Source of the DNA: Asterochloris sp. CNOR1
Taxonomy: Eukaryota; Chlorophyta; Trebouxiophyceae; Trebouxiales; Trebouxiaceae
Direction: 5' to 3'
Assembly: GCA_963969365.1 (NCBI GenBank)
Contig: OZ017759.1
Span: 1,674,001-1,738,000, forward strand
Length of the DNA: 64,000 bases
Positions 1-64,000 of this stretch are shown here, in pieces. The notes below the pieces were generated by a model. The model did not search any database. It had not been told where the DNA came from and saw only the letters and a program-made list of their open reading frames with translations. A program made the position numbers and the translations under genes. Positions within the stretch are counted from its first letter, which is position 1, and every line of letters begins with the position of its first letter.

Positions 1-151
1 AACATGCAAGGACGCTTTGGCTACCTGGCCCTGCACACAGCAAGAATGTTGAAGTGTGCATCTGCAGGCGAACTCGAGCCCCTGGGCTGGTACACGGCAT
101 GTCTGTCCTGCTGCTTCCTGTCCAGAACCCAGACACAGCAACTTAGCGCAC

Positions 152-1283
152 CTGCACGCTGCTGACCGGCAGCAGGTTCAGCAGCCTGGAGACAGCGTCA
201 GCCTTGAGCATGGATGCAGCCAGGCTGCGCGACCTGTAGGCCATCAGGGCAAGCGCCTGGCAGGACCACATCTGGGCGGCTGAGTCAGCCTCGGAGCAGG
301 GGCGGTCCAGCAACAGCAGCAGGGCGCTGATGGCGCCTGCACTGGCCAGAAGCTCTGCCTGCAGCAGGGGCAGGAGAGCAGCAAAAGTCTCTCTGCTGCT
401 CTGCAAACCAGGACCAGCTCACAGCACAGCCATATCAGCGCTGGTGCTGCACAGAGAGCCATGTAGTTTGCACATAGAGCTGAGTCTGCAGCCGAGACAG
501 GGTGCAATCTTTTGTGTAGTAGTCCAAGTCATGGTAGAGCCTAAAGACTTGTCGGTCAAGCACCGAGGCTAGGGTTGCTCAGCATTGTGTTGCACAACCA
601 CAGGGTTTTAGCCAGATGGCTGAGGCTAGGGCAAGGCTGTACTCCACTCTTTGGCTGGAAGCACAGTCTTCCCAGACGGCCCTGCCAGACATTGTGTTCA
701 TGGTCTCACCAGTGCAACATTGTCTGGGTCTTTCTGAAGCAGGCCACAAGCTGCCTGAGCCGTAACAGCATTCAAAGTGGCACCGGCGGCAGAGAGACAG
801 GTGACCAGGGTGGACAGGTGGCGAGGGGAACTCCTGTAGGGCAGTTGGACAGCATGAGCATCCAGCCAGGAGCTGGGTGGATGACCGCAGCCGTCAGTGC
901 AAGGTGGAGTGCATTGGTCACGACATGCATACTGGCAGCAAGGTAGGTGCTGAGTGAATGAGAGCAGCAGCAGCAGACAGGTGCTGTCTCCATGTGGTCA
1001 GGCTATGCATGCAGCAAGCCACATTGGGTGCGGCAAGCTAGCATGGGGTGTCAGCAACAGGCTGTCATACGGATTCGCCGCTTCGCAGGTGCTGTACCTG
1101 ATGACATCCAAGACATGGTCTGGCTGCTCTGTGCATTGGCGTAGCAGGCTGGACGCCGCAGCCACCTTGCTGTCTTGCGCAGCATGCGGCACGGCCAGAG
1201 TTCTGAGGGCATCCTCCAGGGACATGAATACCTGTGGCTGCTGAAGCTGCTGGTTGACCTGAGGGGCTGACCATGATGCCAGC
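152..1283 (-). CDS. ARM/HEAT-repeat-like protein, partial (three exons seen)
   Basis: Three minus-strand exons with good tgcag acceptors and GT donors can be read: about 1283-1098, 833-710 and 358-152. Their products are helical and alanine/leucine rich, for example LRTLAVPHAAQDSKVAAASS, LVTCLSAAGATLNAVTAQAA and SGNALALMAYRS-type helices in the last exon. This is the look of armadillo or HEAT repeats, a fold used as a protein-binding scaffold. I considered the radial spoke protein RSPH14 but cannot confirm it. The gene has no visible start, and the 3' end probably lies left of the window. The Pcc1 gene begins on the other strand just upstream, so the two probably share a promoter region near 1.3-1.6 kb. 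The fold is inferred from composition only. Confidence 0.5.
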
Positions 1284-1633
1284 CTGCAGAGCAGCTGTCA
1301 GGGCAGATGTTTCCTGAAGTCCTCACCAGGATGCCAAAGTTCTCTCATACTGCTTGCGAAGCCTGAGCCTTCACCTCGTCTGCAGCTCCTCCATGTGCGA
1401 CTAGACAGGTATGCAATCCAGCATGCAATCCCTGGATTTTGGCACACAGAAGAAGAAGTTGCGAGCCCACCAAGATCTACTCTTTCATAGGCTATCTTCA
1501 AATTGCGGCTTGATGACAGCTGTTGCTGCCAACGGAGACAGTGCCAAGAACCTCCCTTTTCGATTGTGGGTGGCCTGCTGACGGGTCCATGCATCGAGCA
1601 CGTCTGGCTGCAAACATTCGGCTCCTGTTGCAG

Positions 1634-2238
1634 TGATGGCAGAGTTACATATGACACTCCAGAGGATGCAGACATGGTGTGCAAGACTCTAGCGGTGGAT
1701 GCAGAGGTCAGCCGTCTGTCAGGCACTGGCAAGCCCTGCCCCTGCAGATGTTCTGCACAAGCACGCTTGAAGCTGTGATGCCAGTGCCATGCCTGCATGG
1801 CAAGGATCTCAGTCATGCCTAGGCCTTGCTGTCTGCGATGACATCTGGCGCCACCAGGCATCTGCCAGACAGACACTGGCGGATTCTGCCTGCCTGTGTC
1901 ACCTGGCATGCTGAAGGCTTCAATGTTGGACGGACGAGTGCTACCCCTGCAGTTGAGGCCTGAGCAGGTGGAGCGCAAGCTGACCACTGATGGCAAGGAC
2001 TTTGTCATGTGAGCCCACTAGAATGAGAGTTCAGCTGGCTGCCTGATGCATGTACATTCATGGAAGCAGCCAGCAGCATGAGTGCAGCCATGCCGCCAGC
2101 GTTCTGGCTGCTGTTTGCTGCAGGCATTTCCAGGCGGTGGACGCCCGCACACTCAGGGCAGCTGTGGGGACCTTCTGTGACCTGCTTGCACTGGCCACAA
2201 GGAGCATAGAAATGTTTGGCGACACCCGCAAGCAGTGA
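1634..2238 (+). CDS. PCC1: KEOPS/EKC complex subunit Pcc1 (5' end unresolved)
   Basis: Pcc1 is the small dimerising subunit of the KEOPS complex, which makes the t6A modification of tRNAs that read ANN codons. Three exons join in phase: 1634-1706, 1953-2008 and 2124-2238. The product runs from TYDTPEDADMVCKTLAVDAE through LRPEQVERKLTTDGKDFVM to HFQAVDARTLRAAVGTFCDL and ends RSIEMFGD plus four residues. This is the complete CTAG/Pcc1 fold: strand, helix with the TLAVD motif, RPEQV turn, two strands, then the ARTLR-A-x-FxD helix. The splice at 2008/2124 splits the Met codon exactly. The first exon, expected to encode only a few residues, was not found; position 1634 is a splice acceptor, not a start codon. 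The length fits the family at about 80-100 residues. Confidence 0.88.
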
Positions 2239-2595
2239 GGCTGGACGGGTGCTGACAGCCTTCACCTCATTGCTGGAGCACACTAATTAGAGGCAGCAGC
2301 ATGAGCAGGGGTCCTGTCTCACAGGCAGCTGAGGCACCCCTTCAGGCCAGGAGGTGTTTGCCGAGAATGAAATGCAGACGCATGGGATGGTCAGGGGGTT
2401 ACAGACCTGGAGACAGCAAGGGTTGGCTGATGGCAACTCCGCTGGGCAAGCCCCTGAAGCGGCACTGGTGTTGCTCTAACATTGACCATAAGCATCTCAA
2501 ACGTGTCGGGGCCTGAACTGTATGTAGGAAATGAGCAACAGCAGCGTTCAGGACCATTCATTCGGGATCAGTAAGTGCCTGTTCACTGACAAAGG
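2239..2595. other. Convergent 3' region without a recognised gene
   Basis: This 357-bp stretch separates the stop codons of the converging Pcc1 and 2OG-oxygenase genes. I see no coding exon, repeat array or RNA gene in it; it should hold the two 3' untranslated regions. Confidence 0.5.
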
Positions 2596-5500
2596 TCAGT
2601 CAGGCGCAAGCTGCTGTGACACCTTGCGCTTGCGCATGAGGGCTCGCTTGGTGGCCTCCAGCTTTGCCGCAGACCCCATGTTTGTGGGAGGGCCCCACTC
2701 GTGGCGGGCAATGCAGCAGGTCTGGGAAGCATGCCTGGGCAGGAACACCAGCTTCCACACCAGGCTGTACCGCGGCCTGCCACCAGCCAACTGAGACGGG
2801 GTGGACACCCTGTGCAGCACATCCTGCAGACCAGAATGTGCCCTCAAGAGCTGACATCCTCATGACATGAGCCCTAACGGGCCTGAGTTCCAATCATGGA
2901 CAATGTGTATCTGCTCTGCGCCGCTTTCCACACTGGCAATATACGAGAAGCCAGATCGCTGTCACAGCATGCTTGACAACAAACCCACCCTGATTGGAGG
3001 CAGTGGCAAAGGGTGACATCTAGACCACATGGCCCATGCCACACTCAAACCCCTACTCACGGCAGCAGCCTGGCTCAACTTACTGCAGCAGCACAGACTG
3101 CTTGTGCGCCCACCTGGTCCATGAGCACAGCCCTGAAGCGCTTGGGGCGCACCACTAGCCCAACATCGCACTCGTCGTCCAGGAAGAGAGTGTCTGCCTG
3201 CCAGTCGCGTGGCCAGCAGTCGTCCAGGTACAGCAGAAGGCTGACAAAGAGGGGCTTGCCTGCAGGTGGGCAAGCTGTTAGTGCAATGGGCTTTACAGCC
3301 CTCGCAGGTGGAATGCTCTGCCGCTCAATGCATCAGCAGACTGACACAGAAGACTGTGCCTGCAGGCAGGTAGGCAGGGGCCAGCAGTGTGCAGGGCCAC
3401 CTGCGCAAGCCATAACATGGGTTGCCTGAGGTACAGCAGCAGGCTGACACAAACAGGCTTGCGTGCAACCGTGCAATGCATGTCCTGCAAGCTGGTACCT
3501 GCCGACTACAGTAGTCAGACAGATGAGGGGCCCTGGCCCACAGCAATGCATTGCCTGCATGTCCAGCGTACTCGAGCAGCGCCCGTGCAAGGTTCAATAA
3601 GACGGCCAGGACTAATCTGTTCAGCAGCTCACAGTTCGCAACAGCCGCACCTGCACCAGGAGCTGCATCAACCGCTTCTGACAGGCTCAGCTGCAGGACA
3701 CAGCCTGCTGGCGCAGTTTCCGACACTGCCTGAGTCTCTGGCTGGCACCCTCTCGCTGGAGCTGAGATCACCTGGCTCCCCATTGAGTAAGCTGCCATGG
3801 GGTGGCGTCCAATGCACCCTCTCGCTGAAACACAGGTAACCGGGCTCCCCACAGGCATACACCGCTCACCTGGCTCCCCATTGACATAGCTGCCATGGTG
3901 GCGCGTCCAGGGCCCGTCAGGCAGGCTGGCAGGGTCTGCATCCACGTGGTAGCTGTAGCAGTCCCCATACACAGGCGCATTGCCCACAAACTGCCCGCAG
4001 TCCACTTCAGCAGGGCCTGCTCCCTGCAGGGGTGCCTGTGGCCGGGGTCCCTTGCTTTGGGCGCCGGGGCACCACTCATGACTGATAGGTGTTGTCTCTG
4101 CCCTGTGCACGTCCTGCTGGGACGGGCAGCCTGGGCTGAGGGCGCTGCTGTCGGCCAGCAAGTCTGCATCAGAGTGCAGCCTGGGACGGGCAGTCTGGCT
4201 GCTGCCTGCGGGCCCAGGGGACTGCGAGGTGCGCTGTTCCCTGCTGCCTTGCAGGGCGGCCCCCGTTCTGGCTGTCTGTGCAGTGACAGAGCTCTGGATG
4301 AGCTCTGCTGGCATGTGCACGATGTCGCACTCTGGGTAAAGGCGGCACAGGCGGGTGTGCACTTCGCGCACAGCAGGTACCTGAGCCTCGGCCAGCTGGT
4401 GCAGCATGTGGTCCTGGAGACCCCAGGTCTTGGGCAGCCCTGCACCACAAGGGCTTGCCGCTGAGCCTTGAGGGGCTGTGAGCAGCTCTGCACCAGATCA
4501 GCAGGTGGGTCGTGGGCATTGGGCAAGTTGCAGCTGGACTGTATACGGCCACAGCTGGTGCAGCATATGGCCACAGGGGCTCCAGCGGCCGTAGACAGCC
4601 CTGCATCACAAGAGGTGGCACATTTGTGGCAGTGAGCATATTGCAGCTGCAGCGAGCTGCAGCTGGTGCCAGAGGCTTTGAGCAGTCCCTGCACCACACA
4701 TGCAGGTGGATTCTGGGAAAGGACAGGTTGCAGCTGCATAAAGCTGCGGCTGGCACAGCATGTGGGTCCAAGTGCATTGAGCAGCCCGAGGGCAGATGGG
4801 TCTTTAAGCAGCTTGCCGCTGTGGCTGACGCGGCGCGCAGTCCCAAGCTGGGCGCTTTCGCAGGGACACCTGTACATTATGCGCCACTGTGCTCTGACAC
4901 AAAGCCTCTTTGGCCTGTATGGATTGCAGCCACTGCAGGGCCGCGTCTCACGCAGAAAGCCGCCAGACCGACTTGATTGGTATGGGTGGTACGCTTTGTC
5001 ATGATTCATGCTGACATAGTCGCATCAAGCCTTGCTTTGGCAACAGGCAGGTGCTACTCAGCATTGCATGCTGCACCTCAGGGCACATGTACTCACCTGC
5101 CCCATCAGCTGTCTCTCTCTCCCACTTGGAGGGAGGGGGCCCTTGGCTGTGGTCCCAATCCGGAGCTGTCAGCAAGTCCAGGAGCTCCTGCCGCTCGGCC
5201 TCTCCTGCAGAGACGACGAGGGCAGGTCAAGACAGAGGAGCCTTGCACCTCACGTGCAGCTCTCCTCATGCCTGGACGCACAAGAAGTGGTAAGATGAGA
5301 CAGCCACATTGCATGCATGCACCTTTGGGATCTGTTCCATCAAGCTGAGGCTGGCAGCTGCCATGCGGGCTTTGTCCCAATCATCCTGGCTCACACGGCA
5401 TAGCCAAGATCTTGCAGTGGCTGCCCCAACAGTCATGCTGACACCAGGCCTCCTTAGAGACCTCTGTTGTGAATGGCACAGTAACAGCAGCAACTGATCC

Positions 5501-5695
5501 CTCACCAAGGAAGTTGTCCAGCACCACGACATGGGCATAGTCTACCCTGAGGCCATCCGGGGTTGCTTCAGAGGGCACCAAGCGCGCGTCCAGGCGTGCG
5601 TTCAGGGCACAGGCCACAGCGTCAGGGGCCCAGGGGGACTCATGGGTGGCCAGCGGCCGAAGGGGCAGCTGCGCAGGGCCTGTCTGCACCTCCAT
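2596..5695 (-). CDS. 2-oxoglutarate/Fe(II)-dependent oxygenase, prolyl-4-hydroxylase-like
   Basis: Five exons join in phase to 413 aa: 5695-5506, 5204-5097, 4439-3870, 3259-3114 and 2823-2596. The N-terminal part has YAHVVVLDNFLG followed by ERQELLDLLTAPDWDHSQGP. The double-stranded beta-helix has the Fe(II) ligands in YHVDADP (His and Asp) and in DVLHRVS (distal His), with the 2OG-binding Arg in RPRYSLVWKL. The order and spacing match plant 2OG-Fe(II) oxygenases of the At1g22950/At3g18210 type; the substrate is not known to me. The start ATG at 5695 follows a gap in coding signal, but an upstream start is possible. The third exon carries a low-complexity linker of about 100 residues before the core. 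The introns between exons 2-3 and 3-4 hold degenerate copies of the adjacent exon edges. Confidence 0.87.
3229..3480. repeat. Degenerate tandem copies of the exon-4 acceptor and exon start (2OG oxygenase gene)
   Basis: On the plus strand the start of exon 4 reads gtacagcagaaggctgacaa and continues aagaggggcttgcctgcagg. Similar blocks recur near 3340-3370 (cagactgacacagaag, then ctgtgcctgcaggcagg) and near 3431-3480 (gtacagcagcaggctgacac). The copies are about 100 bp apart. Only the copy at 3229-3265 is used by the in-phase gene model. Confidence 0.7.
3770..3905. repeat. Duplicated exon-3 end with donor in the following intron (2OG oxygenase gene)
   Basis: The end of exon 3, seen on the plus strand as cctggctccccattgac then gctgccatggtgg (3870-3903), has a near copy cctggctccccattgag then gctgccatgggg at about 3773-3806. 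A shorter piece (ccgggctcccc) lies near 3840. The copies include the donor region of the minus-strand exon. Confidence 0.72.
4390..4800. repeat. Degenerate repeats of the exon-3 acceptor region inside intron 2 (2OG oxygenase gene)
   Basis: Blocks built on agctggtgcagcat and cagccctgcaccacaagg recur near 4393-4460, 4480-4600, 4668-4700 and 4748-4790, with period about 100-150 bp. The first belongs to the start of exon 3 and its acceptor; the others lie in the intron and are more diverged. Confidence 0.6.
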
Positions 5696-6097
5696 CTGGT
5701 GGCAACCCCTGACAGGAGGGCACAGGACTAACGGCAGGGCTGCATGGGGCAGCAGGGGTGGCAGCCAGATGTTGCTCAAGTTCAAGGGGATCAACTTGGG
5801 GGACCAGCCAGGCCACGAGTGTCAGCAGTGTTGTGTCAGTTGTGTGTCTCACAGCGCAGTGCCTCACTCCTCCAGGGATGTGCGCTGCACACTGGTGGTG
5901 CTTCCAGAGCTGCTTGCACCGCAGCTGCTTTGCTGCAGCCCTTGACAGTGGGTCAGCAGGCTCCTGCTGACGGTCTTCCAGCTGGCAGATCAAGCAAGGC
6001 CTGGTCCAGGAGCGTCAAGTCACCATCAGCGGGCTCCTGCTGAAGGCCTTCCAGCCCGCAGCGTGGCTGTAGCTGGAGCCTAGCAGGGCTGTGTTGG

Positions 6098-6717
6098 TCA
6101 CTTGGACTCCCTGAATTGCTTCATGAGGCGCTGCTTGCGGGACAAGAGCAGGGTGTCGATCTGCGAGGTCTCCTTGAGCTGCCTGCTGGCCTGCAGCACA
6201 CAGCAGGGGAGGTGATTGATGGAGACAGGACTGGTGTCGAGCAATGCTGCCGCTGTGCAGGAGGTGTGCATGGCTAGTGCTGACTGCACGTCTGTGCCAT
6301 GCAGCTAGGCCATGCCAGCATCTGGTGGCAGGTCCCTGACAATGCCCACAGTAGAGTGGCTCGTACTAATTGCAGGCAGCATATAGCTGTGCGCACCCGG
6401 TAGGCTGCGAGCGTTTTTGGCATGTCCTTCATGTTCTTTTCAATGTCTTGCTGCCTGCAGGTAGACGAAAGGTGTTAGGCTGAGAGGAGGCCCGTGTCAA
6501 GTGGCTGGCAGTGGGCTGCTCAGTCCAGACACTGCTCAGCAACAGTGGCCAGGCCTCTGTCACATGCTGCAGGACCCATGGGCTGCACATCAAGCTGCTG
6601 AACAGGGTTGACAAGCCTTACTTTTGAGCTGCCAGCTTATCGTGCTTGTGGCCCTTGGGTGGCCGCCTCTGACCAAAAGGCTTGGCGTTGGTCTGGGGCT
6701 GCTCGAAAGGCCACTCC
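6098..6717 (-). CDS. Unidentified small basic protein, C-terminal exons
   Basis: Three exons join in phase with strong tgcag acceptors: 6717-6622, 6454-6397 and 6190-6098. The peptide contains KPFGQRRPPKGHKHDKLAAQ, then QQDIEKNMKDMPKTLAAYR, then RQLKETSQIDTLLLSRKQRL and ends KQFRESK. It is lysine/arginine rich with a Pro-Gly-His-Lys stretch and a predicted helical C-terminus. That composition would suit a small organellar ribosomal or assembly protein, but I do not recognise the family. The 5' exons were not found between 6.7 and 7.5 kb. The in-phase joins make the exons credible; the function is open. Confidence 0.6.
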
Positions 6718-7502
6718 CTGCAGCAGCCAGCCATGCACCTGTGGCCATCTTGTGTGCAAGTTGCGGCTACTACATTGCAGCAGCTCACTTCTGACTCAGG
6801 AATGTATCCTTCCTCAGTCTAGCAGCATAGCGCGCACTGATAGGTGGCTTCCTCCAGACTCCCTTCAGTAGCTTAGGCTTCAGGGCAGCCTCCCCAAGGG
6901 TCTGAAGCAGCTTGACAGCAGCTAGGGCGCCTGACATGCGTCACTCAGGCCTTGTCTCAGGTCGGTCTGCCAGCCCTATCTGACCAGAGGCCGGTCGATA
7001 TTACAAAGGCTGTCTCATTGAAGCCCTGTCACTGTCGGATTGAACTGTGCATCTTCCTGCAGAGCTCATGCAGATGCAATACAGGATGACATTCTGACTG
7101 TGCATCAAAAGTCAGCCCGGCCACTACCCAGGCAGCACCATGGCACTCCTTCTCTCAATGAATGGCTCACAACAGCCAACTGCCTCAGTAATCAACACAT
7201 GGAGACCAGCCAGCAGCCCAACTTTTGCATAGCTGCTGCTGAGCACAGGCTGCTGTCCTTTTGTGTCTGCCTGCTACTGCCTACAGGCAGAGTGGTTGCC
7301 TGCTAGAGCAGCGACTCTAGGGATGCCATTGCCATGCAAATGCAATCATGGGTGCTGGCCTCAGTGGACGTCAATGTAAGCAGGTTTCAAGCCTAACGAT
7401 TAGCACTAAAACAATTTTTTCATGAAGACATGGGGACTGGAGTCGATATCTCATGAGGCAGCAATAGTTCCTGATGAGCAATAAAGGGCAGATGTTGACC
7501 AT
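6718..7502. other. Stretch with no resolved gene
   Basis: Upstream exons and the promoter of the small gene ending at 6098 should lie here, as should the 3' untranslated region of the gene ending at 7503. I could not choose any exon with confidence. Confidence 0.4.
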
Positions 7503-7618
7503 CTACTTCTTCTTGCCCTTGCCCTGAGGCTTCTTGCCCAGCTGGATGCGCTTCATACTGAGCTTTGCCCCGCCTCCTGTTCCTGCTGGGGGCACCTTAC
7601 CCATGGAGCCCTCCAGGC
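7503..7618 (-). CDS. Last exon of an unidentified lysine-rich protein
   Basis: A minus-strand exon follows a tgcag acceptor at 7619-7623 and runs to a TAG stop at 7503. It encodes GLEGSMGKVPPAGTGGG followed by KLSMKRIQLGKKPQGKGKKK. A glycine linker followed by a polybasic tail suggests an RNA-binding or nuclear protein. The upstream exon is probably at about 7620-7860 but its frame is uncertain. I considered SRP19, which also ends in a GKGKKK-type tail, but nothing else here supports it. Confidence 0.4.
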
Positions 7619-8147
7619 CTGCACATGCACCAAGACGTCAGGGCACACATAGCCGCCAGGGACCAGTCCGGGCCCGACATCATTGATGTAAAGTGCAGAT
7701 GCTTCAGGAGCGCCAGCCGTTGATAAACACAGCTGCAGCATTGAAGTGACGGCAGGGGCTTAGCAGTTTCTGCCTCCAGCAGAAAGTCATCAGGTGGTGT
7801 GCGACATGGCAGTTCAGACAGGCACACGGCCGCCTCTCCAAAGCCACAGTCAGGTGGGTGCGCAGGCAACTCATGAGCGCTTGGGGTCAGGGCACCAGGT
7901 GCTCTTCAGCTCATTCTCACGAGAAGGCCTGGGTGAGAGGCCAGGGCCCCACATGCTTGAGGCCTGATTGGCCAACCCCGCCTGGGGCGTGGCGCTCACA
8001 TGCACATGAGGTGCAAGGTGAGGCTTGTCAACCCCCCTTGGTACCTAGCACACTTGGCTGCGAGGCCCAAGAGGTGTTGCCTACCTGATTGGGGCCTCAT
8101 CAGCCACCCCAACAGGGTCTGGCGCTCGAACGCAGTTTCAGGCACAG

Positions 8148-9002
8148 CTAGATTTTGCCACCCTCAATGTACCTGAGCACAAACAGAATGGGCCAGGACA
8201 GGGGGAGCCCACCTGCATAGCGCCGATTGAAACGGTTGACGCGACCCTCATCCACGAGCACAGTTGACTGGTTGCCCTGGAAGAAGGGGTGGTTTCCGCT
8301 CCAGACATCCACATTGTAGCTCTCCTGCAGTACAGATGAGGCAGGTAGTTTGCAATAGGTGGTTTGGAACATGTAGCCACAGTGGTGTCAGTTCAGAAAC
8401 TGTGTGTTTGCTTTCCTGCAGCACAGAGGGCAAGCAGGTAGGAATGGATGCCCCAGACACCCGCATTGTAGCTCTTCTGCACCACAGGTAGGAGACGGCT
8501 TGTGACAGGTTGCGTATTGGCGTGATGGCAAGCAACTTACCACTGAAACATGCACCTGCAAAAGAATCAGTAGCCTGCAGGCAGCTCTATTGCCAACACT
8601 GTTCAGTTCACTGAAAGACAGGTGAACCACAATGAGGAGCTTACCTTGGACCCACTGACTGTCAGCACCTCCTCTCCATTGCAGAAGACCTTGGCCTCCT
8701 CAAAGTACTCTGGGTGGATGCCCTCCTTGCGCATGACAGTGCGGAGGCCGTTGGTGGGGCACTGCAGTGGAGGTGGCACACAGCTTGACATTGCTGCTAG
8801 ACTTGGAGTTGTCATGACAGGCTGCTTAGCCTCTCCACTTCTGTGGCTGAAAACAGAACTCTTAGCCTGCCAGGCCCTCACCTGCTGCAGCCGACCACGG
8901 TTACCAGCTAGAGACTGCCTAGCAGAAAAGACACGGCTGCCAGCAGGAGTCTGGTGTCCGGTGCACGTCTGCATGCTGCTGCAATTTAGGTGCAGGACCC
9001 TC
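8148..9002 (-). CDS. rpl31: Plastid 50S ribosomal protein L31 (bL31c), nuclear-encoded
   Basis: bL31 bridges the head of the small subunit and the large subunit of bacterial-type ribosomes. Three exons join in phase 0: 9002-8881 or so, 8761-8645 and 8324-8148. The mature part reads [20 protein letters not shown], then [20 protein letters not shown], then [13 protein letters not shown], which is diagnostic for bL31. The first exon ([12 protein letters not shown] onward) is rich in Ser, Arg and Ala with few acids, as expected for a chloroplast transit peptide. Two ATGs are possible, at 9002 and ten codons later. The tail after NRRYAGG may include a further unspliced intron. Intron 2 holds a decayed copy of the exon-3 start near 8400-8500. 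Confidence 0.92.
8300..8510. repeat. Pseudo-exon copy of the bL31 exon-3 start inside its upstream intron
   Basis: On the minus strand the real exon begins gagagctacaatgtggatg and goes on tctgga. A degenerate copy at about 8450-8485 reads agagctacaatgcgggtg then tctgggg, preceded by a gtgcag acceptor-like site. The flanking bases also correspond (ggtagtttgcaataggtgg against ggtaggagacggcttg). The unit is about 130-150 bp. Confidence 0.75.
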
Positions 9003-9428
9003 ATGCTCGCTGGCGACAAATGGGGATTGCTACTATAGCACCTAGCTAGGGTTAGATAGAAAGCAAGCTCCTCTTGCCGCTTTCCCTGTCCTCCTTTGCA
9101 GAACACTTTACTGTCAACACTTTGCTGCCTCAACGCCAGCTCACAGAGCATCGCAGCTTTCATCATCCTGGCTGTCAACAGCATCTGATCACTAGCTGTC
9201 AGCCACATTACAAGGTGAGATGTCACAAGCACTGCAGCCTCCTCATGATGGCTGCAGTCAATCTCACATCTCTGGCATCATCAGTGCCTAATCCGGCATG
9301 CCTCATACAAAAGGGTGAAAGAGCACAGAGGCAATGCGCTAAAACTCATTACTGCAGGCAGATTCTGGTGTAGAGTTAAGAGGAAAGCACAGAAGCCACT
9401 TCAGGCGCGCTGCCTCCCACTCAGCGTC
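9003..9428. promoter_or_regulatory. Divergent promoter region between bL31c and SFT2
   Basis: These 426 bp separate the start codons of two genes that point away from each other, so both promoters must lie here. No TATA-like or other motif stands out. Confidence 0.5.
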
Positions 9429-11245
9429 ATGCCGAGCGGATGGGAGCGGCTCAAGGCAGGGCTGGGCATGAATGAGCCAGAGCCAGAGCCGCAGGGCTTT
9501 GGCGGGCAGCTGATGCACCAGATAGATGAGGCCACCACACTGACAAAAACGCAGGTCTGACAGTACCACAACAAGCGCTATTCAGAAGTTGGCAATATTG
9601 CCTTTGTAAAGTAGCACAAACTGTAGCCTGCTTCTCAGCCACTCCAGGAACCTTGGCTTGTGCATCAAGCCTGCCATGGCCAGCCACATGTTGCTGTTTC
9701 TGTTCGCTGCGCAGCTGATCAGAAGCAGCTGTCTTTTTGCCTGTACCAAGTTGCCCTTTCTGCTGCCGTCTGCAGAGAGTATATGGTTTTGGCATTTCCT
9801 TGGGTGTGGGCCTCCTCTTTGGACTGCTGGTGGGTCCTTGCTAAAAGCAGGGGCAGTCCTTCTCTTGCCAAAAGGCAGTTTGCATTGTTCGTTGGTCACT
9901 GGATGCAACATTTCACCTGCCCGCAAATGCAGGCAAGCGTGTTTTGGCTCATGCCTACAAAATTTGCAATCCTGTACACCCTGGCAAATGTCTTCTTCCT
10001 AGCAAGGTGTGTGGCAAAGCACAGCCACTAATGCTGCGTCATGTGCATGCCGAAAGGCAGGCAGCTCAAGCCTGGTAGACTTGAGCATCACATGCATTTG
10101 CGCTGATTGGCTGCCTACACCACATGCGCCACAAGGCGTCGGCCTCCAGCACAGGCAGCAAAAGCCTCAGTGAAGCACATATCGTCTGCCTGCCAACCAA
10201 TCTGCTACAGCATAGGCGCAGAAAGGCCTGTGCGTGGCATACATGGCCTGCATGCATGGGGCCTGCAGCACATGCACAGGAAGCCAAGTCCTGCAGCATG
10301 CGCAGCCAAAGCCTGCATGTTGCGAGGTCTGCATGCTGACTGGGGTGCCATCTGCCTGCAGTACAGCTTTCCTCATGGGACCCATGGCGCAGCTCAGAAA
10401 GATGTTTGACAAGGGTCGGGTGGTGGCAACCCTGGTGAGCAGACATAGTGCCCAATGTAGCAGGGCTCTGAGGACAAGCAGGCCTGCCAGTTCACCCGCC
10501 AGACAGCAGTTGCTGAACAGCTCTTGGGAGGGAGACCTTCCCAGGCTGCCATGCACCTCACCTATGCTTAGCCAGCACTGCTGGCCTTGACGGCTATACA
10601 GGTTTCACGCACTGTCAATGTCTGCCATGCAGCTCTACTTCCTGTTCATGGGGCTTACGCTATACTTTGCTTTGGTGGTAAGCCCTGACTTTCTGCTTCT
10701 CATGTTGAGCAGAGGTGCTTATGGTGCCTGTAATGAGTTTTGCTCAATGATCTGTTGTGTACCTGCAAAGCCAGACCTCCTGCACATGCACTGCCTCTGC
10801 TGCAGGTCAAAAGCTTGATAGGCACACTCATATGTCTCATCATACAGATGTGCGCCCTAGTATGGTAGGCGATTTTGACCTTAGCCATGTTCTGCAGCGC
10901 ACTGTGATGAGGCAATGATATCAATGTCCTCTGTCTGTCTACAGGTACTGCCTATCATACATCCCCTTCGCCAGGTGGGGAGCTGCTGCTGCACTTTCTT
11001 GTGGGTGCCTGATGCCTCCCAGGCCCTGTTCTGCTGTGTTGTGCACTTATCTTATACTTTGGTATGGCACTGCCTTCTGTGTGCTGCTAGTGTATTGTGT
11101 GACATGTATGCCATTGCCAGGTAGGGCCAGGTGCTGTGTCTGGTTGGCACTGACATTAGAGTGCTCAATTTGAGCATTGAGTGTTCCCAACACCTTGTTC
11201 TGCAGGGCGATGGCTTCAAAAGTCTTTGTCAGCCTGTTCGAGTGA
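9429..11245 (+). CDS. SFT2: SFT2-type vesicle transport protein (Golgi four-pass membrane protein)
   Basis: SFT2 proteins act in endosome-to-Golgi vesicle fusion. Eight exons join in phase: 9429-9554, 9776-9829, 9933-10006, 10362-10434, 10633-10677, 10806-10864, 10945-10974 and 11206-11245. The product has a short acidic N-terminus (MPSGWERLKAGLGMNEPEPE), then RVYGFGISLGVGLLFGLL, ASVFWLMPTKFAILYTLANV, the family signature AFLMGPMAQLRKMFDKGR, LYFLFMGLTLYFALV and CALVWYCLSYIPFAR before a short tail ending LFE. Four hydrophobic segments and a length of about 156 aa fit the family. The LMGP-QLKKMF and YSLSYIPFAR motifs make the identification secure. The exons are tiny (30-126 nt). The first donor is gtctga, a weak match to consensus. 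Confidence 0.93.
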
Positions 11246-11484
11246 ATCTTGATTGTCACCTAGGTTGCAGTACTAGACTGAGAGGCACTCGATTGCTTTC
11301 AAGGCATAGCTTCGACCATGACAAAACCAGTACTAGAGGAGTCAGTCAGAGAGGGACAAAGGTGCTGCTGCAGCCCTGGGCTCTGTGGCTTGCCAAGCTG
11401 GGACCTCATTTCACGTGCCAAGAAGCATGACGTGGGACCACACCACATGTGAACAAGGCTGGCAGATGTAAGAAGCTGGAACGG

Positions 11485-14214
11485 TCAAAGCCAGCGACCA
11501 ACCAGCAGGGCAATGATGGCCACCAAGATGATGTGTATGATATTGAAGCCCCCTCTGATGACTTTCTGCCGTGAGGCCACCCCTCCTGCCTGCAGGCAGC
11601 ATGTGACATCATGTTACCAGCTGTTCAGATATTGTTCGCCTCTGCCAGGTTGAGCCAGCACCAGAGCAAGGGGCTGGGACACTGTGCCAGGGCAGGACCA
11701 AGGGATTATGAGATACAATACTAGCCATGTCAATCATGGGGGTGGGAGTAGTACACTGAGAAAGTCCTGAGCACCGCAGGTCTAACATTGTGCTGAGCTG
11801 GCCCACTGGTGGCCGCCTGCTGTACAGGGGCCTGTATATGCACGCATAGGCTGCCCCAAAGCCCGAAGCCCTGTTGCTATCACCAGTGACACAATGCCCT
11901 GGGTCACCTGAACTGTGTACCTTGATTATGCAGCGTGTAAGCTGTGCAAGGTCAAGGGCACTGCCGCAGCACCTGATGTGTGTTTCAGCTGCCAGACATG
12001 CTCCACCTCTCAGTATCTGCCATCTCCTCACTGCCTCCAAGCATGCTTCCCCTGGGTGAATCCAGCTGTTACAGTGCACACCTGCGCTTCGTGCTCTGTT
12101 TTGCTTCCCCTGCCAATGCTATGGGGCCCTGCTGATGCTTAAGCAGCCTGGTCACCACAAACCTGCCACCATGTCCCGCCTTCTGCAGCATACGAGCACC
12201 CAACAGCCCCATGCAGCACCTCTCAGCAGAGCTCAGATGCCCTTAACACACTCAAGCTGCTTGTGAGGCGCACACCAGCACACCTGGCCGCCTTGCTCCA
12301 CCCTCCGGAGCATCTCCTTGTTGTCCCGCTCCAGCCTGGTGACCTGCTCGCGCAGCCTGTTGCGCTCCCGCAGCACTGTGGCCAGGTCGTCTGCGCCTAC
12401 ATGCATGCAACTGCTGTTCAGAGTGCAACCAGTGGAGGCTGGGGTGTCAAAACGCCTATGTCTGCGCACCGCATCTGGAAGCTGTTGTTACCTGCGCCTG
12501 TCAACATGCATCGTGCTCTGCTACCCTGTGAGAGCCTTGCCAGAGGACCATGCTGGATGTGGGTCTGCATGCTGTGGCCTCAGCGCCGTGGCGAGATTGT
12601 CTGCGCCTACAAGCCATCTAGTCAATGGGCAAGGAAGCCCCTCTCAAGAAGCACTATGCATATGCGTGCACATGCAGACTGCATGCCAGAGCAGAGTCTG
12701 GTGATATACAGGACGCCTGCCAGCATGCAGCACAGCAACCAGGGCACCTGCATGCTGTACAGATGTTGCAAGTGTGATCTCGAGCATGTGTGGCCTGCTT
12801 GGCAGGGCTTACTTGGGGCAATGGGGCAGGGCCTGGATTTAGCCATGTTCTGGCATAGCCACAGATTGATGAAGGGCCATGCTGGCACTGTGTGCAAACC
12901 CTCACCAGCAAAGGAGTTGGTGCCCAGGCAGAATAGCGCGTCCACCATTGCCAGAGAAGTATGAGAAGTGATATGCTGGTGGACTGTGCCCCTGGCAGGA
13001 GCCTGGCTCACCAGCAGATGTGTTGTGTCCTGGCAGGACCTGGGGTTCGCCACGTCCAGCGTCCCTGTTGGGCGAGGGCTCCTCCTCATTCCCTTCTGGT
13101 ACGGGGCTGGGCGGCTTGGGGGGGCCCACCTGCAGCAGCACATTGCGCAGTGCTCGTAACACAATATAAGAACAGCCAACGCCGCTCAAGCAGCAAGGCC
13201 AGCCTAGCGTGGAGTGCTGCAGGCTCCTTCCCTCATTCCCCGTGCACCAGGCTGGGTACTCTTAGAGGGCCACACCTGCAGCAGCATACAGACAGCAAGC
13301 TGGCCCTGATCATGCTGCAAGACCAGGTGCTTGCAGCTGATGCGTTCCTTTGCTCTCACTGCCATTTGAGCGCAGAAAGGGCCAGCCAGAAGAGATTTCA
13401 CCTGCAGCAGCGTAACAGCGTGCTCTGTGCCGAGCTGGCAGACTTGCACCAGGTTGCAATTGCAAAGCTTTGGCAGCCTGGCAAGGTATGGCCGGCTGTG
13501 CTCCCTGCAGCGGACTGCCGCCGGCATACTGCGCACAGGGCACATGGTGCGCAGTACTCTTCTCGGCTGGTTCCTCATTGTCTTGCACTCAGCAGACTCC
13601 AATGAAGCTGTTTGGCCTGTCTGCCTGCAGCATGTCTGCCACTGCTGGTGAACACCCTTCCCAGCTCCGAACTGCTCGCACCAGCGTGACACGCAGCTTC
13701 GACTGCTTGATCTCCTTGTTCTTGCCGGCATCGAAAGCATCGGGCAGCACGTCCTTTACGTCGTTGTCCACCTTCACCCACTGCACCAAGAATTTGTCCT
13801 TGCACTCTGCAAGATTGCCTGGGTACTCCCGTTGTGCCTGCAGCAAGGCATCAACAAGTATGTGGCACTCTGGCCATTTCAAAAGAACATCATTGAAGTG
13901 CACCATGCAGGCGCCGATCAGCAGCCCAGATGTTGGCGCCTGCCAGCAAGCTCACTGCAGCACAGGATGCATCAGAAATGACCAACATTCACCTGCATGA
14001 TGACCTGCACATCCTTTGTGGTGCCAGGGTCCACGAAGCCGCTGCTGGGCCTGACGCAGTATTTCTTGGGGCTGGTGGTCTTTACTTTGAAGCCCACACG
14101 CTCTGTGCCAGGGTTGTGCAGTGACAGAGTGACAGGGATGTTTTTCTTGAGCTCAAGCCTGAACTTGAGCTCGGTGGGGCTGATTTGCAGGTGTGGGCCT
14201 TCTGAGACAGTCAT
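11485..14214 (-). CDS. VAP27: VAP27-like ER membrane protein (MSP domain, coiled coil, tail anchor)
   Basis: VAP proteins sit in the ER and recruit FFAT-motif partners at membrane contact sites. Five exons join in phase to 235 aa: 14214-13993, 13837-13682, 13129-13012, 12390-12284 and 11589-11485. The MSP domain has LQISPTELKFRLELKK, FKVKTTSPKKYCVRPSSGFV and DPGTTKDVQVIMQ, followed by CKDKFLVQW and SKLRVTL. A Pro/Glu-rich linker (PPKPPSPVPEGNEEEPSP) leads to a coiled coil (LATVLRERNRLREQVTRLER) and a C-terminal membrane anchor (FNIIHIILVAIIALLVGRW). The K-x-TTxPKKYCVRP signature is diagnostic. The exon-3 donor was placed at the strong gtgagcc site because only that choice keeps phase. The long intron before exon 4 carries a second tctgcgcctaca block near 12600. 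Confidence 0.94.
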
Positions 14215-14579
14215 CTTCCTGCTTCCCAGGTCAAGCTGGTGGACTAGGAGGGACTGCTGGGCAGATACCCAGCACAATGACACTTGCCCAGAAGCTGTCA
14301 AGGGCTTTCTGCTTCACAATTGCAGCGCTGGGAGCCACCAAGTCAGCAGAGCACCGCCAGCTGGAGTGCTCGAGGTCCTGAAAACCTTTGCTCCTTTCCT
14401 GCTTTTTGCCATAGATTGAGTTCATGTATGCCGGCCAGGCACCGGCGTTGAGTGCACTGAGCCAGAGCTGAGTTATCGGTCGCCATGCTTCAGTCAGTAT
14501 AACACCACCCAGCATGGAGAATGGCTTCTTTCTGGTGATGCACGGCATAGCCCTGTTCTGGTGATTCACAGCAAAGCAC
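14215..14579. promoter_or_regulatory. Divergent promoter region between VAP27 and the long coiled-coil gene
   Basis: These 365 bp lie between the two outward-facing starts. No specific element is recognised. The exact start of the coiled-coil gene is uncertain, so the right border may move. Confidence 0.4.
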
Positions 14580-17500
14580 ATGGACCTGCTGCACAGCCCA
14601 GCATGGTTGATGGGTCAGCAGCTTCGCAGTGCTGGTGCTGTAGATGGCAAAGTCTCTGCCGAGCTGTCAGCCCGCAAGTCAGAGCTGGAGAGCATGCTCA
14701 AACAGGTCAGCAGGGACAAGCGTCAAGCATCATATAGACTCTGTGCTTTGCAAGCCTCTGGGCAGGAGCTGCCTGGCAGGCTCCTTAGCTCCTTCAAGTT
14801 CTGGCCAGCACCTGAACCCATGAACAGCTGGCATGCAGCCTGCAGCAACAGGCCAGCAGATGGGCCAGAGCTTGGCATCCTATGCTCTTCAAGCATGCAA
14901 GACAGATGATCGAGCAGCTTGGACTGGGCAGGCTGTCTTGAATCTGTGCAGGTGAAGCATATGGAGTTGAATATGCAGCAGGCCAACAGCGCAAGGCCAG
15001 CGGGCAGCATGCCATTTGGGTCTCCCTTTGACAGGACGCCCGCCCAGGCAGGCAGTGCGACTGGTGCTGCCGCTCATTTGAGCAAGTTGAAGCCTCACAA
15101 CTCCACAGGTGTGTCCTGGCAGTCCCTGTCCCCAAAGCGCTCTGCAGCTGCAGGGTAAAGGCAGGTTTGTTGCTGGCACAGCAGTGTAGACATGCCCCTG
15201 GCAGCTTGGCTCATCTGCTCACAAACTCTCCTGTCATGATTGCTGCCCTACCTGCATCTCACCTCATGGTGTTGGCATGGTGCAGGTGAGAAGCTGCAGG
15301 TGCCAGCTGCAGGCCGTAAGGGCGCTGCAAGAAGCATCCTGAGCGATGCCAATGGGCCCTCGCGCCCTGCAGGGGCCGGGACAGGCAGCGTCAGGGAGCA
15401 GTCCGGTGCTGCAGACAGTGTGCACCAGAACCTGGTCAGCCGCCTCAGCGCCGTGAGGCGGGGAGCAACAGGCGTCCTCGATGCAGGTGGGACCCTGTGT
15501 GGGAGGTTGTTCTGCATTGCTGCACCTGACTCTTGTCGTTTCGCTTTGCCAGCGCTACTCACCCAGATACCTGACCCATTCAATGCTCTCACCGGCTGCC
15601 ACGGCTCACCAAGGCAAGGGTCCATTGCCAAGGTCCAGCCCCAGACTGTTGCATGCTGGCTTGGCAGGCGCGCAAGCCTTGCCAGTGTCCAAGGGCTAAG
15701 GAAATGTACCGCCTCTCTGTGTCTCAGCATGTTTGCATGCATAACCTGGCGAACATCAGCCGGTAACATAACTGGTGTGGAGAGCCATTGCCATGTGTAG
15801 GCAGCAGCTGGCCGGCAGAGCCAGAGACCGCCATCCAGAGCTCAGTGCAGCGGCTGAGGCGCTTGAACTCTGAGATGACCTCCAGGCAAGCCTGCGGCCC
15901 TGGGCGGGCAGAAATGCTGGACCCTCAGAATAATCCAGCTTTGCTCGATTCATGCACCACAGGCCCAGCTGCTGCTATATGACACCCAGGCTGGTGCACC
16001 CCTGTCATTGGCGAATTGCCAGAGCCCACTGCAGACACCTCTTTCACTGCAGGTTTGGCCCTGTCTTGGTGGCTGTCACACACCTGTACACCATTTCAAT
16101 GGTGGTGGCAGCGTCAGCAGAGAGGCCATTGCAATTTCATTGGGCAGCCTGTCAGAGCTCACTGCAGCATGTCCAAACCAGCACTCATTTGTTTGAAGCC
16201 TGCCGTGGTTATGCCCACCTCCTATGCCCTGTCAGGGTGACAGTGGCTGCATGCCTGTGTTCGCCTGTCATCTGCGCGGAAGACTGCATCTGCAAGTCCT
16301 TGCCTGATGCCTCAGATGGTCTGCCTGCAGGGGAGAGTCGCTCGCCAGCGCAACTGCTGCATACAGGAGGGGCAGCCCCTTCCGCCGGCAGAGCGTGGGC
16401 AGCCCACGGTTGCCAGATGTCAGCTTCAAGGCGGCAGGGTGCGCGTGGGTGCAATCTCCTGAGCCCATGGCCGCCTGCCTGGTGCCCAGCTGTCCTGCAT
16501 GGTGCCCAGCTGTCTCATGCGAGCTGGAAGTGCACACCTGCAAAGCTTGGCATGCAGCTACTCCAGGCAGCTCAGTAGACATGTCTGCGTGCACTCAGTC
16601 ACACAGCCCTGGGCTCTAGTGTGCCCGACACGCCTCCGGGGCGCCCTTGCTTGTCTTCACTGCTCAACAATCAGAGGGTTGCTGCCTGCTGTCTGATGCA
16701 GGCCGGGCGCTGCACAAGGCACCCCAGACCTGCTGAAGTTGTGGGGAGGAGCAGCAGCCAGCGCTGGAGTCCAGCCAGGAATGGAGACCCCTGTGCTCAT
16801 AACCACGAATCTGGACAGGTGTCAGTGGCCGCCTTGGTGTGTCCAGTGGCAGCAATTGCGATCCTGGATCAGAGGCATGTTCTGAATTGTGCAGGCCTGT
16901 AGGGGGCCTGACATCGAAGACATCACTCAGACAGGGAGACGCCTGTGCTCATTGCGCACGATGGGTGCCCGTGGCTGCCTCAGCAAATTGCTTGTACGGT
17001 GAAGAAGCGCTGGCCCGTGCTGAACGTCATGGGCTCATGACGATGCAGCTGGCAGGTGCCCCAGCGAGCCTGCTTTGAATCTGTTCTGGCAGAGCTCCGG
17101 CCCGGGCTGATATGCACAGCTTGCGCCTGTCCCAGTAAAGAGGAGCTGTGCTGGCCTCTTGTGGAGCCCTCCTGTTGGCCTTGGGCGCGCGGCTGTCATG
17201 TCAGGGTGTGGCCCTGCTGCTTGCTATCTAGGTCGCCAGATCTGCCGGTGTCATGCATGCGCAATGACCTGCAGGCTGGCTGTGGACGATGTGCGGCAGC
17301 GCCTGCTGTTCCAGCCAGACGGTTCAGGATGGGGCCCTGGCACTCCTGATCTGAAAGGCACCACAGGCGACCGTGCAGCCTCGCAGCAGGCAAGCCCTGC
17401 AGCAGGCACAGACGATGTCGGTAGCAGCTCCTTCAGCTTTCAGGCCAGGGGACCCGCGCCTGCAGCAGACGCTGCAGAAGTGGCCGCAGATTGCAATGCC

Positions 17501-20500
17501 CCAGAGGTGTCTGCGCGGGCTGTCCCTCTGGCGGCGGATGTTGGCGGCAGCAGCAGCTCTGGAGGCACAAAGACGCCGCACAGTTGGTGCCCTCCGTCTG
17601 CGCAGCGGCAGCACAGCTCCGCAGCTGGTGGGATCACAGGACTGGAGGGTGCCGCACCACAGCTGAGGGACAGAGGTGCTGACGGAGGCAGCGTCAAGGA
17701 CGCTACCAGGCCACCATCGGCTCGTCGGCAGCGGGGTGCTGCAGCTGACAATGGCTCAGGCAGATTGGTAGAGGGCAGCGCACAGCAGCCGAGGGCCGAG
17801 GGCACTGGCAGGGGCAGCGGTGGTCAGCCCCGGCCAGCCTCCGCTCAGCAGGCAGTGCAGCAACAAGGCTCCCCTGCCACAAAGGCAGAGGCAGGCGCCA
17901 TGGCAGAAGGCCTGACGCGCAGCCGCAGTGCTGCCCGCCAGGGTACAGGGTGCGCCGGGGTGCATGCTCCCTGGACCTGTGGTGTCCATGTTTGACCTTC
18001 AGCCCATGCAGCCTGTCCGTGCTACCTTGACTGCTGCAAGCGCAGCCATGTCCCACGCGGCAGGGGCATGCAGCGTGTCCATGCACCCCTGCCTGCTGCA
18101 AACCTCCTCTGCTGCAGGCTGCTGCCCCATGTGCACTAGCCTACCGCAGACACTTTGCGTCTCTAGTTAGCCTCCATGCACCTTTGCCTAACTCACACCT
18201 TGTGTCTTCCATGCAGCGGCTCCATGCGTACTCGTCAGCTGAAGGATCCTGAACCCTTGCAGGGCGCATGAGGGCAGGTCGGCCATTGCTGCAGAGCACA
18301 GCGTGCAGCCAGCTCAGGAGAAGCTGCTGCAGCTGCACCTCAGAGATCAGGCGAGGCAAAAACAACGGGAGCTGGAGGCTGCACAGGGGGAGCTACAACA
18401 AGCACAGGTGCAGGAGTTGTTGCGCAGCACACTGACGGAGTGATGCCAGACGTTGTGCTGCTGCAGATTGTTGCCCCTAGCCTGCAGGCTCAGGTGGCTC
18501 ACCAGGAGCAGGCATAGGTGCAGGCACGCAGACTCTGCTACAATGCTCATATGAGGTCAGGACTCCTGTGCCGATTGGCCCGCAAGGAGCAGCAGCTGCT
18601 GGCCGCAGTGCCCATGCAATACCGGTGCCCATGCGATATGAGCGCTTCAGTGCCCCTGCGATGTGAGTGTTCCTGTACCTGCAGGCCCAGCTGGCCCGTC
18701 AGGAGCAGCAGCTGCAGGCCCAGGCACGGGAGGTGCACATGCTACAGGCCACGCTGAAGCGCCAGGCAGAGCAGCAGAAGCCGGCGCATGAGCCTGAGAG
18801 CAGCGCCCTGGCAGCTGGGCGGCTCAGGCTGCAGGTGGCAGACCTGCAGCGGGAATTCAGAGAGACCCTGCAGCAGCTGGAGGATGCACAGGTGGGCCTG
18901 CAACAGCTTGCAGAGGGGGCCACACTCCAGCTTAGCACTCACTCAACGCAGCTTAGCACTCTTCCACTGCAGGGGTCAGGGAATGTGGCATTCGACAGCT
19001 TGGGCGGGGGCAACACCGTAGATTGCAGCCTGAGCCCTGCCAGCCAGCTTCTTTGTCCGTGTCAGGCATGTTTGCTTATCTGCATGCTCTGTTCAGTCCT
19101 GTGTACAGGCAGCCCTGTCAGCTTGCCAGTTTGTTTGCCCTCACTGTGGCCTCTCTGCAAGCTTGTCACCACCCTGGGTGCAGGGCGCTCTCAAACAGGC
19201 TGAGTCCCAGCTGATCAGCAGCAGAGGGGATGCAGAGGATCACAGGTCGCGGGCGGCACACCTGCAGCGTACCGTGGCCGCCCAGCAGGTGGGCCTTGCT
19301 GGTGCCTGCTGCACAGCAGATAAGCTTTTTGGCACGTGCTTGCGGTGTGGCAAGCTCTGCATGGCCTGGTGGGCTGAGGATGCCTGCCAGCTTGGTGCGG
19401 GCAGCGCACTTTGGCTGTTCCGCAGGTGGGCCATGTTGCTGTCTGCTGCCCGCCAGGTGTCAGGCTTGCAGCATTCTAGGTGTGGACAACACAGCCGTGT
19501 GGGGGTCCCTGCCACCAGCCATGGGCGATTATGCAGAGGAGTCTTGCTTGTCACCAGGTTGCATGTAATACCCTGAGGCTGGCGACTGTGTCTGGCACCA
19601 GTTCAGAAGCTCCAGCCCGGATGCCCTGGCCTGAAGTCCTTGACAAACTGCTCCCTTTGCAGCCATGTTGCACCCCTGCCCTGCTGCACTGCCTGTGCAG
19701 GCCGAGCTGCAGCAGAATCGCATCCACACCCTGCTGTACTTGCTCTTTTGGGCGACCTGCAGCAGCACTGCGACCTCACACAGGTGCACTGGCTGTGCAG
19801 GGGTGAGCTGCAGCAGCCTTTCACTGCCGTCAGCTGCACTTGCTGCCGGCTGAGCTGCAGCAGCGCTTGACAACCACCGGTATGCATGGCCTCTGCAGCA
19901 TGCTGATATGCAGCGGCGCCGCACCCAGACCCTGCTGCCCTGGCTGTGCAGGCTGAGCTGCAGCAGCATCGCACGTCTACCAGCGACCGCAGCCTGCGCA
20001 TCGCGCAGTTGGACACAGAGCTGGCTGCCAAGGAGGCAGCAGTGCAGGTGTGTGTGTTGCTGCAAGCCTCAGAGGTCCTCTGCTTTGAGCATAGTCTTTT
20101 ATAAATGCACATGCATGAAGGTGGTAGACTCCCCTTTCCCCTGGTATTGAAATGGGGTGCTACCTTGCAAGCTGACATGACTGACAGGGCCTTGCTGACT
20201 TCAGCAATGGCGTCTGTGTTGTGGGCACTGGCTGCCGACATATGCTCTCACCATACTGATCTCACGGTCCAGCAAGTGCCACATCTAAGGAAAGCTGCTG
20301 GGCAGGTGTTGAGCTGCTAGCTGCCTGACTTAACAACTGCTGCCTGGCATCCATGCTTATGCTGAACCACATGTCAGGATGACTGCCGATAGGGTGGTGC
20401 ATGCGATGCCCCTCGCTGCATGGAAGAGTGTTGGTCTCAGATGCCTGCCTCTTTGTGCCGCGTGCAGCTGCTGCAACGGCAGCTGGCTGAGGCCAGGCAG

Positions 20501-23500
20501 CAGAGGGAGCTGGCCGGCCAGCAGCTGGTTACCGCCCAGCAGGAGCTGCGGGGGCAGCAGAGCTCAGGGAGGGTGCAGGGTACAGAGCTGGCAGAGTTGC
20601 AGAGTGCTCTGCAGCAGGAACGGCAGCAGAGGCAGCAGCTCCAGCAGGAGCACTCTGCTGAGCTGGCAACGCTGCGCAAGCAGCTGCAGGTGAGGACTCA
20701 CTGGCAGCACCTGGGCAGCTGTGGCTGTGGAAGGTGCAGCAGCAGAGGTCGGCCTACCAGGCAGTGCTGCGCAGCAAGAGGTCAGGTCTCACAGGCAGCA
20801 TCTGGGGTGCAGCAGCAGAGCAAGGCTGCCAAACCATGTTGCAGGAGGAGCTGCAGGTGAGCCTGAAGAGTCGGCCCATGCGCTGCTGTGGCTTCGGAAG
20901 ACAGTGAACCTTGGCTGACCTTGACATGCTGCGCAGGCTGCTGCAGGAGGCATGCACACGCAGCCTCCGGGGTGCTGTGACAGTATGACGTGCAGCTGCA
21001 GAGCTTGGCTGATCTGCCCTGCCTGGGCAACAGCCTGTAGGTGAGGACATGCTGGCAGCATCTGGGGTGCTGTGGCTGTCAAATACGTCGCTGCAGAGCT
21101 GGGCTGACCTGACCATGCTGCGCAAGCGGCTGTGGGTGAAGATGCACTGGCAGCATCTGTGGTGATGTGGCTGCCAGAGATGTCGCTGCAGAGCTGGGCT
21201 GACCTGCCTTGCCTGAGCAAGCAGCTTTGGGTGAGCATACACACCTCGCCACATTGCACATCCAGCTGCAGGTGAGGGGGCACAAGCAGTATGCGGCCAT
21301 GCCAACCCAGCAGCTGCTGGCGAGGGCGCAGCAGTTTCTGCAGCAGCTGTAGCAGGAGCACCTTACATTTACTGAGCTTAGTGTGCAGGCAGCTTCAGGT
21401 GGTTTGCATTCATAGGCAGCAGCTGCAGGGGTGCTGTGTTTGCATGCTCCTGTGCAGACCGCAGCCGCAGGAGGGCAGGACAGGGGCTGGCTGCTCAAGC
21501 AACCTGCTGCTGCCGGCCTGCGCAAGCAGCCGCAGCCTGCACCCCTTCTAGCCGCCGGTGGTCTCCCAGCCTGAGGCAGCCACCCACCCGCTTGTTGTGC
21601 CCTGGCATTGCCAGGAGCATCGTGCCCTCCAGGCTGCAGCACGACGCGCTGCAAAGCCTGCATAGTTGCCTGTGCCAGGACTGCCTGTGGCTCAGTCGCT
21701 GTCCTGCCCTCAGGAGCGCTCAACCACAGCGGAGGAGCACCAGCAGGCAGCTGAGCGGCTGCAGGCGCGGCTGAGCGGGCAGCAGTCTGCAGGGGCTGAG
21801 CTGCAGGAGGAGCTGGGCGAGCAGCAGCAGCTGCTGCAGCGGGCGCAGGAGGCGCGCAGGGCTGCTGTGGAGGTGAGCGCCCTTGCAGGTGCCTCCTGCC
21901 ACTCACCAGCAGGAGGCGAGCAGTTGTGGAGGTGAGCAGCCCCACGGGTGCCGCCTGCACCCCTTGCATGGTGCAGGAGGCGCGCAGGGCTGCTGTGGAG
22001 GTGAGCACTGCCAGGGTCATTGCATACCACCTGTTCTGCTGTGATTGGTGGTGTGACCTTGTGATGCTCACACTGTGGCCAACAACCAGGTTGCAGCAGC
22101 CTCAGGTGGTGGTGCCCACCTGCGCACCTCTATAGGGGCCTCAAACAGGCGCTGAGGAAGGCCACAAGCAAAATCTCGGCCCTGCAAGGGGCAGCGCAGT
22201 TAGGACAAGACAGCAGTGGGAGCCAAAAGCACAAGCACTCACGAGTCATCCAATGCATGCGGACCAGCCTGCCCAGACTTGCCTGCAGGATGCTGCAACT
22301 GGTCAACAGGCGCTGGGCGTATCTGCCACAGCTGTGAAGCACTGCTTGAGCCGATGCACAGCGCATACCCATAGACAAGTCTGTACCCAATGGCACCCAG
22401 ACCACATTGGTGGTAGCAGTGCTGGCTGGCTGCGCCTGCCTGTAGGAGGCAGCACCAGTGCTTGGCACTGGCTGAGGCCACCAGCAGGCTGCAAGGGCTG
22501 TGGGGGGGTTTTGCAGCTCAGTTATCGACGGCAGAAGTTGAAACAAGGGCACCTTGGCGCCTCCCTCAACTGCTGGTGCCTGCCTGCAGGAGGCTGCAAC
22601 AGCCCGCCAGGCACTCACCGAGGCCACCAGCGAGCTGCAGGCACTGCAGGGCATTGCTGAGCAGCGCGATCGCCTGCAGAGGGGCCTGGAGGCTGCTCTG
22701 GCAGAGCGCAATGGGCTGCAAGATCAGCTGCAGAGCCTGCAGCAGTGCTCAGAGGCTGGGCTGCAGCAAGTCACTGCTGAGAGGGACGCGCTGCAGGAGC
22801 AGCTGGGCTCTGTGACTGCAGAGCGTGACCTACAAGGGCCCAAGGTCAGTTGCCAGCCAATCTGCTCAATCCACCTGATTATGTGGGGTTCAAAGTGGGT
22901 GGGCAGCAGTCACAAACGCGGGCCGTGCAATTGCAGATGGGCCTCGTCATGTCAGAGTCATACCCAGACCAAGGCATGCTGAGTCGCTTTGCAGCATCCC
23001 CATGTGCTGGCTCCTATGGTCCTTTTCAATGGTAAGCAGTTGCTTCGCACGTAAGAGAAGAGTGGCACAGAATTGGGGCGGGGACTGTCCTGCCTGCGGG
23101 TGACCGGGCCTCCAGGTGAAGTGGGGGGCCTTCTGTGTGCAGCTGGCCGCTGTAGCTGGAGGGCAGGCCCCGCAGCTGCACATCCCGGTACATGCAGTCA
23201 CGGCACCTTGACACTGTAGGATGGCTCCTCTGGACGTCACTGTGGGCGGGCAGCTTGCAATCTTACTGGGAGGGTCCTGCAAACATGACTGGGTACTGGG
23301 ACTTCAGAGTAAGGGGAAAAGTCCCAGAGCACTCAGTGCACCGCCTGCCCTTGCAGCCTGCAGGGCCACACATGGCTGTGCAGCCCTGATCAGCTCCAGG
23401 CACTCCCTGTTGCTTCCCAGGGACCCCTGTTGCGACTGCAGCAGGCACGGGACTCCAGCACTCACTCCTGGGGTGTGCATGCAGCAGGCAGAGGTGCCCC

Positions 23501-26500
23501 AGATCGACCTGCCTCCGCTGTGCATGTTGCTAGCACCAGATAAACGCCATCCCTTGATGCTCCTGCTGTGTATGCACCGGGCAGAGACGCATGACAGCAG
23601 CGCCTACTCTTTCAGCAGTGCGTGCAGCCACTTGTGGGGCACCAGCAGAAACCATCAGCATTTCTGTGTGTGCAGCTGGTAGAGCTGTACCAAGCTGCCG
23701 CGGCACCAGCATTCTCTTACAGCTGTGCACTGGCTGCCAGAGGGGCGTCAGCATTCGCGTGCAGCCAACAACCACACAGCGCCATCTAACCCTACCGAGC
23801 TATGCACACAGCCAATCGTGGTGATGGTTTTGTGTTTGCAGCTGGCAGAGGCGCAGAAGCTGCTGCAGCACCAGCAGGCGCAGCTCAAGTCGCTGCACAG
23901 TCAGGTTGGGCGCAGGGCAGAGCAGCAGCTGAAGGCTGAGACCGCCGCCTCAGCAGCCAGGCAGGACCTTCAGGTGTGCAGCCACCGCTGTGGTCAGACA
24001 TTGCGCCTGCAACACCTGTGGTGGATGGAGGCCTTGCAGGGCAGCTGCCGCATTGCAGCTGCACAGACATGCAGCATGTGGGTACACCCAGCAACAAGCC
24101 AGCACACTGCGTGTGCAGTGGCAGCGGCAGGCTTGTGCAGTGCACCAACTGAGCCAGGCCCCGCAGGACTCCACTGCTATAGCAAGAATGTCTGCTGAAT
24201 CATTTAACATTTCACGTCACCAATTGAGGGCAGACCTTCATTGCCCATGCAGAAGAAAGAGGGCGAGCTGCAGCTGTTGCAAGAGGAGCTGACCACTCAA
24301 AGGGCCCAGGTGCAGCTGCTGGAGGAGAGGCAGGGGCAGGCTGCTGACAGAGCAGCAGCTGCAGAGAGCGATGCAGCTGGCAGCCAGGCCAAGCTGCAGG
24401 GGCAGCTGGCAGAGGCCATGACTCTGCTGGACCAGCGGGGCAAGCAGGCGGGGCACCAGTCATGCTCGCCCGGAAGATGCATGTGCAGCGCTCAATCTTT
24501 TTGCCCTGGCAGAGTGCATCCCGCAGCGGCCTCCCTAAGCAGCCCTGACTTGGTTGCGTCAAACCTTTGCCGCTTTCTTGCTGCAGGCAGCACATGTGCA
24601 AGAAGCAGTTGAGCAAGCACTTCTGTCTCAACTTGTGTCAAGCCGTCACTGCTCTCCGCTGCAGGTAGCATCCCTGCAGAAGCAGCTGAGCAAGCAGCAG
24701 CAGCTGGCTGCCGGCAGCCAGGCATCTGAGCAGCTGCTGTGCGACACCCAGGAGCAGCTTGAGCAGTGCCAGGCAGACCTGCAGGAGTCCAGGCAGCAGG
24801 GTGCAGCCTCTGAAAGCACTGCCCAGGCTGCCAGGACGACTTTAGAGCAGCAGGGCAAGGCACAAGCTCAGTTACAGCGGGAGCTGAAGTCGACTCTGCA
24901 GCGCCTGAGCCAGCTTGAGGCTGAGCGCTCGTGTCTGCAGAAGAGGGCGCAGGAGGCCGAGAGCCGTGCACAGGATGCTGCCGCTGCGCAACAGGTAAGG
25001 GTTGACAGACTGTGGCCTGCAGATGCAAATGATAACAGCCCAGCCTTGGGGGCAGGACAATGCTGCTGTGCTGAAAGGAAAATCGGGCAGTACTGAGTAC
25101 CTCACTGCTGCATCACAGCATGCACGAGGCTGAGAGCACTGCTCTGCTGCAGGGGACACCTTCAGCACAGGCTCAGATGCTGTGGTCGTCTGCTTTTTGA
25201 GTGCAGCACCATCCTCTGAGTGCTACGTGTGCACACGTGGCTGCTCTGCTGCAGGAGGTGCAGCAGGTGAGGCACCAGCTGCGGGAGGCTCAGGGTGAGC
25301 TGCAGCAGCGCCAGGAGCACCTCACCAGGGAGCAGCAGCGCTGCGACGACCTGGAAGCCCAGCTGCTCATGCAGGTAGGAGTCAAGCAAGACCACCTGGG
25401 GAACATACAGGGATCTCTGGGGTATGTTTGTAGGTTGCTGGCTGGCCACTGCAACAGCGTCCTGGCCAGACGCCAGTCGCAACCTTGAATTGCTGCAGGC
25501 CTCTGGTGAGAATCTTCTTGGCCTCCTGCCAAACAATGCTGGCTGCCAAATCAAGTCTCACAATGTTGCGGGCCTCCCATGAGAAGGAGCTCGCACAGGC
25601 AGGCCTCCTGCAGCAAAGCTAGCTGCCAAAACTAGCTTCATAGTGTTGCAGGCCTCTGGTGGGGAGGGTCATGCACCAGCAAGCCTCCTACAACAGTGCT
25701 GGCAGCAGAATAAACTCCCTCAGTATTGCAGGCCTCTGATAAGGAGGAGCTTGCTCAGCCTGCTCTTTGGCCCCAGCCTTTTGCCAAACACTGCAGCACT
25801 GACTGCTTCAGGCCTCAATTGGGTGGGGGCGGCCTTGGACAGCCCATTTGCTTGTCAGATGACAATTAGCAACAACAGACAGTGACTTGCTGCAGGCCTC
25901 TGATGAGGAGGAGCTTGCCCAGGCCAAGCAGGCACTGTCTGAGACCCGCGCGAGGGAGCGCATGGGGCAGAAGACGATCGCTGACCTGCAGCAGAGGCTG
26001 AGCAAGGCCTCGGGCTCTGCGCAGGCGCAGGTGCAGCAGCTGCAGCACCAGATGGGGCAGGTACGTGCCGCGCATTGCACGTCACAGGCTGCTGTCCTGC
26101 CTCCCTTGCTTGCTGCGTCCCTCTGCAGAGGCGGCACTCTAGTCTGACAGAGCAGCAGTGTGTGGTGAGGGCGGCTGGTTCTGCTAAGGTGTGTCCGTGA
26201 AACAACCAGAAATTATCCAGGCTGAACTGCAGAATGTTGCCAGTGGCACTGCAAATTGCACGAGACAGCTTCAGGGTTCATATGCTGGCTCAGTGCCACC
26301 ATGATGCGCCTGCCCTTCAGACCAACTGCTGCATATCTGCCACCCTGCAGGTGGCACAGAGCCACAGACAGCTTCAGCGGCAGGTGCAGAGCCTGTCAGC
26401 CGAGCGTGACCAGCTGGCTGCCCAGCATGAGCAGAGGGAGGGACACTTGCTGGAGCTGCAGGGACAGCTGGACCTACTGCGTTGCACGGGCAGCGAGTCA

Positions 26501-26524
26501 GAGGCCTGGCTGACCAACATGTGA
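14580..26524 (+). CDS. Very long coiled-coil protein (about 12-kb gene, many short exons)
   Basis: Many in-phase exons point to one gene. N-terminal exons at 14580-14705, 14952-15108 and 15286-15486 encode a short helix and a Ser/Pro/Gly-rich region; others lie near 15801 and 16328-16437, and a large disordered exon at about 17275-17943. Coiled-coil exons follow at 18685-18891, 19184-19288, 19952-20047, 20468-20689, 21714-21872, 22590-22844, 23842-23973, about 24253-24450, 24665-24994, 25255-25374, 25896-26060 and 26351-26524 (TGA stop). They are dominated by Gln, Glu, Leu and Ala, for example ELQEELGEQQQLLQRAQEAR. Nearly all are multiples of three, so single exons could be skipped without a frameshift. 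A structural role in centrosome, basal body or Golgi is possible but unproven. A chlorophyte-type TGTAA polyadenylation signal lies at 26768-26772. Confidence 0.8.
19686..19990 (+). repeat. Four copies of acceptor plus exon start (coiled-coil gene)
   Basis: The used exon begins at 19952 with gctgagctgcagcag. Related blocks lie at about 19697 (gtgcaggccgagctgcagca), 19797 (caggggtgagctgcagcag) and 19845 (cggctgagctgcagcagcg). The first also repeats the downstream bases (aatcgcatccacac against catcgcacgtctac). Spacing is about 50-105 bp. Confidence 0.75.
20660..21240 (+). repeat. Array of exon-end plus donor copies (coiled-coil gene)
   Basis: The exon ending at 20689 closes with gagctggcaacgctgcgcaa then gcagctgcag and donor gtgaggactc. 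Downstream, blocks built as agctgggctgacctg...gcaagc...gtgag then ctggcagcatctgggg recur near 20690-20830, 20925-21075, 21096-21160 and 21190-21235, about 100-115 bp apart. Two cores are nearly identical: tcgctgcagagctgggctga occurs at about 21089 and 21183. Confidence 0.82.
21843..22005 (+). repeat. Triplicated exon end with donor (coiled-coil gene)
   Basis: The exon ending at 21872 has gcaggaggcgcgcagggctg then ctgtggaggtgagcg. A shortened copy lies at 21910-21937 (gcaggaggcgagcagttgtg then gaggtgagc). A third, almost perfect copy lies at 21975-22005. All three keep the GT donor, so three competing 5' splice sites sit within about 130 bp. Confidence 0.88.
22270..22660 (+). repeat. Three tandem copies of acceptor plus exon start (coiled-coil gene)
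   Basis: The used exon starts at 22590 after tgcctgcctgcag, with gaggctgcaacagcccgcca. A copy starts at about 22440 after tgcctgcctgtag (gaggcagcaccagtgcttgg) and also repeats the next 40 bp (ctgaggccaccagcaggctg). A third starts at about 22289 after cttgcctgcag (gatgctgcaactggtcaaca). Period is about 150 bp. The middle copy has lost the AG in cag to tag but still ends in AG. Confidence 0.88.
25490..25940 (+). repeat. Five-copy array of acceptor plus exon start (coiled-coil gene)
   Basis: The used exon starts at 25896: ttgctgcag then gcctctgatgaggaggagct. Upstream copies start at about 25500 (ctgcaggcctctggtgagaa), 25570 (ttgcgggcctcccatgagaa then ggagctcgcacagg), 25650 (ttgcaggcctctggtgggga) and 25731 (ttgcaggcctctgataagga then ggagcttgctcag). 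A weaker one lies near 25810 (ttcaggcctcaattggg). The period is about 70-85 bp. This is the cleanest array in the window. Confidence 0.92.
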
Positions 26525-27521
26525 TTCAGAGCGGGCCAGAAGGTGCCCTTAAGTGTGTCGTTATGTGCCCAACCAGTTTGTTCCATTCCATGACTGCACA
26601 ATGCTTTCACTTGATGACACAAAGTTCAATGCAAGAAGCTTCCCCTATGTGGGCTGACTTCTCCACGTGGAGCCCTGACTGCCAGTTCGAATTTGGACAT
26701 CATGCCAGACGGTCAGCTGGGATGCGTAAGGCCCTGCATCCAGCATGGCCAGGCCACAGCAGCTTCGTGTAAAGGTCTTGGCTCCTGAGCCCAGCCCCAA
26801 CTGAGCCTGGGTATGAGCCACTGCAATGATGGGTTTCGCCCAAGCCCTGGCACCGTTTACAAATGCAGTCGGCAGCAACCAACACTTATGGAAGCGAAGT
26901 TTCAGCGGGGAGGAGCTGCCCATCTTGAGACCTGAAACTGTCTGGACACGCCTCCCTGCAGCTGAAACAGCATGGGGCCCTCCTCTCCAAGCCTGGCTGG
27001 TACCGTGTCTTTGTGCAGGCAATGCACATTGCTGCAACGCCAGGTGGGCCTGCAGGTGGGCGGCTTCCTGTGTGAAGGGCATATGATTTTGCAGCAGCCC
27101 CCTATGCCTGCTGGCAGAGCAATTCATCTGTAGGAGTTTTCAGGCGCCTGGTGGTAGCAGACCTGATTGTCAGCAAAGGAAAACCCTGTTCACTCACTGC
27201 TGCCAAGTCTTGCTTTTGGATTGAAGAAAGTACCTTACAAGCACCACGATAGGCGTGGTGATGATGTTGGTCTTTCTCACTATGCCTAGTATGAATATAC
27301 GATGTCAGGTTTGGCTCTGCACAATTTCCAGGGTCTTGCGTTCATGTGATGGCGATCAAACAATGCCAGACAGCAGTACTGGGACCACAGGGTACACAGG
27401 CGCTGAGTTCAAGAGGAGAAGACTATCTCCCTGCAGCAAGGCTGCCCTAAAATAAGCTGCTGCCACCATTATCTCAAGCTGAGGAGGGAACGCTGCTACC
27501 AATTCAAGGGAGCTGGTGTGT
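26525..27521. other. Convergent intergenic region, about 1 kb
   Basis: This lies between the stop codons of the coiled-coil gene (+) and the ArfGAP gene (-). Apart from TGTAA at 26768 I see no gene, array or RNA. Reading frames here are short and lack flanking splice motifs. Confidence 0.45.
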
Positions 27522-33321
<5,800 letters not shown>

Positions 33322-33957
33322 GTCAGTAGACTCTGGCCAGACAGTGATTCAAAGAGGCAGGATGGCTGTGGCTGGGCAGAATCGACTCCACCGTGCGCGC
33401 CTTTGGTGCCTCGCCTGCTGTACCTGATCAGCGGACGATGGAGGGACTCCAGGAATCTGGGAGGGTGCAGAGACTCACTGCTGCAAGGCACACAGCCCTA
33501 TTACTGGCTAAGAAAGGGAGTGACTATGATCAGGAGTTTTCCAGAGCGTACGCAACGGATACACAGTCTGTAATGAGGTGTGCAGAGTCAATGGTGCCAC
33601 AGTCGGGGATTCAGCAGCTGACCTCTGCTGCAGGGGAGCTGTTCATCATCTTGTTCGCAGGCATGAGAACAGTTGGCGTTTGCCAGAGAGGTATTGAAGG
33701 GTGCAGAGCTTGCTGATGCAGCTGATGCTGGCCAGGGCAGTGCAGCAACACGCCAGTGGCTGCCAGCAGCCACAGGCCTGGCTGAGCATGGGAAGGGATC
33801 CTGAAAATGGTCTATAATATGGGCTGCCTGGCACGCAGGTGATGTTATCACTGCAGTAAAATGCAGAGCTGGCAGGTGCCCTGCAGACCAGGCCTGGCTC
33901 ACCCGGGGAGCTACCCAGGGACCAGATGTTGGTGAAGCATGGCCAACCTGCCCGTAC

Positions 33958-34144
33958 CTGAGTGGGCTGCCATCGGGTGCCTGAAGAATGTGGTGGCTCT
34001 GAGCAGGATATGCCAGTCAAGCGGCGTGTCTGTGCCGCTTCGCATCACATCAAAGAAGGGCTTGCATGCATGCAGCATGGCACTGGCAACCCGAGTTGCT
34101 AACCCCTTAGGCCCCCCCACCACCACTCCAATGTCGGCAGGCTC
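33958..34144 (-). CDS. Probable exon of an unidentified gene
   Basis: The region from an acceptor at 34145 (gcacag) to a donor at 33957 (gtacgg) is open and encodes EPADIGVVVGGPKGLATRVA followed by a helical stretch and ATTFFRHPMAAHS. The strand-glycine motif VVVGGPKGLA resembles the NADPH-binding end of ferric reductase or NADPH oxidase proteins, but the rest does not match them. No neighbouring exons could be joined with confidence, and the segment lies in the 1.5-kb gap between the ArfGAP start and SmD2. It may be a gene remnant. Confidence 0.3.
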
Positions 34145-34803
34145 CTGTGCAACCAGGCACCTGGACAACACTACCATCGTGACCAACACTCGGGGTTCTC
34201 AGCAGGTTGACGCACTCTGAGCTGTCTTCCGGGATGCCTGCCACTAGGTGGCTGTGGCTGCTAGTTGCTTGCTACAGAAGTGCATCTACCCTGACAAGAC
34301 CAGGATAAGCATAACTGCAACGCGCTCATGATTGAGTGCTGTGCACATAGACGGCTGGATCGCACTCTGAATGCTGTTGGGTCTGTACACTAGTTGTGAC
34401 GCTGGCTGCCAATGCTACTGCCTGTATGCTGCGCAGTCCACGAATGGCAAGTGCCCCTGCCAGCCTACAGGCTGTGCCTCACAACTGAGTGGCTTCTTGC
34501 TGCTGCTAGAAGCATCAGCTGGCAGTCATGCCATGACCTTTCCAGCAGCCGCATGGTTCCCTCCAGCCCAACAAGCAGGGCAATACTGCAGCGTCCCCTG
34601 ACACAGCAGAATGGCAATCACAGCACCACTCTTCAGAGTGGCAATCATAGCATCAACTTCAAAGTCTCTGCAGAGTGAAGCAATTACCTAGCTCTGGCAT
34701 CCGAGATGTGCAGACCATCTCATATGTTTACTTGACTGGTGTGTGCATTACCATGGCTCAAGCTGTTTATATCAAGCATGAAGGGACAACTACTTGGGCA
34801 CAA
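34145..34803. other. Stretch without a resolved gene upstream of the SmD2 stop
   Basis: Nothing convincing is coded here. Short duplicated runs occur, such as aatggcaatcacagc / gtggcaatcatagc near 34611-34645 and caactacttggg twice near 34787-34812 at the end of SmD2. Confidence 0.4.
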
Positions 34804-35452
34804 CTACTTGGGGTTCCTCAACACAAGGATGACAGAGTCTCCACGGAGAAACATCTTGCTGATGAATCTATCTCTGTTGACTGGCTTGGAGCCCTTCCTG
34901 CCCTTGCCAGTCTTTGGAATCTGCAGCAAGGCGGACTGCGGTCAGCACAGTGCACCTCAAACAATCAATGTGTGACAAAGCAGGTGCTGCCAACAAGGCC
35001 ATGCAAAGCAGTGGCAGCGCAGGTCAAAGACCTCATGCCTGGGCAGGTCAGCGTGTGCAGAGAAATGCACAGGCGTCTGAGCATGGCCATCCGTTCAAGA
35101 GGCAAGCATTGCCACACCTCTGTCCACATCTCTTTCACATTCTCCAGGATCATGTTGCAATGCCTGTCAAATGCCTTGATGCGTCCCAGCAGCTTCCTGT
35201 TGTTGCGGCAGTTGATCAGCACCTACAGAGACAGGCAGAAATGTGGTTCTCTGCAAAGCAGACTGAGCCCCTAGTCATGGGGACAGGCACCTCAGACGAG
35301 CAGGGCTTCTGAGCCTGGATGCTCCTGGCAGCAGCACACACCGTGGAGTTGCTTTTCACAGAGGTCGTCAGCACTGACAGGGGCCCTGTCTTGAAAGCTT
35401 CCTCCTCGCGCTTCTCCAGCTCATCAACGGTTGGCTGAGTTGCTGTGGCCAT
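34804..35452 (-). CDS. SmD2: Spliceosomal core protein SmD2
   Basis: SmD2 is one of the seven Sm proteins that form the ring on U1, U2, U4 and U5 snRNAs. Three exons join in phase 0 to 110 aa: 35452-35342, 35222-35118 and 34920-34804. The product starts [20 protein letters not shown], continues [13 protein letters not shown], has Sm1 motif [20 protein letters not shown] then [15 protein letters not shown], and Sm2 motif [20 protein letters not shown], ending RNPK. The length and motifs match SmD2 of plants and animals almost exactly. A Gln usually found before VLINCRNN is absent, which could be a one-codon difference at the splice junction. The gene faces PLP3 head to head. Confidence 0.97.
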
Positions 35453-35982
35453 CTTTCTGCTGTGCTGCTCGCTGCAGTGCCTGGGAGGCTGTCAGGCACC
35501 AGTAAGGCCTGTCTGGTGTCCTCTCCTGTCTGGTGTCCTCTGCAGACAGGGCCTTCTGGCAAGATCAGTGGGAGCCTCTCTGCTGTCACAGCAGCCAGGA
35601 CCAGTTTGCAGAATTGTCTCAGGTAGGCACTGGAGTTACCGTTGACCATGACTTGACCTTGGCATTGCTCAACAGAGCGGTACAACTCGCCTCTTTACTG
35701 GTCTGGCAGTGCTTTTGGTACTTTGTGCCCTCCTTCATCACAGGTCTCGTTTGCCTCCAATCTGCCAATTGCAGTCGAGAACAGGGCATTGAGTCCACAC
35801 CCCTGGGTGACATATCAGCAGGGGCAGCATGGTCAATCAAAGGCTGGAGGGCATGGTGCGCAGCACATGATTGCAACAATGTAGTCGGCATGTCATTGCT
35901 CAGCAATGTGCCAGCCTGCATGCTGGTATCGTTTGCTTGCTGCGCCAAGGCTGTGGCATGATCATGCCTACAATCACTGCAG
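35453..35982. promoter_or_regulatory. Divergent region between SmD2 and PLP3
   Basis: Both genes start outward from here. The first exon of PLP3, with its start codon, must lie in this stretch but I could not place it. The near-direct repeat ctgtctggtgtcctctcctg then tctggtgtcctctgcagac occurs at 35511-35550. Confidence 0.4.
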
Positions 35983-38900
35983 GACCCAGAGAAGTTCAAG
36001 AGTCGGATGCACAGCCTGGCATATGGCAATGCCATGATGGCAGCCGCAAAGGATTATCAGAAGGTATCATACCTTGAGAGCCTGCAGCAAGATGTGCTGG
36101 GACCGCCAGCTTAGCGTGCCATCTTACATGCTTGTCTGCTCATCAGCTGCAAGCATAAGGGCTTGGCAGTGCTGCCTATGTGCCCAAGGCCAGGCACCCT
36201 TCAGCCAGCTGGGTAGCCTGCACTTGACTATCCAGTGGCGCTCAGGCTCGCAGTTCTGCACCTCAGCTTGACAGGATGATTGATCAGCTGTGTGCTCCTG
36301 CACCAAGCAGGACATGCAAAGCTGCCTCTCAGCAGCAGCCAGTCAAGGCCACTTACACATATTGCGCTGCAGAACATACAAACAGGTGACCTGCACTAGC
36401 AGAACCCCAGGCTGGACCCTCCTGTCGGCTTTGCAGTGCCTCACAGATTCAGGACCCCTGATGCAGGGATCAGCAGGACACTAGATGCGATGACAGCAGT
36501 GACTGGTAGCACGCAGGAAATTGCAGTCTCCCCATATTCAGCATGTCTGCTGCAAAGGTAGCAAAATGCCGGCTGCGCCCCAGTGGCACCTGGTGCGCAA
36601 CTCCCACGGATAGATGAAGTGCTGTGCTGCAGGAGCGGCAGAATGCAGGGATGACTGCCTGCCGCCGGTTCAAACCCTGGCTTCCCTGCTTCACAACAGC
36701 ATTGCCCCACCTCACATAAGCAGCACCTCACGACCGCAGGCCCGCGCGTGCCGCAAGAGCAGCAGCCTCCTGGCAGCAGCAAGTCTGGGGGAGTCTGTCA
36801 GATGGCCTGCTGTGCTGCAGGAGCAGCATGTCGCAGAGCCAGCGGCTTCCTGGCAGCATCAAGTCTGGGGATTGACAGAAATGGCCTGCTGTGCTGCAGG
36901 AACAGCAGGATGCAGAGAGTGCAGCCACACGGCGGCAGCAGGTCCGGGAGATCGACATAGATGACTTGTTAAATGACCCAGAGCTGGAGCGCCTGCATGC
37001 AGAGCGCCTGGCTGCCGTACAGCAGGAGGCAGAGAAGCGACAGAAGCTGCAGCGCCAGGGGCATGGAGAGTACCAGGAGGTGCAGGAAGGTGGGCGCAGT
37101 TGAGAGCACGAATGTGCAGTGTGCCATGAGCAAGCAGCAGGAAGCACACATGCTGCAGGAGCTGTAAACAGAGGCATGGGCCATACCAGAGGTGCAGGAA
37201 GGTAGGCAACACTGCAGGGGGACTGCATCCAGTGCATTTGGTGGAGTGCTGGTGTCCACAGGACAGGATGTACCGCCTCTGCGTGAGTGGGATGGTGTGC
37301 AACAGTCATGCAGTGGGAAAATCTGAAGAAGCCACAGGGGCAGGAGCAGGTGGCGCTGGAAAATGCGGTGATGCAGGGGAAAGTTGACAAGGTGCAGCAG
37401 CCAGCAGAAGCGGCAGAGGCCACAGCGGCAAGGGCTTGGGAACACTAGAGGTTCTAGAACAATATAACCTTGTGAGTGGCCATCTCAGCGGGCTGGTGGG
37501 CTGAAGCTTTGAGTGTGTGATGGGGCATGAGGGTCTCCGTATGTCAGTCATGGTGGTGGGCCTGCTTTGCAGCACAGCAGATGTGCCAGATGCATCCTGC
37601 CTGCCTGCTGGAAACACAGCCACAGAGCCACCCTCTCATCCCCAGGCTTGCTGCAGATGATGGCCTTCCAGGGGTGTGCTGCAGCTGGGCGCCAGGCTGT
37701 GACCCTGATCTGGCAACTACCTGCTGCCCTGTTGGTGTGGCACTGACCCAAAGGCACTGTTAGGCATGACAGCATCTCCACATGTCGGGCGTGTGATTTG
37801 CTGTCCAGGGTTGGGGCTAGATTTCGTGCAGGTGTTCAGCCATCTTCGATCACTCTCCGACAAGCAGTAGTGTGTGCCACAGCAGCAAAGGCTGCTTGCG
37901 CTACTGATCAGCAGGCATGCCCATCAGCAGCTGGACTTCTGTCACGCAGCGACTAGTAGGCGCAAGCACAGCCAGGCGTGTTGGCCCTGTCAGCTTGGGT
38001 TGGCTGCGCTGTCCTGCCAGGTGTTTCGTGGAGGTCATCACTGCAGCATTCACTGCCCAGCAGCACAGCAGTTTATCACCTCTGAAAGCTCCTGATGTTG
38101 CTTCATTGCTGTGCTGACCTGGGGGGGCCTTCCTGGCAAGTGTCTCCATGGCAGAGCAGCCAGAGGGCCTGTCCTGCTTTGCAGCAACAACTGGGAGCCA
38201 GCACAGCCAGGCATGTGCCTCTGAGCTGTAAAAGCTACCAGAAAGCCCTGCTGGCCTGCAGGGGCTTTCTGGAGGTAGCAGCCAATGCCAGAGCAGCATT
38301 CCTGAGCGCCAGCACAGCCTGGCATGTGGTTACGAGCTGTAGCAGGCACATCTTCGCTGCCCTGCAGGGGATTTTCTGGAGGTTGTCACTAAGGCAGAGC
38401 GGGTGGTCTGCCACTTTTTCCACCGGGACTTTGAGCGCTGCAAGATCCTGGACAAGCACTTGGCCATCCTGGCACGGAAATACTTCGACACCCGCTTCAT
38501 CAAGTTGTCTGCGCCGGTGAGGCCCAGGACATTGCGGTGGCCACAGCTTGAGGTTGCGTGGCATCATGCACCGTAGGCTGGTCTCATCCAGCCGGCAGTG
38601 CCTGTGGGTGCCTGCCTGCCCACCTGAGGGTCTGCGAAAACTTCTCCTTTGAGGGAAGTAGCGAAACAGATCTTCTCTGAAAGTCCCTGCTTCAAAGCTG
38701 CTCAAGGGCAATGCAAGAGTGGGCCCTGCGTATGTGGCCCACCCTGCGCCTGGGGAGCTGTTCAAGCTTCTGTCCCTTTTCAATGATGTTGGGAGGCAGC
38801 TAGATTTACCCTGTGCCTGCAGGATGCCCCCTTCTTCACTGTAAAATTACAGGTCAAGTTACTGCCCTGTCTGTTGTGCTTCCTCAATGGTGTGGCCACT

Positions 38901-39219
38901 GACAGAGTGGTTGGCTTTGATGAGCTGGGCGCTACAGATGACTTCCCCACGTCCTCAGTGGAGAAGCGTCTGCTGAAAGCAGGTGAGTCTCTACTGCCAG
39001 GAGTGCTGCATGACACACTGAACAAAGCAGACGTCAGCTGCTGCATGCTGGCAACAACACATGGATTTGCCTGCTCTGCTTGATGCAGGTGTTGTGGCGC
39101 CTCCCAAAAGGTCTGAGGATGATGATTCAAAAGACAGGCTTGCAGAGCACATGAGGAACTCCGTCAGAAGGAGTCAGGCTACAAGAGGGGACTCTGATGA
39201 AGACTCAGATTTTGACTGA
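35983..39219 (+). CDS. PLP3: Phosducin-like protein 3 (PLP3), thioredoxin-fold; 5' exon unresolved
   Basis: PLP3 assists folding of tubulin and other CCT substrates. Five exons join in phase: 35983-36063, 36900-37089, 38368-38516, 38823-38982 and 39089-39219. The peptide opens DPEKFKSRMHSLAYGNAMMA, then DIDDLLNDPELERLHAERLA, QRQGHGEYQEVQEGDFLEVV, VVCHFFHRDFERCKILDKHL, DTRFIKLSAPDAPFFTVKLQ, VKLLPCLLCFLNGVATDRVV and GFDELGATDDFPTSSVEKRL, with an acidic tail ending SDEDSDFD. This order matches Arabidopsis PLP3, including the N-terminal segment that separates PLP3 from TXNDC9. The start codon should lie one short exon upstream. Both sides of intron 2 and the acceptor side of intron 1 carry copies of the exon edges. 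Confidence 0.93.
36749..36965 (+). repeat. Copies of acceptor plus exon start (PLP3 intron 1)
   Basis: The used exon starts at 36900 after atggcctgctgtgctgcag, with gaacagcaggatgcagagag. An upstream copy starts at about 36823 after atggcctgctgtgctgcag, with gagcagcatgtcgcagagcc. The intervening ctggcagcatcaagtctggg is also doubled (ctggcagcagcaagtctggg at 36770). A third, weaker acceptor (tgctgtgctgcaggagcgg) lies at 36620. Confidence 0.87.
37068..37212 (+). repeat. Duplicated exon end with donor (PLP3 intron 2)
   Basis: The exon end taccaggaggtgcaggaagg then tgggcgc (37070-37096) has a copy taccagaggtgcaggaaggt then aggcaac at 37185-37211, about 114 bp downstream, with the donor retained. 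Confidence 0.8.
38190..38410 (+). repeat. Duplicated acceptor plus exon start (PLP3 intron 2)
   Basis: The exon starting at 38368 reads ctgcag then gggattttctggaggttgtc. A copy at about 38258 reads ctgcag then gggctttctggaggtagcag and continues ccaatgccagagcagc against actaaggcagagcgg. Upstream flanks match too: ccagcacagccaggcatgtg (38197) against ccagcacagcctggcatgtg (38311). The unit is about 110 bp. Confidence 0.9.
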
Positions 39220-39469
39220 CTAATAGGTCAACGCGTCAGATCGCCCCTGCCTGGCCTGTGGCTGTGACGCCCTCTCTTTCAATCACTCCCAGGGCACACG
39301 GTGCCGGAGTCACCAGTAAGTTACACTGGCAGCCAAAACTCAAAGGGTTGAGCCAGGCTCAGGCCACCTGACAGCAAAAGTTGGGTAGGCCTCAAGGTTC
39401 TCCGGTGGGCCCTCTTGCAGTCCTTGCATCTGAGGATCGGTGTCTCTGTGCAGAAACCACTCCTTCTCA

Positions 39470-40006
39470 ATGGCAGGGCCAGACTTTGAGAGGGGGCCAG
39501 CGACCTCCGGCCCCAAGTTTGGAGCTGCAAGTGCCCCTCTTCCAGCCCTATCCCAGCCCGTGATCAATTCAGCCTCTCAGGCCCTGCACAGCCTGCTGAG
39601 CTCAGTGGGCATGCCTATCATCAAGCAGGCGCTGCTCCTTCTGGTGGAGGAGCCTGGGCCACAGTTGGCAAGGTGAGGACAGCCTGCCGAGTGAGGGAGA
39701 CCCCAGTAGCTGCCACACACTCAACACCAGCCACGCATGCCTGGCATATCCTGCAGAGCATGGCAGGCATCAGGGGCTGACTGGTTCTCAGACCTCTGTA
39801 CTATAAGCACAGAAGGCATGCAGTGCTGACTGCAGTAGTAATATAGGAGCAATGCAGCACTGCTTGCCATCATCACTCATGTGCAGCTGGCTGGTGACTG
39901 CAGCCTCATTGAAGCCAACAAAGGAACACGTTTCTTGGAGCCAGTGGTCATTGCCTTTGTGCTGGAGTACTCCAAGCCCTCAACAATTGAGCCACAGCAA
40001 AACTGA
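39470..40006 (+). CDS. Unidentified 101-aa protein, two exons
   Basis: Exons 39470-39672 and 39904-40006 join in phase 2 to give a complete small protein with ATG and TGA. It starts MAGPDFERGPATSGPKFGAA, has a Pro/Ser-rich stretch, then NSASQALHSLLSSVGMPIIK and QALLLLVEEPGPQLA, and ends VVIAFVLEYSKPSTIEPQQN. Two amphipathic helices are separated by a loop; there is no clear membrane segment or catalytic motif. The family is not recognised. It follows PLP3 by 250 bp on the same strand. An aataaa-like sequence lies near 40203. Confidence 0.6.
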
Positions 40007-40233
40007 GATCGGGGCCCCCCCCTTGGTAACTTCCTTCCCCATTAGTCCATCACTAAGTGCTGGCCACACACCCCCTTTTAATTTCTCTAACCAAGTTGAT
40101 GTGCAACTCTGGGTTCAACATTATGCCGCAAGCTGATACATGGTGTCTACTCAAACCTTTGCCAATAATTGGCTCGAGCCTACATCAACGCTGACATTAT
40201 GAAATAAACACTGCTGCTGTGACTCTGTTTAAA

Positions 40234-41463
40234 TCACCACCTCTGCCTCAAACCATGCTGTGCGGTGCGTGATGCTTCCTGCCGGACTGACAGGCGCCGT
40301 TTCCACATGGCGATCTCTAGTCTACAGTCCTGGAGTTCCTGTTTCATCTGCTCTGCCCTGGAGTCCGCCTGCAGGCATGGGCGATGCAGCCATATGGAAA
40401 AACAGGATTTATCGACAGCTCCGTGCCCAGGCACGCTGCACGTGCAAGGAGGCTCATGGGGCAGAGCAACACCAGGTTGTTGAGCATAAGTTGTCAAGCA
40501 CGAAGTGCACCAGCCAGTCTGCATGCACCATGGGCTCAGGAGGCAGCCAGGTGATGAACTGAGCTTGCTCAGTCTGAAGAAACCAGTGACAGGCCAGCTT
40601 CGGCTCATCAGTGGGCAGCTGGGTGCACAGGCACACCTGCAGTGGAGATTGTGCCATGATCGTGTCGTGATGATGCTTGATGGCAGCAGGCTGCCAACAC
40701 TGCGATGCTGTGCCAGCACGCCTGCATCATCAAGAGGGGTCACGCTGTAAGGGGAGCTTTGAGAGGCTGGGAAAGGCCAGCAGATGTACATGTAGGCCCC
40801 CTGCACACCTGGCGGCTTCAATTTGTTCTGTCTCCTGTTGCAGAGACCTGAGGCGAGTGAAGGCTTGATGAAGGTGCTGCCTGGCCTCCTGAACATGTGA
40901 TCTGCAAGCCTGCATGAGGCCACAATTTGCATCACATCCTCCTGCTGAGCTGCCGGATCTGGCTGTGGCTATGGCAATGATTCAATCTCATAGGCACAAG
41001 GCTGCTGCCTGCTGAGCGCCTGAGAGGTTTTTATCAGCCCCAGCCTCAATGCTACACGGGAAACAATACCTGAGAAGCCCCATTACCTGCAGTGCACTCT
41101 GCAAGTTCATTGTCTGCAAAAGCCGTTTCCTTGCACGCCTCTGTCTTTCAGCAATGTACCTACAGGGCTCAGACCACAATCACACTCTGCTGCAGCATGA
41201 TGCTGCTGTTCTCAGAGCTGCCAGTGTCACCTCATTTTGAAGGTTTGAGACCAGGACCGCTGCTGCCGGTCTGGCACAGCCCCATAAGTCTCCTGATACA
41301 GATGCTGCCAGACAGCCTCTGACCCTGCCACATGCATGCAGCACTTGGAAGCGCGCATCATGCAACATAAGTCTTGCAGGTCCAACAGGCAAGCTACTGC
41401 CTCCAACAGCTCGTGGCTCAAGCTGAAGAGGATGCTTTGCTCTTGCTTGTGCCTGCTGTCCAT
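40234..41463 (-). CDS. F-box protein (SCF-type ubiquitin ligase adaptor), small
   Basis: F-box proteins link substrates to SKP1-CUL1 ubiquitin ligases. Four exons join in phase to 176 aa: 41463-41231, 41159-41087, 40909-40809 and 40357-40234. The N-terminal F-box reads LSHELLEAVACLLDLQDLCC, MMRASKCCMHVAGSEAVWQH, LYQETYG, with the usual L-xx-L, L-D-LC and W-xx-LY spacing. The rest is basic and helical (YIAERQRRARKRLLQ, then HLHQAFTRLRSLQQETEQIE and QELQDCRLEIAMWKRRLSV), so the substrate-binding part is a short coiled coil and not LRR, Kelch or WD repeats. The last acceptor was chosen 11 nt inside a ctgcag site because only it keeps phase. Confidence 0.8.
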
Positions 41464-41551
41464 CTGCAAGAGCGTCAGGGTCTGCTGCCCTTCTTTGCAG
41501 TCTCGATGTCACCTTGTTTTACACTGTCAATTGGGCTGCCCCCTCTGAGCC
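41464..41551. promoter_or_regulatory. 88-bp bidirectional promoter between F-box and SDR genes
   Basis: The start codons of the F-box gene (-) and the dehydrogenase gene (+) are separated by only 88 bp. Both promoters and 5' leaders must fit here or overlap the opposite gene. The stretch is T/C rich on the plus strand (cccttctttgcag, ttgttttacactgtc). Confidence 0.55.
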
Positions 41552-43345
41552 ATGCCTGTGGCTGTTGTGACAGGCAGCAACAGAGGCATTGGACTGGGGG
41601 TGAGGGTCCCTTTCCCCAAAGAAGAAACTTTGAGCTGCGGCTTGCATCTCCTTTATGGCTCACCTGCACGTCAATGCTGCAGTTCGTGCAAGCTCTTGCC
41701 CATCAAGGCTATGAAGTGTTGGCCACATGCCGGCAGTCATCTGATGCACTGGAAGCAGTGGTCAGAGTTATTGTGATTTCAGGCAAGTTGTTGCCAGGCA
41801 GATGTATCCTTTGTATTGCATGTCCCACTGACACTGCCCCGACGATGTGCAGGTGTGGATGTCTCATCTGATCAGGGCTTGCAGCCTCTGTTTCAGGCTG
41901 TACAAGCCCGCAAGGTGAGCACCTCAGCTGCTGCAAAGTCCCTGATGGCAATCTTGTGATCTCAGGACAGATCTGCGTGCAGGTCGACCTGCTGGTCCTC
42001 AGCGCTGGCATCATGCATCCAGACTCGCTGGACAAGCTGCAGTTAGATAGTGTGAGGCAGCAGGTGAGTTGCCAGCCCACGCTGCTGTGCACCAGCAGCA
42101 AAGCAAATGCAGCCATGATGCCAATGCCTGGCCAGCCGCCTGGCCAGTCCTAATTAATACCCTGAATCTGGCTGGGCGTCTGTACATTGCTGCAGACGTC
42201 CACCCTTGATCATCGCTGGAGCTTGTGGCCTCCAGCGAGGCGCACCACATGTACCCAAGCCCCTGCGCACCAAGGCTGACCTTAGAATGTCCTGTGCAGT
42301 GCAGTTTGAGGTGAATGCTCTGGGGCCCCTGCGGGTGGTGCAGGCGCTCAGGCACAACCTGGCTGCCGCCGCCAAGGTGTGTGCCAAGACATCTGCAATC
42401 GTCTGCGACTCCAAGTGAGCTGCAGATATGCCTGGGGCTGCCTGCTCTCTTTGGCTGCTCTATCTCCCCGTGGTCTGGCTGACGGAGGCGTCTAAGAATT
42501 CCTGACAGTGAAGGGCCACATGTCTTCGTCTTGAGTCCACTATGGGCAAGCTTATGCGCAGGTCACTTGCAGGTAGTCTTTTTGGCATCAAAGCTGGCCA
42601 CCTTCTCTGGCAGAGGCAGTGGAGGAATGGTAAGCTGGGGTGCATCACCTGTTGCTCTGCCACCTGCTCTTCATCTGCCACTCTGAGTTCACCCTTGTCC
42701 CTGAGCCTGCTTCTGCTGGACATGAAGCAGCAGTCCATAGTCTGTGGTGGATGTTCTCAGGCTGATGCATGGCCGCTGCCAAGGCGCCTGAGCACAACAA
42801 GCTGTGCTGCTGACTGTGTCACCTCACCGTGCAGTATGGATACAGGCTGAGCAAACTAGCAGTCCGTGGGGCAGCTGCAGCGTTGGCGCAGGATCTGAAG
42901 CCCTGCGGCGTGTCAGTCATTACGCTGCACCCTGGCGCCGTGAGTCTTGCTCAACTGCGATTTGGGCTTGCACCCCTTAGGCCAAGTGTGAGAAGCATGG
43001 CGGCTATGGGTCAGTTTTGGCTGCCATGCCTGCCGCAGTTCGGGGCGGCAGGTGCAGGCCCCTGCCCCATCGGTACTCATGTCAGTGAGGTGTCCTGTGC
43101 AGGTGCAAACAGATATGTATGAAGCCTTCCATGATGGCCAGAGGCAGTTGCAGCAAAAGTGTACTGAACGACATGGCAGTGGTCTCACAGAGCCGAACAG
43201 GGACTCGCAAACAGGTCAAGGGCATGGCAGACCAAAGCCGCTCACTGTGTCAGAGAGCGTGGCAGGCATGTTGCAGTGCATTGACCACTTGACGCTGGAT
43301 GAGTCTGGCTGCTTCTGCAGCTGGACCGGTGAACCCCTTGACTGA
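41552..43345 (+). CDS. Short-chain dehydrogenase/reductase (SDR)
   Basis: Exons 41552-41599, 41683-41782, 41853-41914, 41983-42063, 42305-42414, 42835-42939 and 43103-43345 give an SDR. The N-terminus MPVAVVTGSNRGIGLG has the TGxxxGxG cofactor motif. FVQALAHQGYEVLATCR, VDLLVLSAGIMHPDSL (NNAG-like), FEVNALGPLRVVQALRHNL and the catalytic YGYRLSK (YxxxK) follow, then LHPGAVQTDMYEAF and a C-terminus ending CFCSWTGEPLD. It resembles C-factor-like carbonyl reductases; the substrate is unknown. The second intron appears to be GC-AG (ag|gcaagt at 41783), the only choice that keeps frame. The catalytic Ser exon, expected between 42415 and 42834, was not found, so either a short exon is missed or the gene is damaged there. 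Confidence 0.85.
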
Positions 43346-43522
43346 AGTGTGCAGCATTTCTGAGTTGCTGTCAAGAAAAAGCACAGAGGCATGCATTACA
43401 GGGACTGGCTGGGGAATTGCTTGACTGCTAGTCTGCAGCAGAACTGCGGCCTGAACTTGATTGAGACAGATACACACTTGACAACATAACTGTCTGCTCT
43501 AGCCACGACTATGCTGCAACAG

Positions 43523-46500
43523 TCATGTAAACTCTTGTCGAATTTGCAGCTGCAACTCCTTCAACCGGGTGATGATTTCTGGCTTCATGAGCGCTGCTGC
43601 CTCTTGCAGCATGCTGCCAGATGCATGCTGTGCCTCATAAGCAGCCAGTATAGCGTCCACCACCATCAGCAGCCTGGCTGGCGTCCTGCAAGTATGTATA
43701 CACAGAATTTCAAACTGCAGAGGTGCAACTTCTGATGTCACCACCGCCAGCACTCTGCATGCTGGCCTGCACACTTACAGGGCAGACCATGGGCAGGACT
43801 GCAGACAGCCTGGGCTCAGGCCATGCATGGCCACAAGCTGGAAGCCTGGGGTGAAGGCAATCTGGCAGCTGTAAGGCAGCGACTATGCTGGAGCTGCCAC
43901 TGAATGGTGACAGAGGCGCAGCAGTCTGCCACAGCCTCAAAGAACACAGTGCTGCAGGCTGCAATACATTCACACTGCCAGCCGGGCCTCCCCTCGTTGA
44001 TCCACCTCAGGCAAGCACTCATGGCTAGTAGGCCCCACAGCAGCTAAGACCAAGAATAGTAGCCACATAGCCCCCACCAGCACCCTGTGCCTGCAGTCCT
44101 GCTCTGCCCCAGCACTGCAGGGCTACCGCTGGCCAAGCTGTCCCAGCGGCCTGCGCCAGGGTGCTGAGACCACCCCCTCGGCCTACAACCCCAACACCGG
44201 CGACTGAGACTCACGTTGACAGCAGGTCCTGGCCTCCAACCTCCACCTCTGGCCCTGGCGTGAAGGCCTCTGTCAGCGACGCCCGCCGCTGCTGAGGGTC
44301 CTCCATGGAGAGCAGATGCTTCATGATGCGCACCTCCTTGGGCTGCTGGCGTGCTGCAGTCTCCTTGGCCTGCATGTGGAAGGCCGGCGGTGAATCCGGG
44401 ATGCATGCAGTGAGTATATTTGCATCGCAAGCTGCCACAGCAAAGAACAATGACTGCAGACAAGCTCCATGGGCTTGCTGCTGCAGAGCTGTGTCCTTGG
44501 CCTGGACAAGGCTCCTCATCATGCATGGTGCGGCGATATGTCCTGCTGCTCAGCCTGAGGATTGCAGAGTGCCTCGTCAGGCAGGCGCCCTTGTCCAATC
44601 GGGGAGGAGCACTTAGGCTGGACACATGCATTGGAGACATCCTGCTTGGGCTGCTCTCAAGCTCAGAAGCAGGCTGCCATGCATGCATGGGCGGCCTTTG
44701 TGAAGGGTGCAGCGACTCTCTCAGGATCCCTTTCAGCAAGTGCACCACTGACACTTGGGCTGAGGCAGCCTGGTGTGAACAGGCAGCATGCTTGTGTGAC
44801 TATTCTAGCGGCTCCCCGCCCACCTTTAGCTACATGTGTGTCGTCACAGCCTCTATTCAGCCAGCCGGATGCAGCCAGCATTCACTAGCTGGTGGTCAGC
44901 CGCACCCTGACCTGCAGTCACACCACACCCCAGCCCTACCTTGAAGTACAGGTGTGCCATCACGTCCTTGACCTCTTCCCGAGTGTAGTCTGTATCCTTT
45001 ACGCTATTGTGCGCCTTAGCGAGGGTGAGCATCAGTGCGGCATCCAGCTGCCCCTGGGCTGCCATTGTGTCCAGCTTGGTATCCATCTCCTGCAAGAGCA
45101 CGTGTCAAGTTGTGGTGCCTTCCTCACAGCAAACCATTCCATCTCCTGTGCAGAGCTACGAGGCCATGCCCTGCAGGGTTGGGTACAGAAGCTGGGCTGC
45201 GGCAGTACACAGATGCATCTGGACAGCCATTCTGTGTGTTAGCAGCTGCTCAAGAACTGCATCAAACCTTACAACGAAGCGGAGCAGCCGTTGAGGTCTT
45301 GAGCTGCCTCAAGTCACACTCGAGAGACCCCCTCACCTCAGGGCTGTCCATGGTCAGCAGGGCCTTGCACATGGGCTGCGTGCTATGCTGTAAAGAAGCG
45401 CGACTGGAGCAGCATTTACCTCAAGGCTGCCCACAGTCAGCAGGTCTTTAAACTTGAGCTCAGCCAGCTCCAGCTGCGAGGAGTCCTGCTCCACGGCGTC
45501 AAACGCCTGTGCCAGCGCAATCAGCTGCGTGCCGACCCGTTTGAGCTCTGCAAGCAAGCTGGGCTGTGTCAGCAGGCAGAGATGTATGTGGTAAGCCACA
45601 GCTGTCCGGCTCCTGAAAGCACCCTGATGATGTGCAGAGGCCCATAAAGGATACGCCACAAGACTAATAGCTGCCCTCGCTGTGCGCTCCCTGCTGCTGG
45701 CCTTGCATGGCAGGCCCAGCCAGCCGCTGCCAGCGAGGTGGGTGGATCAACTGAAGATGTGGCAGGTTGGAAAGGCTGTTATGGCATGGTACACAGCTCA
45801 GAGGGCAGCCAGCGTCAGGGACATTGCATTACAGAAGCCAACAGCATCTATAGAGACCAGCTGGGGAGCAGGCAGAAACGAACCTTCCTGTCGGGCCTTG
45901 TCCTTGTGCGCTGCATCGACGAGGCTGGTCAGGAACTCAAAGAACCCTGTGGTCAGGTCCTTGCGTTTTACCGCGACGAGCCCCTCCCAGGTGAGGGCGT
46001 CTGCGGCCTCAAAGAACTGCAGGGTCTCCCTGTATGCCGTGGTCTCCTCATGCACCTGCACCATGTGGACCCGTAGTGCATCTGCTGTACCATTGCTTGT
46101 CATACCCAAGAGCCAAATCTCCCTGCAGGCTGTTGTGTCCTCACACACCTGCATCGTGTGGTAGCAATGCGTGCATGTGCCTTACACTGCCTGCATATTG
46201 GTGCCAAAGGGCCTGGGCATGGAGCCTGCTCCCACAGTGGTGCCTGGCCAGTCACTTGCATGGCCTAGGCCCTCTGCACACCTTGAACAGTTGCAGCCTC
46301 AACAGCTCAGCAACTTGTCCGTCTGGTGCAAAGGGCTCGCTGGCCAGCTCGCCGGCCAACATGTCAGGGTCCGCCAACCCAACGTTCTGAGGCAATAGTG
46401 CAGCGTGGTGAGACCACCACCAGTCGAATTCAGAGGCGGCGGGGCCTGACACTTACCTCCTTAAGGTAGCGGTGCATGTCCCTGTCATGTTATGCACATA

Positions 46501-47645
46501 GTTGTGCCTGCCAGCTTCCCTCTGAGAGGCGGCAGTGCGCTGTCATGCTGCAGGCAGTGAGGCCACCAGCTCACCCCCTGATGGCGGCAGCAGCGTAGCA
46601 CTTGGTCTCAGACCGGTGCCATGCCAAGGTCAGAGGTGGCAGGGGCCCGGCAGCTCACCTCTCAGAAAATGTGTTGCATACCGCTGTCATGCTCAGTATT
46701 GTAAAGCCTAACAACCCACCTCTCTGAGGCGGCGGTGCAGCCTGCGCAGCTCGGTCATGCTCATCTTCTCCGTGGGGTCCTGCAGGCGCTGCTGCATCCT
46801 GCACAGGCGGAGTTGCAAGGCTCAGCGTGCATGCCTCGACAGGGTGCACAAAGGGCTGCAGCCTGCACTGTGGGCTGCACCATGCCGAGTGTGAGCAGCA
46901 AGGCTTGACATGCATGCCGTCCTGGCAGGGGAGTGTCTGCCAGTGCCTCCTGCAGGGTGTGGCAGCACCGCTTCTCAGCAAGGCGTGACATGCATGCGCC
47001 AGAAGGCGATGTTGATGAGTCCATTCTGTACTGTGGTAGCAGTGAGTTCTGCCCTTGACGCCCTGGCGACTGTGCAAGACAACACTCTGAGGAGGTCTTC
47101 AGCTTTTCCAAGCTGTATCCTGTACTGTGAGGGCACCAGTAACCTCCACCCTCTTTCCAGCACCGCGTGCAGCAGGGCCATATGCTCTGCATGGCCGACT
47201 GCTACCTTTTAGAAAACTGATGCTGGCACCACTGCAGCTGAATGACCACCTTCCGGCCAGGCCAGCAGGCCTGTGCTCGCTGCAGAAGACCTTGTCTTGT
47301 GAGCCTTCAGCAGGGCTTGCTAGAGGTCCTGCAAGACGCTGCTGACCAGCTGACTGGGCAGATGGGACACCAGTATCAGCTGCACAGCAACCTTCAGGAA
47401 ATGCTGTCTGGTGCTGTGACTGGCCGGAGACTGTCAATACGCAGAGCAGCTGCAGGGCATCTCCCATGACAAGCTGCTTGGCGCTGCGACCTTGCAGCAT
47501 GGCACATCAGCGAGCCAGGCGTGGTGCCTCACCGTGCAAATACGTTAGGCGCCAGGGTGGGCCACTGGGAGCTGTGGGCTATCAGCTTGCGCCACTCCTT
47601 CAGGTTCTTGCTGGCAAACACAGAGATGAGCTTGTCTGACACTAT
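43523..47645 (-). CDS. At4g37920-like chloroplast protein (endoribonuclease E-like), 5' end unresolved
   Basis: Eight exons join in phase: 47645-47533, 46798-46720, 46386-46282, 46055-45884, 45547-45420, 45089-44940, 44369-44215 and 43685-43523. Key segments are KLISVFASKNLKEWRKLIAH, RLQDPTEKMSMTELRRLHRR, DALTWEGLVAVKRKDLTTGF, LDTMAAQGQLDAALMLTLAK, TREEVKDVMAHLYFKAKETA, RQQPKEVRIMKHLLSMEDPQ and MKPEIITRLKELQLQIRQEF. From memory this order matches the plant chloroplast protein At4g37920, which is annotated as endoribonuclease E-like without a proven activity. A transit-peptide exon should lie near 47.9-48.2 kb, but its frame could not be chosen. Three introns hold copies of exon edges. Confidence 0.78.
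44340..44525. repeat. Copy of an exon start in its upstream intron (At4g37920-like gene)
   Basis: On the minus strand the exon starting at 44369 encodes QAKETAARQQPKE across its acceptor. About 125 bp upstream, at 44470-44510, a decayed copy encodes QAKDTALQQQAHG. The plus strand shows ctgcagtctccttggcctgc against gcagagctgtgtccttggcc. Confidence 0.78.
45995..46165. repeat. Copy of acceptor plus exon start (At4g37920-like gene)
   Basis: On the minus strand VQVHEETTAYRETLQFFE spans the acceptor and exon start at 46055. About 97 bp upstream MQVCEDTTACREIWLLG is its degenerate copy. The plus strand shows ctccctgtatgccgtggtct against ctccctgcaggctgttgtgt. Confidence 0.83.
46440..46770. repeat. 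Four copies of an exon end with donor (At4g37920-like gene)
   Basis: The exon end at 46720, seen on the plus strand as cccacctctctgaggcggcg then gtgcag...tcatgctc, recurs at about 46655 (tcacctctcagaaaatg then gctgtcatgctcag), 46513 (ttccctctgagaggcggcag then gctgtcatgctgcag) and 46453 (ttacctccttaaggtagcgg then cctgtcatgtt). Spacing is about 60-140 bp. Confidence 0.78.
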
Positions 47646-48847
47646 CTGCAGGGCAGCAGAGGCTCTGCTTTGTTTGCCACCATCAGCAAAGGCTGGAACT
47701 GTGGCGGTGGCTGAGGCTTTGCACGCCACCAGCTAAAGGGCGACAGTGGCTGGCACCAGAGAAGCTGGCGACCACTGATTAGTTGTCGAGCAGCACAGCC
47801 ATCGTTTTTTGTTCTGCCCCGAATGCTGTCTCATCTGGTGTGAGCAGGTTTCTTTTGCTTTGCAGTCTTCAGGGCAGCACAATGGCTTCCTCGTCACATG
47901 CTTGAGTGCTCCAACAGCTCAACTCAAGGCAGCAGCCAGCTTGCCTGCTGTGCAGCAACCTCCTTGGCGGACAGCTTGGCACCAGAGGTGCTGTCCTGGC
48001 CTGCCTGCTCCCTGTTCCCTCTGCCAGCATTTGCTCCAGGCTGCGAGCTGGCAGTTCCATGAGTCCCGTCAGAGCTGCTGAAGCTGGCGTGGCTGTGGCT
48101 GCTGCGCCTGTCAGCCTCCTGCAGTTCTGTAACAGTTGCTGCCTGAGCTGACACTCTTGGCAGATGTCTGCCTGATGCTGCAGTCCACATAGGAACACGG
48201 AGCTGATGGCAGTGGTGCCATCTTGTAGGCCGTGGCAGGCATGTGTGATGTGATCTGTGCAGGTCTGCGGACAGAATAGCGGTTCTAGGCAAGCTGAAAG
48301 CATGCATTGTCACCTTCACTTTTAACCCAGAAAGGGAGAAGCTGGCTTTGACCCTATGACCAGGCATGCCCATGATGACTGTTGTGCTGCAGCAGCAGGA
48401 TCATGAGTGCAAAGCTGCTGCTGCATCAGAAGAATTTACTCAGATCATTGCTGATTGTTGTCAATGGTTGTGCATCCCGAGATTGCTGGACAAGAATCGA
48501 CTTGATCTGTGGCCAGGCAGATCGCAGGTCAGGCCAGCTTAGGAGCATGCTGGAAAATCCTTGTCCAGTCTCTGACTCATTGAAACTATCCCTCTAAATC
48601 ATTGATTCAAGTCCTTCATGATGAGGTGAACAGTCAGAGTCCCAATGGCAACCTTGCCAGCTGGTAAATGGTGGGACTGATTAGACTGCTGCAAGGGTGC
48701 AACTTCTCACCCCTCCCTACATATGTTCCAACAAATCCATGCAGGTGCATGGCAACTGCAATGCATGCACTTCAAGTCTTGGAAAGAATGGAAAAGGCAA
48801 CGCCTGTAATGGCTAAGGAGGCAGACAGAGGCAACATCAACCGCCTG

Positions 48848-51800
48848 TCAGATGTTCAGTGACTGACTCAAGTCGAAAGCTTCATTGCTGCTCAGACAGG
48901 GGGTCTGTGAGCTCATGCCTGCGCCGCCTCCCATAGCTCCAGAAACCATGGACTGCAGGAAGGGCACCACTATTGCTTGCAGCATTGAGCAGGAGTGGAG
49001 TGATGCCTTATGCGCTGCTTTGGAGGCAAGCTCCGAAAGCTTGCATTGGAGATGGCTACAAGGAGTGGGCAGGAACGGCACAACTTTTTCACGCTCCTTG
49101 CATGATTTCACTGGGCGATGCAAAAGGCGGGACTGCAGCTCCGCCATGACTGTGGTGCAGCTGGCTCACCATGAGAATTCCATCCATGCTAAGCCCATTG
49201 CTGAGCAGGGCACTCATGCCACCACCGCCCCCCTTGCCGGCCTTCATGCTCTTCAGCGCACGGTGCATGCTGTGCAGCAGGTCTCCGTAGCAGATGTGAA
49301 TGCCGAATTGCTCGACAGCCTGTGTGACCACACAGAGCACTTCAAATGCTTCCACTGCAAGAGACTGATGCCTGCTCTGATGAAAGTCACCGCAGCCGGT
49401 GGATTGGGCCACCGCTACACCGCCTGTGCATACTGTCAATGAGGTTGCAGATGTAGAAGTCGTACTGGTCTACAGCGAGTGTGGGAACACAAAGCAGATG
49501 TCTACTACAGTGCAGCACTTGCTGCACGAGGCAAGCGCTCCCACTGCTCTGCAGGCGGTGCTGACAGAGACAGAGCATCCTGAGTTGCTAGGCCACCACA
49601 ATGGGCTCAAACACCATGATGCTGGCGCCGAGAGGCTAGCTGGACAAAATGAGCCTCACTGTTGCTGGCAGCCATCCTTGACTGGCCACCTGCCAGCCTG
49701 GCATGAAAACATGCTGTCACAACATGCTTCACAGGCACCTGCCAGCTCAGCAGACAAGAGCAGAAGCCACGGGCAGCCATGCTGCACATGCAGGCTGCCA
49801 GGACGGGCAGATGCAAATGCTGCTGCAGGGGCCAGGCTCCAATGACATAATGCGCTTGAGCAGACAGACCTGGATGAACGAAAAGGTGGCAGCTCCAGTG
49901 GAGACGTTGCCCGACAGCTGATTCGTGTCTGCTGCAGTCTGCTCATCTGTGCACGCCGAGAACTGGATGGCCAGGCCCCCATGTGTGCCCTGCAACACCA
50001 GAAGCTCATATGTTGGCTGCAAAACCTCTCCTGTCTGTGATGTGGCCCCTAAAGCCTGCTCACATGTGACTGACTGCACAAATAAAGCTCCTGCAGCTTG
50101 ACAAGGCTACATGCAGCCCTGCGTTGCCCAGCTCAGGTGGTACGCAGCTCAGGCGATGCCCAACCGTGCAGCGTCTGCAGCTCTGCAAGAAGCCACCCTG
50201 TCAAGGTGGAGAATGGCTCAATGCAGCACCTCCCTGCAAGTGACCCAAGTGGTGAGCCAGCCAGGCCGCCAGGACATGAGCATCAGGCAATTGCAGCAGG
50301 CAGTCTCACCTTGTAGGCCCGGGTGGGTGGCTCTGCCACCCAGTTGACCCTGCCCTGCTGGAACTTGCAGATGTAGGGCATGTCCAGCACAGTGCCGCTG
50401 TGGCAGGCGTCGATGATGGCATGCAGCCTGACCTGCAGGCAGGCACAGCAGCAGGTGGCCAGGCTGTTGGACAACTCTGCAGCAGTCATGCCCATAGCCG
50501 CGGCCACCATCTGTGGCCTTCTTCCTTATCCTAGCATGCATGCCCAGCTGCTCCCCTAGCAGCTAGGCCACAAAGCAGGCACCATCAGCGGGCAGCAGGC
50601 AAGTTTCAGACAGGGAGCTGCTTGCGTAACCCAAGTGGCATGGTGCATTTGGGCCGCGCCCTTTGCAAGGCAGGCAGCAGCTTGCTCACCCCTGGTGGCA
50701 GTGGGTTGCACAGCAAAGCATTCAGCTCATCATCAATGATCATCCCTGCTGTCTTGAAGTCCACAGGGCACCTGCAGGGCAGGGCAGCCAATTTCCCAGT
50801 CAGGTGCAGTGTCGCAGGCACCAAGGAACTATGGGGTGCCAAGACCCTGCGTGATCTGCAGATGGGCACTTGCAGCTCTGTAAGCAGAGGGTCTGCCATA
50901 TGCTGCCCAGTATCAGAGGCACAGGAAGCCCCACACTGCTTGAGGCATTGACATGCTCAGGGCTGCTAGGTGTGCCTCAGAGGCGCAGCTGCTTCAATGC
51001 GGCAGGCACAGAGTGCAGCAGGCAGGCCCAGAGTGCAGCAGGCTCAGACTCCAGGCGCAATGCACAGGCACACAGAGGCCAGGTACGCCGTCCACTGGAT
51101 CATGGCTACGCTCACAGCCTGGCGAGCTGAAGGTCAAAGGGTTCATTTATGCGGCGTAAGGGGCCAGGCAGTGCCCTTGGTGGTGGGGGGTGGCTGGGTG
51201 GGAACAGGCAGTGAGTCTCTACCAATGCTCATTTCCCAAGCTGGTACTATGCCTGCCCACGAGTGCAGTGCAACCCGCTGTGGCTGCTGGGTGGGCACTC
51301 ACAAGGTGTCGTTCATGCCATCCCTCTCCTCGCCCAGGGGGTCTCGCTGCTGGGAGCCATGCCCTGCATGCACAGGCGCAAGAGTGACCACATCACAGCT
51401 TGTGTGTCGAGGCAGCAGAACGTCAACTTGTGTATCTGGGCGGTGCAGCCTGCAAGCAAATGGGCACCCGCCCCTCATGCCCCTCAGGGCCAGCCACACC
51501 ATGCCTGTGTCAAGACAGCATGCAAACAGGCCAGGAGCCAAGGCTGCTTGCTGTTACTTCTCACCTGAGTAGTGGAAGATAAGACTGTCTCCAGGGGTCA
51601 AGTCAGTCATCAACCTGTGGGCACCACATTATTGATGTGAGCTGCAGGCTGCGAGAGAGTTGGTGGCTGCCTGTGCAGGAAGCATGCCGCACAAATTATA
51701 GGCCAAGTGATGAGGAGCTCAGGTCACGCAAGGCCTGGCCGTTTGAGGCCAAGCAGGCAGATGGGGGCTGTCGGAGATGCCTGCTGCTTTCAGGCATGGT

Positions 51801-54054
51801 GTGCACAAGCGTCTCAGGGGCACCCAGGCGGGCGCAGTCTGCTAGACAGGTGCTTTGCTGCCTTTTGAGCATGTGTGCTGAGGGCCTCTAAGGGGTCTCA
51901 GGGCACCCAGCCTCACCAGCGAATGCCCTGGCGGATGTTGTAGCCTGTTGGCACCCGTGTGGGGTCCTGCATCTCATCTGCAGGCCACAGGAGGCAAACT
52001 CAAGCATGCAGCAGGCTTTGAGGATCCACTGCTTGCACCATCCTGCAGAAAGCATTGCAGACGCCTTGTAGCACTGGTGCTTGCAGCAAGGCACAATTTG
52101 AAGCATGGGTGTAACAACCAGATCAGGACGCAGAGAATCCACTGCCAGCAGTTGGGTGCGCCCTATCCAGCCCAAGCAAGAAAGCTTACCCGTCATCTGC
52201 AGAATGCCGTCATTGTGGAAGCCAAAGCGTGTCTTGAGCAGGTGCACCATGCAGTTGCTGTCGTTGATGCACCCGTTCAGCTTGTTGCTGGATCCAATGT
52301 CTGCATGAACACCTCTTTGGGAGTCAGACAGTGTGACATGCAAGCAGCATCAGGTGCCTTCTGAATCCGAATAGAGAATGAAAAGGCCTGAACACCAGGA
52401 AATGCTGCTAGGCACCACCCATGCTGATGCTACTAGGCAAGTGCATGATTCAGCGTCAGCATGCTGCCGCAAGACCTTGGCATGCAGGTACCTTTCTGAG
52501 AAGCTACGATGCTTCCTGGTGGAGAGGCCACTACGAGTGCATACAGCAGGTCGCACGCATGGCTCACAGTTGATGCCAATTGTGAAACACTTGCGCTTCC
52601 CAGTGGGCACCTGCCCGGCCAGGTTGGCTGCACTGTTGTTGCTGAAGCCAGCGTGCTGCATCTGCCATGACTGGTCCCCAGGCCCCTGTCCCTGGTGCGT
52701 CTGCATGTGCATGCCTGAGGGCGGCTGCGACCCTGCAGGGTGGGAGCAGCACATGGTGCCTCCCCACTGGGCGCTGGGGGAGGCTGGGCACACTGCACTT
52801 GGACATGCTGATGATGTGGAGCAACTTGCTGGTTGTTCCAAGCATTGCTGCTACTGTGCAGCATGCACTCTCTTACAGATAACTGTCAGCAGCAGGGGGA
52901 CCCTGCCAGCGCCTCAGTTTCAGCAGCACAGCACAACCCCTCTGCAAGGGACCACAGTCAGCTGCATAGCTGCAAGTGCTCAGCAGGACACTCAAGGAGG
53001 TGCAGAAGGACATCAAATGCCTTACAGGTGGCAACACCGCCTGCAGTCGCAGGAGGCAGCACTGCCGGTCTGTATCAGAAACTGCATCTGCCCCAGGCCC
53101 AGCAGCAGAGCTGTTCACTCCTCAAAGGGACTCACCAAACTGTGCAGGGTACTGCATGCCTCCAGGGCCCGGCGCCATGGCTTGTCCCTGCCACTCCATG
53201 TTGGGCTGCCCCATGCCTCCCTGGATCTCATTCCCCCTGGGAGGGCCTTGGTACTGGCCGCCATAGCCACCCTGTGGCTGCCCCTGGCCATAGGGCCCCC
53301 CCGGGCCGTAGCCCTGCTGGCCGCCATAGCTGCCCTGAGGCTGCCCATACCCCTGCTGGGCCCCGTAGCTGCCCTGAGGCTGGCCGTACCCCTGCTGCGG
53401 CTGCTGGCCGTACCCCTGCTGCGGCTGCTGACCGTACCCCTGCTGCTGGCCATACCCCTGCTGCTGGCCATAGCCAGCCTGGGGAGCCCCATAGCCGCCC
53501 TGCAGCACAGGCAGCACCAGAGGTGGGCTGCCAGGGCAAGCATCGTGCTGCCCCACACATGAGAAGGGTTCCATCTCGCTACTGAGCAACAATTGAATGC
53601 CGGCAGGGCCATGGCCAGGGGCACCTGCAGGGAGGCTACAGTCAGGGGCAGCAGCAGGGATTCACGATGACACTCGTCTCCATGTCAAGCAGAGAGACAG
53701 ACATCAAATGTGGTTGATGTCTTCTGGAAGGCGGTCAAGGTGGAGTGCAGCCACACAAGCTGCCAGCACCTTCGTTAGATGCCTCAAAATGGTGCACAGG
53801 GCCTCTACAGCTTGACCTGAGGCAAACAGCTGGGCAGTGGGTGCTCACCTGCTGGTAGCCCTGCTGCTGCTGATTGCTATACTGACCGCTGCTGCTTCCT
53901 GGACCAGTGCCTGCAAGAAGGCAGCCATCAGGCTTAGCATAGAAGACCTTTGAAGCATTCAAGATCATCATGCAGGCGGCAAATGTCACAGGCGCTGCTT
54001 CAAAACCCACTGCTTACCAGTTATCTTGTCCACAAACTTATCGATGAAGTTCAT
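48848..54054 (-). CDS. MCA1: Type I metacaspase with Gly/Tyr/Gln-rich prodomain
   Basis: Metacaspases are Arg/Lys-specific cysteine proteases of plants, fungi and protists. Thirteen exons join in phase to 496 aa: 54054-54018, 53910-53849, 53499-53136, 52732-52568, 52300-52190, 51977-51917, 51614-51565, 51363-51303, 50771-50690, 50432-50310, 49989-49870, 49319-49170 and 48952-48848. The prodomain ([13 protein letters not shown], then repeats of GYGQQQ and [10 protein letters not shown]) replaces the zinc finger of some plant forms. The catalytic domain has [32 protein letters not shown] (catalytic His), [18 protein letters not shown] and [17 protein letters not shown] (catalytic Cys). [28 protein letters not shown] and YGDLLHSM complete the fold, ending [12 protein letters not shown]. 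All key residues are present, so it looks active. Confidence 0.95.
49265..49500. repeat. Decayed copy of metacaspase exon-12 start in the upstream intron
   Basis: On the minus strand the exon starting at 49319 encodes [20 protein letters not shown]. About 155 bp upstream (49425-49480) a copy encodes [19 protein letters not shown]. The match spans about 60 bp of coding-like sequence. Confidence 0.85.
53255..53500 (-). repeat. In-frame GYGQQQ / [10 protein letters not shown] repeats in metacaspase exon 3
   Basis: The exon encodes about ten tandem units of 5-12 residues based on [14 protein letters not shown] and [10 protein letters not shown]. The DNA is a near-tandem repeat of ctgctgctggccatacccctg type on the plus strand. 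It forms the low-complexity prodomain and is likely length-variable. Confidence 0.9.
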
Positions 54055-55365
54055 CTCTGAGACTCAAGCCCCTTGAGGGGAGTCAGCGACTTGCAACAGT
54101 TACAAAGGAACCTGCAAGAGTGCCATGCATGCATTAGTGCTCTAAAGGCAGGTCCTGGACCATGGACACGCTCATCTGTCTGTGGGAATGCTGCCTCAGA
54201 TCTCCTCATGAGCATTTGAGGAGGCAGGCCCTGCTGACTATAATAAGCAGTGCACCATTGCGCCATGTATGCCAGCCCTGAGAAGCCAGCCCTCAGAGCC
54301 CTGTGTGTGCAAGGCCTTTGATGCATGAAACCTGATGCTGGACCCTGGGCAGAACCTGCAAGCACTTGCCTTGCCTGTGGTCACCTCACTGTCGGTTTCC
54401 AGATGTCCTGCAGCAGGCACAGTGAAGCACACTGAGCATTTGCCAATTGAGTAACAAAATGAGCAATTGCCGCTCTCATGGGCATGCCAAGCACCTTCGA
54501 AGCATCTACTAGTACATGTCACCCAAAGCAGCAATGCAACAGCAAGCCCCAAGCCAACTCAGCAAAGTTTCAGAGCAGCTCGGCCCAGCCTTGTACGGGT
54601 CTGCTAGACCCAGGAGGAGCTTGAGAACTGCCACAGGCTGGACTCACTCAATTGACACCTTCCCACCTCCCTGCTGTCTACAGCAGTGATCTGCTCTGAC
54701 AATGACCTGCACGAAGCATGATAAGCATAAGGCGACAATGGCAACAAGCCATCTATGGGGAACAGCGCTTGAAGTGGTGGGGAGAAGAGTCACAGGACGC
54801 CAAGCAGGACTTCGCTCATGCAATACCCATCACCAGCTTCAGTGTCGCCATGGCATGCACCTGTGAAAGTGAAGGACTTGGCCTGTCAGCTTGCTGGCAA
54901 ATCTTTAACAGGCACACTCCGGCAAAAATTATGCCTTTGGACAGTGTGCTGGACACCAAGGTCCATGCACGGAAGTGAAGTGACTGTGATAGGTCATCAT
55001 AATGACAGGCCCATGTGACACCCCGCAACACGATTTCAGAGTTCGCACGCAAAAGAAGCCAGAGTAAAGATTCAGGATGTTTGCAGCATGCCTTCACACA
55101 TCTCGGGCCTGTTTGACATGCTACAGCAATGCACATTGCCGGTGCTGAGTTTGCAGATGTATTCTTCCCATCCCCCTGTGTGCTGAGGAGCGCCGGTGTT
55201 CACCTGCTTATTCGGCAGGCTACTCATGATGATGCCATGAATGGTTCAGTCCAGCTCCTAAGTCCAAGGGATAGCAGTGGGGCAGACTGTTGTCCACTCA
55301 TTTCAATCAGATTGAAATGGCTCGTTGTGCTATGTGGATTCTCTTCCTCAGCTCAGAACCAGGGG
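54055..55365. other. About 1.3 kb without a recognised gene
   Basis: The metacaspase promoter is expected at the left end and the 3' untranslated region of the kinase-like gene at the right end. I see no splice-flanked exon. A 25-bp sequence at 54972-54996 recurs with one mismatch at 60470-60494. Confidence 0.45.
54972..54996 (+). repeat. 25-bp repeat, copy 1
   Basis: Starts gaagtgaagtgactgtg and ends taggtca. It differs by one base from copy 2 at 60470-60494. Its function is unknown. Confidence 0.7.
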
Positions 55366-57515
55366 TTACACGTGCACACTAAACTGCTGCTGCATTTTCG
55401 AACTTGGTGGACCACAACTTACAGACTTCAGGCGCTGATCTACATCATCGATGTTTGGCTGTGCCCCAGCACTCTTGCATGTGTTGCCAATACAGTTTAT
55501 CCAAGGGTTGCTCAGTAAGTCCTCTGCTATCGGCACAGCTTGGCCACGCGCAGAAGGCTGCATTTGCTGCAAGAAGGCATGACCCTCTGGGCTTCTCACA
55601 ACGTTCAATTTGCGAAGCACGCTGTCAAGTATAAGGATGTCAGACGCCTCGTTGTATGCATCCCCAGCCTGCAGGATGTCATTAGGGCACGTTTCCAGAG
55701 TGAATGCGCTTCTGCCAGGCCTCCCACACAGCTCCAAGTCCAGCAGGAAGTAGCGGCTATGGAAAAAAGTGCAGGCTGTGTTGTCCCAGCGCAGATTTCT
55801 GTGGACGAACCCGGCCTGCACAAGGTGAAGAGTCACCGCCTTGCCCTTGGCATGTGACCTGCACAGTTTGGGGACTGCACTCCCTTGCTGTTCCTGCAGG
55901 GGGACAACTCCAAACAAGCAAGTCATCCCACACCTGGCACACCCGAGTGCCATCAGCTTTGCATGAGTTGCGCACCTTGTGAAGAGCGGCGAGGCCATGC
56001 AACAGGCCATGAGCTGCGCTAGCTGCTTCCTCTTTATTGCGGGGCAAGGCATTGCTGCGCTGCCGACCAATTGGCTTCAATCAGACACTGTAGGTGCCCT
56101 CCTCAGACACGCCTGGGGGCTGCATTGCGTGCACAAGCCCAGCACAGCCTGCAGTAAGACAGTACCTCCTGCAGCTCAGCAGGGTCCACGCCACAGGCGC
56201 CGCTGAAGAGGCTCCACTTCTCGATGGTCTTATGCACAGTCAAATCAGACTTGAAGCACCTGCAGGCGGACTACAGGCATGTCAGGGTCAGCAGGCAGCA
56301 GGTTGTGTGATGCAATGCTCTTTGCAAGTATCTGAGTGGTCTCAACATGTGGCAGACCAGCTGACTGCTGTGCAAGGGGGCCCTGCATCCTGTGAGCCAT
56401 GCTCAGCAGCATCATGCCATGCAAAGCAGGCCAAGGACAGCATCAGCCTGCAGACCGACATTGGTGCTGCCCCTGTCAGATGCACGCTCTGGTAATGGGT
56501 GCAGAGGGCAGAGCAGGACACTCACAATGTGCGCGTGTAGCCAAGTTGGTGTTTGGCCCTCTGCGGCAGGTCCACAGAGAGCACATAGTCCGGAAGGAGG
56601 ACCTGGACGGCGTGCAGCAGGCGGTACAGGTTGAACATGGCAATGGCTAGCTCAGCCCGGTCTGCTGCGAGGTTGAGATTCAGCCGCGGACCGATTGGCA
56701 GAGGCATGGAGACGCTCTCGCGCTCGATGGCGAAGAATTGGAATTGTGGCCCGGCAGCCGCAGCTGTCAGAATGTAGGGCAGCTCTCCATAGTAAAGGGG
56801 GGACCATGCTGCCATCTTCACTGCAGTCAGCAAGGAAAGCAATTTTTGACCGCAACTCTGCCTTGTAAGTGAAATGTTTGACCATGCAGCAGTTGGTAGC
56901 CAATGACTTGCTTGGCGATCTGAACATAACAACACCTGCTTGTTGACAAAAGCACACTGCAAGTGCACAATGCTAGAGGGACACGCAGCCCAGGTGAAAG
57001 CAGAATGTTGTTCGACCCTTTGTCTTACATCTCAAGTCCTTCACAGCGTCCTCAGACTGCACATCCGCAGCCTTCTCCTCCCACTTGAACAGCAGCAGCT
57101 GGCCATCTGTGCTGCGCAGTTGACCATCTGGGCATAGGCTCTTGCCCTTGTCCGAGCGGCGGGGTCATTGTGCTGTCAGAGTCACCCTCATCGCGAAGCA
57201 CCCTCACCGCCAACCGCTGCTGTGCTGGCAGCAGCTCGTCCAGCCCCTCTACCAGCAGCTCTATGAGGAATTTGTCGATGAGTCGCGCAGTCATGTGCTC
57301 GCTGCCAGGCCTGAAATTGGCACACATGGCGGCTGTGACTGCCACTGCCAGGGTGAGGTGGCTGCCATCATCCTGCTCACACAGGGCCTCCAGATCTGCC
57401 CTGAGGCCAGCCAGCGCTTTGCGGTTGACGGGCAGCTTGGCAGCTGGCCTCTGGTACAGAACGCCTTTAAACTGTGTTGAGATAGTCAGGCTCTTAAGTT
57501 CTGGCTGCACCAGTG
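55366..57515 (-). CDS. Protein-kinase-like gene with a conserved N-terminal region; frame appears broken
   Basis: Segments read on the minus strand are: 57515-57025 (FKGVLYQRPAAKLPVNRKAL ... HMTARLIDKFLIELLVEGLD ... GQLLLFKWEEKA), about 56819-56525 (WSPLYYGELPYILTAAAAGP, RLNLNLAADRAELAIAMFNL), about 56263-56166 (CFKSDLTVHKTIEKWSLFSG), about 56080-55985 (SAAHGLLHGLAALHK) and about 55832-55366 (AGFVHRNLRWDNTACTFFHS, FLLDLELCG and a helical tail). AAHGLLHGLAALH-AGFVHRNLRWDN followed by LLDLELCG is the helix E, catalytic loop and DFG region of a kinase fold, with HRN where HRD is usual, so it may be a pseudokinase. The upstream WEEK segment resembles the E-x-K end of PD-(D/E)XK nuclease folds, which is only an inference. 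The reading frame seems interrupted at least once in the N-terminal part, so this may be a pseudogene. Confidence 0.55.
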
Positions 57516-57968
57516 CTGCTGCTCATGCAAGGGACACATCTGGCCGGGGACCTGCAGCAACAGCAGCCCAATTGTAATGCAGAGCCCAATGTGGAACCTT
57601 TCCACCGGGCCCCTTCGACTCCATGGCCAGCAAAGTGACCCACATAGCATGTTGCAGGTCATGTTGCCACACACCTCCCTGCAGCCATCCCCCAGGAGGC
57701 TGAAGGAAGTAGGCCCCTCCCCATTGCAGATGCAGCCCTGTACGATGGTGTGCAATGCCTGCAGGATGAGCACAAGCATCTGCTACCCTAAGTTGCCCTG
57801 CCATACAGAGATGGGTTCCTGGGCAGGTCCCCAGCAAATGAGCCAGCACACAAGCTGCAGCCCTCTTGAAAGAACCCATCACAAGGTGATCATGCCAAGA
57901 CCTGGCCATATGACTCTGGTGTCCCGCACATCACAAGAAGGCCTTGCAGATGACTGCCAATGTGGCCT

Positions 57969-58440
57969 CTACAAACAGCTCAGCAACCTTAAGTCTTCAT
58001 CCTCATGGCGCACTGTAGAGCTCATGAGGTTCACATTTCCTGGGCGCGCAGGCTCACCTGCACTTGACTTCCAGGCCTCAACACTCACGCTCTCAACCAC
58101 TGTGAGACAGGCTGACTGGAAAGACTGCTCACCTGGAGGGTATGCCTCGAGCCACTTGGCATGCATCTCCATGAGCAGCTTTTCCTTGGCAGCCTAGGTG
58201 GTAAATGTCTTGTCCAGTGATTCAAACAGCCTGTCATTCTGCTGCGGCTTTGCTGCCTCTCCGCGACGCTGCTGGCGCAGGGTGCGCAGGTCCTCCCTGA
58301 CCAGAGCCAGCTCATCCTGCATGCAAGATTCTGGATGCCAAGAAGCTAAAGCAACGGCTGAAGGCACTGGCAGAGATCTCTGGCAAGCGTCCCAAGCTGC
58401 CAGTACTACCAAGGAAGCACGCTGAGAATCTTTACCTGGA
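57969..58440 (-). pseudogene. Charged helical fragment, possibly an upstream part of the kinase-like gene
   Basis: Minus-strand segments encode DELALVREDLRTLRQQRRGE and DRLFESLDKTFTT, then KEKLLMEMHAKWLEAYPPG ending at a gtgagc donor. They are coding-like and lie just upstream of the kinase-like gene on the same strand. I could not connect them cleanly to it, and the two pieces are separated by a stop, so the stretch looks decayed. It could equally be an unrelated gene remnant. Confidence 0.35.
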
Positions 58441-58726
58441 AGGGGGGCCCATGTCCAGCCATGATTGAGATGCTGACCAGCGAAAGGCTGACCTCCCAAA
58501 ACTTCGAAACTACCTGATCGATGGGTGGATGTAAATTCGGAGTCGGTGGCCTCAATGACCGGGCATAGGACTATATGCAGATCAAACAGATCAGTATACT
58601 GTGCTAGTGAATGGTGAGTCTCATACAAGTCAGACTGTCAGTTGCTTTGCCTGACAGGTTAAGAGGCAGCAGTTGGACTAGGGGATTCCCACGGCACATG
58701 GAGAGGTCACATAAAGTGTCTGTTTC

Positions 58727-60465
58727 TCATTGAGGCCCGGGTGCACCCCCAGTGCTGCCCAGCATATTGGCATGCTGGAGCAGTGCAATCTGGCTTGGAG
58801 GTTGCTGGAAGAACCTCAGCAATGACTGTTGCGGCTGAGCAAAGAGGTGGCTGTGCGCAAATCGAAGGTCTGCAAAGCCTGGGCAATGTACCAGAATGTG
58901 GTGCTCATCCTCCACAGCGCTGGTTGACTTGCAGATGCGACAAGTTCTGTCCTTTCTTTGCATTGGGCACGTGGCAGAGGCCAGTCTGCACAAGCAGCTG
59001 GTAACTGCTGCATCTGATGCTGGCAAAGGCTTTGCGGAGCCAAAAGCCTCTGATCTTCAGTAAGTATGGCTGCATCTCTCAGGCTGTGCTGGGACCTCGC
59101 ATCTGTAAGTAGGTAGTCACAGTGGCAGCCTGGGAATACCTGAATTGCTGCTCATGTCGCTCTCTGCTGGGGGCAGTGTCATCGCTGCCATGTGCCGGCA
59201 GTGCACCAAATGGTACACCTGAGCGATCGTAGCAGAGCTTGAGGCTCCAGGCAACATTATACATGGCCCACAGCCAGGGCTCCCTCTCGAACCTCAGTTT
59301 AGGGCTCCTCAAATGCTGCCTGAACCTGTCCACCTGCCATTGCCAGTGCACTGACTAGGGGTATCTGCCAAACTCAGCAAGTGCAATCAGGGTGTGCACA
59401 TGCCGGTGCACGCCAAGGAGCCTGCGCAGAAACTGCGCATGCAGGGACTCAGCCTGTGTCGTGGCCCGTGCACCGACCCTGTGATCCCAGATCCACACTT
59501 CGTACCCATAGCTCAGTATAGGCAGCACCAGTGCGCCAAACAGTTTGCTGATGCCATGCGGGCATGTCAAGCTGATCTGTGCACAACGCCTGAGCATGTT
59601 GTTCATAACCTTTCATGCACGTTCTAGGGACTCCCCTAATGATTTGGCACAGCCATCTGTGGTAGCTTCGAACAAGAGGCCGAGATACTTGAAGGCGGCT
59701 GAGCGCGTCAAGACGTGTCCAGCATATGTGAATGCTCTGCAAGCTTGGCGCTCCGGTTCAAAGACCACCACCTCTGTCTTGTCCAGGCTGACTTTGAGCC
59801 CCTCATCTCACAGACCATCTGCAGGGCATTCAAAAGCCGCTGTAGTCCCTCTTCACTTGTGCTCATGAGCACTAAGTCTTCTGCAAACAGCAGCAGTGGT
59901 ACATCCTCTGACTTGAGCTGAGGTGCATGGCTACCCTTCAGGTTGCGCATGACCTTGTCCAGCACATCAATCATCAGCCCAAAGAGCAGTGGTCTGAGGG
60001 GGCTTCCTTGTTGCACCCCTCGCAGGCATCTGAAAGTCTCAGATATGCCCCCTCCTGCTCTGACCGCCGCTGAGTCCTGTGCATACATGCTCTGGAGGCA
60101 CCTCAGGAAGTCTCCACAGACACCCAGGTTCTGCAAGACAGCCCACAGGACTCCCCGATCCACAGTGTCAAACGCCTTCTCAAAGTCAACAGAGCAGCAG
60201 AACAGCTTGCTGTTGAGCGGTCTGTATTTTCTAATCAGCGTGTGGAGTGTACTTAGCTGCCCAATCAGTACTGTGGTCCTTGCGAAATCCGGCTTGCGGA
60301 CGCGGTCTCGGATTGCAACCTCCGCCCATCGTGTCATGCGCTGGTCCATCACTGTAGCGAACAGCTTGGCCAGCACCGGGACAACTGTGATGGGGGGCGG
60401 TTGCTGTCATGCTCAGAGGGCCCTACCTCTTGCCTTGGCGACGGAAAGTCTCCCCTGAGCATGCT
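58727..60465 (-). mobile_element. 5'-truncated LINE (non-LTR retrotransposon) with reverse transcriptase
   Basis: On the minus strand, 60415-59708 encodes reverse transcriptase: TVVPVLAKLFATVMDQRMTR, CCSVDFEKAFDTVDR (motif A), GVQQGSPLRPLLFGLMIDVL (motif B) and LLLFAEDLVLMS (motif C region, FAED in place of the usual F/YADD). The C-terminal part (YGYEVWIWDHRV, FLRRLLGVHRHV) and a zinc-knuckle-like CRICKSTSAVEDEHHILVHC end near 58727. The pieces lie in different frames, so the copy is defective. The N-terminal endonuclease and ORF1 are missing, typical of 5' truncation during target-primed insertion. No clear poly-A or target-site duplication was found. Its 5' end points at the RING-H2 gene, about 60 bp from that start codon. 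Confidence 0.88.
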
Positions 60466-60469
60466 GGGT

Positions 60470-60494
60470 GAAGTGAAGTGACTGTGGTAGGTCA
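60470..60494 (+). repeat. 25-bp repeat, copy 2
   Basis: Matches 54972-54996 with a single difference (gtggtaggtca for gtgataggtca). It lies directly at the truncated 5' border of the LINE and 33 bp before the RING-H2 start codon. Confidence 0.7.
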
Positions 60495-60526
60495 GACTTG
60501 AAAAAACTACACTAGAAAGTGCAGTA

Positions 60527-62204
60527 ATGCTGGTATTCATCAACTTTGGGGGTGGCCGGAACCAGGTATGCATGCAGCCTGTGGACATGTTTGGTCATAC
60601 TCCTCCAAGCAAATCAGGAGCTTGTCTGTTTGCTATGTACAGGTGTGGCTCACCATGGGCTGCCTGGCCATCAGCCTCCTGACTCAGCTGTTCAGCTCAA
60701 GCTCAGGGGTGAGAGGTCATGCCATCTTTGCCAGACTGTGCAAGGACCCATTACCACTTGTATGCTGCAACATTCTGCAGGGGCTGTGGCGCTCGCGGCC
60801 AGAGCACTGGCGCTTGCATGACCCGCAAGCAGAGCAGGATTATTCAGCAGAGGAGGAATATGCAGACGAGGATGATGCGTGGGCCAACAGTTCCTGGGGG
60901 CCTTCCCTGGTCTTTTGTCTGGCGCCTCTGCTCATCCTGGGGGGAATCTTGATGAGCACCTTTCTGAAACACGTAATCAGCTGACGGCCTGCCTGCAGCA
61001 TGCGCCCAGCTGCAAACTTCAGCCTGCATCTGCAAAGACACAAACCCAGGCTGCAGGCTGAACATGGGAGGGCATCTCTGGTCTGCATTGCTTGCCTCTG
61101 CGCACTGCAATGCCATCTGCAGCCAGATGTGGTGCTCACTGGCCTGCACCCTCCAGGACCTGCAGCTCACAGCACATTGGGCTGCAGGCGCGGGGCCGTG
61201 GCTGGCACCCTCCTGAACCTGCACCAGATGCACTGCTGGCTGCAGGCTCAGCAGCAGGGGTGGGCGGCAGCTGTGCGCAACACGCGTGAGGCTGTGCGGC
61301 GGCGCTGGCGCCCCCCTGAGCAGGCACAGGAGGCGCGCTTCAGGCTGATCAGCCAGCAGCTGCAGCACCTCCCAGTCGAGACCTTCCAGACACGGGACGA
61401 GCTGATGGAGCTGCCCCTGCCTGAGCTCAAGGTCAGCCAAGCTGCTCTGGGCACTGCAGGCTGGACAGCTGCTCCGCTGTTGATGCCGCTGGGTGTAAGT
61501 GACCTGTGAGGTGGCTGCTGTTTGCTGAGCTGTGATGATGCTGCTCCATTGCTGATGCCCTCTCAGTGACTCAGGTGCTGCCCAAGTCAGCTCAGGTGAG
61601 TGGCACTGCAGGCTGGGCAGCAGTTGCCATTGCAGTGCTCAACCACTGAGGAGAAGGCTGCCGCTGAGTGAAGTCAAGCACTGCTTTACTGGGCTGTCGT
61701 CGCAGACTGGCAGCTGCTCTGCTGCAAGCAGCTAGCAGTCAGCTCGGCTGTAGAGCACGCTGGCGTGCTTGACCTCCGTCGACAATGCTGCCTGCTGTGT
61801 GCTTTCTGCAGGCCAGATGGTTGCAGCGGGGGCTCAATGCTCAGGACATGTTGGAAAGGGGGGACATGGTGGACTGCCTCTTTGGAGCCGGGACCAGCAG
61901 CACAGAGTGCAGCATCTGTCATGAGGAATATGCCTCAGAAGAGGACATTTTGCGGATTCTGAAGTGCGGGCACAGGTAGGACAAAGTCACCCCTTCCATG
62001 TTGGCTTCTTTAAGAGTGGTTGCAGCTGAACATTGCGCTGCAGCTTTGCTCCTCTGAGATAAGATTATCTCCTACTCATGAAAGCGCCCGACGCCATGCA
62101 GGTACCATGTAGAGTGTGTAGACAGGTGGGTGCTCAGCTCCATGAACGGCACCAATCGGGAACCAGCCTGCCCCATGTGCAATGCCAGCATATTCAAGGA
62201 CTAG
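60527..62204 (+). CDS. RING-H2 E3 ubiquitin ligase, membrane-anchored
   Basis: Five exons join in phase to 273 aa: 60527-60565, 60643-60972, 61246-61431, 61812-61975 and 62102-62204. The N-terminus (MLVFINFGGGRNQ) runs into one hydrophobic helix (MGCLAISLLTQLF), an acidic loop (DYSAEEEYADEDDAW) and a second one (SLVFCLAPLLILGGILMSTF). A cytosolic helical region (NTREAVRRRWRPPEQAQEAR) leads to the RING-H2 finger: ECSICHEEYASEEDILRILK, CGHRYHVECVDRW and ACPMCNASIFKD. The ligand order C-x2-C, C-x-H, H-x2-C, C-x2-C is complete, so ligase activity is expected. The location is probably an endomembrane. The promoter lies against the LINE. TGTAA at 62341 is a likely polyadenylation signal, four bases from the stop of the convergent gene. 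Confidence 0.88.
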
Positions 62205-62348
62205 GGTCACCAAGTGCATTAACAGCTTGCTGGAGAGCCTTCACAGAGCTTCATGACAGTAGCCTCATTGTGAGAATGGAAAGCACATGATCTACATTTC
62301 ATGCTCAACAATAATGTACACTGTATGTCTTATGAGACACTGTAAGGA

Positions 62349-62872
62349 TCAAGTCTGCTCCCTGGCCTGACTGTTGGCCTGCTTCTTGGCCGACAGTGCC
62401 CTGAGCTCCATGGCTACAGGGCTCCAGGCATCATGGAGCTTCCTGGTAGCATCATTGGCTGACGACCAGGGTTTCCCATATTTGCTGGCTGGCGTGTGTC
62501 CCGTATTCTCCTGGCCAGGGTCAAGGCTGAGTGGTGTGTGAGCATGCTGCACCTCATTCTCCCCCTCCCTGTGGCATGCAGGGGCCTGCGGCAATTGCAG
62601 CTGCTGCATCTGCTGCACTACTGTCTGCTGCAGCTGGCTCCTGGGAGTCCATGCAGCTGCTGTGTGAACCTGTGGCTGCAAACAGGAAGTCAAAGCCTGT
62701 CTGGAACATGGCATGTAGCTTGGCACAAGCCAGAGCGATGCTTGTAGGGTCAGCAGACCTGTGCAGCATCGCTCAGGCTTCTAAGCTTCTGCTTCAGGAT
62801 TCTGTTTTCCTCATGAAGGAGATGAACCAATGTCAAAAGGTCCTCCACCGCCATATCAGGAGTCTCTGTCAT
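62349..62872 (-). CDS. Unidentified 153-aa protein, two exons
   Basis: Exons 62872-62759 and 62696-62349 join in phase 0. The protein begins MTETPDMAVEDLLTLVHLLH and EENRILKQKLRSLSDAAQ, a leucine-zipper-like helix, then a Gln-rich stretch (QLQQTVVQQMQQLQLPQ) and a polar C-terminus (SSANDATRKLHDAWSPVAME) ending QAREQT. The intron is only 62 nt. The acidic start, short coiled coil and Gln-rich part would suit a transcription or Mediator-type subunit, but no family is recognised. It converges with the RING-H2 gene, with 144 bp between the stop codons. Confidence 0.6.
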
Positions 62873-63139
62873 TGCTACATGCCGGTAATCTCATTCATGC
62901 GTTGACATGTTGTTCAGCATGGCTGCTCAAGGTGTTCATCTTCCTTTCTGGGGATCTGTACCTAGCCAACATGCTGTCAACAAGGGTCCCCATTACTTCG
63001 CTGACGGTCCTTACCTGCCTGCACACACCACATGCACACAGAACGCACAGCCGGCCCTGGTCAACTCTGCTGACATCTGAAGGCACCTGGCAATGGGAGA
63101 GCAGCTGTTCATGCCAGGCTCAGTCAGCCCAGACACCAG

Positions 63140-64000
63140 GTGAGCAGGCTGCCTAAATGGCCATCTCAGCAGAAGCAGAGCTCCAGTTGTTCTGGTGCTG
63201 CAGAGGCCCCCGCTAAGGAGCGAAGGGCGGCCAGTGAAGCACATTACGATGTTGTTGTTACACGAGAGCAGGGCAAAAATGGGGAGTTCACCAACCTGCT
63301 GGAGCAGGAAGGGCTTGCAGTCCTTGAGATGCCTTTGGTAGAGACCACACCAGGAGCCGATAGGTGAGGGGAGGCTGAGTGCCTTTGGGCAAGCTTAGTG
63401 CGACGGCGGGGCATCCGTTAAGCACAGTGCTGAGCACCAGGGCCAGGTGTGCCCAACGCTGCAGTTATGTTGCGGCCACCCGCTATGTGAGTCTGCTGCT
63501 GCTGCTGCAGGCACCAGCTACCCACCCAGCTACAGGCACAGCACTTTGATTGGGTGGTCATCACCTCCCCAGAAGCAGCAGCTGTGTTTCTGGAAGAGTG
63601 GCAGGCTGCAGGCAAGCCAAAGGTGATGCCCCTGATGGCATCTGAACTCGCTGTGGACCCCACACGCTGGCTGGTGTGTCTGCCATCACTGCACTGACTT
63701 CTGGGGAGCATGCACCAGAAGTGTACATCCCTGGCTGATGCTGTATTGGGTGCAGCATCTGCTGCGCCTCTGTATGCTGCCCATGCCCAGACTAGGCCTT
63801 CTGCTGCAGGTGCGCATTGCCGTCGTTGGGGAGGGGACCGGGAAATGCATCAGGGCAGCTGGGCAGCCAGACCTGCTCTGCCTGGAATACACTGCCACAG
63901 TGGTAAACATCGTCCCTGGTGTGGCGCTTGGCCTATGCTAAGGCATGAGTCCATGGCTAGCTTGCAATGCTTCGCTGAGATATGTGGTCTGCTTGCTTGA
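63140..64000 (+). CDS. UROS: Uroporphyrinogen-III synthase, plastid; partial at both ends
   Basis: This enzyme (HemD) closes and flips ring D of hydroxymethylbilane in tetrapyrrole synthesis; in algae it acts in the plastid. Exons about 63140-63363, 63511-63622 and 63810-63902 join in phase; the rest lies beyond 64000. The peptide has [56 protein letters not shown] and [20 protein letters not shown]. The R-E-x-G-K-N, P-L-V/I-E, W-x-x-(I/F)-TS-x-x-(A/G) and VG-x-(G/K)-T motifs in that order are characteristic. The N-terminal Ser/Gln/Lys-rich stretch could be the end of a transit peptide; its start codon was not placed, and 63140 is the leftmost open codon, not a claimed start. Confidence 0.85.

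Follow-up and report, generated by a model that had tools for sequence, protein, structure and literature searches.

In the alga Asterochloris sp. CNOR1, the edges of some exons recur as decayed local copies within the introns that they border. Growth of introns by duplication over splice junctions, which an earlier note on this DNA had proposed, is supported because the resemblance is specific to an exon's own intron and because it correlates with intron length. The analysis covered 314 kb of the genome, including the window (the whole 64-kb stretch of DNA presented here), and 106 gene models of our own that were predicted from sequence alone, with two model sets in use. Some small predicted exons lying within repeat arrays, for example 13276-13287 and 21977-22000, are probably decoys taken as exons.

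Exon edges and their own introns

Each exon edge was used as an exon-only query against its own intron, and the result was ranked against 150 foreign, length-matched slices in the 314-kb sample. Removing introns shorter than 80 bp and those near the fetched ends left 406 of the 425 predicted introns; the whole genome would have some 90,000 if the figures in PMC6652019 hold for it. Seventy of 812 edges beat all 150 foreign slices, where 5.4 were expected (34/406 upstream and 36/406 downstream edges, with 2.7 expected on each side). The own intron, when reverse-complemented, was matched at this level by only 10 of 812 edges (4 upstream and 6 downstream; Fisher p=1e-12). A different intron of the same gene was matched by 7 of 788 (4/394 and 3/394; Fisher p=1e-14), a control trimmed so as never to exceed the own intron in length and therefore slightly handicapped where it was shorter. 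Exon interior taken 60-120 bp inward gave 12 of 504 (6/245 and 6/259; Fisher p=2e-6). With the second set of gene models the corresponding counts were 28/302 and 30/302 edges, against 6 and 5 for the reverse complement. The earlier note had named a comparison with random intron-exon pairs as a way to refute its idea; similarity to the own intron proved higher, and the comparison did not refute the idea.

Local repeats scoring at least 32 are direct in 182 cases and inverted in 8 across the 314 kb; low-trinucleotide-complexity repeats were removed from the junction-placement counts onward, which brings the direct repeats to 173. The window holds 26 tandem arrays with a period of at least 30, whereas nine Markov shuffles gave 3-5 apiece. 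Repeat coverage of internal exons is highest close to their ends: 9.3% at 0-19 bp from the nearest end, then 8.1%, 4.7% and 2.5%, and 1.7% at 80-99 bp. At exon positions at least 100 bp from both ends coverage is back up to 4.3%, probably owing to coding repeats.

Copies were detected in 67 of the 406 introns in the edge test, and these introns are longer, with a median of 449 bp versus 269 bp for those without copies (p=3e-6). The share of introns with a copy is 33% at 400-700 bp versus 6% at 80-150 bp. Local copies of exon edges in their own introns are real, and the window is not special in the genome sample. The claim that introns are built from such copies holds for this minority at present sensitivity, and is not general.

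Junction copies in the window and the wider sample

Within the window, 132 edges from eleven gene regions were ranked against 400 foreign slices, and 20 reached the cut-off of p<=0.02, where about 2.6 were expected. Exon-edge copies had been reported in seven genes, and six of these bear them out, with 16 introns having edges at p<=0.02. The seventh, the metacaspase, has none (0/22), and its array at 53245-53506 lies almost wholly inside a coding exon. No edge of SmD2, the mL-like gene or SDR (0/4 each) reached p<=0.02 against the 400 slices.

Five of the regions with such edges lie on the minus strand. The 2OG oxygenase gene (3/8 edges) has an intron at 3260-3869 with copies of both the donor-side and the acceptor-side exon edge, whose edge scores of 50 and 43 exceed all 150 foreign slices. 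Its acceptor junction at 4393-4451 (first exon base 4439) is the template for an intronic copy of acceptor plus exon start at 4552-4612 (offset 159, 75% over 61 bp). In bL31c (1/2 edges), the acceptor junction at 8298-8335 falls within the Pfam L31 match (PF01197, residues 3-67, junction at residue 30/31), and acceptor and exon start recur in the intron at 8450-8487 (offset 152, 84% over 38 bp). A VAP-like gene outside the original seven (2/8 edges, 2 introns) has an intronic copy of acceptor junction 12368-12404 at 12578-12614 (81% over 37 bp) and one of acceptor junction 13077-13140 at 13222-13286 (75%), which the gene finder took, probably wrongly, as a small first exon. In the ArfGAP region (2/18 edges), a neighbouring gene model without a Pfam match has an acceptor junction at 28405-28453 (first exon base 28444) and copies of it at 28484-28628 (offsets 79 and 156, TRF period 76), while donor junctions 30237-30416 and 32691-32749 are copied at 29878-30061 (72% over 187 bp) and 32412-32472 (80% over 61 bp). 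The At4g37920-like gene (3/6 edges) has a copy of acceptor junction 46025-46068 at 46118-46161 (80% over 44 bp).

The remaining two lie on the plus strand. In the coiled-coil gene (7/44 edges), an exon end and donor at 20657-20753 (last exon base 20689) is the template for four alignments to intronic copies, at 20771-20806, 20914-21070, 21023-21164 and 21103-21199 (68-81%). Acceptor junction 24633-24696 has a copy at 24554-24619 (76% over 66 bp), and acceptor junction 25883-25929 has three, at 25486-25510, 25564-25600 and 25644-25684. The acceptor junction of PLP3 (2/12 edges) at 36887-36918 (first exon base 36900) is copied within intron 1 at 36620-36651 (offset 267) and 36746-36883 (offset 80). 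PLP3 intron 2 was said to copy both of its edges, and both copies do align: the exon end and donor at 37020-37095, a junction inside the phosducin-like alignment, at 37135-37207 (75% over 76 bp), and acceptor junction 38302-38383 at 38191-38276 (74% over 87 bp). The acceptor-side copy consists mainly of intron (66 of 82 bp) and misses p<=0.02 in the exon-only test.

Over the full 314 kb, a copy that aligns over the exon-intron border was seen at 52 of the 850 predicted junctions; this count leaves out pairs in which both copies hold a junction, as well as any copy lying within 15 bp of another that had been counted. One copy is present at 42 of these junctions, two at 7, three at 2 and four at 1, mostly fewer than the two to five described in the earlier note. 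Its statement that the splice site is always included was too strong: with exon-only placement, 28 of the 57 copies that could be placed, roughly half, hold the splice dinucleotide (AG in 13/29, GT in 15/28), where random intron positions hold AG in 7% and GT in 4% of cases. A further 27 exon-anchored alignments had no placeable splice site. At 7-16 bp inside the intron, mismatch in exon-anchored acceptor copies is 62%, up from about 34% at the AG, and in donor copies it rises from 29% at the splice dinucleotide to 60% further into the intron; such a rise is expected from two-sided decay, but also from a unit whose end lies close to the splice site. A weak signal of the remaining tandem unit is seen in the short-alignment pairs (n=26, mean z 1.11 versus 0.37, p=0.04).

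The copies look noncoding, as does their decay. Their offsets have no preference for multiples of three (23/66), and identity between exon part and copy is 0.83/0.80/0.76 by codon position; four of the 66 copies sit in predicted exons, with four unclassifiable in the reading-frame test. Among copy-bearing junctions in ten chosen proteins, 10 of 15 lie inside the best Pfam stretch, as does that of bL31c. Pairs with at least 90% identity over at least 40 bp number one at a junction, one exon-intron and none within introns in the 314 kb; young copies are so scarce that a steady duplication process does not fit.

Intron growth and alternative explanations

We consider it probable that old tandem duplications spanning the exon-intron junction explain the copies, with the outermost junction kept and the inner copies turned into intron. 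Local tandem duplications in the algal lineage, leaving copies mostly 70-210 bp apart, would sometimes have straddled a splice junction. Where the unit comprised exon edge, splice site and intron end, its duplicate would yield two successive junctions, and if the spliceosome chose the outermost of these (the last acceptor or the first donor), the mRNA would be unchanged. The inner copy would thereby turn into intron, making the intron longer by one unit, and would decay, while the exon part of the outer copy, being under coding selection, would still be recognisable as the template. We infer that the mutational event was slippage or an end-joining duplication, that the unit was fully tandem, that splicing settled on the outermost site and that the events are mainly old.

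The birth of introns by duplication, also put forward in the earlier note, is weakly supported. When the surroundings of donors were compared with those of acceptors in 407 introns (removing only those shorter than 80 bp), 8 were top-ranked versus 2.0 expected, and 32 reached p<=0.05 versus 20.4. At least one of the eight, in the window at 13130-13275, probably owes its rank to a small exon that was wrongly predicted.

It is possible, if doubtful, that splice junctions are preferred sites of tandem duplication, or that duplications over a junction are favoured, to a degree that neutral tolerance and better preservation would not explain. Arrays touching an exon edge number 74 (53 junction-spanning and 21 exon-intron) versus 8 that are purely intronic, and junction-plus-intron pairs number 61 versus 19.3 under random placement. 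The exon parts of copies are short and near the junction, with medians of 27 and 39 bp versus about 58 bp in simulations with uniform placement. For units of 40-120 bp, a hot-spot factor of 3-5 fits better than a factor of 1 by about 4.8 log units, or about 3 with weaker exon constraint. However, an excess at edges is also predicted when old events are placed uniformly, since pairs lying wholly in introns lose their similarity at twice the rate. The predicted ratio is about 6:1 for 0.30 substitutions per intron site and 21:1 for 0.35, and the observed 74:8 falls between these. With units of 60-160 bp and normal exon constraint, moreover, a factor of 1 comes within 0.5-0.7 log units of the best fit. 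Junction-spanning pairs outlast intron-only pairs because selection holds the exon copy, and the junctions' appearance as a constant target can thus be an effect of ascertainment, in which intron-only pairs decay and junction-spanning pairs stay visible. Preservation can account for the apparent focus only if the events are old; a simulation with ages even from zero gave edge-to-intronic ratios of only 0.8-1.3, and was set aside as its score distribution misfits. Since the simulation with old events reproduces such a ratio through preservation of the exon copy, we keep the hot spot only as a rival; one of about 1-5x would be compatible with the data. A broader conjecture, which we regard as unlikely, is that junction hot spots acted in an ancient pulse, that duplications both visible and decayed supplied at least a quarter of present intron DNA, that conserved exon edges are a fossil record of intron growth, and that about a third of the visible decoys are still as strong in motif as their own real sites.

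Retention of the copies as functional alternative splice sites or alternative exons, serving regulation, is improbable. By motif score, the 5th percentile of predicted real sites is exceeded in 20 of the 28 copies of donors and 29 of the 38 copies of acceptors, 20 of the 66 equal or surpass their own real site, and donor copies have somewhat fewer mismatches at the GT (16/56) than at +3 to +5 (36/84; p=0.11). Acceptor copies, in contrast, keep the AG no better than positions -3 to -5 (mismatches 20/58 versus 30/87, p=1), and each copy matches a single junction, not a whole exon with two. We rejected alternative or mutually exclusive exons on the grounds that in-frame, stop-free insertion is possible for only 6 of the 46 copies with an intact dinucleotide and that offsets ignore the triplet period. 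Selection against decoys was likewise dropped: BLAST-selected acceptor copies seemed to lose AG more than the adjacent TGC, an effect absent in the exon-anchored set.

That the similarity reflects CTG/CAG-rich low complexity together with a strong splice consensus (CAG|GTGAGC, CTGCAG|G), with no duplication, is very improbable. Among the GT-hexamers here, GTGCAG and GTGCTG far outnumber all others, but foreign, same-gene and reverse-complemented introns of like composition match far less, exon-only queries leave out the intronic splice consensus, and direct repeats far outnumber inverted ones; the edge-test controls contradict this reading and we rejected it. Hardly credible, and also rejected, is an origin of these introns in mobile elements that carry splice sites, whether introner-like or of another kind: introners are described mainly from fast-evolving lineages including green algae (PMC9860276), but the 66 copies (120 bp each) nearly lack matches elsewhere in the 314 kb (score at least 40 in 1/66 and at least 50 in none; random intron pieces, 0), and three arrays found only themselves in the whole genome, in a search insensitive to copies this diverged.

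Comparison with known duplication systems

The data suggest that some introns grew through junction-spanning duplications that left decoy splice sites behind. If exon edges record such events, intron growth could be tallied, and its timing roughly estimated, wherever a genome has conserved exons, with no need of relatives. The arrays would also be natural contests between similar splice sites in which the cell must pick the outermost copy, and RNA reads could test directly by what rules such sites are chosen. Gao and Lynch reportedly found in 2009 that small duplications within genes are common and sometimes affect splice sites; to our knowledge, they do not describe decayed copies of junctions as adding to the length of introns.

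Introners, as presented in PMC9860276, resemble the copies in supplying introns of green algae with sequence. They are there described as dispersed transposable families, whereas our copies match the neighbouring exon and not other loci of the sample, and no same element was found in many introns among the 66 copies in 314 kb. In the AGGT tandem genomic duplication model (Rogers 1989; Hellsten 2011), as outlined in PMC3443670 and PMC4974935, an exonic AGGT segment is duplicated to give a new intron. The alga shares with that outline the direct, local tandem duplication of a segment with splice-like sequence. The earlier note had related the arrays to this model, but the units here are not exonic AGGT segments that supply both new splice sites: the alignments cross a junction that already exists, the unit takes in a real junction together with intron sequence, and what mainly results is a lengthened intron. 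A further related case is the potato RdRp gene, for which PMC4974935 describes an intron gained through tandem duplication across an intron-exon boundary; there too the unit crosses one existing boundary and duplicated splice signals end up within the gene. That account concerns one recent event in one gene and a new intron. In this Asterochloris genome, many old junction-spanning events appear to have lengthened existing introns while the original junction was kept.

Sample and gene models

We analysed 314 kb in four blocks (C14, 104 kb; C1, 80 kb; C5, 80 kb; C8, 50 kb) of the 56.4-Mb genome, which comprises 21 contigs; the window lies at C14:1674001-1738000, and 250 kb of the sample lies beyond it. 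GC content is 58%. The published Asterochloris genome report gives 56 Mb, a GC content of 56-62% in 98% of the genome, and 10,025 genes with 9 introns per gene (PMC6652019). Gene models are predictions of a purpose-written, trained simple gene finder, and the final set for the 314 kb comprises 106 genes, which hold 425 introns with a median length of 276 bp and the splice consensus CAG|GTGAGC ... CTGCAG|G. The acceptor motif CTGCAG is strong across the sample (T and G at about 93% each), and phase-0 introns are in excess (237/106/82). At 59708-60349 on the minus strand, a single-exon open frame resembles, as judged by eye, a reverse transcriptase fragment of a non-LTR retrotransposon.

Where tested, Pfam supports the predicted models. 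Matches were found for seven of 10 window proteins (L31, ArfGap, thioredoxin, caspase domain, LSM, HEM4 and MSP, with ArfGap and thioredoxin below the curated cut-off) and were absent for the other three; all 10 proteins hand-chosen from 24 outside the window had matches. The PLP3 model matches phosducin-like proteins. The 2OG and At4g37920-like models, both named in the earlier note, have no Pfam match.

Some exon edges recur in their own introns

The earlier note had claimed that introns of seven genes in the window are built from tandem copies of adjacent exon edges. This observation is real in its core: 70/812 edges favour their own intron, and tandem arrays lie far above shuffles, with 26 arrays of period at least 30 in the window versus 3-5 per Markov shuffle. 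We aligned 60 bp of exon sequence on each side with the intron it flanks and with 150 foreign intron slices equal to it in length. The own intron ranked top for 34/406 upstream and 36/406 downstream edges, with 2.7 expected for each. When the own intron was reverse-complemented it ranked top for only 4 and 6 edges, respectively, and another intron of the same gene did so in 4 and 3 of 394. Exon sequence 60-120 bp inward gave 6/245 and 6/259, a control that itself exceeds expectation (1.6-1.7). A previous run, in which 330 introns gave 32 and 35 top matches, agrees, as does a second set of gene models. The pattern is real in all four sampled blocks; with per-block counts of 32/268, 11/194, 20/210 and 7/140, the C14 block, which holds the window, is richer than the others.

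At the BLAST threshold used for copies, local repeats were 182 direct versus 8 inverted. We found 66 junction-crossing copies at 52/850 junctions, in 31/96 multi-exon genes, at offsets of 69 to 505 bp (the majority 69 to 210), with multiples of three not favoured (23/66). Identity by codon position is near flat (0.83, 0.80, 0.76), as expected for a decaying copy compared with a conserved exon. Where exon sequence alone was used to locate the copies, 28/57 have the splice dinucleotide at its extrapolated place. Ten of 15 copy-bearing junctions, plus that of bL31c, fall within the best Pfam stretch, and the remaining five lack its support. The most recent-looking pair among the junction copies listed for the window, at 21842-22006, is a 37-bp stretch with its donor, repeated 128 bp away at 97% identity; there the gene model carries a 24-bp exon repeating the protein segment EARRAAVE. 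Across the 314 kb, repeat coverage climbs again to 4.3% at exon positions at least 100 bp from either end, presumably coding repeats in long exons. One coding tandem repeat, of QGYGQ type, occupies 53245-53506 in the N-terminal exon of the metacaspase gene and ends near the acceptor; it is possibly the source of the metacaspase example in the earlier note.

Mobile elements are an unlikely origin for the copies, as in the rest of the 314 kb one of the 66 has a match scoring at least 40 and none reaches 50 (random intron pieces, none). A whole-genome search with three arrays returned only self matches, but it did not report any of their known local copies as separate hits and is thus insensitive to such divergence.

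Introns with a copy have a median length of 449 bp versus 269 bp for those without (p=3e-6). The copy-bearing share is 6% at 80-150 bp, 11% and 12% in the next classes, 33% at 400-700 bp and 26% among still longer introns; since the controls were length-matched, this link is not an effect of search space. Intron birth predicts that donor surroundings resemble acceptor surroundings. This resemblance ranked top in 8/407 introns versus 2.0 expected and reached p<=0.05 in 32 versus 20.4, a weak signal. The best reading of the pattern is that introns grew longer through old tandem duplications spanning exon-intron junctions.

Apparent junction preference, age and decoy sites

Arrays were junction-spanning in 53 cases, exon-intron in 21, intergenic in 15, purely intronic in 8, exonic in 3 and other in 8; in 22/23 listed pairs of the exon-intron class, no more than 31 bp separate the end of the exon copy from a junction. 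This looks like a strong junction preference, but our simulations show that it need not be one: if the duplications are old, most intron-intron pairs have faded while the conserved exon keeps junction-spanning pairs visible. For 0.30 and 0.35 substitutions per intron site, the simulations predict junction:intron ratios of about 6:1 and 21:1, respectively; the observed ratio is 74:8 with the exon-intron class and 53:8 without it, and the observed score distribution fits such ages. In a joint fit, a hot-spot factor (the fold preference for junctions over uniform placement) of 1 was accepted when units were 60-160 bp long and exon constraint was normal. Smaller units or weaker constraint preferred about 2-5, and in those two settings factors up to 8 were no more than 2 log units worse than the best. 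The exon parts are also shorter than in the simulations, a hint that uniform placement may not be the whole story.

A simulated steady process gave far more long, strong matches than observed. At least 90% identity over at least 40 bp was reached by 1/70 junction, 1/28 exon-intron and 0/29 intron pairs in the 314 kb, a scarcity of young copies that suggests an old pulse of duplication rather than a steady process. The four factor-1 fits imply that the roughly 138 kb of introns underwent 351-562 duplication events; if units averaged 80-110 bp, duplications would make up 28-45% of intron DNA, an estimate that depends strongly on the model.

By motif score, 36/66 copies rank higher than the 25th percentile for predicted real sites; 20/66 match or exceed their own real site. 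In copies located from exon sequence alone, AG is retained like neighbouring positions (p=1), and retention of GT is somewhat higher than that of +3 to +5 (p=0.11); there is therefore no clear selection for or against these decoy splice sites. Correct splicing would require choice of the outermost site. With 40/46 of the copies that keep an intact dinucleotide causing a frameshift or stop if used, they are unlikely to be functional alternative exons.

The points of interest are the apparent junction preference, the apparently pulse-like age and the decoy strength. The open-access literature listed, as far as its excerpts go, consists of single-case or model papers (PMC4974935, PMC3443670, PMC9860276, PMC6652019, PMC12712428); among these excerpts we found no genome-wide account in which decayed junction copies contribute to intron length, and we do not claim its absence from print. 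The pattern represents a known process in a genome-scale variant rather than a new kind of system.
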